This document shows, in pieces, positions 1 to 64,000 of a stretch of DNA of 64,000 bases (positions within the stretch are counted from its first letter, which is position 1; each line of letters begins with the position of its first letter). A program made the position numbers and the translations under genes. Under the pieces are notes generated by a model. It worked only from the letters and a program-made list of their open reading frames with translations, was not told the DNA's origin and did not search any database. This DNA is from Ochromonas danica (lineage: Eukaryota > Sar > Chrysophyceae > Chromulinales > Chromulinaceae): positions 1-64,000 of the forward strand of contig VKHL01000005.1 of the NCBI GenBank assembly GCA_015146655.1, written 5' to 3'.

Positions 1-76
<76 letters not shown>
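1..76. repeat. (CA)n microsatellite
   Basis: Uninterrupted CA dinucleotide run at the left edge. It lies just beyond the splice donor of the last visible exon of the neighbouring minus-strand gene, so it is probably intronic. Confidence 0.98.
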
Positions 77-80
<4 letters not shown>

Positions 81-120
81 GTCATTATTGAGAGAGAGAG
101 AGGAAGACAGTGTTGCTTAC

Positions 121-410
121 CAATAGGCATGTATTCTTCCAATAGGGATAGTCTTAACATTGCTAAGTCATATAGACAAGAATAGAAAGCTATCATTTTA
201 GGTCTAATTCCAGGAACTCCTTCCTTTCTCCAATCATCATATGCAGCAGTGCCAGTAAATCCATCTCCTATTATTAACACATCCCACAAAGCGACAACAA
301 TAACACATAGCAACAACACATGGTAGCAGTAGGTATAACAACAGCAGCAGCAGCAGACCAGCAAAACAGACAGACATACCAACAGTCATCAATATATGTA
401 AACATCATCG

Positions 411-448
<38 letters not shown>

Positions 449-2183
449 GTCATCATCATCATCATCATCATCATCACATGTAATCATTATATATCAAATT
501 AATCAAATAATAACAGACAGACAAAGAATACTTACCTAACATAGCTGTTAGTTTATCAAATACACGATATCGTATAACTAATAATTCTGATTCATTATAT
601 TCTCTTACAGATTCTTGTAAACAATATAAAATCTTTTTTGTTAATTCTTCAATTTCTAAAGCATATGTTACTAATTCTATACCAGTTTGATTAATCTGTT
701 TTTCTAATTGATTTACTTTTTCTTGATTTATTGATACATTTAATCGATTTAATGTCTCTTGTAAATGAGAGAAATCAAATACCATCTCATCATCATCATC
801 ATCATCATCATCATCTTCATCATTCTTATTAATCCCATCATGTTGACTATCTTGATCTATTTGTTGTAAAGCATGAAGGACAGCATCTGCTTGTTGTTGT
901 TCTTCCATTCGTTTTAATTCTAAATCCAAATATTCATCATCTAAATTTCGACTATTTTCTTCACCCATCAGTACTAGTTTTTCCACTTTCTTAGCTATCA
1001 ATCAATTAGTTGATAATAGTAATACACGACAAAAACAACACCAACAATTAGAAAGAGAGTGTGTGTGAGATGACATGATATGAAGCACAGAACAGTAGAA
1101 GAGAATAGATGAATAGTCAGTCTACTTACCAATAACATCTTCATCTTCGTCTAATAGAAGATCATTATCATTATCATTGTTATCATTATCATCATCTTCT
1201 TCTTCATTGTCTTGATTTGCTGACTTCTTCTTCTTCTTCTTCTTCCTGTTCTTCTTCTTGTTGTTGTTGTCAACTTCTTCATTAGAGGTATTAAGATATT
1301 GTGCAATAAGTTGATCAACATCATCATTATTATTGTTATTAGCAGTATTGTCAGCATCTTTCTTCTTGTTATCTATATTGACAGATGGTAATAATGACAA
1401 TTGTTGTTGAGTCGCCATACCTAACTGAGGCTGACCACTACCACTACCATTACCATTACCACTACCACTACCAACAACAGGTTGACCACTACCTCTGCCA
1501 CTGCCACGACTGATTATCATAGTCTGATTAACTTGACTATTAAACTCTAATCTTTGTTCTAAAGTAGATGATAAAGGAACATCTTCTTTCTTTGCAAAGA
1601 CATCTTCTAATAGTAATCGTATCTCATGAGGTAATTCTTCATTATTACTACCTAATAACTCTTTAGCCTTTTGATAGGCTTCACTTAAAAGATCAAAATA
1701 TTCTCCATGTTGTCTCATAGCAACCATAGCTAAAGCAGTAGCTAATTGCCATTCTTCATATTTCTCATATTGTCGTATTGTATGCCAAGCAAGAGTTACA
1801 GTTGATAAATCTAAAACATGTAATACTTGTGATAAATGTTTAAAAAGACCTGATTGATCTTGATATGATAATAACTTAACTAGATAGGATGGTAATGAAA
1901 GTCTACATGAGTTAGTTATACTAATAGTATGTAACTCATCCTCATGTAAATGTTTACAATGTAATCGTAAGTATTTATCTAAATTACGACCTTCTGTTGA
2001 TATCACATTATCAGTAAATGCCATTTGACTTGGTAAAGAACGATTAAAGGCATCAAAGAAATCCCAAGAGGTATTAGGTAAATACATAGGAGCATAACGT
2101 GATGAAATCAAAGTTTGAGGTTGTTTTGAAGATTTGCTCTTCTTATTGGATGATGATGATGACGTGGCTTTCGTGGCTTTCAT
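121..2183 (-). CDS. Unknown Asp/Lys-rich protein, 3' end outside window
   Basis: Three exons are visible on the minus strand: 2183-1130, 994-536 and 267-121. They are joined by phase-1 GT-AG introns with GTAAG donors (1129-995 and 535-268), and a further GTAAG donor at 120 shows that the gene continues past the window edge. The visible product is about 553 residues. It begins with a Ser/Lys-rich tail, then a helical globular part (roughly residues 30-200), a Gly-Ser/Gly-Asn tandem stretch, an Asn-rich stretch, a poly-Lys run and two acidic runs. The second acidic run is a GAT/ATC microsatellite in coding sequence. The third exon encodes a compact hydrophobic block with a GDGFTGTAAYDDW-like start. 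I do not recognise a family. The in-frame joining of all three exons supports a real gene; nothing supports a specific role. Confidence 0.7.
402..477. repeat. (CAT)n microsatellite in an intron
   Basis: About 75 bp of nearly pure CAT repeats inside the second intron of the Asp-rich gene. The same triplet is used as coding poly-Asp at about 790-813 in the neighbouring exon. Confidence 0.95.
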
Positions 2184-2221
2184 TCTTCTCTTGGAGGGTT
2201 ATTAATTATTCATATTACTGT

Positions 2222-2267
<46 letters not shown>

Positions 2268-2990
2268 GCTATAGTGTTACTGCTTCTATTTTAGATCTCT
2301 CTCAATCAAAAACAAAACAGTCAAACCATGGTGTTGGTGATGATTATCATTCTCTTATTAAGTTAATAGTCTCCCATCACATGATGAAACGGTCTGTAAC
2401 AACTGTGACATGTTGTTAAGTTAAGATTGGACGGTGTGTTTAGGTATCGTGTGATATAATATTACAACCTGGTAAGTAATTTGCTGGTAACAATGTGTTG
2501 GCTAATTTATAGCTATACAATAATAATGTATACAGACCTATAAATGGGGATAGATTCATATCTATAGTCTACAGCCATCATCTTCCTATAGACCTAGACT
2601 AACCCTTCAGTCAGCTATTTCAGCATCTTCGTAACTAAGTACTCTCATCAATTTATACCAAACTAGCCAAACAACATCATGAATTAGATACTTTAGGTTT
2701 AATAAAAATGATTCCATCTGATAACCTCCCCTCCACTGTCCGTCAGAAATGCATTTTAATCAATCAACTAGTATTGTTTATTCAGTAATGGTCATACTGT
2801 ACATCTAAATAGTGATGATGACGATGATGATGATGATGATGATGACTCCTAACAAAGAATGTTACCAAAGTCTTCTTAAGTTAATTCACACAGACTAGTC
2901 TAACAAATTAACTATGAAGACAATGAATGGAACTAAACGACAAAAATCAACTATGATATGATCATCAAAATTTCACTCTAGTTGATTCCA
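2184..2990. other. Intergenic, with TAC and GAT triplet repeats
   Basis: About 800 bp between the start of the Asp-rich gene and the 3' end of the Dabb gene. It contains a pure (TAC)n run at 2222-2268, immediately upstream of the Asp-rich gene, and a (GAT)n run near 2816-2846. No further gene is supported. Confidence 0.7.
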
Positions 2991-3335
2991 TTAGAACTCA
3001 TTAGTACCTTTCAAAACATAATCAAAAGCAACAATAGACTTTAATCCATCTCTTAAATGAGGAATGATTAAACCTTTGACACGGTCATGTTCTGGGTGAG
3101 GAATGTATCCATCTCGTGCAGCAATGCTTTCAAATACCATAGAAAATCCATAGTTATAAGTCTGATTTAATCCTTCAGAACTCTCATAAGGTCCATAAGA
3201 GAAGGAAAGAATACCAGGAACAAGATTGTTTTCTTTTATTTCAATTAATGCTTGAAAAATAGCATTAATATCGGCTTGAGAAGTTTCATCTTTAAAGTCA
3301 AAAATGACATTATGAATTACACGTGGTCCACTCAT
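2991..3335 (-). CDS. Dabb (stress-responsive alpha/beta-barrel) domain protein
   Basis: A 114-residue single-exon protein. It starts VIHNVIFDFKDE, followed by a helix, a GILSFSYGP strand, an NYGFSMVFES strand and a C-terminal HDRVKGLIIPHL helix with a final hydrophobic strand. This is the order and spacing of Dabb domains (dimeric ferredoxin-like barrels found in plant stress proteins and in some enzymes such as polyketide cyclases). The chosen start is the Met right before the domain. The frame stays open upstream through a (GTT)n microsatellite that would add a poly-Thr tail, but that stretch looks like 5' untranslated sequence. The substrate is unknown. Confidence 0.75.
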   Translation of the reverse strand: MSGPRVIHNVIFDFKDETSQADINAIFQALIEIKENNLVPGILSFSYGPYESSEGLNQTYNYGFSMVFESIAARDGYIPHPEHDRVKGLIIPHLRDGLKSIVAFDYVLKGTNEF

Positions 3336-3379
3336 TCTTTTTCTTTGTTGTTGATGATAATCACAATACAATGCTGGGG

Positions 3380-3433
<54 letters not shown>

Positions 3434-3745
3434 TGGTGTTGCGCAAGATGGAAGTGTTGCAGTCAACTATTATTGTGTTGCGTGGATTTCTGGCTTTGTG
3501 TCTGTTGTGTTCTGTCTAGCTGTCTAGCTGTCTAGCTGTCTAGCTGTCTGACTGTCTGACCGTCTGACTGTCTGACTTCGTTGCAGCAAGAAGATAGAGG
3601 AAGAAGAACAACAACAACAACAATAAAAGAACAACCACAACTAATAGACTATCAGCTATCACTATTCGCAAACACATTAATTCAACCATTTGTCTTTCAT
3701 TCATTCTTTAAATAAAAAGAACATCATAGTAAAAAAGAAGAGAAG
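3336..3745. other. Divergent intergenic region with GTT and 8-bp tandem repeats
   Basis: Lies between the divergent Dabb and DXR genes, so it should contain both promoters. It holds a (GTT)n run at 3379-3432 and a tandem 8-mer array (unit TGTCTAGC, drifting to TGTCTGAC) at about 3511-3576. No TATA-like element could be assigned with confidence. Confidence 0.7.
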
Positions 3746-5301
3746 ATGCTAGGAATTGCATTAGTTTTGTTATTATCATTGTTTTGTCAATTTTCATCTG
3801 CATTAAATACACGACTATCAGGAAAGACTCCTTCTTTACGATATTCACCTCTCTTCAATCATCATCATTCAGCCTATGCTGCACCCTTTGGTAATAAAGT
3901 TTCTCAAGAACGTACACTTTCAACTTATTTACACGATAACATGCCAAAGAAGAAAATTGCATTATTAGGGTCAACTGGATCAATTGGCACACAGACACTG
4001 GACATCTGCCAGGCGAAACCTGACCTCTTTGAATGCGTGGCTATGGCAGCAGGAGGGAATATTGACCTCCTAGCAAAACAAATTCTCACATTTCGACCAA
4101 AAATTGTTTCGATTCGGCAAGAAAGTGATCGTCAACGATTAGAAGATACACTTCTTTCTCATGGATTATCACGTCATAAATTCCCTATAATCGTCTCTGG
4201 TGATGCTGGTATTATTGAAGTAGCTACCTTCCCCGAGGTAGAGACAGTGGTAACAGGGATTGTTGGTTGTGCTGGTTTACTCCCTACTGTCAGAGCTATT
4301 GAAGCAAAGAAGACGATTGCCTTAGCGAATAAAGAGACTCTTATTGCAGGTGGTCCAGTCGTAGTGCCTTTATTGAGAGAGAAAGGTGTAGATATGCTTC
4401 CTGCTGATAGTGAACACAGTGCTATCTTCCAATGCTTACAAGGCCTACCAAAAGGTATTCATTCTTACATCATGTAGATTGACTCTTGTTTAGCATGTTT
4501 CTTATCTCTGTGATTCTCTTCTACAGGCTCATTACGTTCTGTCACTCTCACTGCATCGGGTGGTGCTTTCCGTGATTGGGCAGCTGCTGATTTACATCGT
4601 GTCACTGTTGCTGATGCTCTCAAGCATCCAAACTGGGCGATGGGAGCTAAAATCACTGTTGATAGGTAGGATATACTTGACTTTGTTAGTTTCTTCCATG
4701 CCTCATGTAGTAACATACTACACTTCCTTCTTGAATTAGTGCGACGATGATGAATAAAGGTTTGGAAGTCATTGAAGCCCATTATCTCTTTGGTGTTCCT
4801 TATGATAAGATTGACACTGTTATTCATCCACAATCTATCATTCATTCTTATATTGAGACAGTGGATAGTTCTGTTATTGCTCAACTTGGTCTGCCTGATA
4901 TGCGATTACCTTTGTTATACTCGTTATCTTGGCCTCATCGTGTAGAGACTGACTATGACCGACTTGACTTGAAGAAGTTACAAAAACTGACATTCCAAGA
5001 GGTTGATCATAAGAAATATCCTTGTGTTGCCTTAGCTTACGCGGCTGGTCGACGTGGTGGTTCAATGACAGCTTGTCTTAATGCTGCTAATGAACGTGCT
5101 AATGAACTCTTTCGTTCTGAAAAGTTATCCTTCTTAGGTATACCCGCTGTCATTGAGAAGGTATGCAGTCTTCATGAAGGGAAAGGCTTTGTTTCTCATC
5201 CATCATTACAAGATATTATTGAAGTTGATCGTTGGGCAAGATTAGCTGTGGATGAGGAACTTACTCGTTTATCTTCTAATCTACTCTATTCTAATGCTTA
5301 A
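3746..5301 (+). CDS. DXR: 1-deoxy-D-xylulose 5-phosphate reductoisomerase (plastid MEP pathway)
   Basis: Three exons, 3746-4454, 4527-4665 and 4740-5301, give 469 residues in frame. The enzyme converts DXP to MEP with NADPH, the committed step of plastid isoprenoid synthesis. The NADPH motif [13 protein letters not shown] is near residue 75. Later come [11 protein letters not shown], the metal site [49 protein letters not shown] and IHPQSIIHS, all in family order, with a complete C-terminal domain. The first 20 residues form a strong hydrophobic signal peptide ending in a small-residue site (SSA then LNTR). A Ser/Arg/His-rich, acid-poor stretch follows, up to about residue 68, consistent with a bipartite presequence for a complex plastid. 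In classical heterokont presequences the residue after cleavage is often Phe; here it appears to be Leu. Confidence 0.96.
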
Positions 5302-5724
5302 GAGAAGGGGTTGCATATCTACTAGACGATGTAATAAATAATACAAAGATATAATACACTATGTTCATTACCATGTAGTTTAATTTACATCTCTTTCATG
5401 TTGTTAACACCATCACATCCAGTGGACAGTGGACAGTGGACAGCAGTGGACATGTTATCATAGTTATTGTCAGGAGGAGATCAAAAGTTGTTGTTGGTGA
5501 GGCTTACGCGATCGAAAACACCAAACCCGTAAAAGAAGGTTTATAACTATGAAGTCTGTCTAGTCAAACCCTGTCCAATCCAAAACCAACACAAAACATC
5601 GTCAACAACAACAATCAATATCTATCACAACTTCTCATTCTAGTTCTATACTACTAGCAGTCTATCTTACCCCCTGTCCTTTTGTCTAGTCCAATCCAGT
5701 CTATTATTAACAGAATAGAATAGA
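5302..5724. other. Intergenic, short GTGGACA tandem repeat
   Basis: Separates DXR from the PH-domain gene. A small tandem repeat of the unit AGTGGAC lies around 5419-5450. It presumably contains the DXR terminator and the PH gene promoter; neither could be pinpointed. Confidence 0.6.
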
Positions 5725-8208
5725 ATGACAAAGATTGATATTCATGAGGTAATTTTCTTCTCATTTTTGAAAATAAAAAATATAAACGAAATTGTTTCAA
5801 AATAAATCAAAAAACAAAACAAATCACAAATAAAATAATGTTCAAAAAATAAATAAATTCAATCTATGTGATGTGTGTCTAATACTAGATAACAAGATGG
5901 TTAATGACGTTGGATGAACCTCAAGAAAAGACAGGAGAAAGAGAGTCTAATCTGTTAATTCTTATTAATGGTGTTGGTAGTTGGATTCTAAAGTTTCGTT
6001 ATGATGGAAATATTTTGAATCATAGGTATAAAGCAAGTCATTTCTTGTTGATTTATACTAGCTGTTTGTTAGTTGATAGACCATCTCATGCCATGTCATG
6101 TCATCTCATCTCATCTCATCTCATGTGTATGTCACTATAGTGTTATATGATGTCAGTGTTATGTCTATTTCACTATAGTGTATGTCATACGGTGTATCTC
6201 ATGTGTGTATATGTCATGCTTGTGTCATGCCTCTGTCACACGGTTTATGTCACATCACACAGTATATATCTCTTGTGTGTATATACTGTATACCATGTGT
6301 ACTATCTATTGTGTTTGTCTGTCTATCCTCAACTGCCATTACATTTATATTACCTTACCAATTATACTGAACTATTCACTCCATCCCATATATTACATAC
6401 TACTACCTTTCTTCTGAGTTTGGTCCATCTCAACTCTGTTTCTTCATCATCACCTTCTCATGTCTTTGTTTCTCTCTCTCTTGTCTGTGCTGTTAGTTCT
6501 TTGGTCATTCCTCCAGGGGATGGATGGATAGAAGGAACTTTCACTTTCCCTTCTTTTGACATCTTCCAAGAGACTATCTTAGGAGTACGTAGCTTATCTA
6601 CACTTGTTAATAAAGGCTGTGTGGAGTATGTTGGTCGTCCAGGAGATGTTACTAACGATAATAATGGGTCATCAGAGATGGTGTCATTCTTGTCTAAGAA
6701 GATTGACAGAGCATCTGAAAATTATGCTAATGATGATAATATCAGTTCACCAATACGTGGGATACGAGTAACAACATCGGATGCTATTCAACCATTAAAA
6801 CAAGGATGGTTATTAAAGAAAAGAGATATCATGACAGGTAACAAACAAACACTATAACCTAACCCCCTTCCCCACACTCAGACATATACACACTTGCATA
6901 TATGTACAGACTTTACATGTACATATGTATACACGCAAAATATGGGATATTCATCATTGCACTATATACTCAGTGTTTACTACTTCTACTGCTACTACTA
7001 CAATGGTATTAGTGCTAATCTGTGTGTTACAATGGTATTGTTGTTATATATACTGTAGGATGGAAATGTCGTTATTTTGAAGTCTTCCCAGGTCGTGCTA
7101 ACTATTATGCTGATGAAAATGCTCCTGTACGAGGTAGTATTTCATTAGTTGGTGCTATTGTACATCCAGTACAAAATATGAAAACAAAACATCGTAAAGG
7201 ATATCTTGGTTTTGTGTAAGTCAACATCCATTCATAACAACTGCTGGTAGAGGATAAATGATAACATAATGTTATGTTATGCTATGCTATGATGATAATG
7301 TTGATTTAGTGTGGAAACGAAGAATCCTGATAAGTTATTGAAATTAGCTTCAGAAAGAGCAGATTCTGCTGGATATATTGAAGCAACAAGTTGGCATCAG
7401 GTAACGATTATCATATGTAGTATTAGTATATGTTGTCTATGGGTGTTACACTGTCTGTATGTTGTCATTGTCATTGTAAATACAATAGGCATTCAAAGTA
7501 GCAAGTGTAGCAAGTCCTCCAGCAGATAAACCATCTACTTCATCACCATCTCGTTCTAAACATGGCAAAACTATACGTGGTAGTATTAATGGACATGGTG
7601 GAGTAGAGAAGATGATTCTAGATGATGATGATGATGATGGCAGTCTTATTCCTTTATCCAGAGATTATGAAGATAGTTTAGATATGAAAGAAGTCTTTTG
7701 TTATGCTCTGGTCTTCCTTCTTTTAGTCTTCTCTTTACATTATCTCTATCATTATAAGCATTGGATGGATGGTAGAATCTATATTGCTTTTCTAATTGTT
7801 CTCTCTATTCTTGTTATTATCTTTATTCAAGAGTTTTTCATCCCCATGGAAGAAAATGCTCGTCATAGTCAAAATGCAAGGAAACCATTCAAACAAGCAA
7901 TGTCTAAATTGGTTCTGAATATCAAGTCTTGTACTTCATCTCATCGGATTGTAATACCATCATCTGTTACTACTCCAGGTGCTGCTGTTGCTGTTGATTC
8001 CTCATCAATCTCTGCTCCTTGTGGTTCACCTTCTGATGTTAAGAAAGACAAGAATAATATGAATGGTAATACAACTAGTAGTCTACGACCATTACTTGCT
8101 CGTGCACAAAGTTTTGGTTCAAGTGGAGATGAGAATGAAAGTCATCGACGTGATGTGAAAGTACCAACATCAGAGAGGAAAGAACGACGACCAAGTCTAG
8201 CTAAGTAA
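5725..8208 (+). CDS. PH-domain protein with C-terminal transmembrane hairpin
   Basis: Six exons join in frame: 5725-5748, 5889-6025, 6497-6837, 7059-7215, 7310-7400 and 7489-8208, giving 489 residues. A PH domain spans about residues 155-250: the GWLLKKRDIMTG start, KCRYFEVFPGRANYY, a basic loop KTKHRKGYLGFV, and a C-terminal helix ending EATSWHQ with the conserved Trp. It should bind phosphoinositides or a protein partner at a membrane. After an acidic linker (poly-Asp), two hydrophobic segments (near residues 320-365) separated by a short polar turn look like a membrane hairpin. The tail is basic and Ser-rich. The first coding exon is only 24 nt. I know no named family with this exact architecture; function beyond membrane association is unknown. 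Confidence 0.75.
6080..6300. repeat. Degenerate ATGTCA/TCATC simple repeats in an intron
   Basis: Intron 2 of the PH-domain gene (6026-6496) is filled with imperfect ATGTCAT, CTCAT and GTGTATGTCA repeats. No coding role. Confidence 0.6.
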
Positions 8209-8767
8209 CATTCATTAACCTACTCTACTACCTTCCTTTCCAACCATCCCCTGCTGGCTTGTTTGTTACTACAATAATAGTAGCTGGCTAGATAAGGAGA
8301 GATATTCAAATATGACATTTTCATGATATGAATAATGTTATGATGTGAGAGTTGTTTGTTTATGAACTCATTGCTTCCCATTGGTTGGGATTGATGGTAT
8401 GGTATGAGATGAGATGGACATGGTGTAGTTATAGGATGCAATAGCAATGCCATTGTTGTTGTTGTTGATTTGTTTGTCTTTCGTCTTTGTTTTTATTATT
8501 AACTTCATTCTGAAACCTCTTTGTCCTCCTCTGACTAATTCAAGAGGATAAACTGTTGTAGTAGTAGTTATGTTTCATTCTCTCAAGAGTGCAAGAGTAT
8601 TGATTGTCTTATTCTGTGTGAGAGAGAGAGAGGCAGGTCTGCTCTAACTAAGGGTGGAGACATGATCTATGGTCTATATGTAATAGGGAACTATCCAACA
8701 AGAGGTCTATTAGATGCCCATGATCCTATCCTCTGCTTGGATAGCCAAAAGTAGACAGAAAGAGGAG
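8209..8767. other. Convergent intergenic region
   Basis: About 560 bp between the ends of the PH-domain and EF-hand genes, AT-rich with short runs of GTT and GAGA. No gene or structured element recognised. Confidence 0.6.
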
Positions 8768-9653
<886 letters not shown>

Positions 9654-10233
9654 TTGTGATGATACTGTACAATGTTTGGGTTTGTACTGTAAGAGGAGAT
9701 AGAGAAAGAATAGATGATGATTTCGTTTTGTTTTTGGCTGATGATGAGGGAGAGGTGAGGGAGTGAAAACTGACCAATCTGGGGTTTTAACTAGTATTTT
9801 ACATTGAGAAAAGTGATACTACTACTAGCCAGCGAGACGGATACAATATGTAACAGATGATATACTATGTGATCAATATGTCATATATTCTATCATTACA
9901 TTGGTTTCTCGACATGTTCATCGAGGTAGTGTGTCATTCCATTCACTTGTAGGTACCAGTATCAATTTCGGCATTGTTTAGTCCGGTGTTGTAGACTAGG
10001 ATTCCAATCACTATTTATGTTTGTTGACAGAGAGCCGTTTCACTCCCACTACTCCACTAGACGACTTTCGAATGCGTTTATATGACTTATTTCTCAAGTA
10101 TTCGGGGTTATCACCTAGATGCAAACAGTGAAACGCCTGCTGTGTTGGCTTGCTTTGCTCATCTTCTGACCCTCTTGAAGGGCATTGACCAACCTTCTCC
10201 TCTTTCTCTTTTTATATTACTCTATCCTTACTT
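9654..10233. other. Divergent intergenic region, EF-hand / STPGR
   Basis: About 580 bp between two divergent genes, probably holding both promoters. No further coding potential recognised. Confidence 0.6.
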
Positions 10234-11243
10234 ATGACAGGGTTAAATCCACCTCGTATACGTTCACCAGGTTCTCCTATAGCAGCAGCAGGTGGTGTTG
10301 TTGGTGGTTTAGAAAAGACCACCTCTTTTCGTGAAGCAACACTTTCTCCACCACGACGTACTGTCAATGATGCTTATAAGAAAACATCATTCGTTATTAA
10401 AGATCCTGAAACAGTCTTTGGAACAGGTTCTCGTCCTCCTTTAATGGAACCTACCGCAGGACCTGGACCTGGTGCTTATGCTATTAAAACCACAATGGGG
10501 AAATTGATGGAATCTCATATTCCTTCTCCATGTCAATTCTCTTTACGTGGTCGAACCAAATTTGGTGATCCTAATGCTAAAGCATTATCTAAGACAGTTG
10601 CTAATGAACCCGGGTAAGTACTCCACCTCATACACACTCATACATATATATATACATCCACACACATGTTTACGTATATACTGTATGTACATTTCTCACT
10701 CACACACACATAAATTACATTGCCTTACCTTTTGTTGTTTTTAGTCCTGGACAATATGATCTGAAAGGAAAGTTTCTAACGGGTAAAGATCCTCGAAAAT
10801 CAGCTTTTCCTAAAGCAATTCAACCACGTGATAAATCTTTCCTTGGACCTGGTCCAGGTAGTTACAAGACATTACAAAGTATGGGGAGACAAGTCTTATC
10901 AACTAAGAATGACTCACCTATCTTAGGATTTCCTAAAGCAGATCGTCCTACTTTAATTCCACCTGGTATTACAGATATTGGACCAGGTGAATATAAACCA
11001 CCACCAGCTGCTTGTGAAATTCAATTAGATAGTCGTAAGCCTACCTTAGGTCGTGTAAGATTTGGAGAAGGTTATAAGACTGGTGGACATAAACCACCTC
11101 CTAATCTGAATGATCCTACTCCTGGACCTGGTTCATATCGTATTCCTGGTGGTATTGCAACAAAAGCACGTGGTTCACCATTTCGTGATTCACCAACAGC
11201 TGTAATGAGTGGCCGTGAGAAGTTTGGCAGTCCATGGGGATAA
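10234..11243 (+). CDS. STPGR (sperm-tail PG-rich repeat) protein
   Basis: Two exons, 10234-10613 and 10745-11243, give 292 residues. The splice junction rebuilds a perfect PGPGQYD motif, which validates the intron. Repeated PGPGxY motifs (AGPGPGAYAI, PGPGQYDLKG, LGPGPGSYKT, IGPGEYKPP, PGPGSYRIPGG) are separated by basic, Phe-containing spacers such as FGEGYK. This is the hallmark of STPGR proteins of cilia, flagella and cortical microtubules (ODF3/CIMAP type), several of which bind microtubules. Its presence suggests a flagellated stage in the life cycle. Confidence 0.88.
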
Positions 11244-11512
11244 TAATAATAAGAAGTACTACTACTGATAGAGAGTCTAGGATGATCATGATATGCTTAG
11301 CTCTCATGTCTTCTTCTTCGTCTTCTCTTTGTATAAAGTCTATTATGAATTAGTATGTGATAATGTAGCGGTCAAGTCAAGTCAGACAGATAATGATGTT
11401 GTAATACAAATTGTCATTCACATCATTTGAATTGAATTGAATTGAATTGAATGCCTTGGGAATAGAAAGTTTTAGTGTTAACGAGCAGCCAAAGTGGTCT
11501 GTTTTGCATGTC

Positions 11513-14500
11513 TTAATGTGTCTCCAGGAACTCATGTTCCACAGCACGAACAATATCTTTCAAAGCCTCAGCACGTCGAACTTTGCCACTGAAGTCAACC
11601 CAACGACGAGAGAGTTGCTTGACTTCATCAAGCTGATCCACACGGAAAAGATAGCGAACGATGGCTTTCAAGAGTTCCTGAGAAGAAGAACTCTTTTCTT
11701 CACCATCTTTAGCAGCTTTCTGGATGGTCTTCTCTAATGGAGCAATCATATCTTCCACATAAACAGCTGCAGCACTTGGACCAAGTTGACAGATGCGAGG
11801 CAACATCTACAAACACACACACACATACACACAAAGAATGACAAATGTGATCAGTTAATATAGTACATCGTTGAGGTATTACAATAGCAATACCTGTAAA
11901 TAGAGAAGTTTAATATCATCCAAATCACCCAAAAGTTGAGAAGAGATTTGTAAGACTGCATTAGCATCAAATCGTTCTGGTAGATTTGACATAATCGTTT
12001 CCAAACATGCCAAACAAAGCTTTCGTAAAGGTAAGTTATCATCCACACGATGTTTAAAAGGACCTAAATCCACAACACGTTCTAACTTGATTAACAATGT
12101 TTCCATGAGAACAGGATAGATATCCTGTACAACATAACTACTAATAACTTGTGGATTATGATGCATTACAGTATTCACCATAAGTAAAGAAGCTCTTTTC
12201 ACTTCCAAATCCTCATCATGAAGTAAAGGAAAGAAATGTGGAAGAATTTGATGGAATGCCTCGCTCTGTTCATTTGTTAATGGTCGAGCAAAAGCTGACT
12301 TCCAAGCTGAAGCAACCACAATTAACACATGCTTATTCTCACGATTACTATCATAAAGATGAGTTAATAAAGGAACCAATCGACTAGTTGATAGAGTAGT
12401 TAAGATACCCAAGCAGTCTGATAGGATATTACGAATTGAATCATCATCATGACTTGTTAAAGAAGATAGAAGGTTTAAGATTTGATCTAGATAACTTTGA
12501 TAATCAACTTTCTTATGGATATTGTATAATAAGATATTTTCTTTCAGAGCAAGCAATAAGAGATAAGTTGTACGTACTTCTTGACTCTGTGATAAGGAAG
12601 TTAGAAGAAGAGGTAAGAAGCTAGGCATGTTACCAATAGTCATATAGCCAAGAGCATGTGCTGCAGCTTGTTTAATCTCTTCAACAGAATCTTTAAAGCA
12701 TTGGAAGAGAAGTTGAGAGAGATTTGGAATATGAGAAAGATCATAATATTGTCCAATTTCACCAATAGCTAATAATGCTAAGACAATATGATTTACTCTC
12801 TTTTGAGCAATGGAAGTATTCCCATCAGTTGCCATAGAATGCAAATAACCTTCTATGTCAATAGTAAAAGTAATCATTGTTTGTTCTAACTGATCTTGTG
12901 GTAATGCCATAGAAATTCCTGCAAGACATTTCGCTAAATTAGACAAACTTTGCTTGTTGCCAATAGAACCCACTGCATTGGCTCCAGTAGAAGAAGAGGA
13001 TGACGAAGTAGCAGACTCAGCAGTCACAAGGTTACTCTCTGTTGATTGCTGATAGAGACTATTAAACACCTCACGGAAAGGAAAGAGAGGATGATTAGAA
13101 GACACTAAAGTCTTCAACAAACCAATCAAACTTTCCAATGCAACTCCTTGTGTCAAGGAAGAACGAGCTAACATAATCAACTTTGGATAAATATACTTAG
13201 CAAGTAACGGTGCAGCTATAGCAGCATTCTTTACCAAAAGACTACTAGCTAATGCAATAGCCAAGTGAGCCACATAGATATCATTATCATTCACTAAAGC
13301 AGAGACTTCTTTCAATATAGTCTCATAGAAGACTTCTTCAATCTGTGTCTTTACATTCTCTACTATTGCAATTAATGTCTGTAAGGTCAAGATTTTGAGA
13401 TTGCGACTATATTGTTTACAAAATAAGGCAAATGAAGCCATAGATCCTTTTAACAAAGAAGAAAGATCCATCAATAAAGGTGATCGAGCAATCATTTGAA
13501 TAGCTTTCAGAGTTGCAAGACGAGTTGTCTCATTCTCAAGACGTTGTTGATAAACAGTCAACACAGATGGAAAATTATCAATCAGATGATCTCCCAAATA
13601 AGCGAAACATACACCCATGGTACCAATAGCACCTTCTTTGATCTCTGAGTCAATGTCTAATGCAGATAAACGAGCCATGATAGTCTGATAAATACTTTCC
13701 AAATGAGGTTGGAAAGCATAGTCACTGTCAGTAACAACATTGTCTTCAGTCATTGCGCTTTGTTCATCTTTTTCACCCACTACAGAAGATGAAATGTTCT
13801 GGTGGAGAACAATGGAAGGTCGCATACGTTTGATCGCTACGGCAAGCAATCTTAATGCTTCAGCAATTATCTTAAACCATTGCTCTTGAGCAGCTTGTAG
13901 AATAAGTGGTAAGAGCTTGCTAAGACTTCCTTGTACAGTGCTCGCCCTGTGATAGCCGAATGCTGTACGGAGCAGCTGCAATGCCTCCAACTTCAAAGTC
14001 TAAGAATATACGGTATGCAATATGTAAGATAAAGCCAGCAATACCTTCAAAACAAGCAAAAAGTTCAGTTCTAACCTGATTCTTGTCTTTCAGGAGGTTC
14101 TCAATAATACCAAATAACTTGGGTAAATGCTGATCAAGACCACCCTAAGGATAACAGCATCAACAACACAAACGTTAGCAACAATCAAGGAAAACACAAA
14201 CGTTGGCGACATTCCCATAACTCTCAACCTAGCATATCTAACATGCAGAGGAAGATAATACCTGTGTAGCCACCACGAGTGTCTTCAACATAATCAACGC
14301 TTCTGTCTTAACTTTAACAGATTTATCTTGTAGTAGAGAGAATGACATGGTGATAATCTTATCACTTCGATTAACAACTTCATTCAATAAAGACGGTTGA
14401 CGTCCAAGTGGATAACCAAGTTGTAAACTTCCCATATCCACTTCCTTCTCTACCTCGCGACGATTATATGCGGATGCATTCACTTGTAGAAGATGAGTAT

Positions 14501-15838
14501 AAGCTTTAATAATATCAATCTTTACATTCTCTTCACGTTCTTTAAAACGACTTAATAACTCTTCTGCAATCATTGAAAAGATTTCCTTCATATGTTGACT
14601 ATGATTTGTAATGATAGCATCAATGACTTTCACAGCAGCTTTACGAACTTTCCACGATCCATCATCATCCTCTGATCCAGCAAAATCTTCTGCGTCATAT
14701 TCATTACCATAGTCATCGTCTTCTCCACCAAGATTCTCATTATCACTATCATAGAAGTAGTTGGGATCATACTTCAAGAAGGCAAAGGAGACAGCAAGGA
14801 TATTCGGGATATGTGAAGCCACTTCTTTAGGACAATGTAAGACAAACGATTCTAGACCTGGGAAGCAAGACTCTCTCAAATCATTGGCAGCTTCAGTTTG
14901 TAAAGATTCATCATTTGGATCACCACAAAAGGTAATGAATAAAGGGATAATCTGTCCTAAACTGCGACTTAGACGATGTCCAACATGACGAGAAATGGTA
15001 CCAATCGTTTGAATTAAAGTACGTGATTCTTGAGAAGTTGCTCCACCAGAGGAAGTATTCAATTCTTGGATACGATTTAATAAAATAGTCATTAACTCTG
15101 TCAATAGAAGATCATTAGAAACCACAGCTAAAGCACCAAGACAATTCATTGCACGTTTTCTTAAAGCTGCTTTATTGGATTTAAGAATATCCAAAAGTGC
15201 CGTGACAATACTAGAATGTTGAGCTTCTAATAGATGACCAAATCTCTTTAATAACTCAAAGAGATTCTCAAGACATTCACGTTTAGCATCATCTGTAACA
15301 GCATGAAGTACACCATTTAATAATTTGGCACCTAATCTCTCACAAACCAATGGTCCCATTGCTTCAGAGACATCAATGATTAATGTCTTTAAACCAATAG
15401 AATAGATATCTCGTAAAGCATCTTGACCAGCCACAACTAGATCAGATAACTTCTTACAAATCTCTCCAATTTGATTTTGATGTACTTTCTTCACTAAGAC
15501 AGCTAAACATTTCACTGCTACAGATTGGACATCATTAGATGGATCATCTGCAAAACCACCCCCACCCCCCCCACCACGACAAGCCAACGTTAACACCACA
15601 AAACCACACAGACACATCCAGCATTAGCAACACTCACAGCATATGATGACAAGGACAGTACAATATAGCACTTACCAAGTTGCTTGAGAATAGCAGAACA
15701 AATCTTTTGTTCAATAATTTCATCAATTTTAACATCCTTACTTAGCATATTACATAAGTCATTCGTGGCCATATAACGTTCATCTTTATCCCAATTAGAC
15801 GTTTTTTCAATTAATTGTAATAAAGAAGAAGAATTCAT
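11513..15838 (-). CDS. CAND1: Cullin-associated NEDD8-dissociated protein 1 (TIP120A)
   Basis: Five exons (15838-15676, 15547-14262, 14144-14076, 13999-11894, 11806-11513) join in frame into 1,305 residues, close to the roughly 1,230 of animal CAND1. The N-terminus has the family signature WDKDERYMATNDL followed by DDPSNDVQSVAVKCLAVLV and LRDIYSIGLKTLI. The whole length is HEAT-repeat helix pairs. The acidic loop with the DDDYGNEYDAEDF stretch (about residue 300-330) matches the acidic insertion of CAND1, and the C-terminal segment is the TIP120 region. CAND1 wraps un-neddylated cullin-RBX1 and exchanges F-box/substrate receptor modules. The DDPSN junction is made by splicing over a poly-G-coding stretch, which would otherwise read as GGGGGGG. 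Confidence 0.93.
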
Positions 15839-16199
15839 TTTTTTTTCGTGATATGATTTCGATTTTCAAATGTCAAATCCAATAAAAAAAAGCAAAAAAA
15901 ACCAAGCTGTCAATTGCAAAAGTGGAGATGAATAAGTAAAGAATCAATGTTTCTTCTTATTCTTTCAAGAGCAGATCTTCAATGGATCTATTCAATAGGA
16001 GTTGATATCAGGTGATTGCCTTTCGCTTCTTCTCGAACCCTCTCTCAGGCCCTCTATCCATGGAATGCTACATGGATTCCATTATCTTTTTGGCGAACAC
16101 CATCATGGAAAGATGGAATAACGTGTGGATTCCATCACATCCATTCCCAACACAGCCGCTCAATAACCATGAAAACAAACTAATCCCAATAACTTCCGC
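15839..16199. other. Divergent region upstream of CAND1
   Basis: About 360 bp between CAND1 and the glycosyltransferase-like gene. A small open stretch (16012-16215) overlaps the next gene in another frame, contains one hydrophobic segment and looks non-coding or 5' leader. Confidence 0.5.
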
Positions 16200-17483
16200 T
16201 TGTTGCATCCTTTGAGAGATTTTTGCATCATGCATTTAGCTATTTGTATATGGGGATTAATGAGATCCATACAATTTACTATAAATACCTATCACACGCA
16301 TATTTTAAGAATAATTCATGGATATGGACATACTTATGAGGTCTTTGTTCATACTTATAACTTCTCACATACTTATATTAATCCACGTAATAATGAATCT
16401 GGAGAAGTTAAATTTGATAACTGGAAACTTTTACAACCTAATTATATCTATATAGAAGATCAAGATGACTTTGATCAACGAATTAATGGATTGCTTTATC
16501 AAAGTCAAGGTGATCCCTGGGTGAATGATTTCCATTCTTTTCAAAATCATCTACGATCTTTAAACTCATTACATCATGTCACCATGGCTGTAGAGAGTAT
16601 GTCCAAACACGTTCATTATGATGGAATTATCTTCCTTCGACCTGATGTGCGATTCCTCCATACCTTACCTATCTTCCTCTTAGAAGAAGCAGTTGCTAAC
16701 CCATGGAAATCACAGTCAAACACTGGGAAACGATCATCTTCTCTACGAGGAAGAAGGAAGGCCTGTGATCAAACTCTCTCCTCCTTCCCTTCTTCTCATA
16801 TCCTCTTCCTACCAGATTTCCATCGTGCTTGTAAAGGAGGCGAATACAATGATCGTATGGCTATGGGAGATCTGCATGGTGGATTATTTTATGGAAAGAA
16901 ACTCCAAAAGGCGTTAATCTATTCCTTGGTTCGCCAACTCCATTCAGAAGTCTTTACTCATGAATATCTTCGTCCCAATGCCAAGAACATTGTGACAAAA
17001 CAAAGTCATTCATTGGACAAGGGCATTAATAACGATACCATAAGTCAAAATATCTCTTTATGGGAATCATGGGCGAATTATTCAAAACCTACAGTTGAAA
17101 TTGTTGAAATGCCTTTTCGTTTTCGACGTGTTCGTATTACTGGAGCGGAGGATCATCGAGACAATAGGACTGTCTTTGATCCTTATCAACCGAAACCAGG
17201 TGTTAAAGCGGATTTTATAAGTTGGATATATGGTATGTTTCAAAAGAAGAGAAAATGTGCTCCGAACCTTTTAGTTTCGGTGAAGAAGACAAAGGAGATC
17301 GAGAAATGTTTTCGTGGTCGTTTCAATACAACTGATACCTCTTCGCTACAGTCCAATCGGCAGATTCGTTGTAAACATGCCCGTGTTGATTTAGCTGCAG
17401 GTATTGTTGAAGATGGAAAAAGATCCCTGGCAATTATTCCTAAAAAGTGTCATTGGTCTAACCAGTCGACGCTCCATGAATAG
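16200..17483 (+). CDS. Putative glycosyltransferase-like protein
   Basis: Single open frame, 427 residues from the first Met. A start ten codons later (16230) would put the conserved block at the very N-terminus: HLAICIWGLMRS, then helix ..TINTYHTHIL, then GHTYEVFVHTYNFSHTY. Later comes YIEDQDDF, and then HYDGIIFLRPDVRFL, whose short acidic motif after a hydrophobic strand resembles the metal-binding part of GT-A type glycosyltransferases. Similar proteins of the AIC-x-x-G-x-x-RS / FxHTY type occur in algae and giant viruses and are usually listed as uncharacterised or glycosyltransferase-like; I recall this pattern rather than computing it. No signal peptide is clear. Activity and sugar are unknown. 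Confidence 0.6.
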   Translation: MLHPLRDFCIMHLAICIWGLMRSIQFTINTYHTHILRIIHGYGHTYEVFVHTYNFSHTYINPRNNESGEVKFDNWKLLQPNYIYIEDQDDFDQRINGLLYQSQGDPWVNDFHSFQNHLRSLNSLHHVTMAVESMSKHVHYDGIIFLRPDVRFLHTLPIFLLEEAVANPWKSQSNTGKRSSSLRGRRKACDQTLSSFPSSHILFLPDFHRACKGGEYNDRMAMGDLHGGLFYGKKLQKALIYSLVRQLHSEVFTHEYLRPNAKNIVTKQSHSLDKGINNDTISQNISLWESWANYSKPTVEIVEMPFRFRRVRITGAEDHRDNRTVFDPYQPKPGVKADFISWIYGMFQKKRKCAPNLLVSVKKTKEIEKCFRGRFNTTDTSSLQSNRQIRCKHARVDLAAGIVEDGKRSLAIIPKKCHWSNQSTLHE

Positions 17484-17870
17484 TGAAGTGGGATTATATA
17501 ATAGTAAGTGATAGTTTGTGATCAAGTGGTGAGGCTTTGTAGATTCGGAGGAGAACTTTTGTAGTCGGTGTAAGTAGCTTTATAATTCGGTAGTTCTAGT
17601 CAACAATATTTTTACTGCAGTGCTAAATTTTATGATTTGATTTTATGGTTTGACATTGGTCTGATCAGCCAACGTCTTGAAAAGTGGGATCGTATAGAAG
17701 CAAGTGATGGCTTGTGATCAAATGGTGAGACTTTGTAGATTCGGATGAGAACTTTTGTAGTCAGTTTCAGTGTAAGTAGCTTTATAATTCAGTAGCTAGT
17801 TTTAGCCAACAATATTTTTTACTACAGTACTAAATTCTACCCCCATGGTTATCTACACTTGTCTGATCAA
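17484..17870. repeat. Two diverged tandem copies of a ~194-bp unit
   Basis: Unit 1 starts directly after the stop codon of the glycosyltransferase-like gene (about 17484-17677) and unit 2 follows (about 17678-17870). Shared blocks include TTTGTAGATTCGGA, GAGAACTTTTGTAGTC, GTAAGTAGCTTTATAATTC and CAACAATATTTTT, in the same order and orientation. The copies differ by substitutions and small indels. No coding frame is conserved, so this may be a duplicated 3' UTR or an old non-coding repeat. Confidence 0.85.
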
Positions 17871-18000
17871 CAGAAGAATCATCAACAGCCAACAATAGTA
17901 CGAAATAACGAAAAGATTCGATGCAATTGGGAAACACACATACACACACTTTCCCCCACTCATGGCACATACATCATGCTTTAAAGAAGGAAGAGATCGA

Positions 18001-19049
18001 TCACGCGTATACCTTTTCCATCTTGTAAACCCGATTGTTGTTGTCCATGAAAACGGTAATACTTACATTCAAGTCTAAAACCTCCGGTTTTATGTCCAGC
18101 TTGAAATTAGTCCAATTAACCGGAGACGAGACTACGGAAATGGCTTCTGACAATGGCAATGAGCCAACCACTCCTCGTCCAATAAGAAGCTCAGTGTATG
18201 CCCAGATCGGAACAGTGTGTAGATTATTCTTCTCATCTTTTACTTCAAGGAAAACGTCTCGAATGCGAGTACCGCTAATATGAACATCGATAATCAACTG
18301 ACATCCACCTTGGTGCAAATGTTGCTTGATTTGAGCATTTTTCAAGACAAACATGAAATCAGGTGACGAGCTCATCAACTCTACCAGAAAGTCCACAATA
18401 TGATCTACTCCCGATAATTCGCGAATGGGTTTAATCAGGGTGTAACCATCCATCTTCTTGAAATCCACCATACGCAAGGAACGGGTGGAGGTGCTTCGTG
18501 TAAATTGAGCAAACGCTTCAAAATCACCACAATTGGCAACATTAGCTAACATAATAGGGAACTCTCGGCGAAAATCTCGTTTAGGGATGCGAGTGAAAAG
18601 ACTGACCCGTCTCCAAGCTCTTGCTGGCAATGGGCGGGGCGTTAAATCAATTTCCTCATCCTCCAAATTATCATCAGAATTATTGCTCAATCGACAGCTC
18701 TTTGCGAGTGAAACATCACTGACTTCAGAAACAGAAGGCGATCGTTCGCGTTTAAGACAGACAATTCTCTACAAGGCAACAAAGTAGCAGATAAGACGTA
18801 AATTCTGTCAAGCCAAGCTAGATTACTACCTGATCAGATGAAGAAGTAGAAAGAACTTCACAATCGGTTTTATCCATACTATTTTCAGCTATTTAATGAT
18901 AGTATTAGAAACTAATGAGAGATTTGCACTCAGAGCAACAGCTTACAATCGGTGGTATCAAGCCATTGAAGTAGTTCGTCTGTGCTAATAGCGTCAAGTT
19001 CAATAGAATAAGGTTGAACCTCGGATTCTGCAGTAGCTTTCAAAGACAT
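18001..19049 (-). CDS. Conserved-looking protein of unknown function
   Basis: Three exons, 19049-18947, 18888-18830 and 18768-18001, join in frame (phases 1 and 0) to 309 residues. The first 55 residues are acidic and end in a Ser-rich stretch; an arginine-rich segment follows around residue 55-65. After a second acidic stretch the C-terminal ~220 residues appear globular, beginning with TRIPKRDFRREFPIMLANV and ANCGDFEAFAQF, then helices around VDHIVDFLVELM and strands such as QLIIDVHISGT. Acidic plus basic flanks could suit a nuclear protein, but I do not recognise the family and assign no function. Confidence 0.65.
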
Positions 19050-19610
19050 AATAGAGAATAACTTCAACACAAAGTAAAATTGGTGCTACTATCAGGTCTA
19101 GGTATATCAATTAGCCAGTCTAATTCGGAATTGAGTCAGAACAACAATCTCAACCTGCCGCGGTGTGCGTCACAGGAGAGATGAAGACAGCGTCTTGTGT
19201 GGTTAACTTAACAAATACACGCACCATTGGTCTAGGTCTAGCTTTCTAGACTTTACTTCTAGTCTATGTACATCTGAGTCACATGGACTAACCAAAAACA
19301 CGACAGAGAACTGGTACATTCTCATCAAATTCCCTCAGAGAGATTTTCATCCTCTGATTTGAGTCTATGTATATTTCTAAACGGATGTAAAACAAAAATT
19401 CATCGATGTTAAATATACTGATTTTAGAATGTCTGTTATTGTCTTACCTATTCCAACATCAATTAGAGTTACAAGATAAGGTACACAGCTTCGAATTACT
19501 CACGTTCGCATTGGCAATGCATTAAAAACACTGGGCTGGGTGTTAATATTACAAACAGCTCACATCATAGCTGTGTGATGAGGAGGAAAGCTCCTTAAAA
19601 GAAATTTTGT
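19050..19610. other. Intergenic, with a stray copy of part of the DUF1877-like gene
   Basis: Positions 19299-19361 match 19997-20058 inside the neighbouring DUF1877-like gene in the same orientation (shared GAGAACTGGT and CAGAGAGATTTTCATCCTCT, a handful of mismatches). The rest of the interval shows no gene. Confidence 0.75.
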
Positions 19611-20294
19611 TTACCAAAAATGGATAAGAAAACCAAGACCATACTCGCGGGCTTGGCGAAGCATAATAAGCAAGTTAGTAAGATGAATCCAGACATAGTC
19701 CACGTCATTCTTGGATAGCTCATATAATCCTCCATGAGCTTCAAGAGGAATTTTACTCACGTCGTCGAAAAACGGAAGAATAGTCTCTTTCGACGTCAGT
19801 TTAATTTCCAGTGCTTCTAAAAGAGCAGAAACATCTTCAGGACGAGCAACCATCACAGGACCATAGCAAACATTGGATCCCACTGAAGTCAAAGGTAGGC
19901 AAGAACTTAGGAGTTCATATTCTCTATCATTTGTGTCAATTCCACTGAGTTGAGTAGCCAAATAAGAAACCAACGCACCACATTTATCCAAATCAGCACG
20001 ACGGAGAACTGGTGCATTCTGATCTAATTCCCCAGAGAGATTTTCATCCTCTGATTTGCCTTCTAATAGGTTACGAATGACTTCCATCACATTAACTTTG
20101 ATATCTTCCTTATTAGGCGCACCAAGTTCTTCTGTATCTTCTATTTCTTCATCATCATCATGAGTCTCCGGATTATCAATAAAAGGACGATCACAAAGTT
20201 TACCAATAACTTTGATCAAATTCTCATCTGATAATCCTGATAAAAACTCTATTTCTTCAGCTGAAAGAACATGTAGAAAAGTACTAATTCCCAT
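19611..20294 (-). CDS. DUF1877 (YfbM-like) domain protein
   Basis: A 227-residue single-exon protein. It starts MGISTFLHVLSAEEIEFL, which matches the typical MGMxGxxxRLS-type start of DUF1877 proteins. An acidic insertion of about 60 residues follows. The domain continues with LDKCGALVSYLATQL, the CYGPVMVARPEDVSALLEAL block, a helix with DYVWIHLTNLLIMLRQA, and ends GLGFLIHFW, where bacterial members end in a similar hydrophobic strand. The biochemical role of the family is not known. It is mainly bacterial, so horizontal origin is possible, but the acidic insertion and AT-rich codons look well settled in this genome. Confidence 0.6.
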   Translation of the reverse strand: MGISTFLHVLSAEEIEFLSGLSDENLIKVIGKLCDRPFIDNPETHDDDEEIEDTEELGAPNKEDIKVNVMEVIRNLLEGKSEDENLSGELDQNAPVLRRADLDKCGALVSYLATQLSGIDTNDREYELLSSCLPLTSVGSNVCYGPVMVARPEDVSALLEALEIKLTSKETILPFFDDVSKIPLEAHGGLYELSKNDVDYVWIHLTNLLIMLRQAREYGLGFLIHFW

Positions 20295-20630
20295 CTTCTT
20301 TTCTATCTACTTTCTTTTCAAGAACTCTCTGAACGGCTTGAATACTGTTAAAGGTCACAAGATCCTGAATCTGATCGATGAGTTCCGCAGTTTTGCTGCT
20401 GGGACTGGGAAGAGGAATCCGGGAATCTTAACTTAACTAAAGCATGGGAGTGCACCAGGTTGAAGTCCCGAAGGTCCCTTTACACCTTGGACATGATGTT
20501 GCTTAAATATCACGGTTTAGGAGGACGTCTTCTTACTAACAGTGAACAATCTAAGCAAATCATTCACAATAACAACGGATAAGAGAGTATGAAAACAAAT
20601 CAAAATCTACTAATCAAAGTTGACTTTATC
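20295..20630. other. Unassigned stretch between DUF1877-like and kinase genes
   Basis: On the minus strand 20404-20284 reads, after a possible AG acceptor, as a plausible 39-residue helical C-terminus ending KVDRKEDGN and stop. It overlaps the next start codon, has no convincing upstream exon, and is not called as a gene. Nothing else recognised. Confidence 0.4.
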
Positions 20631-23298
20631 CTATTTTACAAACCAATATAATCTCACAATGATCCTTAAATACTTACTCCTCGGCGATCCGCTTCTCCTT
20701 CCACCATAGTCAGAGCAAAAATAAACACAAAAACAAAATGACAAGAAGATGTTTGAAAAGGTGAATAATCTTGGCAGGTATTCAACCCGACAGAAAAAAC
20801 ACCCAACAATTTCAATATCATCAACAATAACAACCACACAAGGAATTTCAGATCTTTCAACGGCTGGACGGAAACTGTCCGTCACGTCACCAATTGACAA
20901 GTAAAATAATAGTTAAGGTTAGTAAGAGGTATACTGATTACAATATACCAGGAAAGAAAAGAAGAAGATGACGAGGAAGAAGAAGCGAGAGAGTAGCCAC
21001 AATGAACAGAGCTAGATATTTCACCATAAAACAAAAGCGCACCAATGTGAAGTCGATCTTATATAGCGCAGCTTACTGAGATTCTTTTTGGTGGTCGTAT
21101 TTAGCGGTTGACTTCGATACTCGATCCTACATCACAAATAGATTTTGATCAGGACAATGTTCACACATACGGTGCGACAAATCACCTTAACGGGTAGTTC
21201 AAAGAAGAAGGTTGACCCTTTGCCTAAGCCTTGACTAGTAGCTCCTATTTGGCCACCATGCATCTCGATTATAGCCTTTGAGACTAATACACACAAAAAG
21301 AGAGCACATGTTTAGGATTCATATTGGAAGTGAACAGCAGGTTAAAAACGACTTACTCCACAAGCCCAAGCCGGCTCCTTTTCCACCTTGCAAACGATTG
21401 GCATCAAACTGTACATACTGCCCGAAGAGCTTTGAAATGTTTTCCTATTGAAATAATGCTGTTAATCACATGGTATACTGAGCACGTTATCTCTTCACCG
21501 ACCTGGGATATTCCCGCCCCACTATCTTGGACTTCCACACGAACAACACCCAACTCTCCACAACAAAGCTGATCTTTCTTTGCTTTATCTAGAACAACAG
21601 TTCACACCTTTCAGTACAAATTTACAAATACGAGATAAGAAACTGATGAGAACCTTTATTGGAGAAATTTGGCAATTTCATAGCTCTTATAATCATGGTC
21701 CCTTCAGAGCTTGTAAACTTGAGTGCATTAGACAGGAAGTTACGAATCACTTGGGTAATTTTATGACGATCCACATCCACTACAAGGCGCTTAACATTGT
21801 GGTCAAGTTGGACAGAATAATTGACTTGCTTGCCAACAGCCAAAAGTTGAAAGGGCTTTGCGGTATGAAATACCAGCTCGTACAGATTGGCGGGCTTTGT
21901 TGTGATGGACACCATTTTACATTCAATCTTATCATAAAGAATAAGATCTTCCAAGGTTTGGATCGCAACTTCACAAGCTTGCTGACAATCCTCTGTAGCA
22001 CTCGATAACTCTTCGACAATATGATCCAAGTGAGTGAGAGAGTCATCACTTTGCGAAGTTGAATAGTCATCTCCACTGGTGGAGGTCTCCACGGATCGAG
22101 GTTTGTTGTGGAAACTTCCATATGGACTGCTCAAAGTCATACTCACATTCTCCAAAGCTTCTATTGTGGGAGTCAGCGATCTTATCAGCTGCTGCCCATC
22201 AGAATAAGGGATTCTGAGGCTGCTAATCGCATCATTGAGCTCTGTCACGGAGCAATGCATACACTCTAAGCCCATGCTTATCGTTGAAAGAGGAGAACGC
22301 ACTTCATGATTAATATAGCGTACAAAAGTTTGCTTGTATTCCATTTCTCTCTATTATAGCACAATAAACAATCAGTTATGAAAAGAGGACAAAAGATAAC
22401 ATGATCTAACCTTCAAAGCCAGTAACCCTCTTCGAATGATTCGACCCGGCAACACAGCTGCAGTGACCACATAAAATATTTGACAAAGAATGACAAAGCT
22501 AGTCTCTTTTACGGCTATATCTTGGGGCAATGCGCAAATCACTATGCGACCAATCATGAAGATCAACGTGGTACAAATTAGGACCATAGAAATGAACTCT
22601 CGTCTAGTAAAAGCCTCTGTCCCATTTTGCCAATGATCCAATAAATCTTGATAACACAGATAGGCACGATTACCAATCACTACAAAAGCAGCAACTAGAA
22701 ATGACCTTGTCAAGAGCAACAGTTGCCAAGGCATAACAGTCGATGCACATCCTTGACCCAGAGATGAGATGACCTTCAAAGCGATGGGCGTCGAGATATA
22801 AGAACACTCAAATATTATTAACAAGGAAAATGCGATGGGTGGAGTCCACCTCTCCGGATGGAATGTTTGTAGTTTTCCCAGCACTCCTGTGAGGGTACAT
22901 GCTTGCCCCAAGGAAGAAAATAACACAATATATCTCAACAGATCATTCGATGGCTGTAGAAATAAAGCGCAAGACGTAGGAAAGAGAGATGTAATAATTA
23001 CGCCATGCCCGAAAGGATGCTCCATCACTTTCCCGTCTGGTCCAACATGGGGTTTGTTGCATGTGCCAGTCCACCACGAAACCAAGACATCAATTGAATA
23101 TTCCAACATGAGAACAGAGAAAATAGCCATGGAGGCAACATGATAAGGAAGATAATTAGCATTCGGTAAATGTTTGGAATAGTCATGGGAATGTACAAAT
23201 TCATTATCATCGAGGATCCAAAATGGAAGTACTATGTGGACGATTAATATAATCAGAAATGCTGGAAAATAGAAGTGTAAAATAATTTTGTCCATCAT
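20631..23298 (-). CDS. Membrane histidine kinase with an incomplete receiver domain
   Basis: Eight exons: 23298-22411, 22350-21654, 21588-21503, 21444-21357, 21283-21186, 21126-21077, 21011-20949, 20874-20631. Phases agree throughout, about 737 residues. The start is an ATG right before the first membrane segment. Residues 1-295 hold about seven to eight transmembrane helices. The HisKA motif [13 protein letters not shown] puts the phospho-accepting His near 311. The ATPase has an N box (FLSNALKF), G1 (DSGAGIS) and G2 ([10 protein letters not shown], with the codon for the following Ile split by an intron), and ends [12 protein letters not shown] Ser-rich linker leads to [11 protein letters not shown], the first strand and acidic pocket of a receiver domain, but the phospho-acceptor Asp and the Lys strand cannot be found after it. 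The last exon boundaries are uncertain: its acceptor has a poor pyrimidine tract. Confidence 0.75.
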
Positions 23299-23524
23299 TT
23301 TCAATGAATTGTTCGATTTGAAGAGAATTGCTATTATCAAGATGGTCACCAACAAAAAGAAAAAGCAGAAGAAAGAAGAGCACGTCAGAGAAAACTACAG
23401 CTTCAATATGTTGCTTCAGAAGACCAGGAGAACAAGGAAAAAGGCAGCAGTCTGAACGGCAGAACAAGAGAAGGCGATAGCAGAGGGGCACTGTAGGAGA
23501 GAAGAAAGCAGGGGCAGAGCAGAG

Positions 23525-23908
23525 ATGGTGGCGGAAAAGGGTTCTGTTTTCCTCCCATCAATTGAACAGGAGCAGGAGGAGGCGACGGCAGAAGCAGTGG
23601 AAGCGGAGCAGGAGCAGCGGGAGCACACCTCAAACTTCTCTCCCTCTGCCACCCCAAAACAGAACACCACCTCAGAACTGGAACAAATCCATGCTCCAGA
23701 ATTCAACAATTACATTGTGTGCGACAAGTCTATTAACTACTGGGACCTTGTAGATACTGGGACCTATACTGTTACACGAACAAGTTATCATTATTTGCTT
23801 AAACTACTCCTTCGATTGGTACCTTATAAATCAGTAGACCGAACTGAAGTGGTTATTGTTTACAATTTATCAACAAAAAGAAAACAACATCAGTCAAGTA
23901 TGGTATAA
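23525..23908 (+). CDS. Possible small acidic protein, uncertain
   Basis: A 127-residue open frame between the divergent kinase start and the 3' end of the SWSAP1-like gene. The first third is Glu/Ala-rich (repeated EQEQE-like residues) and the remainder is mixed, with an NNYIVCDKSINYWDLVDTG segment followed by a Leu-rich stretch. No family recognised. The opposite strand is also open here, so this may be chance. Confidence 0.3.
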   Translation: MVAEKGSVFLPSIEQEQEEATAEAVEAEQEQREHTSNFSPSATPKQNTTSELEQIHAPEFNNYIVCDKSINYWDLVDTGTYTVTRTSYHYLLKLLLRLVPYKSVDRTEVVIVYNLSTKRKQHQSSMV

Positions 23909-24020
23909 ACCAATTGACTATTTACATGCATCGATTCGCCGCTCTTCTTCTCACATCAAAGCCAACACGAAATCATTTTCTCTAATCGTTTATCCATGGC
24001 TACTAAATATCAGATATCTG

Positions 24021-24779
24021 TCACCTAGTGAGCTGGATTTGAGCATCTATAAACTCCACCTTCTGGAAAAGAATTTCATTGCTCAGATTGCTAAGGGTGC
24101 TACGTTGATTATAGTCTCCAGCTGCATCCTCATCATTAAATGAAGTCAGTGCAACCAAGCGAAACCCACCATGAAGAGACTGCTCGAATGTAATGATCCT
24201 CTGGAACACCCTTTGAAGTCCTTGAATGCATGTTAATGTATTTATTTCATCCGTTACGATCACTTTCATAGCTGATGACCCAGGAAAGAGAGAGAGGTCA
24301 GAGTTCAAATAATCCAGGCTGTCTTTAAGTAAGGAGCATAGTTGAAGATAGTGATCAATAAACCTTGCATCCATTTTATTAAAGCTGGTAGAGGAGTCCA
24401 ATAAGAAGCTCAAATTATCAATCACAATCATGGAAGGTACAGGGGAGGCAAAGGCATGGATTCCTAGTATCAGTTGTCTCAGACTACTTGGGTGAGAGAT
24501 ATATTTCATTCGAATTTTTGATAAAACCTCCGGTTTATAATCTCTCACCATAGTTTTAGGATTACTATCGACTTGCCACACTTCATGAGGCAAGGTATCC
24601 AATCGATTAGGATGAGTGATGAAAAGTGGAGAACCACCTGTTGTACAACATTCTTCATAGGCTAAACGAAATGCCAAGGAAGTTTTACCACACCTTTTAC
24701 CACCTAACAAGAGGATAGTAGAGAGACTTTCTGTGATTTCTTGTTGATTATTTCCACGAAATATGATATCATGGAACAT
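24021..24779 (-). CDS. SWSAP1-like RecA-fold ATPase (recombination mediator)
   Basis: A 252-residue single-exon protein. Walker A GGKRCGKTS follows the hydrophobic strand STILLL near residue 25. A Walker B-like strand, SMIVIDNLSFLL, lies near 120. Between them come LFITHPNRLDTLP and LSKIRMKYISHPSSLRQLI, which matches from memory the LQKIRFQYPPS-type segment of animal SWSAP1. SWSAP1 works with SWS1/ZSWIM7 to stabilise RAD51 filaments in homologous recombination. Other RAD51-paralogue-like or P-loop ATPases are the alternative. It sits beside the left end of the inverted repeat, which is a coincidence as far as can be seen. Confidence 0.6.
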   Translation of the reverse strand: MFHDIIFRGNNQQEITESLSTILLLGGKRCGKTSLAFRLAYEECCTTGGSPLFITHPNRLDTLPHEVWQVDSNPKTMVRDYKPEVLSKIRMKYISHPSSLRQLILGIHAFASPVPSMIVIDNLSFLLDSSTSFNKMDARFIDHYLQLCSLLKDSLDYLNSDLSLFPGSSAMKVIVTDEINTLTCIQGLQRVFQRIITFEQSLHGGFRLVALTSFNDEDAAGDYNQRSTLSNLSNEILFQKVEFIDAQIQLTR

Positions 24780-24908
24780 CTGTCCATGTCCAAGAACTCA
24801 TCGACACTGTAAATTAGTTCCTCTTTCAAGATGTTTGAAACCTTCAAATTGAGGGTTATAAGTTATAAGTTGTCAGGTTGACTTAAGTTAACCAGCTGGA
24901 AGTGCATC

Positions 24909-26627
24909 ATGACGATGAATGACAATCAAACAAATGATCATCTGGCAGTATCTACCAAGAGATCTTCTTCACTGTGTTTATTCTGAGTGGCTGACTTGGT
25001 CAGATCTCACTGGTTTGGATATTGCTTGTCTGAGCAATGAGGATCGAGAAGAATGATTGTCTTCTCTATCTTCCTTGCTCAAGACAGAAAACGGAAATCT
25101 CCCTTGCAGCTTGAGGAATACAGAATATCACTTTGTTTGCAACGATAGACTTACCAGCTACTATAAATTGCTTGTAAAGCGCTAGTGAGAGATGGTTTTC
25201 CTGTGAGACTGTCTGTATTAGAAGATTTTCTTCGCTATTGTGATCCTATGACCTTCGGTCCTGCTCTACACTCTATATCGATACTAAAAGAGGATAAACA
25301 AACAGCGTCATGTGATGATTCTGGATTATACTCTTCTTTATCATGTTTCTTTGGTCATTGTATTCATCTAGAAGGAGTGAATCAGTCCCTATCGGGCATA
25401 CATAGCAACGAATGTGTAAAGTGGGACAGTATTCTGTATGAGGCATTGAATAATCATTTACAAGGCAACCAATTAGTGAAATTGGGGTTCTACTTTGACG
25501 AGCGTGATATTCTATTGCTTGATAAAGTTGGTACTTGGTTGTCCAAGCATGACAAATGCTTGAAAGCACTTGCAGTGAGTGACTGGTCTAAAGATAATCC
25601 TGGATTTATTCATGTGTTAGAGAATCTTATCAAGTCAAGGCATGCTTTGCGAGCATTAGATATGACTGTGGCGTTCAATAGTTGTAACAACACCATTCTC
25701 CCTTCCTTGTTACAATATCTGTCTTCAGCGGGAATGCTTCTGGTAACATTAATTGTCAATTATTTTGGGGAAGAAGATATCTCTTGGAACGAAGATTCGC
25801 TGTTGTCGTCTATAAGCAGATCTTGTCCGAAGTTGACATGGAATGTGGAAGGGGTTGAATCAGATGAAATCGTTAAGCCATCCTTATTCTATCATCTATG
25901 TCCCAACCTCAAGTACTTAAGTCTTCAAGAATGTATGATTGATGTGGATGAAGATAAGAACAGAATGTATCTCCGTATTCCTTCTCAACCAGTCGATTTG
26001 GAGGATAGTATCGAGTGTTTGTTCCTTGCATTACAAAGAAGGCCGTGCACTCATGTGGGACTATCCATAATAGACGAGGAGATTGAGCTGGGGGATAGTG
26101 AATGGAGTGTAATAAAGAGCAAATTAGGGCCAGTCCTGACTTCTTTAGGTGGCCAAATACCTGAAGATATTTTAATAGACTTTGTAAAGGATCTTCCTCG
26201 CTTGAAGATATTGGATGTGCTGGCCGAACGATACGACTACAGTGATGAAAGTCTATCATCGATAGCAGAATATGGACAGAACTTGACTGAATTGTCCTTC
26301 TATTACGATGCAAATATTTTCGAATTCAGTGAGGAGATGATATATGAGGTGATTAGAAGGTGTTCATTGCTGGAGGTGTTGGAAGTCCCTGGTGTTGGAT
26401 GTCAGGGAATATTATATACAACTCAGCATCTTTCAAGACTGAGGAGTGTGACGTTTGATTATGTGAGGGCAAGCGAAGCAGATATTGTTTCTCTACTGCA
26501 CAGTGAAGAAGTGAGATGGCCATCATGTTTGAGAGAAGGTTGCATCAGTTCATTTGGTGAGTTTGCGTTCGAATACAAACCAAATGCCATCGGATGGTAC
26601 AAAGTTTCGGCATTTAAGGGATGGTAG
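24909..26627 (+). pseudogene. Broken copy of the F-box/LRR-like gene (left arm)
   Basis: Homologous over its whole length to the intact 570-residue gene at 52180-53892. The 5' part is damaged: a TGG codon of the intact copy reads TGA near 25055 next to a short insertion, and near 25175 a TAG and a frame change occur in the segment equivalent to the SYYKWLGSRK block. From 25185 a 480-residue frame remains open, so a shortened protein is conceivable. Up to about 25850 the two copies differ at roughly a third of residues. From the SDEIVKPSLFYHL block to the stop the two proteins are identical. This is a host gene copy, not a virus. Confidence 0.8.
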
Positions 26628-29600
26628 AAGGATGAAACTTTCACCTTTTAAGAAGGCGGCTAGTTACTGCAACAATGGTCTTCCCACGGATTGCCGAACT
26701 AAGATCGTCATCACCCCCTTTCAACTTGATGAGATACAAAGATGTGGGTGAAAACCGGTGTTCTGTAAATTATTACATGTTCAAAAATCTCATTCAGTTA
26801 AAAGTCCCCAGGGAACTTGCTAGCGCTTATCATGTCTCAAGTAGGTCAATGCCAAGTAGTTGCAGATTCTGAATAGTCAACACAAACAAGCAAGACAGTA
26901 GAGAAGAGAGGAAGAAAATCAGAATAATCGCAAAAAATGTAGGAAGTTCTATAAATAGATACTTACACTGCTCCAACAACCAGCAAGCACAGACCCAATA
27001 CATCGTATCCGATATGCTCGTACTTCCAAGTCGTAAACTGGACCTTCGTGATGTAGTCCAAAGCGTCGGTCACAGCCCCATTCGATGTCTTGATCAAAGT
27101 GTGATCATCCTTGAATTGAGAGCTCAACATTCCTTCCAGGCTGTAATGCAGGGGATTCAGCCAATACATGAAGATCCAGAAGTCCGGGAACTTATCTTCC
27201 ACAATGAGGAAACCACAGAACAAAGAAGTCAAGCTGTTGCACAGACCAGACATAACTGACATCATAAATCAAGTTGAAGTTATTTCCGTAATGACAAGCC
27301 TGATAATGAATCATACGTACCTTGTGTTGTTGGTTGATCAGGAGCAAAAGCAGCAAAGAACTGTCCCAGATATAACATAACCCCTTGCATCATGAATGAG
27401 AAGAAGAGAAACCAGAAAAACTTCGGAGTGGCATGACCTGGACTGTTGAGCCCCACAATGTAGAAGAAAGGCAAAGTGAAAGTCACTGAGCTCAAGAACA
27501 GTGTGGGCAAGTCCACCAAGAACATGGCGAAAGTATAAATGGCAGGATGATACATGCGGCTTTGTTGCTCACGATAATATACTCCTCTGTCCAACATGGC
27601 AACAGGGATGACCATGACAATAGCAAGAATACCACAAAACAGAGTGGTGACGTAAATAACTGCCGCTCCAGCAATAAGTTGAATATTGTTGTGATAAGAA
27701 TAGAGAGGATAAGCTGACGCAAAGATCAGAGCAATAATAGCATTCACTACTGGTCGCGTGATCGTGTACATGGGAGAGCGCCAATAGGTCAATGTGAAGC
27801 GATACATGATATTGATGAACTGGTTGATATAAGAGGCATTATAACCTGTCTGTTCTTCCATGTCCTCTGCCGTCAAACGCCTCGAACCGGCAATGGGGCG
27901 ACTCAGTGTATCCAACTGATCAGTATTCACCTCACACAATGCTGAGTTCTTGTAGTGAGCCACGAAGTCTGTCTGATTGCCGCTCGATGATGCCACCGAT
28001 GTGCCCGCGCCAATCACATCTAACATCCACGTCGCTGGATTCATGTGGTGAGGGATTGGCTGAACTCCAGGAGCCCTCTGGAAGTGATCGATGAGGTTCT
28101 TGCCTTGTGATCCCAACTCTCCAAAGAACACAGTCCTGCCTCCTCGCATCAATAGTAGAAGAGAGTCAAATGAGTTGAAGATCACAGTGGAAGGCTGGTG
28201 AATGGTACAGACCACACTGCGACCTGTCGCTGCAATCGTGCGGATGTTATGGACGAGGATCTGCGCTGCACGCGAATCAAGACCAGTCGTGGGCTCGTCA
28301 AGGAAGATGATTGAAGGGTTTGACGCCAGCTCCACACCAATCGACACGCGCTTGCGTTGTTCGAAGCTCATGCCTCCACGACCCAATATTCCAATCTAAC
28401 GGCAACAACAGCCCAATCACTCCCCATACACAAGAAAGCAAACAGTGGGAACCAACCATTTCGTCGGCCAAAGGATCAAGGTCCATCATCTTGATGACGG
28501 AGTTCACCCACTTTGCTCGCTCCTCACTACAAGCAAACATGCCACCAAGCACAACAAATCCGTCAGTCGCACGATATGAACATGGCATCCATCCAAGTAA
28601 ACTAACCCACCTTGTGACATTTCCACTAAGTCTCAAGGCTGCAGAGAAGGCGATCGACTCCTTCGTTGTGCTCTTCGTCGACAACATGTCGAACTGCTCC
28701 ACATAAGCTGTCACCTTGCGAAAGTAAGCATCCACCTTTGGCACACCATTGATGAACATCTCGCCCGTCACTACACCCGTGTTCTTGCGTCCTGCCAACA
28801 CATCCAACAACGTCGTCTTGCCTGCTCCCGATGAGCCCATCAGAGCTGTTACCGACCCTGGAGTGAAGAACCCATTCACATCTTGCAGCAGATCGATCTC
28901 CTCCTTGTTAGGCAACGTGACCCGATAGCCAATGTTCTTGAAAGAGAACACCAGAGGATCAAAGGGCAACTGCTCCACCTTCACAGGTGTAGACAATGCC
29001 TCAGCGCTCTCCACATCATAGCGCTCTTCATCCTCAGCATCGATGCGCACAGGTGGAGGAGGCGTGGGAATGGAACGCACATAGTTCATTGCCATATCGG
29101 TGAGAACGAAGAAGAAGATAAACTCAGCGATCAAGACGGCGAAGGAATACCAGATGTAGCGCTCATTGGTAGGATTGCCATATTGCTTCAAGGTATAGTC
29201 TCCGAAGCGTTCATGCTCTGTGCAGGCTGCATTCACGCAGGTCATGAAATCATACTTCGAAGAAGCATATTCATTCACTGTGACAGCTTTCAAGGCCCAC
29301 GCCAAGGGATTGATCCAATAGAACCAAATCCAACCATCTGAGATGACAGGCTTCGGCTGGATAAAGCCGCTGAACAGCACCGAGAGAACAATGGAAATAC
29401 CACAAAGTGGCAAAGCAGCATTCATCGTGGGCATCAATGCTGCAATCAAACGGAAGATCTGGCTGAAGCAGACTCCAAAGGCGATCGAGATCACTACGTT
29501 GGTGAGAAAGCGAGAACCATTCTCTTGAGCTGAGAGATCTGCTGACCAATACACAATGGAGATGTACAGGATCGCCTCAATGATCTGCAGAGGAAGGAAG

Positions 29601-31294
29601 GCAAGCATCTGAGCAAAGGTAAAAGCAGTTGTGGGGAAGAAGAGAGCGTCCTTCTGCTTATAATAAACATTTCTCTGGTCATAGAGGACTGGCAAAGTGG
29701 AAATGTTAGAAAGACAACTAAAGAGTACAGCGTTGAAGAGAAAGCCATTCATAGTTGTTGTATCTTTGGTGGAGATATTGTTGAACAGTGACCCTGTAAC
29801 TGCACCAATGAGAACACTCTGTCCTATGCGGGAGTTCACAAATGCTGCATTGCGATAGATAATCTGGAACTGTCTTCTCACACATTGTTGGAAGTAGAAA
29901 GACAAGCTGCCTGCAAACTTCTCTCTGGATTCCTTACTCCACTGCTTAGGGGTGCCTTTCGACAACGCGCGAGCATCATCCAGACTGGGATATCTCATCT
30001 CAGCCAACATCTGCTTGTAGATTTCAGATGACTTCCAGGCTGCCGCAAGAGCTGAGGTGGTGTGAGGAACAGATGGTTTCATGCGGTACTTGCGTCCTTC
30101 GGGAGTGGGAAGCTCTTGTAAGAAGTCGGCTTCATCCACCAACTCGGGACATTCATAGCCCAGGTTAGTGAAGTAACTCATCACCTGATCTCGGGGCCCA
30201 TGATAAATGATATGGCCTTCGCTCAACACAATGATGTCGTCAAAGAGATTGTACACATCGGGAGGAGGCTGCAACAGAGAGATCACTGTGGTCAAACCAA
30301 GAGTGTGCGTGAAGGCGCGCACAGAGTTGATGATATCAAAAGCTGTCGCCGAATCCAGACCGTTCGAGATGCAGTCCATCAGCTTCACGGGACGAGGACA
30401 CACCATCAATTCTCCGATCGTCACTCTCCGCTTCTGCCCACCTGAAATACCTCGGATCATCGCATCTCCCACGCAAGTGTCTTTGCAACCCTTCAGACCC
30501 AGCACAGCGATCGTGTTCTGCACCATCGCATACGCGGCATCGTCTTTTCTCAGGATCTCCGCTGCTGCCTCATCGCGAGCAACACCATAGTCATGGTGAC
30601 CACCTGTTGTGCATTCCCATGCGAACTTGAATGTCTCGTCCACAGAGAGGATGGCTTCATGAGTATCTCCTTGCTCGATATAGTCAGCCACTTTGCTGGG
30701 AATAAACTTTCCACTATGGACACTGTCTCCTTCGAAATAGACCTCTCCAGAGTACTTCGCTTTGCCTGAGGAGTGAAGCTTGCCTGCCAATGCCTTCAGC
30801 AAGACTACAGGAGACATGGAGACAATAGCACAGGCAGAAAGAGGGTCAGAGGATGACAACACAGCAAGGGATGGGATGAACTCTAATGACTTACCCGACT
30901 TGCCGGAGCCTGGAGGACCAATCAGAAGAGTCATTCTCCTCGATGGGATTCGACCCGTAGCATCTGCGAGAATGTCAATCTTGCGCTGGGGTGGGAACAA
31001 CTGCCACCAGCAAACCAAAGAAGAGAGGAAGGAACCTGCTGTGTAGATGGAGCGATTGACATCGACTGTAGTGGAGAAGTTCAGATTGTGGAACTCAATA
31101 TCAGTGTCTGGGAGGTTGTATAAGTGCACGCGTTGCTCCAGGTGACGGCGCAGCTCATCAATGCTCCCATCTTCCAAGATAGACACTCCAACAGCATCAA
31201 CAGAAGCAGGTTGGGGCTTCAGTTTGGCTTCAGGAAGCTCAATGCCATGCTCATGCAAGGCTTCTTCTAACTCTTCGATGCAATGCTCCTGGTT
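24909..31294. repeat. Left arm of a giant inverted repeat
   Basis: This arm is the reverse complement of 47498-53892 (paired coordinates sum to 78796 on the inner side of the diverged ABC patch and 78807 on its outer side). It contains the PDR transporter gene from about codon 17 to its end, the 192-bp space between the two 3' ends, and an F-box/LRR-like gene. Introns 1 to 3 and the last ABC intron are the same in both arms by eye. The outer 1 kb is much more diverged. The spacer between the arms is about 16.2 kb. Confidence 0.97.
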
Positions 31295-31342
31295 AACGCA
31301 TGTTAAAGCTTGATGATGGTGAGATTGTATCTGATGGAACAT
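26820..31342 (-). CDS. Full-size PDR-type (ABCG) ABC transporter, left copy
   Basis: Exons 31342-30895, 30804-28611, 28526-28457, 28395-27321, 27255-26967 and 26868-26820 give 1,374 residues in NBD-TMD-NBD-TMD order. NBD1: Walker A GPPGSGKS (interrupted by a 90-bp intron that is itself a multiple of three), signature GISGGQKRR, and a Walker B region LMDCISNGLDSAT in which the catalytic Glu position holds Cys. NBD2: Walker A GSSGAGKTT, signature region MSFEQRKRVSIG, Walker B IIFLDEPTTGLDSR. Both halves have the six-helix ABCG membrane domain and the second half has a large cysteine-containing loop. PDR pumps export lipids and hydrophobic toxins across the plasma membrane. The first 16 residues differ from the right copy because the repeat breakpoint lies inside the coding sequence, so this N-terminus is newly acquired. 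About 170 bp around 27228-27384 differ strongly from the right copy. Confidence 0.93.
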
Positions 31343-31812
31343 GTTGTTGTTGTTGTTGTTGTTGTTGTTGAGGTATTTTCGATAATAATAATATCACACA
31401 ATGAATTGCGTATTATAGATTGAGTACAATATGATTGTGATAACATTCTCACTCGCTTCACTCTAGTTGAGATCGTCATTCTTTTCCACTACTGAGCACG
31501 TGGATGATGTCTCTGCTGATCTCTGATCTCTCTGGACCTATTTTACTTCAAAACATCTCAGCACGTAGTGGCATGCATTATTGTGAAATTCCTTAATAAA
31601 GAGTGAAAATGTTGAGAGTTGAAACTCTGGTTTTCCGACTTTCCTCTTTCCACCATGACTCTTCTGACTTTCCACCATGACGGTCTTCTTGTCACTTTCC
31701 AATTAGGTAGTATAGAGCTTACTGAATTAAGTCTTAGAGTTGGAGTTGTAATCTTAAATTGCAACTACCCTCATTGGTGAGCTGATTGCCATTACTCAAC
31801 ATAATTCAGTAA
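31343..31812. other. Non-coding stretch inside the left breakpoint, with (GTT)n
   Basis: A (GTT)n run at about 31342-31370 directly abuts the ABC start codon. The rest shows no gene. It should act as promoter for the left ABC copy, and it shares nothing visible with the region upstream of the right copy. Confidence 0.6.
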
Positions 31813-32294
31813 GCTGATGTTGTATGCCTTGTTGTTGTAAAATAGAGATAGGTTGGCTTGTAAGATTAAGCATCGGAGGCCCATCTGGCAGTATACCTTG
31901 CAACGCCCCACGTGGAGTCCTTCGTTGCTTGTCCAAGGATCGAATGCGAGGCGTCATGCCCCATTCTTTAGGGTAGTTGGTTGTGGCTTCAAACTTCCGG
32001 CGTGAGTAAAGCACACCACGGCAGAAAGGGGCATGTTCGTCCGTGATCGGTCTGACAAGGGTGACTATGCGATCTACTTCCCCGTGCGCCGTGGTGTGCT
32101 TTACTCACGCCGGAAGTTTGAAGCCACAACCAACTACCCTAAAGAATGGGGCCTCACGCCTCGCATTCGATCCTTGGACAAGCAACGAAGGACTCCACGT
32201 GGGGCGTTGCGAGGTATACTGCCAGATGGGCCTCCGATGCTTAATCTTACAAGCCAACCTATCTCTATTTTATAACAAGACATACAACATCAGC
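31813..32294. repeat. Near-perfect palindrome, 210-bp arms, 65-bp centre
   Basis: Positions 31813-32022 and 32088-32294 are reverse complements of each other with only a few differences (a 3-bp indel in the outer part and scattered substitutions). The 65-bp centre is 32023-32087. The arms carry part of a retroelement-derived coding segment in opposite orientations. Confidence 0.95.
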
Positions 32295-32602
32295 AGCAAA
32301 CAATCCTACAACCTAACTCTGAACAACTGCAGGGACGACAACCTCCTCCTATCCTCGCTGAGCGGCAGGCACCTCCTCAGCCGCAGTCGCAGCAGCCACC
32401 TCCTCCTCACGTCCCAATAATTCCTCAACAGCAGCAACAGCATGAGCCACCCACCACCGTCACACCGATTGCAGCTCAGGAGGGTGGGCTCTTACCTGCT
32501 GGTGTGCCACCACCACCAGCGATGATGATGCCACCACCTTCGGTCATGCCTGATGAACATCCCCCAAGCCCAGCAGCTCAGGAGGGTGGCAACCACCACC
32601 AC

Positions 32603-32661
<59 letters not shown>

Positions 32662-33268
32662 CAACAACAGTAAAGAGGAAATTAGTAGTAGTGAGCAGCA
32701 ATCGAGGCAACAACCAAGGGACCTACCTGCTGTAACTCTAAGAAGGTCCCTCCGTGGCAGTAGTAGATCTAACCCTCTGATGACAACTCAGCAGCATCTC
32801 CACCCTGCTCATCATCAACAACAACACACAGCACCATTGTTATCACTGCAACATGAGCAACAAGAAAGAGGACAGCAGCTTATTACCATGACCACCGACA
32901 GACCCAAGAGGAAAGCAGCGATGACCACCTACAAGGATGGAGGATCGGCAATGCAACGAGCATATGAGCAAGACACAAGAAGAACAGCACCACTGACCAC
33001 AATCGGGCAGCCCTGCTTGACCAACGCCGTGCACCGCATCAGCCCAGCACAAGCACTAAAGGACGAGAGCAGCAGAGATATAACCATGGAAGCAGTGAAA
33101 GCAGAATTCACTAACCTATTAGTGACCCAGAAGGCACTCGAGCCCGTCTTATTACAAGAAATCCCTGAAACAGACAAAAGCAAGATCATTAATGGGCACA
33201 TATTCTTTAAGGACAAGGAAGACATCACAGGAAAACAGATCAGGAAAGGCAGATTTGTACTAATGTGA
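31813..33268 (+). mobile_element. Fossil fragment of a Ty1/copia-type LTR retrotransposon
   Basis: The plus-strand sequence from about 32031 to 33268 resembles the part of a copia polyprotein between the integrase and the first part of the reverse transcriptase: a short DYAIYFP-type block, a Pro/Gln/His-rich linker containing a CAG repeat (32605-32660), then a block with FFKDKEDITGKQ near the end. It is broken and strongly truncated: no gag, protease, integrase core, RNase H or LTR was seen. One end is present a second time in inverted orientation, forming the adjacent palindrome. Age cannot be measured without LTRs; the simple-repeat growth and truncation suggest it is not recent. Confidence 0.6.
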
Positions 33269-34166
33269 TGATTTGCTATCAAAAATCAAATAGGATTCTA
33301 TTGATAGTAAAAATAAGGGATTTAAGGTGAGATTGATTTTTATCACTAGTGTCATTTTCATAAGACGTCTTCACTGACAACCCTGATATAATCACGATTG
33401 CGCAATTGACTTCTGAAAAATAAATTTCAATAGCCATCTTCACTATTTGTATTTATACTCAGGAGCCGACTTCACTAATAGATCATAACGATGAGTATAA
33501 GTGATAATATTATAATGGAACAAGGGTTACTTTCAGCCTCCAATGCAGACTGGGAGAATGCCCGATTTCGTATAGAAGTGATAGCGCCACTAGCGCACTT
33601 AAAAGTTGTTACCTGTAATCTAAAATTTATAAAATAAAATCCTAATAAACGGGCTTTCCCAGCAGTGCTGCGGTTGAGGTTTGAAACTTGGAATATGCGA
33701 GTTTTGGTACTGTGACTTTCCCCCGTTTTGGTTCTTTTAGACATTGGACAAGACCTTTCTTTCTGTTTACAGAGTGATGACTCAAGAGGAGTCATAGTTG
33801 TTGTTGTAATCTACTGTAAGTATCGCATCTTCTATTGGTAAACTACATGTACCATTTCTCAACAAACAAAAACCACCACTCCCCACAGGATAGGGTGGTA
33901 AGCTATTATTGTGGTGCGTGGATTGATTAAAGATGAAGCAGAGCAGAACATGCGCATCTTTATTGCCAAATCCTCTGATGATGGTCACGTCAATGTTGGA
34001 TAGCAGTCAGAGCCTGTAGGACAGGATGACGGAGAGGAAGGGATTGATTTCAGTTGCAGAAAGGTCTTATATGTTCTATGCAACATCAAAGCCATAGCTT
34101 CTTCATCCTTCTTCATCATCTTATCAATGCCTTCATCAATGCTTGCAGCAATCAACCTCTTCATCC
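33269..34166. other. Unassigned stretch between retroelement fossil and ankyrin gene
   Basis: About 900 bp with no convincing gene on either strand. It may include decayed mobile-element sequence, but no family features were recognised. Confidence 0.5.
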
Positions 34167-34248
34167 TTATATTGCTCCCTTGGCCCTCAGAAGTGCTTTA
34201 ATGTCTTCTTCATCAGCAGCATCTAGAGCAGTCTTTCCTCTCTAACCC

Positions 34249-34304
<56 letters not shown>

Positions 34305-37300
34305 GGTAGATAGATACAAGACATAAGACAGAGAGGATGGCAAGGTTAGATAACGCATAATCCATTTCATGCAACTTGTGACAAACACATGATAGAAAGA
34401 AACACAGATGAGATATCGCCAACACATCAATACTCTGCTATCATATACAACAAGACTCAAACAGCAACACCACCGTATAGCATATTACTACTACTGACAT
34501 ACTATAATATACAGCACAAGACTACTACTATGTCAGGTGGAAGAAAGGATAGCCACACTTACATTAGTGGCCTTGTTCAGATCTACCCGCTCATCACCTA
34601 ACAAGACCAAAGCCACTTCAACATTCCCATATTGGCATGCACAATATAAGGGTGTACGTCCATCCTAGTCAAACACAGTCACATACAGTATATTAGCCAT
34701 AGCAATAACGACATTGTAATATTCTATATCTGCTCATACTAACATATGCTAACAATACTAACACCTTCACCTACTTTATACTAATACAAACACTAACCTA
34801 TAACATACAAACCATCATGACAGACTAACTATTATGTCGTATATCTCCACACTTACCGTATCAGTCTTGTTCACATCCACTTGCTCAACAGACAACAAGA
34901 CTAGAACAACTTCAACATGACCATAGCTGCATGCACAATGTAAGGGCGTCCAACCACGCTAGTCAAACACAGTCACATGTATTAGCTAAAATAATAACGA
35001 CATTGTAATCATTCTATAACTACTCATAATAATATCTGCAAATAATACTAACACCTGTACCTACTTTATATAAGCATCTACACTAACCAATAACATAGAT
35101 ACCATTCTACGTAGTTTACTCTACATCTACTCATATTTACACGAACAGGAACACATTCACCTGCTTTCCACCTATACTAATACTAACTTATAACATACTA
35201 TATATATCATTAATGTGACATACAGTACTATTATATATACTACCATGTAAGGCGGAAGAAAGCATATCTACACTTACATTAGTAGTCTTATTCGCGTTAA
35301 CGTTCTCTTCAAGTAGAAATAATTTAACCACTTCAACATGACCACTGCCGCAAGCAGTATGTAAGGGCGTCCATCCATCCTAGACACACACGCAGTCACG
35401 TATATTAGCCATATCAATAGCGACATTGTAATCATTCTATATATGCTCGTACCAACATATACAATAACTAACACCTTCACCTACTTTACACTAACACTTA
35501 CACGAACCTACAACATACAAACCATCATGACAGACTAACTATTATATTGCATATCTACTCATATTAACAGATGTCATCTGCTTTCCAACTGCACTACCAA
35601 TAACTTATAACACACTATACATCGTTATTGTTGTATGCTATGCACTACAAAACAACTACCATGTAATTCGGAAAAAGGATAGTCACACTTACATTAGTTA
35701 CCTTGTTCAGATCTACCCGCTCATCACCTAACAAGACCAGAACCACTTCAACATGACCACGACCGCAAGCAGTATGCAAGGGCGTCCATCCGTTCTAGTC
35801 AAACGCAGTCACATATATTAGCCATATCAATAGCGACATTACTATTCTATATCATACAAACCATATTAACATATGTTAATAATACTAACACCTACACTAA
35901 CCAATAACATACAAACCATCACGACAATTATATTGTATAATAACAGATCTACAGTAACACATTCATCCACTTTCTACCTACACTACCAATACCTTACAAC
36001 ATGCTACATATCATAGACTACTAACATGTAAGACGAAAGAAAGGATTGACAAATATACCTTATCGGCCTTGTTCACATCCACTCGTTCATCGCGCAACAA
36101 GACTAGAACAACTTCAACATGGCCATTGCTGCACGCACCATAAAAGGCAGTACGTCCATTCTAGTCACACACAGTTACATACAGTATATTAGCCATAACA
36201 ACAATAGTAATTATTCTATATCTGCTCATACTAACATACGCCAATAATAATACTGGTAACACCTTCACCTACTTTATACCAACACCTATACTAACCTGCA
36301 ACATATATACCATCATCACAGACCAACTATTAGATATATACTCATAGTAACATATTCATCTGCTTTCTACCTACACTACCAATACCTTACAACATACTAC
36401 ATATCATAATTAAGGCATACTATACAGCATAAGACTACTACCATGTGGCCTGAAGGATAGGATAGCCACACTAACCTTATCAGCCTTTTTCATATCCACA
36501 CGCTCATCACGTAACAAAATCTTTACAACTTCAACATACCCATACTTGCATGCACAATATAAGGCAGTATGTCCATCCTAGTCAAAACACAGTCATATAT
36601 AATAACGTCATTGTAATCATTCTATATCTGCTCACACTAGCATATGCTAGTATGGTAACACCATATAATACTACTGGTAACACCTTCACCTACTTTATAC
36701 TAACACCCACACTAACCTATAACATACAAACCATCATCACAGACTAGCTACTATACTCTATATTTACTCATACTAACAGATGGTCAGTAACTTGCGGAAG
36801 AAAGGATAGCCATACTTACATTATTCACAGCCACTCGCTCATCACGTAACAAGACCAGAACCACTTCAACATTCCCATACTCGCATGCACAAAATAAGGG
36901 CGTACGCCCATCCTAGTCACGTATATTAGCCATAAGAATAATGATATTATAAGCATTCTATATCTGCTCATACTAACATATGCTAATAATACTAACACAC
37001 TCACCAACTATATACTAACACTTACACTAACCTGCAACATATACACCATCATCACAGACTAACTACTAGTATTATATAGTATTAGATATATACTCACATT
37101 AACAGCTGCCATCTGCTTTCTACCTACACTACCACTAACTTGCAACATGTTGCATATCATAATTGTGACATGCAGTACAAAACTACTACCATGTAATGCG
37201 GAAAAAGGATAGCCACACTTACATTATTAAACTTGTTCATGTCTACCCGCTCATCACGTAACAAGACCAGAACCACTTCAACATGACCATTGTAGCAAGC

Positions 37301-38233
37301 AAAATGCAAGGGTGTACGTCCATCCTAGTCAAACGCAGTCGCATATGTTAGCTACAACAATAAGGACCTTGCAATCATTCTACATCATCTTAACCATCCT
37401 AACAGACTAACTATCTACTCATAGAGTGCCACGCGCAAACCCGACCGTCGCTGCTTTCATGACCGCGCAATGCACAATAACACTGTCAAATGTCATACAT
37501 GTTTGCATTCTCACCTCATTGTCCACAGCATTGACATCTATTGCTGGATGAAGTAACAACAACCTTGCCATCTCAGCATTACCCTTAACAGCTGGCATAT
37601 GGAGCGCTACCGCAGCCTACAGACCATTATTAGACATTCACCAAATCATACCATCTCTATTAGAATGCACAGCAACATAGTTGAGCTATACACACATCCC
37701 TCCCGCCTACATCATAACAACAATAGCAAGCACCATCCAAGCTAACGGCCTTAGTTAGCAAGACCACACTGTTATCCCTCATGATTACACCACATACACA
37801 CCTTGATTTCTTCACCATCCACAGTCATTGAGAAGCGACCATTGATTACTGACACGGGGATTCTATCAATTGCATTGAAAGTCTCCAGTGTTTTCAATAC
37901 AGTCACATCTTCTGATTCAATCATTTGCAGCCAATTAGTGGAGCAATCCTGAAGTAGAACAGCGATCTTAGCCTCAACTCGTGCTGCTGCCTCCATCTCT
38001 CTTGCTTTGATGCTCTCTTCTAGTTCAAACATCAACTTCTCATTTACTGTCTGAGGTTCTTCCAGCTTTCTCTCCAAATCAACTCGTGCTGCTGCTTCTA
38101 CCTTGTAAGGGGTATCCTCCAGAAGACCATGTAACACCTCTATTTTTATTACTTCTTCCCTCTTTCTCTTTTCTTCCTCTGCTGTATTATCTTGCTTCTC
38201 TAAGGTCGACTGCATCTTTTCCATCACTTCCAT
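34167..38233 (-). CDS. Coiled-coil plus ankyrin-repeat protein from tandemly duplicated exons
   Basis: Exons: 38233-37802 (coiled coil), 37616-37515, 37324-37223, 36912-36820, 36577-36476, 36160-36059, 35794-35693, 35379-35278, 34958-34857, 34664-34563 and 34241-34167. All are phase 0, giving 471 residues. Residues 1-144 are charged and helical (EEEKRKREEVIK, AAARVDLERKLEE). Each of the next nine exons encodes exactly one ankyrin repeat: eight are 102 bp and one is 93 bp. The pattern is DGRTPLYxAC..GHVEVV..LL.DERVDVNK, the normal 33-34-residue ankyrin unit. The last exon adds a capping half-repeat, GKTALDAADEEDIKALL, and the stop. Neighbouring introns share blocks (ACCTACTTTATACTAACAC, CAAACCATCATCACAGAC), so exon and intron were copied together. 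Ankyrin arrays bind proteins; the partner is unknown. A further upstream exon is possible. Confidence 0.88.
34247..34304. repeat. (AAC)n microsatellite in the last ankyrin-gene intron
   Basis: Pure AAC run lying within the intron 34242-34562, a few bases upstream (transcript sense) of the acceptor of the terminal exon. Confidence 0.95.
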
Positions 38234-38763
38234 CAAATAGGAAAATATGAGATGAATATAATATATAATTTAAGGTTGAGGTAGAGTAGATAGGATAAAT
38301 TAATGTTTTGAGCACTTCTTGTAGCTCTTCTTTGAGATGAGATGCAATCAAATGGGACAGACAGTGCAATTCCAATCCATTTTGATTCCATTTCTCTTGT
38401 TGGTGAGGCGAAAACCGCGTTTTTCGGAGGTACCTGCCACAACCGCAGCGGTACAGTACCAGTGAATTTTAAGGTCTTTCACCACATCGTCAAGCTACAG
38501 TATAAAAAGTATAAAAGAGTACCATTTAGATTTCAGCTACAGTATCTATCGCAAGGCCTGCCTGCATCTCCTGGATCAGCTGCATTCGCTTCTTTGCTGG
38601 TTTTCGGTGGGTGTGTTGAAAAGCGCTGTAGTATTGTTTTGCGCGGGGAGCCCTACGCTGATGGAGGTGAGATTAGATGCCGATTGCTTTGAGTGTATTT
38701 GATTTCTAATCATCATATAGATCTTTCTTAATTTTTACTTTCTTTTCTTTTTTTCTTTTCAAT
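38234..38763. other. Divergent region, ankyrin gene / histidine kinase
   Basis: About 530 bp. On the minus strand short open stretches around 38300-38400 could be a 5' leader exon of the ankyrin gene, but no start or splice pair is convincing. On the plus strand it must contain the kinase promoter and a T-rich leader just before the start codon. Confidence 0.5.
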
Positions 38764-41699
38764 ATGAATTCACCTCCTCTAACAATCAAACGAAAACCAT
38801 CAGGAAGAAATAGTAATACTAATAATAACAATAACAATAATAATGCATTACAACCTCCCAAACATATGACCCAATCTTTTCGGGCCTTTCATTCCAGAGA
38901 AATACCTCTTGAAGCTTTGACCGCTATTATGCTTTTTCTGACTTTGTACTCTATAGTTTCATTAGGAGCACTTGTTGGAGATAGTCATACTCCTGGTAGT
39001 AAATCTCGTGTTGTAATTGTCAGCAAATTCGTTTTTGGGATTAGTATTATTGTTGCTATCCTGGGTTGGACTACAGTATATTATAAATATAAATCTAAGC
39101 AAATGATGGCAACAACAATGACAATTCTTGAAAATTGGAGAAGATTTGGTCATTATTTCCAAAATCTCTTTTTCATTCTCATGGTGGTTGTGTTAGGATG
39201 TCGATTCCTTATTCGTGTTTATTATGGAGCTTGCGTAACTAATTCTTTGGGTGAACTACTTTATTGTAATCATAATGCTGAAGAAGAAGGCTTTCCTGAA
39301 GATAGTATAATAACTTTAGCATTCACACCAGTGATTTATCCAATATTACTACGTGATACTGATTGGACGGTAGTGTTGATTACCTGGATCATTAGTATTA
39401 TATTCTTATTCGTTGGCACAGCTATTAATTATCGACACAATCCTCTCATGTTTATACTAATAGGAGTTATTGCATTATATACGGGGATAGCAATTTACGG
39501 AAATCAATTACAAAATGTTCGTAGTTTTGTTATTCAACAACAACTGGCAGCTGTTATTAAACAGAACGAAGAAATGGCGGAAGAGCTCAGAGCTAATGAG
39601 TTGAGACATATGATAGGAAATGTGGCTCATGACTTGAAGACGGTGAGTGAGTGTAAATTCTTGTTTGTTTGTGAGGGTGGTGGTCTCTGAAGTGTATCTT
39701 TATCTATGACTTTCCTTTGTTTGTTCTATAGCCTCTTGCCTCATTCGTGAGTGGTTTGGATATGGTCGCTGACATCGCTCAGGACGGGCTGCACAAGCTG
39801 TCTAAGATTGAGAATTATAGCTCGGAAGAGATGGTGTTGTATGATGGGAGTCACTACAAACATCTGGCGAAAGAAGTGCGAAGCTGGTTAGAAAGTGTGT
39901 TATATTCAGTGCAGAACAGTCGCAATGTAAACAACTTCATGATGATGACGATCAATCGTTGCATCGACTACACGAAAGCCAGCAAAGGTCTGAAACTGGT
40001 TCCAAAGTATGAGACGATCGAATTAATGGAGACGTTGTCGCTTCCTTTCAAATGCATGAAGGATATATCTCAGAAGGTACATGTTCATCTAGAAGAAATG
40101 AGTAAAGACATCTGCAGTCATGTGATCACAGACAAACAATGGTTACAGGAGAATATTCTGTGCTTATTGAGTAATGCAGTGAAGTATTCAGCTGGAGGTC
40201 AAGTAAATGGTCGTGTGCTATTAAAGCGAGTAGGAGAGATCGGCCCAGGAAGTGTCTGTCAGTTGCCAGGCAGTCTTAGGCAGTCGTCTTGTCGAGATAG
40301 CGATGAGAGTGCAAAGGCCTCTGTGGCTTCTGGGATGATATCACCCTTTGCTAATGAGAATATAGGTGGTCGTCCCTTTGATGCCATACGTCGTACCCGT
40401 GAAATCACTGTGATATCATCGCTGGCAGCAGATTCGAATCGAAGCAATTCAATGGTAAGTCGAGTAGATGAGAACAGCAACTTGCACCTCACAAGTCCTC
40501 GAGATCTGGCAGAACAGCCTTCGATAGCGAATATGTCGACTTCAGCAAGTGAGTTTTTCCTGCTGGTGGAGATCGAGGATACAGGCATAGGTCTGACGGA
40601 GGAAGGGATGACAACGTTGTTTAATGCTTTCAAACAAGCTCAGAAGTTGGCGGGAGGGACAGGATTGGGATTATTTTCCTTAGCACGTCGTGTGGAGGCA
40701 TTAGGAGGGTCATATGGAGTGAGGAAGCGTACAGATGGTGTTCAAGGGTCAGTATTTTGGTTTACAATTCCTTATCGTCCAGACACTGTGACAGCATCGT
40801 TAGCTGAGAATGAAAGTTCCAATCGGGTAGTAGCTTTTGTGAGGAAAATAAGTTCGTCTTCTTTCCATAGTTCTCGTAAGAGGAAGAGTAATCCTTCTTC
40901 CTTGAAGGTCAATCATCCTTCCTCTTCCAATGAAATAGAACCTTGGAGACGTCCAGAACCTCATTTCAGATGTCGAGAGAGTGATCCATTGACTATTCTC
41001 ATTGTGGATGATGCTCCTTCTATCCAGAAGATGATGAGTATGATGTTACGTCGCCATGGTCATGATGTGGATCAAGCAGACAATGGAGCAAGTGGTTTGA
41101 GCTTGGTGACGAGCACTCATAATGAGGTTCAGGAAGGATTTCCAGCTTATGATGTGGTGTTAATGGATTTACAAATGCCAGTGATGGATGGGTTAGAAGC
41201 AACTCGCAGGATTCGAGAAGCTGAACAGAAGTTTGTAAAGGCAATGTCTGAGTTAGCATTGTCGAATAGTTCATCATCTGGTGGTCAGCAGGATAAGAAT
41301 AGTTGTTCTATTCGTCTGGGGGATAGACAGAAGAAGAAGAAGAGGTTTGTGACCAATTTGATGGACAAGATAGGTCAAGCGTTAGATGTACCAGCTCTGA
41401 ATAGTTTTAGCCGTAGTTCTAGTGGACAAGAGCGCAGTCTAAGAGTTGAGACCAATGGTGTTGGTGGTGTTGGTGGTGGTGTTAGGACTAATTCGTTTCA
41501 TAGACGTCCATCCTCAGTACAAGAAATTCATCAATTTATCATTGGTGTTTCTGCTAACTCTGATACTGATACGATGAATGAAGCCTTTACTGCAGGAGTA
41601 GATGCTTTCATATCAAAACCGTTCTCCATTGATGTGTTTTATCAGACCTACAACCAACATTGTAGAGGACTGAAGTTTCGTCTTGGAGCAAAGCCTTAG
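38764..41699 (+). CDS. Membrane hybrid histidine kinase with receiver domain
   Basis: Two exons, 38764-39642 and 39732-41699, give 948 residues. The intron falls inside the HisKA motif, and splicing restores NVAHDLKTPLASF with the phospho-accepting His near residue 290. The N-terminus is Asn-rich, followed by about six transmembrane helices (residues 45-255) and a coiled linker. The ATPase has an N box (LLSNAVKYS), G1 (IEDTGIGLTEEG), F-like FNAFKQAQ and G2 (GGTGLGLFS). A Ser-rich linker precedes the receiver: acidic pair LIVDD near 716, phospho-acceptor in VLMDLQMP near 770, Lys in FISKPF near the end. Between helix RRIREAEQ and strand FIIGVSANS the receiver carries an extra stretch of about 100 Ser/Lys-rich residues. 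Likely an autophosphorylating sensor with an internal phosphorelay; the stimulus is unknown. Confidence 0.9.
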
Positions 41700-42079
41700 C
41701 TTTTGTGGCCAATTCTCTCTATTTGTACATTATTTGTTGTTATTTATTTGTGTTGTATGATCATTAGTTTATGAGCTGTTCCTGTTAGTCATTTGGTTTA
41801 CTATACCTTTCTGGAAGAAGGATATGTATATAAGATGTATTTAGTATTCTTCACCCCTTATCTAATAAATAACCTATTATCGAAATTCACTTCGTAAATC
41901 AAAGGCTTAAACTGTGGTGATCAATGAAGTGAATCGTTAGGAGATGGTTATTGTGACGTTAAGATACAGAACACGATCACGCATCATGTAGAATTTCATA
42001 CACAAAGTACGGCATCATCTTACGACAACTCTCTGCTGTTTGATCCGAATACAATAGGTAAAGTGTATGTAGTATCATT
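41700..42079. other. Convergent intergenic region
   Basis: 3' ends of the hybrid kinase (+) and the large solenoid-like protein (-) face each other. AT-rich, with AATAAA-like sequence near 41864 that could serve as a poly(A) signal for the kinase. No gene. Confidence 0.55.
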
Positions 42080-45000
42080 TCAAAGGACTAGCGATAGATA
42101 ACCCCCACTGATTGAATGAACAAACCTCTCAGCTTCACTTAGAATTGTCACTAGAACTTGAGGATCTTCACATCGAATGCAAAGCTGACCCACAAGAACA
42201 TCTCCACTTTCCAATGCTGCAAGCAAAGGTGATGGTAGAGATAAAGAAGTTGCTGGATTGAGTTCAGGAAGCAAAGAGACAGCAATCCCTGAACCCCATA
42301 CAGTCTGCAGACCCCAACCTAAGGCATCAAAAGGAATTTGAGGTAAACCTCTTGTCTCAACGTGTTTACTGTCCCAAACTGAGGATGATGATGATGATGA
42401 AGTTGTGGGGGCTACAAATACTCGAGGATCATAGGAAAGTATACCATCACCAGCATGATAAGAACAAGCGGGGGTCCGTACAGCAACACTTGCAGGTCCC
42501 AATAGGTCTGTAACCTCCACAGAATGATTTGCGCCATGACTAAGCCAGATAGCATGCCATACTTCAGCTATCAAAGAAGTTGATACTGACACAGATGAAG
42601 AAGAAGGAAGGGTAACACAACCTACAACTGTCAGGAGATGTGAATGACGACAACTGAGACGTTGAAAGAGATGATTATAAGTTGCCCAAGGTATTCCAGC
42701 TGATCCAACTAACCAAGACTCTAATAAGCTTGTACCACATACTCGTTGGTAATATTGACGATATGCTGAGAGAGAATTTCCTCGATAAGGTGTTAGAAGA
42801 TAAGCTAAAGGGACTTTAAGTGGCTCGCAAGTCAGTAATGCTTGCCATTTTCCACTACTTGCTCCACCTAATCCACTAGCATACAGACCATCTACACCAC
42901 TTTGACGATGTTGAGCAGTCGCAGCGGTATAACGAAGAGTCGTAGGTGGAAGTAGAAAAGGTGATTCAGCTTCACCACTACCATGAGGCAGAGTATCATC
43001 ATAGATCAAATCAGGATAGACAATACGTAAGCAAAGGCGAAAAGGAGCAAAATATTCAATCTTGATCGAGAAAACTCGTTCTATCATAGCACCAGGAGAC
43101 AGATAGTCTCCACCAATAGCTACAGAAGTTCCTTCGGGATAGGCTACTAACTTCGTAGCTTGCATTAGATCAATGACATTAGGAGTGTATAGACAGGTAT
43201 CTGTGAGAGGAACAAGTAATGTTGGTGTAGGATCCGTTGAAACAAGAAGATGGATAGTGAAGAATGTCACTTTGAATGAAGCTTGATTATAAATACGTAC
43301 TTTCACTCTAACATTATCCTTTTCTTCACCCATTTGTAGATTTGCTAAGACTAATAACAAGTCATTCCCAGAACTAATCTGTGTAAATCCATGCTGTTCT
43401 TGTAATGCATCAAATAGATTACTTTTTGTCTCTAACAACAATGTATCATCTAATGTAACACTAGCAGGAGAGATGGATAAACTTGTATTAGATTGAGTGA
43501 GTAAGTTTCGACAATATGTCTCTAATACATCTTCTTCACTTTCTCTATCATGAGGAATAGCATAAAGATGAGGAGAAATAATATCAAATGTACTAGCAAG
43601 ATTATCCAAATCGACGGTATTATAATCACCTCCAATTGTATTACCATTATTAGAAGAATTATTATCAGCAGTCAGGATAGAAGACAGGAAAGAGTAGATC
43701 GATAAACGACGTGTAAATGCTGCAGCTGTTGGCCATCTTGACTGTGTATAGAATACTTCTAATTGTTCTCTTCCTTTTTGTAAAGGTGATAAGTTAGTTG
43801 AAGTCATGGTTAACAATGTCTTAGAAGCAGTTTGTCTGTCAACTATTTGAGAAGAAGCAAACGATAATTCTAACAGATCATTTCCAAATGAAGGTTGTTC
43901 AATATGACTTTTTGATTCCAAGCCATTGAAACCTGAATCAGTAGTGGTAATACTAGTAGTAGAAAGAGATTGACAAAAGGTGGTCAAATGTTTCTTCACT
44001 TGTACTAATTCAGCAATTTGATTCAACTTCTTGTCATAACCTTTAAGACCAAATCTACTCAAACTACGTGCAATCACTTCTTCAACTACTTGGATTGAAT
44101 CAATAGGATTGGTTAAACTACTCTTGTTCTTATCATTCCATTTGTTAAGAAGTGTCATTGATCGTTGAAGGAAAAGGATAACCTCTTCTTGGAAAGATGG
44201 TAAACAATACAATAGTGAAGATACTCCTTCTTGTTCTTCTTCATTTCCTATCAACACGTTATTATTATCATTATCAGCATCATCGTCGTTCTCTGCATCA
44301 AGTTCTATTCCATTTCGACTTCTTTCGAATAGTTGTGGTTGAATGAATTTCAACAGACGCATACTCTCACTTTCTATCAATGTCTTTCGTAATAGTTTGA
44401 GAAACCCTTGTACCATATCACGCACAGATTCATTCTCTGCTAAGGCAATAATAACACTTTGAACGATCTCAAGCGCTTGCATGGCTACTAAACTGATTGT
44501 TGCATTGTTATTACTATCTATCACAGTACATTCTTCACTATCTAATGTCACTCCAAGTACTCCCAATTGAGTATTCGAATTGATTTTACGATTAATCAAG
44601 TGACGAGGTAGTTCATCAAAGAGTAGAGAATGTGCAAGTTGAATTGAGAATGCTGTGATATCTTGAATCTTTGTCTGACTTAACCTAGCACTTTGTCTCG
44701 TATAGAGATGAGGAAGGGCATAGAGATTTGTCAGTAAAGTCAGACGTATGCATAAGTCACCTCCCATCAGATAGAGAGAAGATATGTCCCGCAGCTGTTC
44801 TGATGACTTCACAGTGATAGAAGATACATTTCGTTGACAATCCAGCACATGCAAGACAAGGTTAGCTAAGAGATCTTGATAGGTTTGAACTTCTTCATTA
44901 TGTGCTAACAAGGTTGATACAACTATCTTCTCATTCTCTCTCACGAAATAGTAATCACATAGAGAACGAGTTAACGCCAATAGAGAACGAACACTCTGTC

Positions 45001-46921
45001 TAGAAAGAGACGTCTCAGGCATTGGTGAAGCTTTTTCAAGTGATTTGGGTAGAAGAAGATGAAGAAGACGAAGAGCATCATAGGTATAGGTCAAGAAAAT
45101 TTGCTGAGTTTCTTCAATCGCATCAGCAAAAGCCTCTTGAATGAGTGATAGATCTACTTCATCATCATCATGATCATCTCCATCATCTAAAATGCAATTT
45201 TGTCCATATAAAGCAAGAGCATGTTGTACTTCCTCTACTGTAGTATAACGAAGAAGAAAGTAATATTTGTGTAAGATAGGAGCAGATGATTGAAAACGCC
45301 ATCGAGGAGGTGCTCTTGTTAATACACGCTCAAGACGACGACGTAACTTGGACTTTTGGTTCCGCTTTTCCATCCCTTCCTCCTCCTCCTCTTCCTCTGA
45401 CTCCCCCACTTTGCCAACGAGGCTACTTTCAGGGAAGCTGAGTATGAGATGGAGTATGTGCTGAAGATAGGCAGATAGACTCTGAGCGAAAGCAATGACT
45501 ACCGAATCATTGATGGCAGTTGAAGATTTCGTGAGTCGAGAAAGAATTTCACCCACCAAAGAGCTTCTTGTGATAATACCATCACTTCCATCCATCCAAG
45601 ACTGTGTGTCTTTTCGAGAAATGATATAACGGAGCATGTTCTCTGATGTCTCAGCTTCAAGTAGAATAGCAACAACTTCTGTAGTGAGTCTACCCGCTAG
45701 TGTTAACTGCTCATCACCTAAAAGCGCTAAACGTTCAAATAGCCACAAACAAGACTCCAAATATTTTGGATTGATATCTGCACTGCTGGATTGATATTGT
45801 AAAGCAGAAAATGAGCGTAACGACAAGATAGCCCAACATAATAGTTGATCATAACTTGCCACCTCTTCAACCTCTTCATTATAACGATCCATGAGATATA
45901 CCGTTGCATCAAAAAGTAAAGGAGATAGTCGTTGACTCAGTTTTTGTAACCATGGATGTTGGCAAAATAAGAGAATATCCTTCGTGATCAAACTTCGTTG
46001 TCGTAATGAGAACAAATACCCTTCTCCTTGACTTAATACACTAAGAAGTGTTCCTTCAACCCACTCACTAATGAAAGGAATCAAAGGTATTGGATGGTCA
46101 CCAGGTCTTCCTGTTACAACATTCTCATCGCCAGCATTGCTTTGTGCGGCAAACAGCTTCTTTGTACTTTCTAATAAAGGTAAGACTAATGTAGGTCGGT
46201 TAGTAGGTATATCACTCTCCCATGCTTGTAATAATAAGAATAGGAATTGATTGACAAGTAGAACAGCACCATTCTGATAAGATAAATCTCTTCTAGCTCG
46301 TTCTAACCAAAGGAAAGGATCATCAAAGAGAATATCTACCATTTTCTGAACTAAAGGACTTAATCCAATTGATCTATTCTTTAAAGACATTCTTCTTGTA
46401 AACCCACATAAACTATCCATCCAATCGTCTAAATCTTCATATGCTCGTGTGAAAATAGCCAACAAATCCGCCAAAACGAGAGAGACGGCATGATCTAACT
46501 CAACGGACTTGTCAGTGGAAGTGCTCATGGCTAAGAGAGCAAAACCTTTCCAACTCTCTTGGATAAAGTCTATAAGATCTTCTTTTTTCCTTTGGACATC
46601 TGACCAACTTTCCAATTGACAACTTCCTTCTAATTCTTCTTCTTCTTGTAATATTACCCAAAGACGTATTAAGATTCTTCCTCCAAATATAATAGAGATA
46701 GAGCGTAAAGAGTCATTTTCATGAATAAATGCTGATTTCAGAATTGTTAATGTCTCTGATAAGGTGAAAAAGGATAAGAAATCAATTGCTTCGAATTGAA
46801 AGATTTCTTCAAAAGAATGCTTTATATCTTCTTCAATTCCTTCTCCTAATCCTTCTTTTAATCTTGCACTAAGAGATAGAATAGATTCACTGTTTGACAT
46901 GGTACCAATAGAATCAATCAA
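42080..46921 (-). CDS. Very large helical-solenoid protein with beta-rich C-terminus, unknown
   Basis: One uninterrupted frame of 1,613 residues, the longest in the window; a second Met at codon 8 could be the true start. Residues 1 to about 1,060 are almost wholly amphipathic helices with Leu-rich faces and acidic loops (SEEEEEEEGMEKR; DAENDDDADNDNNN), resembling HEAT/armadillo solenoids. From about 1,200 the sequence turns into beta strands (VRVKVRIYNQASFKVTFF, FSIKIEYFAPFRLCLRIV) and then a mixed domain ending QVLVTILSEAERFVHSI. Solenoid, then beta-sandwich, then appendage is the order seen in adaptin and TPLATE-type coat subunits, so a trafficking coat protein is a reasonable but weak guess. 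No catalytic motif was seen. Confidence 0.8.
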   Translation of the reverse strand: MIDSIGTMSNSESILSLSARLKEGLGEGIEEDIKHSFEEIFQFEAIDFLSFFTLSETLTILKSAFIHENDSLRSISIIFGGRILIRLWVILQEEEELEGSCQLESWSDVQRKKEDLIDFIQESWKGFALLAMSTSTDKSVELDHAVSLVLADLLAIFTRAYEDLDDWMDSLCGFTRRMSLKNRSIGLSPLVQKMVDILFDDPFLWLERARRDLSYQNGAVLLVNQFLFLLLQAWESDIPTNRPTLVLPLLESTKKLFAAQSNAGDENVVTGRPGDHPIPLIPFISEWVEGTLLSVLSQGEGYLFSLRQRSLITKDILLFCQHPWLQKLSQRLSPLLFDATVYLMDRYNEEVEEVASYDQLLCWAILSLRSFSALQYQSSSADINPKYLESCLWLFERLALLGDEQLTLAGRLTTEVVAILLEAETSENMLRYIISRKDTQSWMDGSDGIITRSSLVGEILSRLTKSSTAINDSVVIAFAQSLSAYLQHILHLILSFPESSLVGKVGESEEEEEEEGMEKRNQKSKLRRRLERVLTRAPPRWRFQSSAPILHKYYFLLRYTTVEEVQHALALYGQNCILDDGDDHDDDEVDLSLIQEAFADAIEETQQIFLTYTYDALRLLHLLLPKSLEKASPMPETSLSRQSVRSLLALTRSLCDYYFVRENEKIVVSTLLAHNEEVQTYQDLLANLVLHVLDCQRNVSSITVKSSEQLRDISSLYLMGGDLCIRLTLLTNLYALPHLYTRQSARLSQTKIQDITAFSIQLAHSLLFDELPRHLINRKINSNTQLGVLGVTLDSEECTVIDSNNNATISLVAMQALEIVQSVIIALAENESVRDMVQGFLKLLRKTLIESESMRLLKFIQPQLFERSRNGIELDAENDDDADNDNNNVLIGNEEEQEGVSSLLYCLPSFQEEVILFLQRSMTLLNKWNDKNKSSLTNPIDSIQVVEEVIARSLSRFGLKGYDKKLNQIAELVQVKKHLTTFCQSLSTTSITTTDSGFNGLESKSHIEQPSFGNDLLELSFASSQIVDRQTASKTLLTMTSTNLSPLQKGREQLEVFYTQSRWPTAAAFTRRLSIYSFLSSILTADNNSSNNGNTIGGDYNTVDLDNLASTFDIISPHLYAIPHDRESEEDVLETYCRNLLTQSNTSLSISPASVTLDDTLLLETKSNLFDALQEQHGFTQISSGNDLLLVLANLQMGEEKDNVRVKVRIYNQASFKVTFFTIHLLVSTDPTPTLLVPLTDTCLYTPNVIDLMQATKLVAYPEGTSVAIGGDYLSPGAMIERVFSIKIEYFAPFRLCLRIVYPDLIYDDTLPHGSGEAESPFLLPPTTLRYTAATAQHRQSGVDGLYASGLGGASSGKWQALLTCEPLKVPLAYLLTPYRGNSLSAYRQYYQRVCGTSLLESWLVGSAGIPWATYNHLFQRLSCRHSHLLTVVGCVTLPSSSSVSVSTSLIAEVWHAIWLSHGANHSVEVTDLLGPASVAVRTPACSYHAGDGILSYDPRVFVAPTTSSSSSSSVWDSKHVETRGLPQIPFDALGWGLQTVWGSGIAVSLLPELNPATSLSLPSPLLAALESGDVLVGQLCIRCEDPQVLVTILSEAERFVHSISGGYLSLVL

Positions 46922-47420
46922 TCAATCAATCTCTCTGTTTTGACCAAGTCTCAACTCAATCAATCAACAAGCGGTCAAACAAGAGCTGGGAATCTGATCT
47001 AGGAATTTGGAAATTTAGTCCAAATAGTCAGAGTTTCAGAAGTTCAGGAGTTTAGAGTTTCAGAATTTTAGAAGGTTGGGATTTGGGAGTGCAAAGTGGT
47101 GCGGCTCTGCCTCGAAACTCCGCGGGACCTTGACTGGTTCAGGAAGGGAGAGAGAGATTTCCTTGAGATCCCGACATCGAAGTGGGTTCTCACCTCCGCT
47201 GGTGTGCTTACTGTGTGGACGATTCTAAGATCTCTGCCTTGTACTCTCCGGGACAAAGAATGGAGGAGAGGGGATTACCATCTTATTTTGGCCATGGTGG
47301 GAACAAAGAGAAATATCCGATGCAATGGAAGATGATCTCACAAACAAATTATCATTCTGAGACGACAACCAAAACAAGTCAACTAGGAAATTACGAAACA
47401 ATAGAAGCTAACCAGCCTAC
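46922..47420. other. Upstream of right ABC copy, partly GC-richer
   Basis: Starts with AATC tandem repeats and an AT-rich stretch. From about 47090 to 47330 the composition becomes noticeably GC-richer with no clear protein. It has no resemblance to the region upstream of the left ABC copy. It should hold the promoter of the right ABC gene and, on the other strand, that of the solenoid-like protein. Confidence 0.5.
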
Positions 47421-50400
47421 ATGACCAACGCAAACGAAAACACATCATATTCGATGTTGGCAGATAACAAGATCCGATCAGAACTCGCTCTGCAGGTTGT
47501 TGACCAGGAGCATCGCATCGAAGAGTTAGAAGAAGCCTTGCATGAGCATGGCATTGAGCTTCCTGAAGCCAAACTGAAGCCCCAACCTGCTTCTGTTGAT
47601 GCTGTTGGAGTGTCTATCTTGGAAGATGGGAGCATTGATGAGCTGCGCCGTCACCTGGAGCAACGCGTGCACTTATACAACCTCCCAGACACTGATATTG
47701 AGTTCCACAATCTGAACTTCTCCACTACAGTCGATGTCAATCGCTCCATCTACACAGCAGGTTCCTTCCTCTCTTCTTTGGTTTGCTGGTGGCAGTTGTT
47801 CCCACCCCAGCGCAAGATTGACATTCTCGCAGATGCTACGGGTCGAATCCCATCGAGGAGAATGACTCTTCTGATTGGTCCTCCAGGCTCCGGCAAGTCG
47901 GGTAAGTCATTAGAGTTCATCCCATCCCTTGCTGTGTTGTCATCCTCTGACCCTCTTTCTGCCTGTGCTATTGTCTCCATGTCTCCTGTAGTCTTGCTGA
48001 AGGCATTGGCAGGCAAGCTTCACTCCTCAGGCAAAGCGAAGTACTCTGGAGAGGTCTATTTCGAAGGAGACAGTGTCCATAGTGGAAAGTTTATTCCCAG
48101 CAAAGTGGCTGACTATATCGAGCAAGGAGATACTCATGAAGCCATCCTCTCTGTGGACGAGACATTCAAGTTCGCATGGGAATGCACAACAGGTGGTCAC
48201 CATGACTATGGTGTTGCTCGCGATGAGGCAGCAGCGGAGATCCTGAGAAAAGACGATGCCGCGTATGCGATGGTGCAGAACACGATCGCTGTGCTGGGTC
48301 TGAAGGGTTGCAAAGACACTTGCGTGGGAGATGCGATGATCCGAGGTATTTCAGGTGGGCAGAAGCGGAGAGTGACGATCGGAGAATTGATGGTGTGTCC
48401 TCGTCCCGTGAAGCTGATGGACTGCATCTCGAACGGTCTGGATTCGGCGACAGCTTTTGATATCATCAACTCTGTGCGCGCCTTCACGCACACTCTTGGT
48501 TTGACCACAGTGATCTCTCTGTTGCAGCCTCCTCCCGATGTGTACAATCTCTTTGACGACATCATTGTGTTGAGCGAAGGCCATATCATTTATCATGGGC
48601 CCCGAGATCAGGTGATGAGTTACTTCACTAACCTGGGCTATGAATGTCCCGAGTTGGTGGATGAAGCCGACTTCTTACAAGAGCTTCCCACTCCCGAAGG
48701 ACGCAAGTACCGCATGAAACCATCTGTTCCTCACACCACCTCAGCTCTTGCGGCAGCCTGGAAGTCATCTGAAATCTACAAGCAGATGTTGGCTGAGATG
48801 AGATATCCCAGTCTGGATGATGCTCGCGCGTTGTCGAAAGGCACCCCTAAGCAGTGGAGTAAGGAATCCAGAGAGAAGTTTGCAGGCAGCTTGTCTTTCT
48901 ACTTCCAACAATGTGTGAGAAGACAGTTCCAGATTATCTATCGCAATGCAGCATTTGTGAACTCCCGCATAGGACAGAGTGTTCTCATTGGTGCAGTTAC
49001 AGGGTCACTGTTCAACAATATCTCCACCAAAGATACAACAACTATGAATGGCTTTCTCTTCAACGCTGTACTCTTTAGTTGTCTTTCTAACATTTCCACT
49101 TTGCCAGTCCTCTATGACCAGAGAAATGTTTATTATAAGCAGAAGGACGCTCTCTTCTTCCCCACAACTGCTTTTACCTTTGCTCAGATGCTTGCCTTCC
49201 TTCCTCTGCAGATCATTGAGGCGATCCTGTACATCTCCATTGTGTATTGGTCAGCAGATCTCTCAGCTCAAGAGAATGGTTCTCGCTTTCTCACCAACGT
49301 AGTGATCTCGATCGCCTTTGGAGTCTGCTTCAGCCAGATCTTCCGTTTGATTGCAGCATTGATGCCCACGATGAATGCTGCTTTGCCACTTTGTGGTATT
49401 TCCATTGTTCTCTCGGTGCTGTTCAGCGGCTTTATCCAGCCGAAGCCTGTCATCTCAGATGGTTGGATTTGGTTCTATTGGATCAATCCCTTGGCGTGGG
49501 CCTTGAAAGCTGTCACAGTGAATGAATATGCTTCTTCGAAGTATGATTTCATGACCTGCGTGAATGCAGCCTGCACAGAGCATGAACGCTTCGGAGACTA
49601 TACCTTGAAGCAATATGGCAATCCTACCAATGAGCGCTACATCTGGTATTCCTTCGCCGTCTTGATCGCTGAGTTTATCTTCTTCTTCGTTCTCACCGAT
49701 ATGGCAATGAACTATGTGCGTTCCATTCCCACGCCTCCTCCACCTGTGCGCATCGATGCTGAGGATGAAGAGCGCTATGATGTGGAGAGCGCTGAGGCAT
49801 TGTCTACACCTGTGAAGGTGGAGCAGTTGCCCTTTGATCCTCTGGTGTTCTCTTTCAAGAACATTGGCTATCGGGTCACGTTGCCTAACAAGGAGGAGAT
49901 CGATCTGCTGCAAGATGTGAATGGGTTCTTCACTCCAGGGTCGGTAACAGCTCTGATGGGCTCATCGGGAGCAGGCAAGACGACGTTGTTGGATGTGTTG
50001 GCAGGACGCAAGAACACGGGTGTAGTGACGGGCGAGATGTTCATCAATGGTGTGCCAAAGGTGGATGCTTACTTTCGCAAGGTGACAGCTTATGTGGAGC
50101 AGTTCGACATGTTGTCGACGAAGAGCACAACGAAGGAGTCGATCGCCTTCTCTGCAGCCTTGAGACTTAGTGGAAATGTCACAAGGTGGGTTAGTTTACT
50201 TGGATGGATGCCATGTTCATATCGTGCGACTGACGGATTTGTTGTGCTTGGTGGCATGTTTGCTTGTAGTGAGGAGCGAGCAAAGTGGGTGAACTCCGTC
50301 ATCAAGATGATGGACCTTGATCCTTTGGCCGACGAAATGGTTGGTTCCCACTGTTTGCTTTCTTGTGTATGGGGAGTGATTGGGCTGTTGTTGCCGTTAG

Positions 50401-51987
50401 ATTGGAATATTGGGTCGTGGAGGCATGAGCTTCGAACAACGCAAGCGCGTGTCGATTGGTGTGGAGCTGGCGTCAAACCCTTCAATCATCTTCCTTGACG
50501 AGCCCACGACTGGTCTTGATTCGCGTGCAGCGCAGATCCTCGTCCATAACATCCGCACGATTGCAGCGACAGGTCGCAGTGTGGTCTGTACCATTCACCA
50601 GCCTTCCACTGTGATCTTCAACTCATTTGACTCTCTTCTACTATTGATGCGAGGAGGCAGGACTGTGTTCTTTGGAGAGTTGGGATCACAAGGCAAGAAC
50701 CTCATCGATCACTTCCAGAGGGCTCCTGGAGTTCAGCCAATCCCTCACCACATGAATCCAGCGACGTGGATGTTAGATGTGATTGGCGCGGGCACATCGG
50801 TGGCATCATCGAGCGGCAATCAGACAGACTTCGTGGCTCACTACAAGAACTCAGCATTGTGTGAGGTGAATACTGATCAGTTGGATACACTGAGTCGCCC
50901 CATTGCCGGTTCGAGGCGTTTGACGGCAGAGGACATGGAAGAACAGACAGGTTATAATGCCTCTTATATCAACCAGTTCATCAATATCATGTATCGCTTC
51001 ACATTGACCTATTGGCGCTCTCCCATGTACACGATCACGCGACCAGTAGTGAATGCTATTATTGCTCTGATCTTTGCGTCAGCTTATCCTCTCTATTCTT
51101 ATCACAACAATATTCAACTTATTGCTGGAGCGGCAGTTATTTACGTCACCACTCTGTTTTGTGGTATTCTTGCTATTGTCATGGTCATCCCTGTTGCCAT
51201 GTTGGACAGAGGAGTATATTATCGTGAGCAACAAAGCCGCATGTATCATCCTGCCATTTATACTTTCGCCATGTTCTTGGTGGACTTGCCCACACTGTTC
51301 TTGAGCTCAGTGACTTTCACTTTGCCTTTCTTCTACATTGTGGGGCTCAACAGTCCAGGTCATGCCACTCCGAAGTTTTTCTGGTTTCTCTTCTTCTCAT
51401 TCATGATGCAAGGAGTGTTTTTGTATTTGGGCCAGTTCTTTGGTGCTCTGACTCCCGATGAAGCCACATCTCAAGGTTAGTACTTTTGTTTACTGATTTG
51501 GTTTAGACTGGGCTGATCAATGAGATGCTGCTTCATGTTCTGCTTTGTTAGTGGCGGTGGGATTATGTAATACTGCCACATCTTTGTTCTGTGGCTTCCT
51601 CATTGTGGAAGACAAGTTCCCGGACTTCTGGATCTTCATGTATTGGCTGAATCCCCTGCATTACAGCCTGGAAGGATTGTACAGCTCTCAATTCAAGGAT
51701 GATCACACTTTGATCAAGACATCGAATGGGGCTGTGACCGACGCTTTGGACTACATCACGAAGGTCCAGTTTACGACTTGGAAGTACGAGCATATCGGAT
51801 ACGATGTATTGGGTCTGTGCTTGCTGGTTGTTGGAGCAGTGTAAGTATCTATTTATAGAACTTCCTACATTTTTTGCGATTATTCTGATTTTCTTCCTCT
51901 CTTCTCTACTGTCTTGCTTGTTTGTGTTGACTATTCAGAATCTGCAACTACTTGGCATTGACCTACTTGAGACATGATAAGCGCTAG
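47421..51987 (+). CDS. Full-size PDR-type (ABCG) ABC transporter, right copy
   Basis: Exons 47421-47901, 47992-50185, 50270-50339, 50401-51475, 51552-51840 and 51939-51987 give 1,385 residues. Domain order and motifs match the left copy: NBD1 with GPPGSGKS near residue 152 and the unusual DCISNGLDSAT, TMD1 at about 470-700, NBD2 with GSSGAGKTT near 817 and a canonical FLDEPTTGLDSR, TMD2, and a final exon of 16 codons ending LRHDKR. The N-terminal 27 residues (MTNANENTSYSMLADNK...) are present only here and are probably the ancestral start, because the breakpoint of the repeat lies just inside them. Codon choice is visibly richer in G and C at third positions than in the flanking genes. Likely plasma-membrane efflux of hydrophobic compounds. 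Confidence 0.95.
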
Positions 51988-53892
51988 CAAGTTCCCTGGG
52001 GACTTTTAACTGAATGAGATTTTTGAACATGTAATAATTTACAGAACACCGGTTTTCACCCACATCTTTGTATCTCATCAAGTTGAAAGGGGGTGATGAC
52101 GATCTTAGTTCGGCAATCCGTGGGAAGACCATTGTTGCAGTAACTAGCCGCCTTCTTAAAAGGTGAAAGTTTCATCCTTCTACCATCCCTTAAATGCCGA
52201 AACTTTGTACCATCCGATGGCATTTGGTTTGTATTCGAACGCAAACTCACCAAATGAACTGATGCAACCTTCTCTCAAACATGATGGCCATCTCACTTCT
52301 TCACTGTGCAGTAGAGAAACAATATCTGCTTCGCTTGCCCTCACATAATCAAACGTCACACTCCTCAGTCTTGAAAGATGCTGAGTTGTATATAATATTC
52401 CCTGACATCCAACACCAGGGACTTCCAACACCTCCAGCAATGAACACCTTCTAATCACCTCATATATCATCTCCTCACTGAATTCGAAAATATTTGCATC
52501 GTAATAGAAGGACAATTCAGTCAAGTTCTGTCCATATTCTGCTATCGATGATAGACTTTCATCACTGTAGTCGTATCGTTCGGCCAGCACATCCAATATC
52601 TTCAAGCGAGGAAGATCCTTTACAAAGTCTATTAAAATATCTTCAGGTATTTGGCCACCTAAAGAAGTCAGGACTGGCCCTAATTTGCTCTTTATTACAC
52701 TCCATTCACTATCCCCCAGCTCAATCTCCTCGTCTATTATGGATAGTCCCACATGAGTGCACGGCCTTCTTTGTAATGCAAGGAACAAACACTCGATACT
52801 ATCCTCCAAATCGACTGGTTGAGAAGGAATACGGAGATACATTCTGTTCTTATCTTCATCCACATCAATCATACATTCTTGAAGACTTAAGTACTTGAGG
52901 TTGGGACATAGATGATAGAATAAGGATGGCTTAACGATTTCATCTGATTCAACTCCCTCCACATTCCATGTCAACCTCTCCAACTTCGGACAAGATCTGC
53001 TTATAGACAGCAGCGAATCCTCGCTCAAAGAGATGTCTTCTTCCCCAGAAGAATCGACAATTAATGTTTCCAGAAACAATCCCGCTGAAGACAGATATTG
53101 TAACAAGGAAGGGAGAATGGTGCTGTTACCACTTTTGAACATCAAGTTAATATCTAATGCTCGCAAAGCATGCCTTGACTTGATAAGATTCTCTAACACA
53201 TGAATCAATCCAGGATTATCATCAGACCAGTCATGCACTTCAAGTTCTTTCAAGCTTTTGTCATGCTTGGACAACAAAGTACCCATTTTTTCAAGCAATA
53301 GGTTATCACGCTCATGAAAGTAGATTCCCATTTTCACTAATTGATTGTCTTGCAAATGCTTATTCAATGCTGTATACAGAATATTGTTTAGCCTAGCACG
53401 TTCTTTGTCATTTATGCCCAAATCTCTCGCACTTATTGCCTCTAAATGCTTACAATGACTCAAGAAACATGACAAAGAAGACTCTAATCTTGAATCATCA
53501 CACGAGTCTATTCTTTTACTCTCAAGGAGTATCACTATAGAGTGTAGAGCAGGACAGAAGGACACAGGGTCACAAAGGTGAAGAAGATCTTCCAATACAG
53601 ACAGCCGCATAGGAAATTTATCCCTCACTAACACTTTACGACTGCCTAACCATTTATAGTAGCTAACAAGTCTCTCATTGTGTATATAGTCATGTTTTAT
53701 TTTCATCAAGCTACATGCCTCTGTCTTCAACAAGGAAGATACAGAAGACAACCATTCTTCTTGATTACTCAGACAAGCAATATCCAAGGCGGAGAGATCT
53801 GACCAAGTCAGCCACTCAGAATAAACACAATGAAGAAGATCTCTAGGTAGATACTGCCAGATCATTTGTTTGAACGTCATCGTCATCATCAC
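47498..53892. repeat. Right arm of the giant inverted repeat
   Basis: Reverse complement of 24909-31294. The inner breakpoint is at about 47498-47503, within codons 27-28 of the ABC gene. The outer end coincides with the start codon region of the F-box/LRR-like gene, beyond which no similarity to the left flank is seen. Confidence 0.97.
52180..53892 (-). CDS. F-box/LRR-like protein, intact copy
   Basis: Single exon, 570 residues. The N-terminal FKQMIWQYLPRDLLHCVYSE, WLTWSDLSALDIAC segment looks like an F-box-type helical motif (LP-x-DLL start, then W-x-x-L-x-x-LD). The rest contains irregular leucine-rich units such as LRALDINLMF, LPSLLQYLSSAGLFLETL, CPNLKYLSLQEC, LPRLKILDVLAE, YGQNLTELSFYY and CSLLEVLEVPGV, spaced about 25-30 residues. 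A substrate-recruiting subunit of an SCF ubiquitin ligase is possible; many algae have large families of such LRR proteins of unknown role. It converges on the ABC gene with 192 bp between stop codons. The left copy is broken in its 5' half. Confidence 0.8.
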   Translation of the reverse strand: MMMTMTFKQMIWQYLPRDLLHCVYSEWLTWSDLSALDIACLSNQEEWLSSVSSLLKTEACSLMKIKHDYIHNERLVSYYKWLGSRKVLVRDKFPMRLSVLEDLLHLCDPVSFCPALHSIVILLESKRIDSCDDSRLESSLSCFLSHCKHLEAISARDLGINDKERARLNNILYTALNKHLQDNQLVKMGIYFHERDNLLLEKMGTLLSKHDKSLKELEVHDWSDDNPGLIHVLENLIKSRHALRALDINLMFKSGNSTILPSLLQYLSSAGLFLETLIVDSSGEEDISLSEDSLLSISRSCPKLERLTWNVEGVESDEIVKPSLFYHLCPNLKYLSLQECMIDVDEDKNRMYLRIPSQPVDLEDSIECLFLALQRRPCTHVGLSIIDEEIELGDSEWSVIKSKLGPVLTSLGGQIPEDILIDFVKDLPRLKILDVLAERYDYSDESLSSIAEYGQNLTELSFYYDANIFEFSEEMIYEVIRRCSLLEVLEVPGVGCQGILYTTQHLSRLRSVTFDYVRASEADIVSLLHSEEVRWPSCLREGCISSFGEFAFEYKPNAIGWYKVSAFKGW

Positions 53893-54037
53893 CCTAGATC
53901 GATCGTGATCGATTGAGTGATGATTCGGTGATGTGGTGTCAAATGTGAAGTTAACTCGGTGACAGGTTCCATGGAATGGCGAAAGGTCTCAACCTCTGTG
54001 CAACATATTGTAGACTTTCTCTCTTGTTTATTTATAC

Positions 54038-54180
54038 AAATGCAACTAGCGATGTGGATGTTGAATGTGATGGGAGGAGGCACATCAGTGGCAAGTATAG
54101 ACTTTAGAACTATCTTGTGATTGTTCTGATTCTATTTCTCTCTTCTCTAACTGCCTTGCTTGTGGTGGTTATTTGGTTTA
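54038..54180 (+). pseudogene. Relic of a third PDR transporter copy
   Basis: Positions 54038-54095 align with the ABC exon 4 segment at about 50753-50815 (PATWMLDVIGAGTSVAS): GATGTGGATGTTGAATGTGA against GACGTGGATGTTAGATGTGA, then GGCACATCAGTGGCA against GGCACATCGGTGGCA. Positions 54107-54180 align with the last ABC intron near 51870-51938 (shared TTCTCTCTTCTCTA-like and GCCTTGCTTGT blocks). About 1 kb that separates these parts in the intact gene is missing. The relic is on the plus strand, right outside the repeat arm, and has no counterpart beside the left arm. Confidence 0.75.
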
Positions 54181-54461
54181 GCTCAATCAATAAGTAAGTA
54201 TTGGACGAAATCGATGGCCTACGAGAATGCTGACGCTGTCTTTTATTATCTTAATATTACATTTGAACGTTCCAAGACTACATATGTATTGACATTGTCA
54301 GTCAATGCTTGTCAATAGTTCGGAGATCGACGATTCCCACTTTCAACATATGCATTCTCTCAATGTATGCATAGTATACTCTCAATCTATTGATATCAGT
54401 CTCTCGACCTGTCCGGGGAAATCTACCAAACAAGGAATTTGATGGTTAGGGATTAATACAT

Positions 54462-55364
54462 TTATAGATGATCAATTCGAGATGATCCTCTTACATTAGC
54501 CTTCTGTAAAGCTTCTTGAATTGTTTGCGGACCATTTCCAGGTGCTTTGGCCAGTAAGACTGTGGCTTTGTAGAGCTTCGCCTTCTCCCCCTGGACTACT
54601 TCTCGTGCTCCTTCTGCACAGAGTTCACCAACATCTTCTACAGAAATACGTAATCTAGACTTGATATTCTGCAGTGGAAGTTGATTTCTAGATACTAACA
54701 AGAGATATTCCTTTTCTTCTTCTTCTCCTTCTTTTCCTTTGGTTGGAGTTAATTTACTTAATGCAGGTTCATTCAAAATCTCTGGAACACGTACAATGGT
54801 ATAATCCAATCCTGATTGACGAATCACTTTTTCACTTGCCTTATGCCATATTACAGCACCAGATAAGAAGAGATTGAAAAACAAGACAAAAGGATGAAAG
54901 AAGCTACGATCTGTCATAGATCCTGTTAATCGAATATATTTGGAAATTCCTAATTCTTGCATAACTTGTACAATATGTTCAGATCCTTTATAATAGAGTT
55001 GATATGGATGACTTGGATCATAACTAGGATGTCTAAATAAATCCATGATTTTTGTAAATCGAATTGGTTTTGGACCATGTACCGCAACAACTGCTTGACA
55101 ATCTTGTGCTGCATAAAGAAGATCTTCTTTACTATTGACATCTCCTGTGAAAAAGGTTGCTCCTTGTAAAAGAGGATTCTCTTGAGCATGCTTGGGTTGA
55201 CGTACTAAAGCATTGACTTGAACACCTGTCTTTAATAAAGAAGATACTACACGACTACCTACACGACCTGTTGCACCAATTACGAGTACTTTCAATCCAC
55301 ATGTTGTTGGATTGAATAAGAGTAGCAAGCAGAGTTGATAAAGAAGGAACAAAATACCTCTCAT
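54462..55364 (-). CDS. NAD(P)-binding atypical SDR (NmrA/TIC62-like) with signal peptide
   Basis: Single exon, 300 residues. Residues 1-22 are a hydrophobic signal sequence ending TTCG. A Rossmann start follows at once: KVLVIGATGRVGSRVV (GxxGxxG), then VNALVRQPKH, FFTGDVNSKEDL and AVVAVHGPKP. The middle has YIRLTGSMTDRSF, a hydrophobic helix, the EKVIRQSGLDYTIVRVPEIL block typical of atypical SDRs of the NmrA, Ycf39 and TIC62 group, and ISVEDVGELCAEGA. Such proteins bind NAD(P) and act as reductases, epimerases or assembly factors. The signal peptide plus lack of a clear ER-retention signal allows a plastid or secretory location. The catalytic YxxxK motif of classical SDRs is not evident. Confidence 0.8.
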   Translation of the reverse strand: MRGILFLLYQLCLLLLFNPTTCGLKVLVIGATGRVGSRVVSSLLKTGVQVNALVRQPKHAQENPLLQGATFFTGDVNSKEDLLYAAQDCQAVVAVHGPKPIRFTKIMDLFRHPSYDPSHPYQLYYKGSEHIVQVMQELGISKYIRLTGSMTDRSFFHPFVLFFNLFLSGAVIWHKASEKVIRQSGLDYTIVRVPEILNEPALSKLTPTKGKEGEEEEKEYLLLVSRNQLPLQNIKSRLRISVEDVGELCAEGAREVVQGEKAKLYKATVLLAKAPGNGPQTIQEALQKANVRGSSRIDHL

Positions 55365-55679
55365 TCAAGCTGGAAGGAGGAAGGTAAGGTGGGGATGGAG
55401 AAGAAAGAAGATTGAGTTGAATATTCAGGATTTGATGGTTCGGTTGATTGCCTTTGCGCTCAGGCTAGATCCCCAGGATTCCAAATGCGCAGATCTCTTG
55501 ATTCTCAGATATCTGGGACACCACAGCAATTCAACGTAACATCGATAAGTCCATATTAACGTATCAAGTACTACCATAATATAGTTCAAGTTATCATAAG
55601 AAATCATTTTGTTTGAAGAATGATTTGGTTTTATTGTTTATTTACATTAGGTTATATAATGACGAAGGATAGAAATTTT
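55365..55679. other. Intergenic, no gene seen
   Basis: About 315 bp between the SDR start and the 3' end of the CBS-domain gene, AT-rich near 55600-55680. It must contain the SDR promoter. Confidence 0.5.
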
Positions 55680-58600
55680 TCATTTTGTTTCATTTTTTCT
55701 TTTGAGATTAAAGTAAGTTGGTGAAGTACTCTTAGTTCGATGAGTATGAAGACTTTGTTGTTGTCGAAACTTCGCCTTAGCCTCTTCAATAATAATATAC
55801 TTGCAAAGATCTTCCACAGTAACCGTACCTAAGGGAATTCCAGTCTCACTAACAACATGAACTGAAGATACTCTCCATTCTGCCATGAGTCTCAATGCTG
55901 TTGGTAAAGTATCGCGTGGCTAAGTGGCAACATATCAACATTAAGCTGGGTTTACATAGTAGAAGGAACACTGATAAATTTGTACTTACCGATAACACAC
56001 GATGCATAGCATACCATTGCTCAGTACGACGTTTCTTTCGAATTTGCGCCAGTTTCTGTCTTAAAGCAGCACGTTCAGCCATTTGCTGAGCTTGCAGTGC
56101 TGCTTGTTGCTCCTTCGTCAATTGTCGACGCTTACGAGGAGAAGATGGAGATCCTGCCCTCCGACCATCTGTGCTAGTGGCACGTGTGGGTGAATTCGAA
56201 CTGCCTGGGGGAACAAGAGAAGGTACCGCAGGCTGTGCTAGCTTGGTGGACATTGAAGGCGTCGCAGGAACATTGTCCCCTCCCCCTCCTCCAGCGAGTT
56301 TTCCAACGTCATCCTTTGGGGTTGGTCTTCGATTTTGTCCTTCATCTTCCATATCAAAGCTAAACCCATTCCAATTAACCATAGGACTTTTGAAGCTGAG
56401 CTGTTGAAGCTGAATAGTTGGAGGAAAGAAAGACGTGCTGGGTGTAGTGACTGAATTTGATCGAGGACTTGCTTCCATACTAATTAGACGCACAATTAAG
56501 CAATAATCGATCGTTAATAGAAAGGGAAGAAAACCACTTACATTGCAGGGGAGGCTAGTTCATTGAAACCTAATGTCTTATGTGCGCTTTTACCTGTCTT
56601 GGGTGTTGTCATGGAGGTTATTGCACTGTTGAACAAATTGCCCAAATCTGAAGAGAAGAATCCTTCTTGAACGGGAGTGGAAGTCGTAGCAGATGCTGGA
56701 TTTGTTGAACCAGCTGCCCTTCGAGTACTACGTGGTCCTGAATTCATTGTTTTACGCGGTTTAATCACTTCTTTGACATGTTCTTCCAATGGCAATAATT
56801 TCAATCCCAGGATATGTTCACAACGATCCAAAGGTGTTTGTAACTGACTAAATAATGTCAAGTCTTTTGCCATTTGTAGATTGAAATTTCGTTGCGACGC
56901 TGGGCGACCACCAACGCCACCAGCTGTGCTCTCTTCGGATATCAAGCTAGTGTTAATTGTTAAATTCAACCCACCCATTAAGCGAGCATTTGTTGCAGCA
57001 TTATTACCAAATGTCTGTAAGCCCGTGGAAAATGATGGAACCTCATTCCCAGTAGTCATACCACTTGCGAAAGTAGAAGAACTTGTCTTTACATCAGCTA
57101 AAGAAGGGTCATAAAATGGATAATTACCATCCAGATATTGTTGTTCTAAGTCTGCAAAAGAAACATTATCTTCCACTAAGAATCTCTTCCTCCATTTCCA
57201 CCATATTTCTTTCAATGAATCTTGTAATGTCAATACACCACATACTTTATTCTGTTCATCTACAATCATGGCACTGTCTGTTCGACTTTGAAGTAATTTC
57301 ATCCAACCTACTGCAAGAGTGTCTCGATAGTTAATCAGATTAGGTTTACGCATTAGTCCACTCCAATAGATAGATCTCTTGGCATCAATTTCAGGGAAGT
57401 AGGTAGAAAAATTATCATAGAGAAAGCTTGCCATCTCAAAGACATCTAGGGTATGATAAACATTGAAATAGTTACGTTGCAAGTCATTGGCTAAAGGAAT
57501 TTGTCTATGTCCTTGAGCAAATAATAAGAATGCATTATAGATAGGATAATCTCCACTGAAGACAAATCTCTTTTTTTGCTTATGATTATATAATAAAAAA
57601 ACATTATTACTGAAGACAGTTTTAGCAGATGTATGAAAGATCTTTTCACCAATTTTCTGCCAAGGAATAATGGTAGCATTATGGAATGAAGGTTTATCAG
57701 CAACTCTAGCTACAAATGGTTTATCACTTGTTAATGTATCTTCTAAAGGCATTCTTAATGTTGTTGGGCGACGGCTTGTAGACCCTGCTGGAGCTCGAGG
57801 ATTGACAAGTCTTCCATCCATAGAAAACATATCTTCTGCATCATATCCTTCTGTTGAAGAAACCTTCTCAGCTCTTTGTTTTTCATCAGATGCTTCTTTC
57901 ATAATACTATCTAACAATGAAGAAATCTTTTTCTCCTTGGATTCTGTTTTCTCTAATGCAAACTCAAGTGATAATCTTCGTGAACGAATGGATTCTTCAA
58001 TTTCAATCAAATCCGAGAAAACGGTAGCAGGTAGACATTGAAGGATCCATGTAACAATAGAAACATGATCAAGGATACCTAACATCTCAACCTTTTCTCC
58101 AAAGTTAGCTCTTGTATTCTGTTTCCCAGCACGTGGTGAACGTGGAATAGCGGAATGAAAATTGCTTGAGATTGGATCATTTTCTTCAATCTTCGTATTG
58201 ATCCCATTCCCAGCTTCACGTGTATTGCGAGAAGAGGCTAGGAAAGAAGCATTCGATGAAGCTGATACACCAGGTGGTCGAGGTTGCTGCGAAGATGAGG
58301 TCACCTGAGATTGGGAAAGTTCTCCTCCACCTACGCCAAACTTCACTAGTTGACGATCAATAATTACCACATTCTTTCTTGGAGATAAGAGAATATGTTC
58401 TAATAAGGTGAACATATACTGATCAGATTCAAGTAACAGAACATCTTCAAGCCAAGAAGTTTGAGCTAATGATCGAAAAGTATTTGTCCACGTAACATGT
58501 CGGTCCACAAATGAATATTGTGTCAAATTATTTCTTTGCCATTTATTTAATATACTACCCATATCAAATCGATTTGATGATCGACGGGTAATAGATGGTG

Positions 58601-59408
58601 CAAAGAATGAATTTCTAAGAAGAAATTGTGATCCTTTCCTGGAATCTTCCACTTTATTAGCAATGATAGAACAAATCTTTTGAATTGCTTCAACATAATT
58701 AGATATCATAGAAACATCTTGACACCATTGCCAAAACTCTTTAAATGAGAGTTGATATTTCTCATGTTGTTTGTTAGTATTAAGTGTTGTTGTAGCATTT
58801 GATATCATGGCGTTATCATCTAAGTGATGATCATTAGATAAATGAGAAATTAACTCTTGATTTACTACTGCATTTCTTTCTATAAATTGTCGAATGGAAT
58901 ATTCAACGAAAGCATTTAATTCATCTTTTAATGGTATTTCAATCGAAAATGCCAATTGTAATGATACTAGCATACGATAGAGAAGAGCTTGAATAGCCTC
59001 TACACGAATGTGCTGCTTAGACTCAAGGTTAATCTCACATAGAAGACGAAATTTATTCTTCATATGTCCATTACACATTAAGATAAAGAGATTGAAGACT
59101 TCTATAGCAGGACAAACAGAGATGAAAGGATTATGGAATTGATGAAAATGAGTTACAGGATCAGCAAAAAGTTGTCCAAAGACATCTTCAAAGCCAAAGA
59201 TAGTTAAATTATTAGTTTTCTGTCCATCACTTTGTAACCAATATTGATAAGCTTCAAGAATTTGTGGAAGGTTATTACGAGGATAATCCTGTAAAGTAGC
59301 TAAGTTCTTGGCATTATTGAAAGCAGGTACAGGGTACTTGTTTGAAGAGTTTACAATAGATATTTCAAGACCTTTACTTTTCTTTCCTTTGTCGATAACA
59401 TTGCCCAT
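55680..59408 (-). CDS. Large CBS-domain protein (AMPK-gamma/SNF4-like C-terminus)
   Basis: Three exons, 59408-56542, 56479-55990 and 55919-55680, joined in frame to 1,198 residues. The N-terminal 350 residues are helical (HFHQFHNPFISVCPAIEVFNLF, LSFKEFWQWCQDV) and may form a degenerate EF-hand-like module. After a Ser/Asn-rich linker, a CBS pair starts near residue 580: FVFSGDYPIYNAFLLF, then LAVGWMKLLQSRTDSAMIVDE followed by VCGVLTLQDSLK. A basic Lys/Arg/Gln coiled segment in exon 2 precedes another CBS motif, PRDTLPTALRLMAEWRVSS, then GTVTVEDLCKYI, completed only by exon 3. CBS pairs bind adenine nucleotides and regulate kinases or transporters. The unusual spacing between CBS motifs argues against a plain AMPK gamma subunit. 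Confidence 0.8.
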
Positions 59409-59963
59409 GAGTCTATTATTTTAATATCAAATGAGATTGAGTGAGGATGAAATGTGCGTTGAGTCGAAGAGAAACGACAAATGTGATGTTTGTAGTGTGA
59501 AAAGGTTACTTTGAAAAGCTAATTTTTAGAGTTTGATTGAGACCCCATATTGCCTGAAGTTTACACTCCTCAAAAAGAACGAGAACATTTAATCACAAAG
59601 CAAGACAATGGAAAGCAAGACTATCTTAGCGGCGTGAAATCTAAAAAATCAACAATGTAGTACAAATATCTAAACAGCGACTATTTCATTACCTGCAGTA
59701 AGTTGACTTTTCTGAAACAGATATTTCTATTCTATCCCTCTTTTACGCATGACAAGCCGGATAACTTTCCAAATAGATAGCGCAAGATCATCTCCAATCC
59801 CTTCCATACCTCATTATTCATTTCATACAACAGATTTCAAGCAGGTTCGAATAACAAATGATCTGCTATGACTTAATAGTTTAGGTGGTTAGGTGGGTTA
59901 TGATGTCTTGGTTTAGGTGGAAAGTTCTTCAAATACACATCTTCACCACAACCAAAGATAAAA
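59409..59963. other. Divergent intergenic region
   Basis: About 550 bp upstream of both the CBS gene (-) and the phosphatase locus (+). No gene or repeat recognised. Confidence 0.55.
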
Positions 59964-60079
59964 ATGCTCAAGAGAGACGAATCAGATTTACGTAGAACGA
60001 TCGAAGCAAATGTTCATTATTGGTCTGAGGTTCATGTCAACTCGCTGTCTGTCAACTTGAGCCCTGAGCTTCAGCAAAG
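59964..60079 (+). other. Candidate 5' exon of the phosphatase gene
   Basis: An ATG-started 38-codon open stretch (MLKRDESDLRRTIEANVHYW...) ending in an AG|GTAAG donor, 750 bp upstream of the first firmly assigned phosphatase exon. Open, protein-like stretches also occur around 60330-60420 and 60500-60690, but I could not connect them with consistent phases. It may be the true start of the phosphatase gene or a separate small gene. Confidence 0.35.
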
Positions 60080-60827
60080 GTAAGATATTTATGTGGAACT
60101 TGGACACCAAAACGATCTAGACCTGATAGCTGGTCAAGAATCACATCAATGCTTTGCCATCGTTCAGAAAATACAGCTGCAGACCTGCATAAGCAAGAAT
60201 CTCAATTTCCTCTATTTTCTTTCCATGATTCGTGAAGCATGTATGATTATTTCAAATCGCTCTTTCGGCGCATCAACACCGCAACGCCGTGTTTTACAGA
60301 ACACTTGCGAGGTTATGATTGATAACTAAACAGAAAAAGGTGGCAAATTTGAAGTCACAGGGCACTTAATTGAAGATCCTCGATCTATTTTCTCTTCCTT
60401 CATTCTATTCAACATCATGAAAGAGGTATTTCAGACATATAGTATCTGAAACATCTTTTTCTTTGTTTCTTTTTGCGGGACTTTCTTCCATACTTCCAGG
60501 ACTGTGGACTGTTTGCTTTGGCAGTCCAAAGCACAGAGAGCACTGGATAATGAAACGGCGGCATGGCTTGTGTGCGGGAACAGGCAGGCAACAGGGGCAT
60601 GTGCAGCCTCTGTGTCATGTGCTCATGTGGGTGTTGTTTCTCTCTCTCGCTCTTATGCGCCAGACCAAGTCGCTTCCCTAGTCTTATGGTGTTTGTCTTA
60701 TTAACGTGAAGATTATCGATTTTCTTCCTATTCCATCATACTCTGTCTATTCTCTCATTATCCTGACTTCTTGTTATTATACATTTATTTTTGTTAAGCT
60801 ATTCTTCAAGTTCAAGAAGGCACGTAT

Positions 60828-63800
60828 ATGAAAAAACCCGTCTTGACTTTGGATGCTTCCCTTGTACAGGTAAGATTGATGAAACTGTGCGATCTATCGA
60901 CTAGAAATTATTTTGATCTTCCGTGGATTCTTCTCCAGGATGACATTCCTCTTGAGGTAGCTCCTAAAATCTTCGTTGGATCAATTCATGCAGCTTTCAA
61001 TCTGGTAGGTGACCGATCTTTTTTGCATCCATTGTGCCTTTTTTCACTGCTCTGAGTCCATGAACTTTCTTGTGATGTAGGAGGCGCTGGTAGCAAATGG
61101 AATCACTCATGTAAGTCGTTGATTATTAATATTTCTCTTGACGATTTCTCACTAACTTGTTTCCGTCGAGCAGATTCTCAATGCTTCTCGCCTCCCGCCC
61201 ACCTTTCCTAAGCAATTCACATATCTGTCAGTGGAAATTCGTGATAAAGATGGATCGAATATTTTGTCTTGTATTCCTACAACAAACATCTTTATTGAGG
61301 CTGGTGTTGAACATGGCGGTGTGTTGGTGCATTGTTTTGGAGGAAAATCTCGTTCTCCGGCATTTATTGCTGCTTATCTTATGTCATGCTACCATTGGAC
61401 ATTTGATGAAGCTTTTCGAACTATTAAGTCAGCTCGACCCTCGATTGAAATCAACCTTGGTTTTGAATATCAACTTCGTGCTTATGCTGCTGCGAAATAT
61501 GATGTTTATATTGCTCAACAACTTCTCCTTCGAGCACGAATTAGAGAGTTGCATTTCTTGCGAGGAGATGCTGCAGTATTGAACTCGGATAAGAACGTAT
61601 CTGATCATTTGACTGTTTCGAAGCTGTCAATGGCTAATTTGTTGGGTAATCAAGCAAATCTTCAGCAACGTCTTGAGCTTATTTCCAAGCAACGAGATTC
61701 ACAGGCTAACCCCAATCCAAGAGAAGCATTGTCGCAGCAAAAATCAAACAACAAACGATCTTTCGAGGATGTCAAGCAACTCGTATCGAAGGAAGATCAG
61801 GATGAGGAAGATGGATCACGGATGGATGTGGAAACTGCTGAAACGACGGAATGTAGCTCTCCTGATGTAAGAGTCCCAAGTAATAGCGTGGAGGGGATGG
61901 AAGAAAGTACAGATAGTCTTGCCTCTCAACAACCTGATGGCTTGATTCCAGTGAGTCGCAGTGCCAAACTACCAAAAGGATATTATGGTGAAGATGTCAT
62001 CAAGTCAGTTTATTCTGTGGAAGAGAAAGATACTTATCTTTCTCCTTCTAACGAAGAAGTCGACAGAGCAAATACAGGGTCTGATAACGGTGTGATATGT
62101 CTTCCAGATATGCAAGAGGCTAACAACAATAACAATAAGGGCTCCAAGTCTCAGCGTTGGAAGGGGGCTGTTGGAGGTAGCTATAGGATTGGACTACAAA
62201 GTACTCGAAATAGCATTAGTAGCGCCATCAGCAATAGTAGTCACCATCACAATGTCAGCAGATCGACCGTGGACACTAAGAACCCTTGCTGTCGTCTTTC
62301 CCGTCCGGGCAGTTCTGTTATTCGCGTCATTCCACCGCTTCGTGGTCTTGAAAGAGAGTTCCAATGTTCATGGTGCAACGCAGCAGTATTTCAATTGGCC
62401 AATGTAATTCGTCCTGATTTGGACATTATGCCAATGGTGGAAGACTTCATTAATTCGCTTCAACTGGCTGCAAATCATCGCCGTGAAGATGGAGATGCGC
62501 AATATCATCCGGAAGAACACTCTGCAGTTGAAGATGCGGAAGAGGAGTTTTTACAATCGACAAAAAGGCAAGGTGGCTTTGGAAGACCTGATCTCTGTTC
62601 CGCGGCTATTGGTGACGAGGGAGGTTATCGTAGCAGCCTTAATCATGCCATACTTCATGCCATTTCTCCGAAAGGGTTATCAGTTGGAAGCGAAGGGAGA
62701 GGATTTAGTGGGCTTTCAAAATCCAATCAGCCTCTGCCCCCTATCGCTCCACGTTCCAGACAAGGAAGCATAGTAACCTCTGTGAGCCATGATGACATCA
62801 ACTATCATGCAAACAGCTCCAAAGGGGGAGATTACCGGTTTGATGGTAGATCTAGCAATGTTGTTCCAAGTTCAAGTAGCATAGTGGCTGCAATGGAAAT
62901 GGATGTGGACCAGGATTATCACACCTTATCAGTGCCCTTCGTACCTCCTTTAATGACATCGCGTGCGAACAAAGGCAATAAAGGCTTCCAATTTGATAGC
63001 TTGGATGCACCTTCGCTTGAGCTTCCAGCGACTCGACGCCCTTCTCTGAAGTCGGATGGCAGCCCTGCTAAGGATATCCAACTTCCCCTTCATCTTCAAC
63101 ATCGCAGCAGTACTCCTCGCACGCTGCCGTCGCTTGATCATGCTCCATCATCTTCATCCTCTTCAGCGGCCTCTTCTTACTCAAGTTCCTCAGCACCACC
63201 CGTCGCCACCAGTACTGCCGCTGTCGCTAGTAATGGCAGTCAACTGTTTATGAGTATTCAAGCTCAACCGAATAGTCCTCGCTTGCAACCAATTCAGCTC
63301 AATAATACGGTTTTGAGTGGTCAGCTGACAATCAATCAAACAGCTCACGTGACCAACATTCAACCTTCGCACAATGCAACAGCCAGTGATTCCATGACAA
63401 CTCCCCCAAAGTCTTTCTTTGCTCCCCTATATCCAGGTCTAAACCCTCCTAATCATGGTAGAACTTGTGTTGACATCTCGCCACGAGTTCTTTTGCCTCC
63501 TCCTCGCGAAGGGTCTATTTCATCACCCGCAACGAACGCCCTTGGTCGCTCTTCTGCGGGCAGTGTTCACAGCAATGTGGCCATGGCAATTGGAAGATCT
63601 TCTTTCCTTGATCGTCCAGCCTCGGCAGAAAAAAGAAGATGGTTGGCAAGAGTAAGCCTCTTACGAGAGGGCGATGTTAAGGTGGCACAGCTGGCCGAGC
63701 AAGACGATGTAGTGGCAAGAGCTTTAGCTTTAAATGATGAGAAGTATTTCTACCTCGAATACCTTGATAGTATGGGCAAAGAAATCTTTCAAACGAGCAA

Positions 63801-63991
63801 GGACTATGGTGACATCTTGTGCCCAGGATGTAGCAAAGTGCTTGGTTGCTGGAACTGGACCCCGAGCTTGAGGTAAGATGTTGTTTTTGATCTAATGATG
63901 TATCTTATCGGTTTGATATGGTTGCAGGTTGCTGAAGAATGGAAAACTAGAAGCACCTCTCTTCCTTATCGATAAGAATGTTGTACATCAG
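60828..63991 (+). CDS. YVH1/DUSP12-like dual-specificity phosphatase, 3' end outside window
   Basis: Exons 60828-60869, 60939-61004, 61081-61110, 61174-63872 and 63928-63991 join in frame; a GTAGG donor at 63992 shows continuation. The frame is open upstream of 60828, so the start is provisional. The DSP domain begins VAPKIFVGSIHAAFN, then NGITHILNASRLPP, and the active site is VHCFGGKSRSPAFIAAYLM (HCx5R, with Cys nucleophile and Arg), followed by ARPSIEINLGFEYQL. A very long Ser-rich linker of about 650 residues separates this from FQCSWCNAAVF and, near the end, LCPGCSKVLGCWNW plus LEAPLFLIDKNVV. These recall the C-terminal zinc-binding part of YVH1/DUSP12, which acts in late 60S ribosome maturation. 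The family's usual CSCG ligand pair appears as LLKNG here, so zinc binding may be altered. Animal DUSP12 is only about 340 residues. Confidence 0.8.
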
Positions 63992-64000
63992 GTAGGATCA

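Follow-up and report, generated by a model that had tools for sequence, protein, structure and literature searches.

Recent interlocus gene conversion as a probable source of exact tracts in an old inverted repeat of PDR-type transporter genes in Ochromonas danica

Two oppositely oriented copies of a gene pair in the golden alga Ochromonas danica are identical to the base over kilobases and strongly diverged immediately beside, which raises the question of how this identity arose and whether the inverted arrangement is responsible for it. The locus lies in a window of 64,000 nucleotides, the whole stretch analysed here (positions 1 to 64,000, forward strand, of contig VKHL01000005.1, hereafter C5, assembly GCA_015146655.1), and was compared with the genome assembly of 31.19 Mb in 337 contigs. 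When the window was compared with itself, a single large inverted repeat emerged, in which 47499-53891 pairs with 31297-24910 of the opposite strand at 95.9% identity over 6,425 columns, in agreement with the 6.4-kb arms and 16.2-kb spacer described in the first-pass annotation.

24910..31297, no strand assigned: arm A (window self-comparison)
47499..53891, no strand assigned: arm B (window self-comparison)
31298..47498, no strand assigned: spacer, 16,201 bp

Homology of the arms stops at 31297/47499. The nearly constant coordinate sums reported earlier were recovered (27383+51413 = 78796 and 25870+52937 = 78807), and the shift of 11 corresponds to an 11-bp gap within a divergent island. Each arm also carries, as described, the same convergent gene pair in mirror orientation, a PDR-type ABC transporter gene and a second gene.

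26820..31342, minus strand: PDR/ABCG-type transporter gene copy A, with introns (limits approximate)
47421..51987, plus strand: PDR/ABCG-type transporter gene copy B, with introns (limits approximate)
24910..26627, plus strand: putative LRR-like gene copy A, with an in-frame stop and a frame change in its divergent 5' part
52180..53892, minus strand: putative LRR-like gene copy B, an open reading frame

Copy B has the layout of a full-size PDR/ABCG transporter, with two ABC_tran stretches and an ABC2_membrane domain in 47412-50495 and a second ABC2_membrane domain in 50401-51477 (Pfam). The PDB matches of a full-length relative, P0009, were CDR1, Pdr5 and ABCG chains. The N-terminal start of copy B is common to T1 and T2, a direct tandem pair of PDR genes about 180 kb away on C5, and is absent from copy A. 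Regarding the second gene, no Pfam match was obtained in either arm at E<=0.01. Among 12 members of its family searched at E<=10, weak matches to LRR_At5g56370 (3/12, best 2.3e-4) and to LRR_4 (3/12, best 0.0015) were found, and no F-box model was listed, in a search where the HMMER filters drop most weak matches. The earlier label of an F-box/LRR-like gene is plausible in its LRR-like part, and its F-box part found no support in this search. This family (P0131) is very large, with at least 84 matched stretches across many contigs and a conserved N-terminal motif.

The average of 95.9% masks a mosaic in which exact identity stands beside strong divergence.

24910..25869, no strand assigned: arm A outer end, old divergence (partner about 52938-53891)
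25870..27124, no strand assigned: exact tract 1, 1,255 bp with zero differences to arm B (partner 51683-52937)
27125..27382, no strand assigned: divergent island of 258 bp in the 3' part of the PDR gene (partner 51414-51682)
27383..31281, no strand assigned: exact tract 2, zero differences over 3,899 bp (partner 47515-51413)

At the outer end (24.91-25.87 kb), the two arms are about 80% identical, with 82.8% of 889 compared bases matching over 24950-25860. Within the island, a 65-bp exon piece is 72% identical, the intron 47% and a 110-bp exon piece 90%. Both exact tracts taken together include introns and intergenic DNA, so that protein constraint is ruled out as the cause of the identity.

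The LRR-like genes were also compared with dispersed paralogues on two other contigs, C27 and C106. Outside the tract, the LRR-like genes of the two arms (A-B, 82.8%) are mutually no closer than to these paralogues (A-C27, 81.7%; A-C106, 81.5%; B-C27, 84.8%; B-C106, 83.8%), while inside the tract A-B reaches 100% and the other pairs remain at 80.8-85.4%. The arm genes are therefore old paralogues and the exact blocks young. The transporter behaves similarly: in tract 2, A and B are 100% identical to each other and each 89.8% identical to T1, while in the 65-bp island exon B is closer to T1 (89%) than to A (72%; A-T1, 75%). The 110-bp exon shows no such change (A-B, 90.0%; A-T1 and B-T1, 88.2% each). 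Relationships thus switch between tract and neighbouring sequence in the LRR-like gene (889 bp) and in the 65-bp exon, not in the 110-bp exon.

Sharp-edged tracts of near-identity inside older divergence were found in both A/B and T1/T2. Together with the switching relationships, the exact tracts strongly support the earlier proposal of gene conversion between the arms, and we consider it highly probable (about 0.85), judging from sequence comparison, that the arms go back to an old inverted duplication and that interlocus gene conversion has homogenised them recently. According to this model, a convergent pair formed by a PDR/ABCG transporter gene and an LRR-like gene would have been duplicated in inverted orientation long ago. 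Later, a break or gap repaired by homology, in one or a few events, would have replaced the DNA of one arm by a copy of the other (ectopic conversion) in two tracts that total at least 5.15 kb and show no divergence since then. Arm B may have served as the donor and arm A, perhaps an older and damaged copy, as the recipient. As the 110-bp exon shows no change of relationship, this direction relies on the 65 bp, the N-terminus and the damaged LRR-like gene of A, short stretches that favour B as the donor.

A recent inverted duplication of the whole arm, with no conversion of an older copy, would also account for most of the arm being exact. However, the outer part of the LRR-like gene is as diverged between the arms (82.8%) as among dispersed paralogues (81.5-84.8%), and the island interrupts the exact sequence. 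Since a single recent copying would not yield both the old outer divergence and the island, this origin is very improbable. Slightly less remote, and still improbable, is an assembly artefact in which the sequence of one arm was used to fill, correct or polish the other, giving a false exact identity. The contig begins in a CA repeat and neighbouring copies in this genome often share exact identity, as such an artefact might predict, but the arms retain distinct outer ends and the island, and stretches of 96-99% exist, so that identity is not all-or-none. Scaffold names of a separate O. danica protein set further carry a number, 'cov', which we read as depth. Proteins matching a single place had values of 164 (P0122), 176 (P0121), 184 (P0123 and P0126), 248 (P0015) and 264 (P0131), to which are added 170 (P0007, at 94-98%) and 176 (P0152, copy 3 on contig C279, the other two copies being at 93-97%), that is 164-264 with a median of 176. 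Those matching neighbouring pairs had 368 (P0182, a pair on contig C44, counted as exact from equal match scores and not from DNA comparison), 387 (P0001, T1/T2) and 517 (P0143, the arms, from which it differs at 1 of 287 residues). The exact pairs therefore stand at about 2-3 times the single-place genes (three pairs versus seven scaffolds), the high single-place values showing the noise of the measure. P0169, 96% identical to the C44 pair, had a value of 266, and seven further O. danica LRR-like proteins (cov 108-262) had no locus match above 97% and were not placed. These values fit two real copies collapsed in the separate assembly, although that of the arms would fit three, and they make the artefact less likely. 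Elsewhere, EukProt proteins of O. danica matched the C27 LRR-like gene at 100% over 583 residues, those of C106 and C94 at 99.5-100%, and the T1/T2 transporters at 99.7% over 638 residues. A HiFi and Nanopore assembly has been published for O. danica strain SAG 933-7 (PMC12220804).

The first-pass annotation had placed weight on the inverted orientation, with its folding and instability. This emphasis did not hold, since T1 and T2, in direct orientation, are identical over 4,091 bp flanked by divergent edges, and other neighbouring copies behave alike. Three PDR copies on C279 share exact runs of up to 4,379 bp, the PDR copies on C9 at least 3,798 bp and those on C97 1,931 bp, and tandem LRR-like copies on C94 up to 1,727 bp. 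A comparison of 15 units (105 pairs), in which those of C9, C97 and C167 are partial stretches, gave a longest exact run of 1,931-4,379 bp in 7/7 neighbouring pairs, of 358 bp in 4/4 pairs separated by about 180 kb on one contig and of at most 65 bp in 94/94 pairs on different contigs. In a separate comparison of loci, the pairs L003/L004, L015/L016 and L063/L064 amounted to a single case appearing three times, and a 1,040-bp identity between L007 and L008 was discarded, as the two overlap on the genome. The 358-bp run links the arms to T1/T2, loci on C5 about 180 kb apart and 89.8% identical on average, and could reflect long-range conversion. Stretches of 96-99% identity are also present among the clustered copies, as expected of conversions of different age.

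Inverted orientation was consequently rejected as the cause of homogenisation, direct-orientation neighbours sharing equally long exact runs. From the same pattern in directly oriented PDR and LRR-like neighbours, it appears that closeness of the copies matters, and not inversion, with the confounder that neighbours possibly arose by more recent duplication than the dispersed copies. Crossing over can occur between exact inverted tracts, and the arms could in this way flip the 16-kb spacer and place it in both orientations in different cells or strains. We regard such an invertible segment as unlikely here; direct pairs are equally alike, and inversion does not explain the homogenisation.

The spacer and the flank contain further features.

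31813-32294: near-perfect foldback of 482 bp, at a distance of about 0.5 kb from the inner end of arm A
34504-37404, minus strand: a series of repeated exons with a strong GC skew
38710-41699: histidine-kinase gene in the spacer
42080-46921, minus strand: open frame of 1,613 codons

The foldback has a DNA folding energy of -274 kcal/mol (z -47) and runs into an open reading frame (32276-33268) with no Pfam match. One of the GC-skewed exons encodes an ankyrin repeat (Pfam Ank, E 3.8e-9), and the segment 34090-34280 has at least 30 relatives, at about 75-89% identity, on many contigs. Relatives of the histidine-kinase gene are clustered on C57, with mutual exact runs of up to 399 bp, and opposite-strand pairs of histidine-kinase-like matches with equal scores, each pair within one contig (C20, C174 and C53), are possible further homogenised inverted duplicates. 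CA repeats are located at 1-76 and 8881-9060, and the contig starts inside the first; a subtelomeric position was rejected, as this start is not a telomere-like repeat. Rfam at gathering thresholds returned 0 matches.

Positions of the divergent islands within the pump were numbered on P0009 (1,423 aa), and the coding differences of each pair were located as follows.

A/B: codons 1292-1356
T1/T2: codons 1310-1400
C279 copies 1 and 2: codons 1287-1323, plus 52-59 at the tract edge
C9: codons 1312-1401, plus three near the start
C97: codons 640-712 (read over about codons 47-894 only)
C279 copies 1 and 3: codons 427-733

Windows covering TM4-TM5 (635-690) and TM10-TM11 (1285-1337), drawn by eye after seeing the data, contain 91 of the 139 differing codons against 10.9 expected on rotating each set along the gene, and 0/20,000 rotations gave so high a count. 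TM5 and TM11 alone hold 48/139 (1/20,000 rotations) and TM11 alone 33/139 (5/20,000); the two C279 pairs in this test share one copy. Taken singly, the pairs gave rotation values of 0.009-0.05 for the TM4-TM5/TM10-TM11 windows, except C9 with 0.16. Among the PDR clusters compared, divergent islands thus tend to fall in TM10-TM11 or in the matching TM4-TM5. In Pdr5, rhodamine 6G is described as sitting between TH2, TH5a, TH8 and TH11a, S1360 included (PMC8421411), and S1360 aligns with about codon 1319, uncertain by about three residues owing to a gap, where T1 and T2 differ in amino acid. According to a review of Candida Cdr1, TMH5 and TMH11 hold many drug-recognition residues (PMC7908972).

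One tentative reading, with the odds somewhat against it, is that conversion keeps clustered PDR pumps identical except in the drug-pocket helices, selection acting against conversion events by which the copies would lose their differences in cargo recognition. If so, the copies would have one common maintained pump chassis with separate pocket modules. The islands contain 65 amino-acid-changing and 63 silent differing codons, compared with 87 changing and 155 silent in the background of B versus T1 outside the island (one-sided Fisher P 0.004) and with 40 changing and 71 silent in its transmembrane part (Fisher P 0.015). Two of the six pairs taken singly were below 0.05 for this excess, and the greater divergence of the islands could inflate the ratio of changing to silent codons. 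Selection on the drug pocket is possible. The excess is modest, as would also suit a purely mechanical barrier, to which we give a little short of an even chance, whereby a fast-changing intron in the code for TM11 would stop conversion with no selection on the protein. An intron is inferred at the island in A/B, where it is 47% identical, in T1/T2 and in C279. However, exact tracts contain other inferred introns of the PDR gene, C9 lacks an intron at this place and yet its exact run stops at codon 1311-1312, and the C97 island, in the matching place of TMD1, lies in an open frame, which weakens a general intron barrier. Exchange of islands between clusters was also considered and rejected, A and C279 copy 1 sharing 73% of 60 bases (1290-1309) versus 58% of 108 (1240-1286), stretches that are too short; this comparison left out codons 1314-1335, where the mapping of C279 was wrong and part of the T1 sequence was intron. 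Seen in this way, the conspicuous inverted repeat becomes an example of concerted evolution in a golden alga that can be measured. Should the sparing of the pocket helices hold, the genome would mark the part of a multidrug pump that must differ for duplicates to be worthwhile, an idea open to direct test by exchange of the part concerned.

In Caenorhabditis, paralogous gene pairs are described from long inverted repeats of near-perfect identity (PMC1803023); as in O. danica, convergent or divergent paralogues lie in the repeats, and conversion is one of the mechanisms offered. The arms of F44E5.4 measure 2,207 bp around a 126-bp spacer at 99.7%, whereas those of O. danica reach 6.4 kb around 16.2 kb and form a mosaic with an island; the authors favour selection for the structure, while in O. 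danica direct repeats behave alike. In copepod GOT1 paralogues, regions of high and low divergence likewise adjoin under conversion (PMC3728101), but this is one animal gene family, and in O. danica several transporter clusters have their islands at corresponding transmembrane segments. Identical transporter paralogues in a stramenopile, with conversion suggested, are also known from the silicon transporters of the diatom Synedra ulna subsp. danica, in an account that, unlike ours, includes neither mosaic edges nor depth evidence in the parts consulted (PMC6114903). Local PDR clusters, with gene conversion suggested in one case, occur in yeast PDR arrays, and exact tracts and recurrent islands, present in O. 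danica, are absent from the consulted parts of that account (PMC2763886). Among the matches listed in the open-licence literature, no title or abstract described the pattern of recurrent islands. The locus belongs to a known class; the position at which the islands recur may be new.
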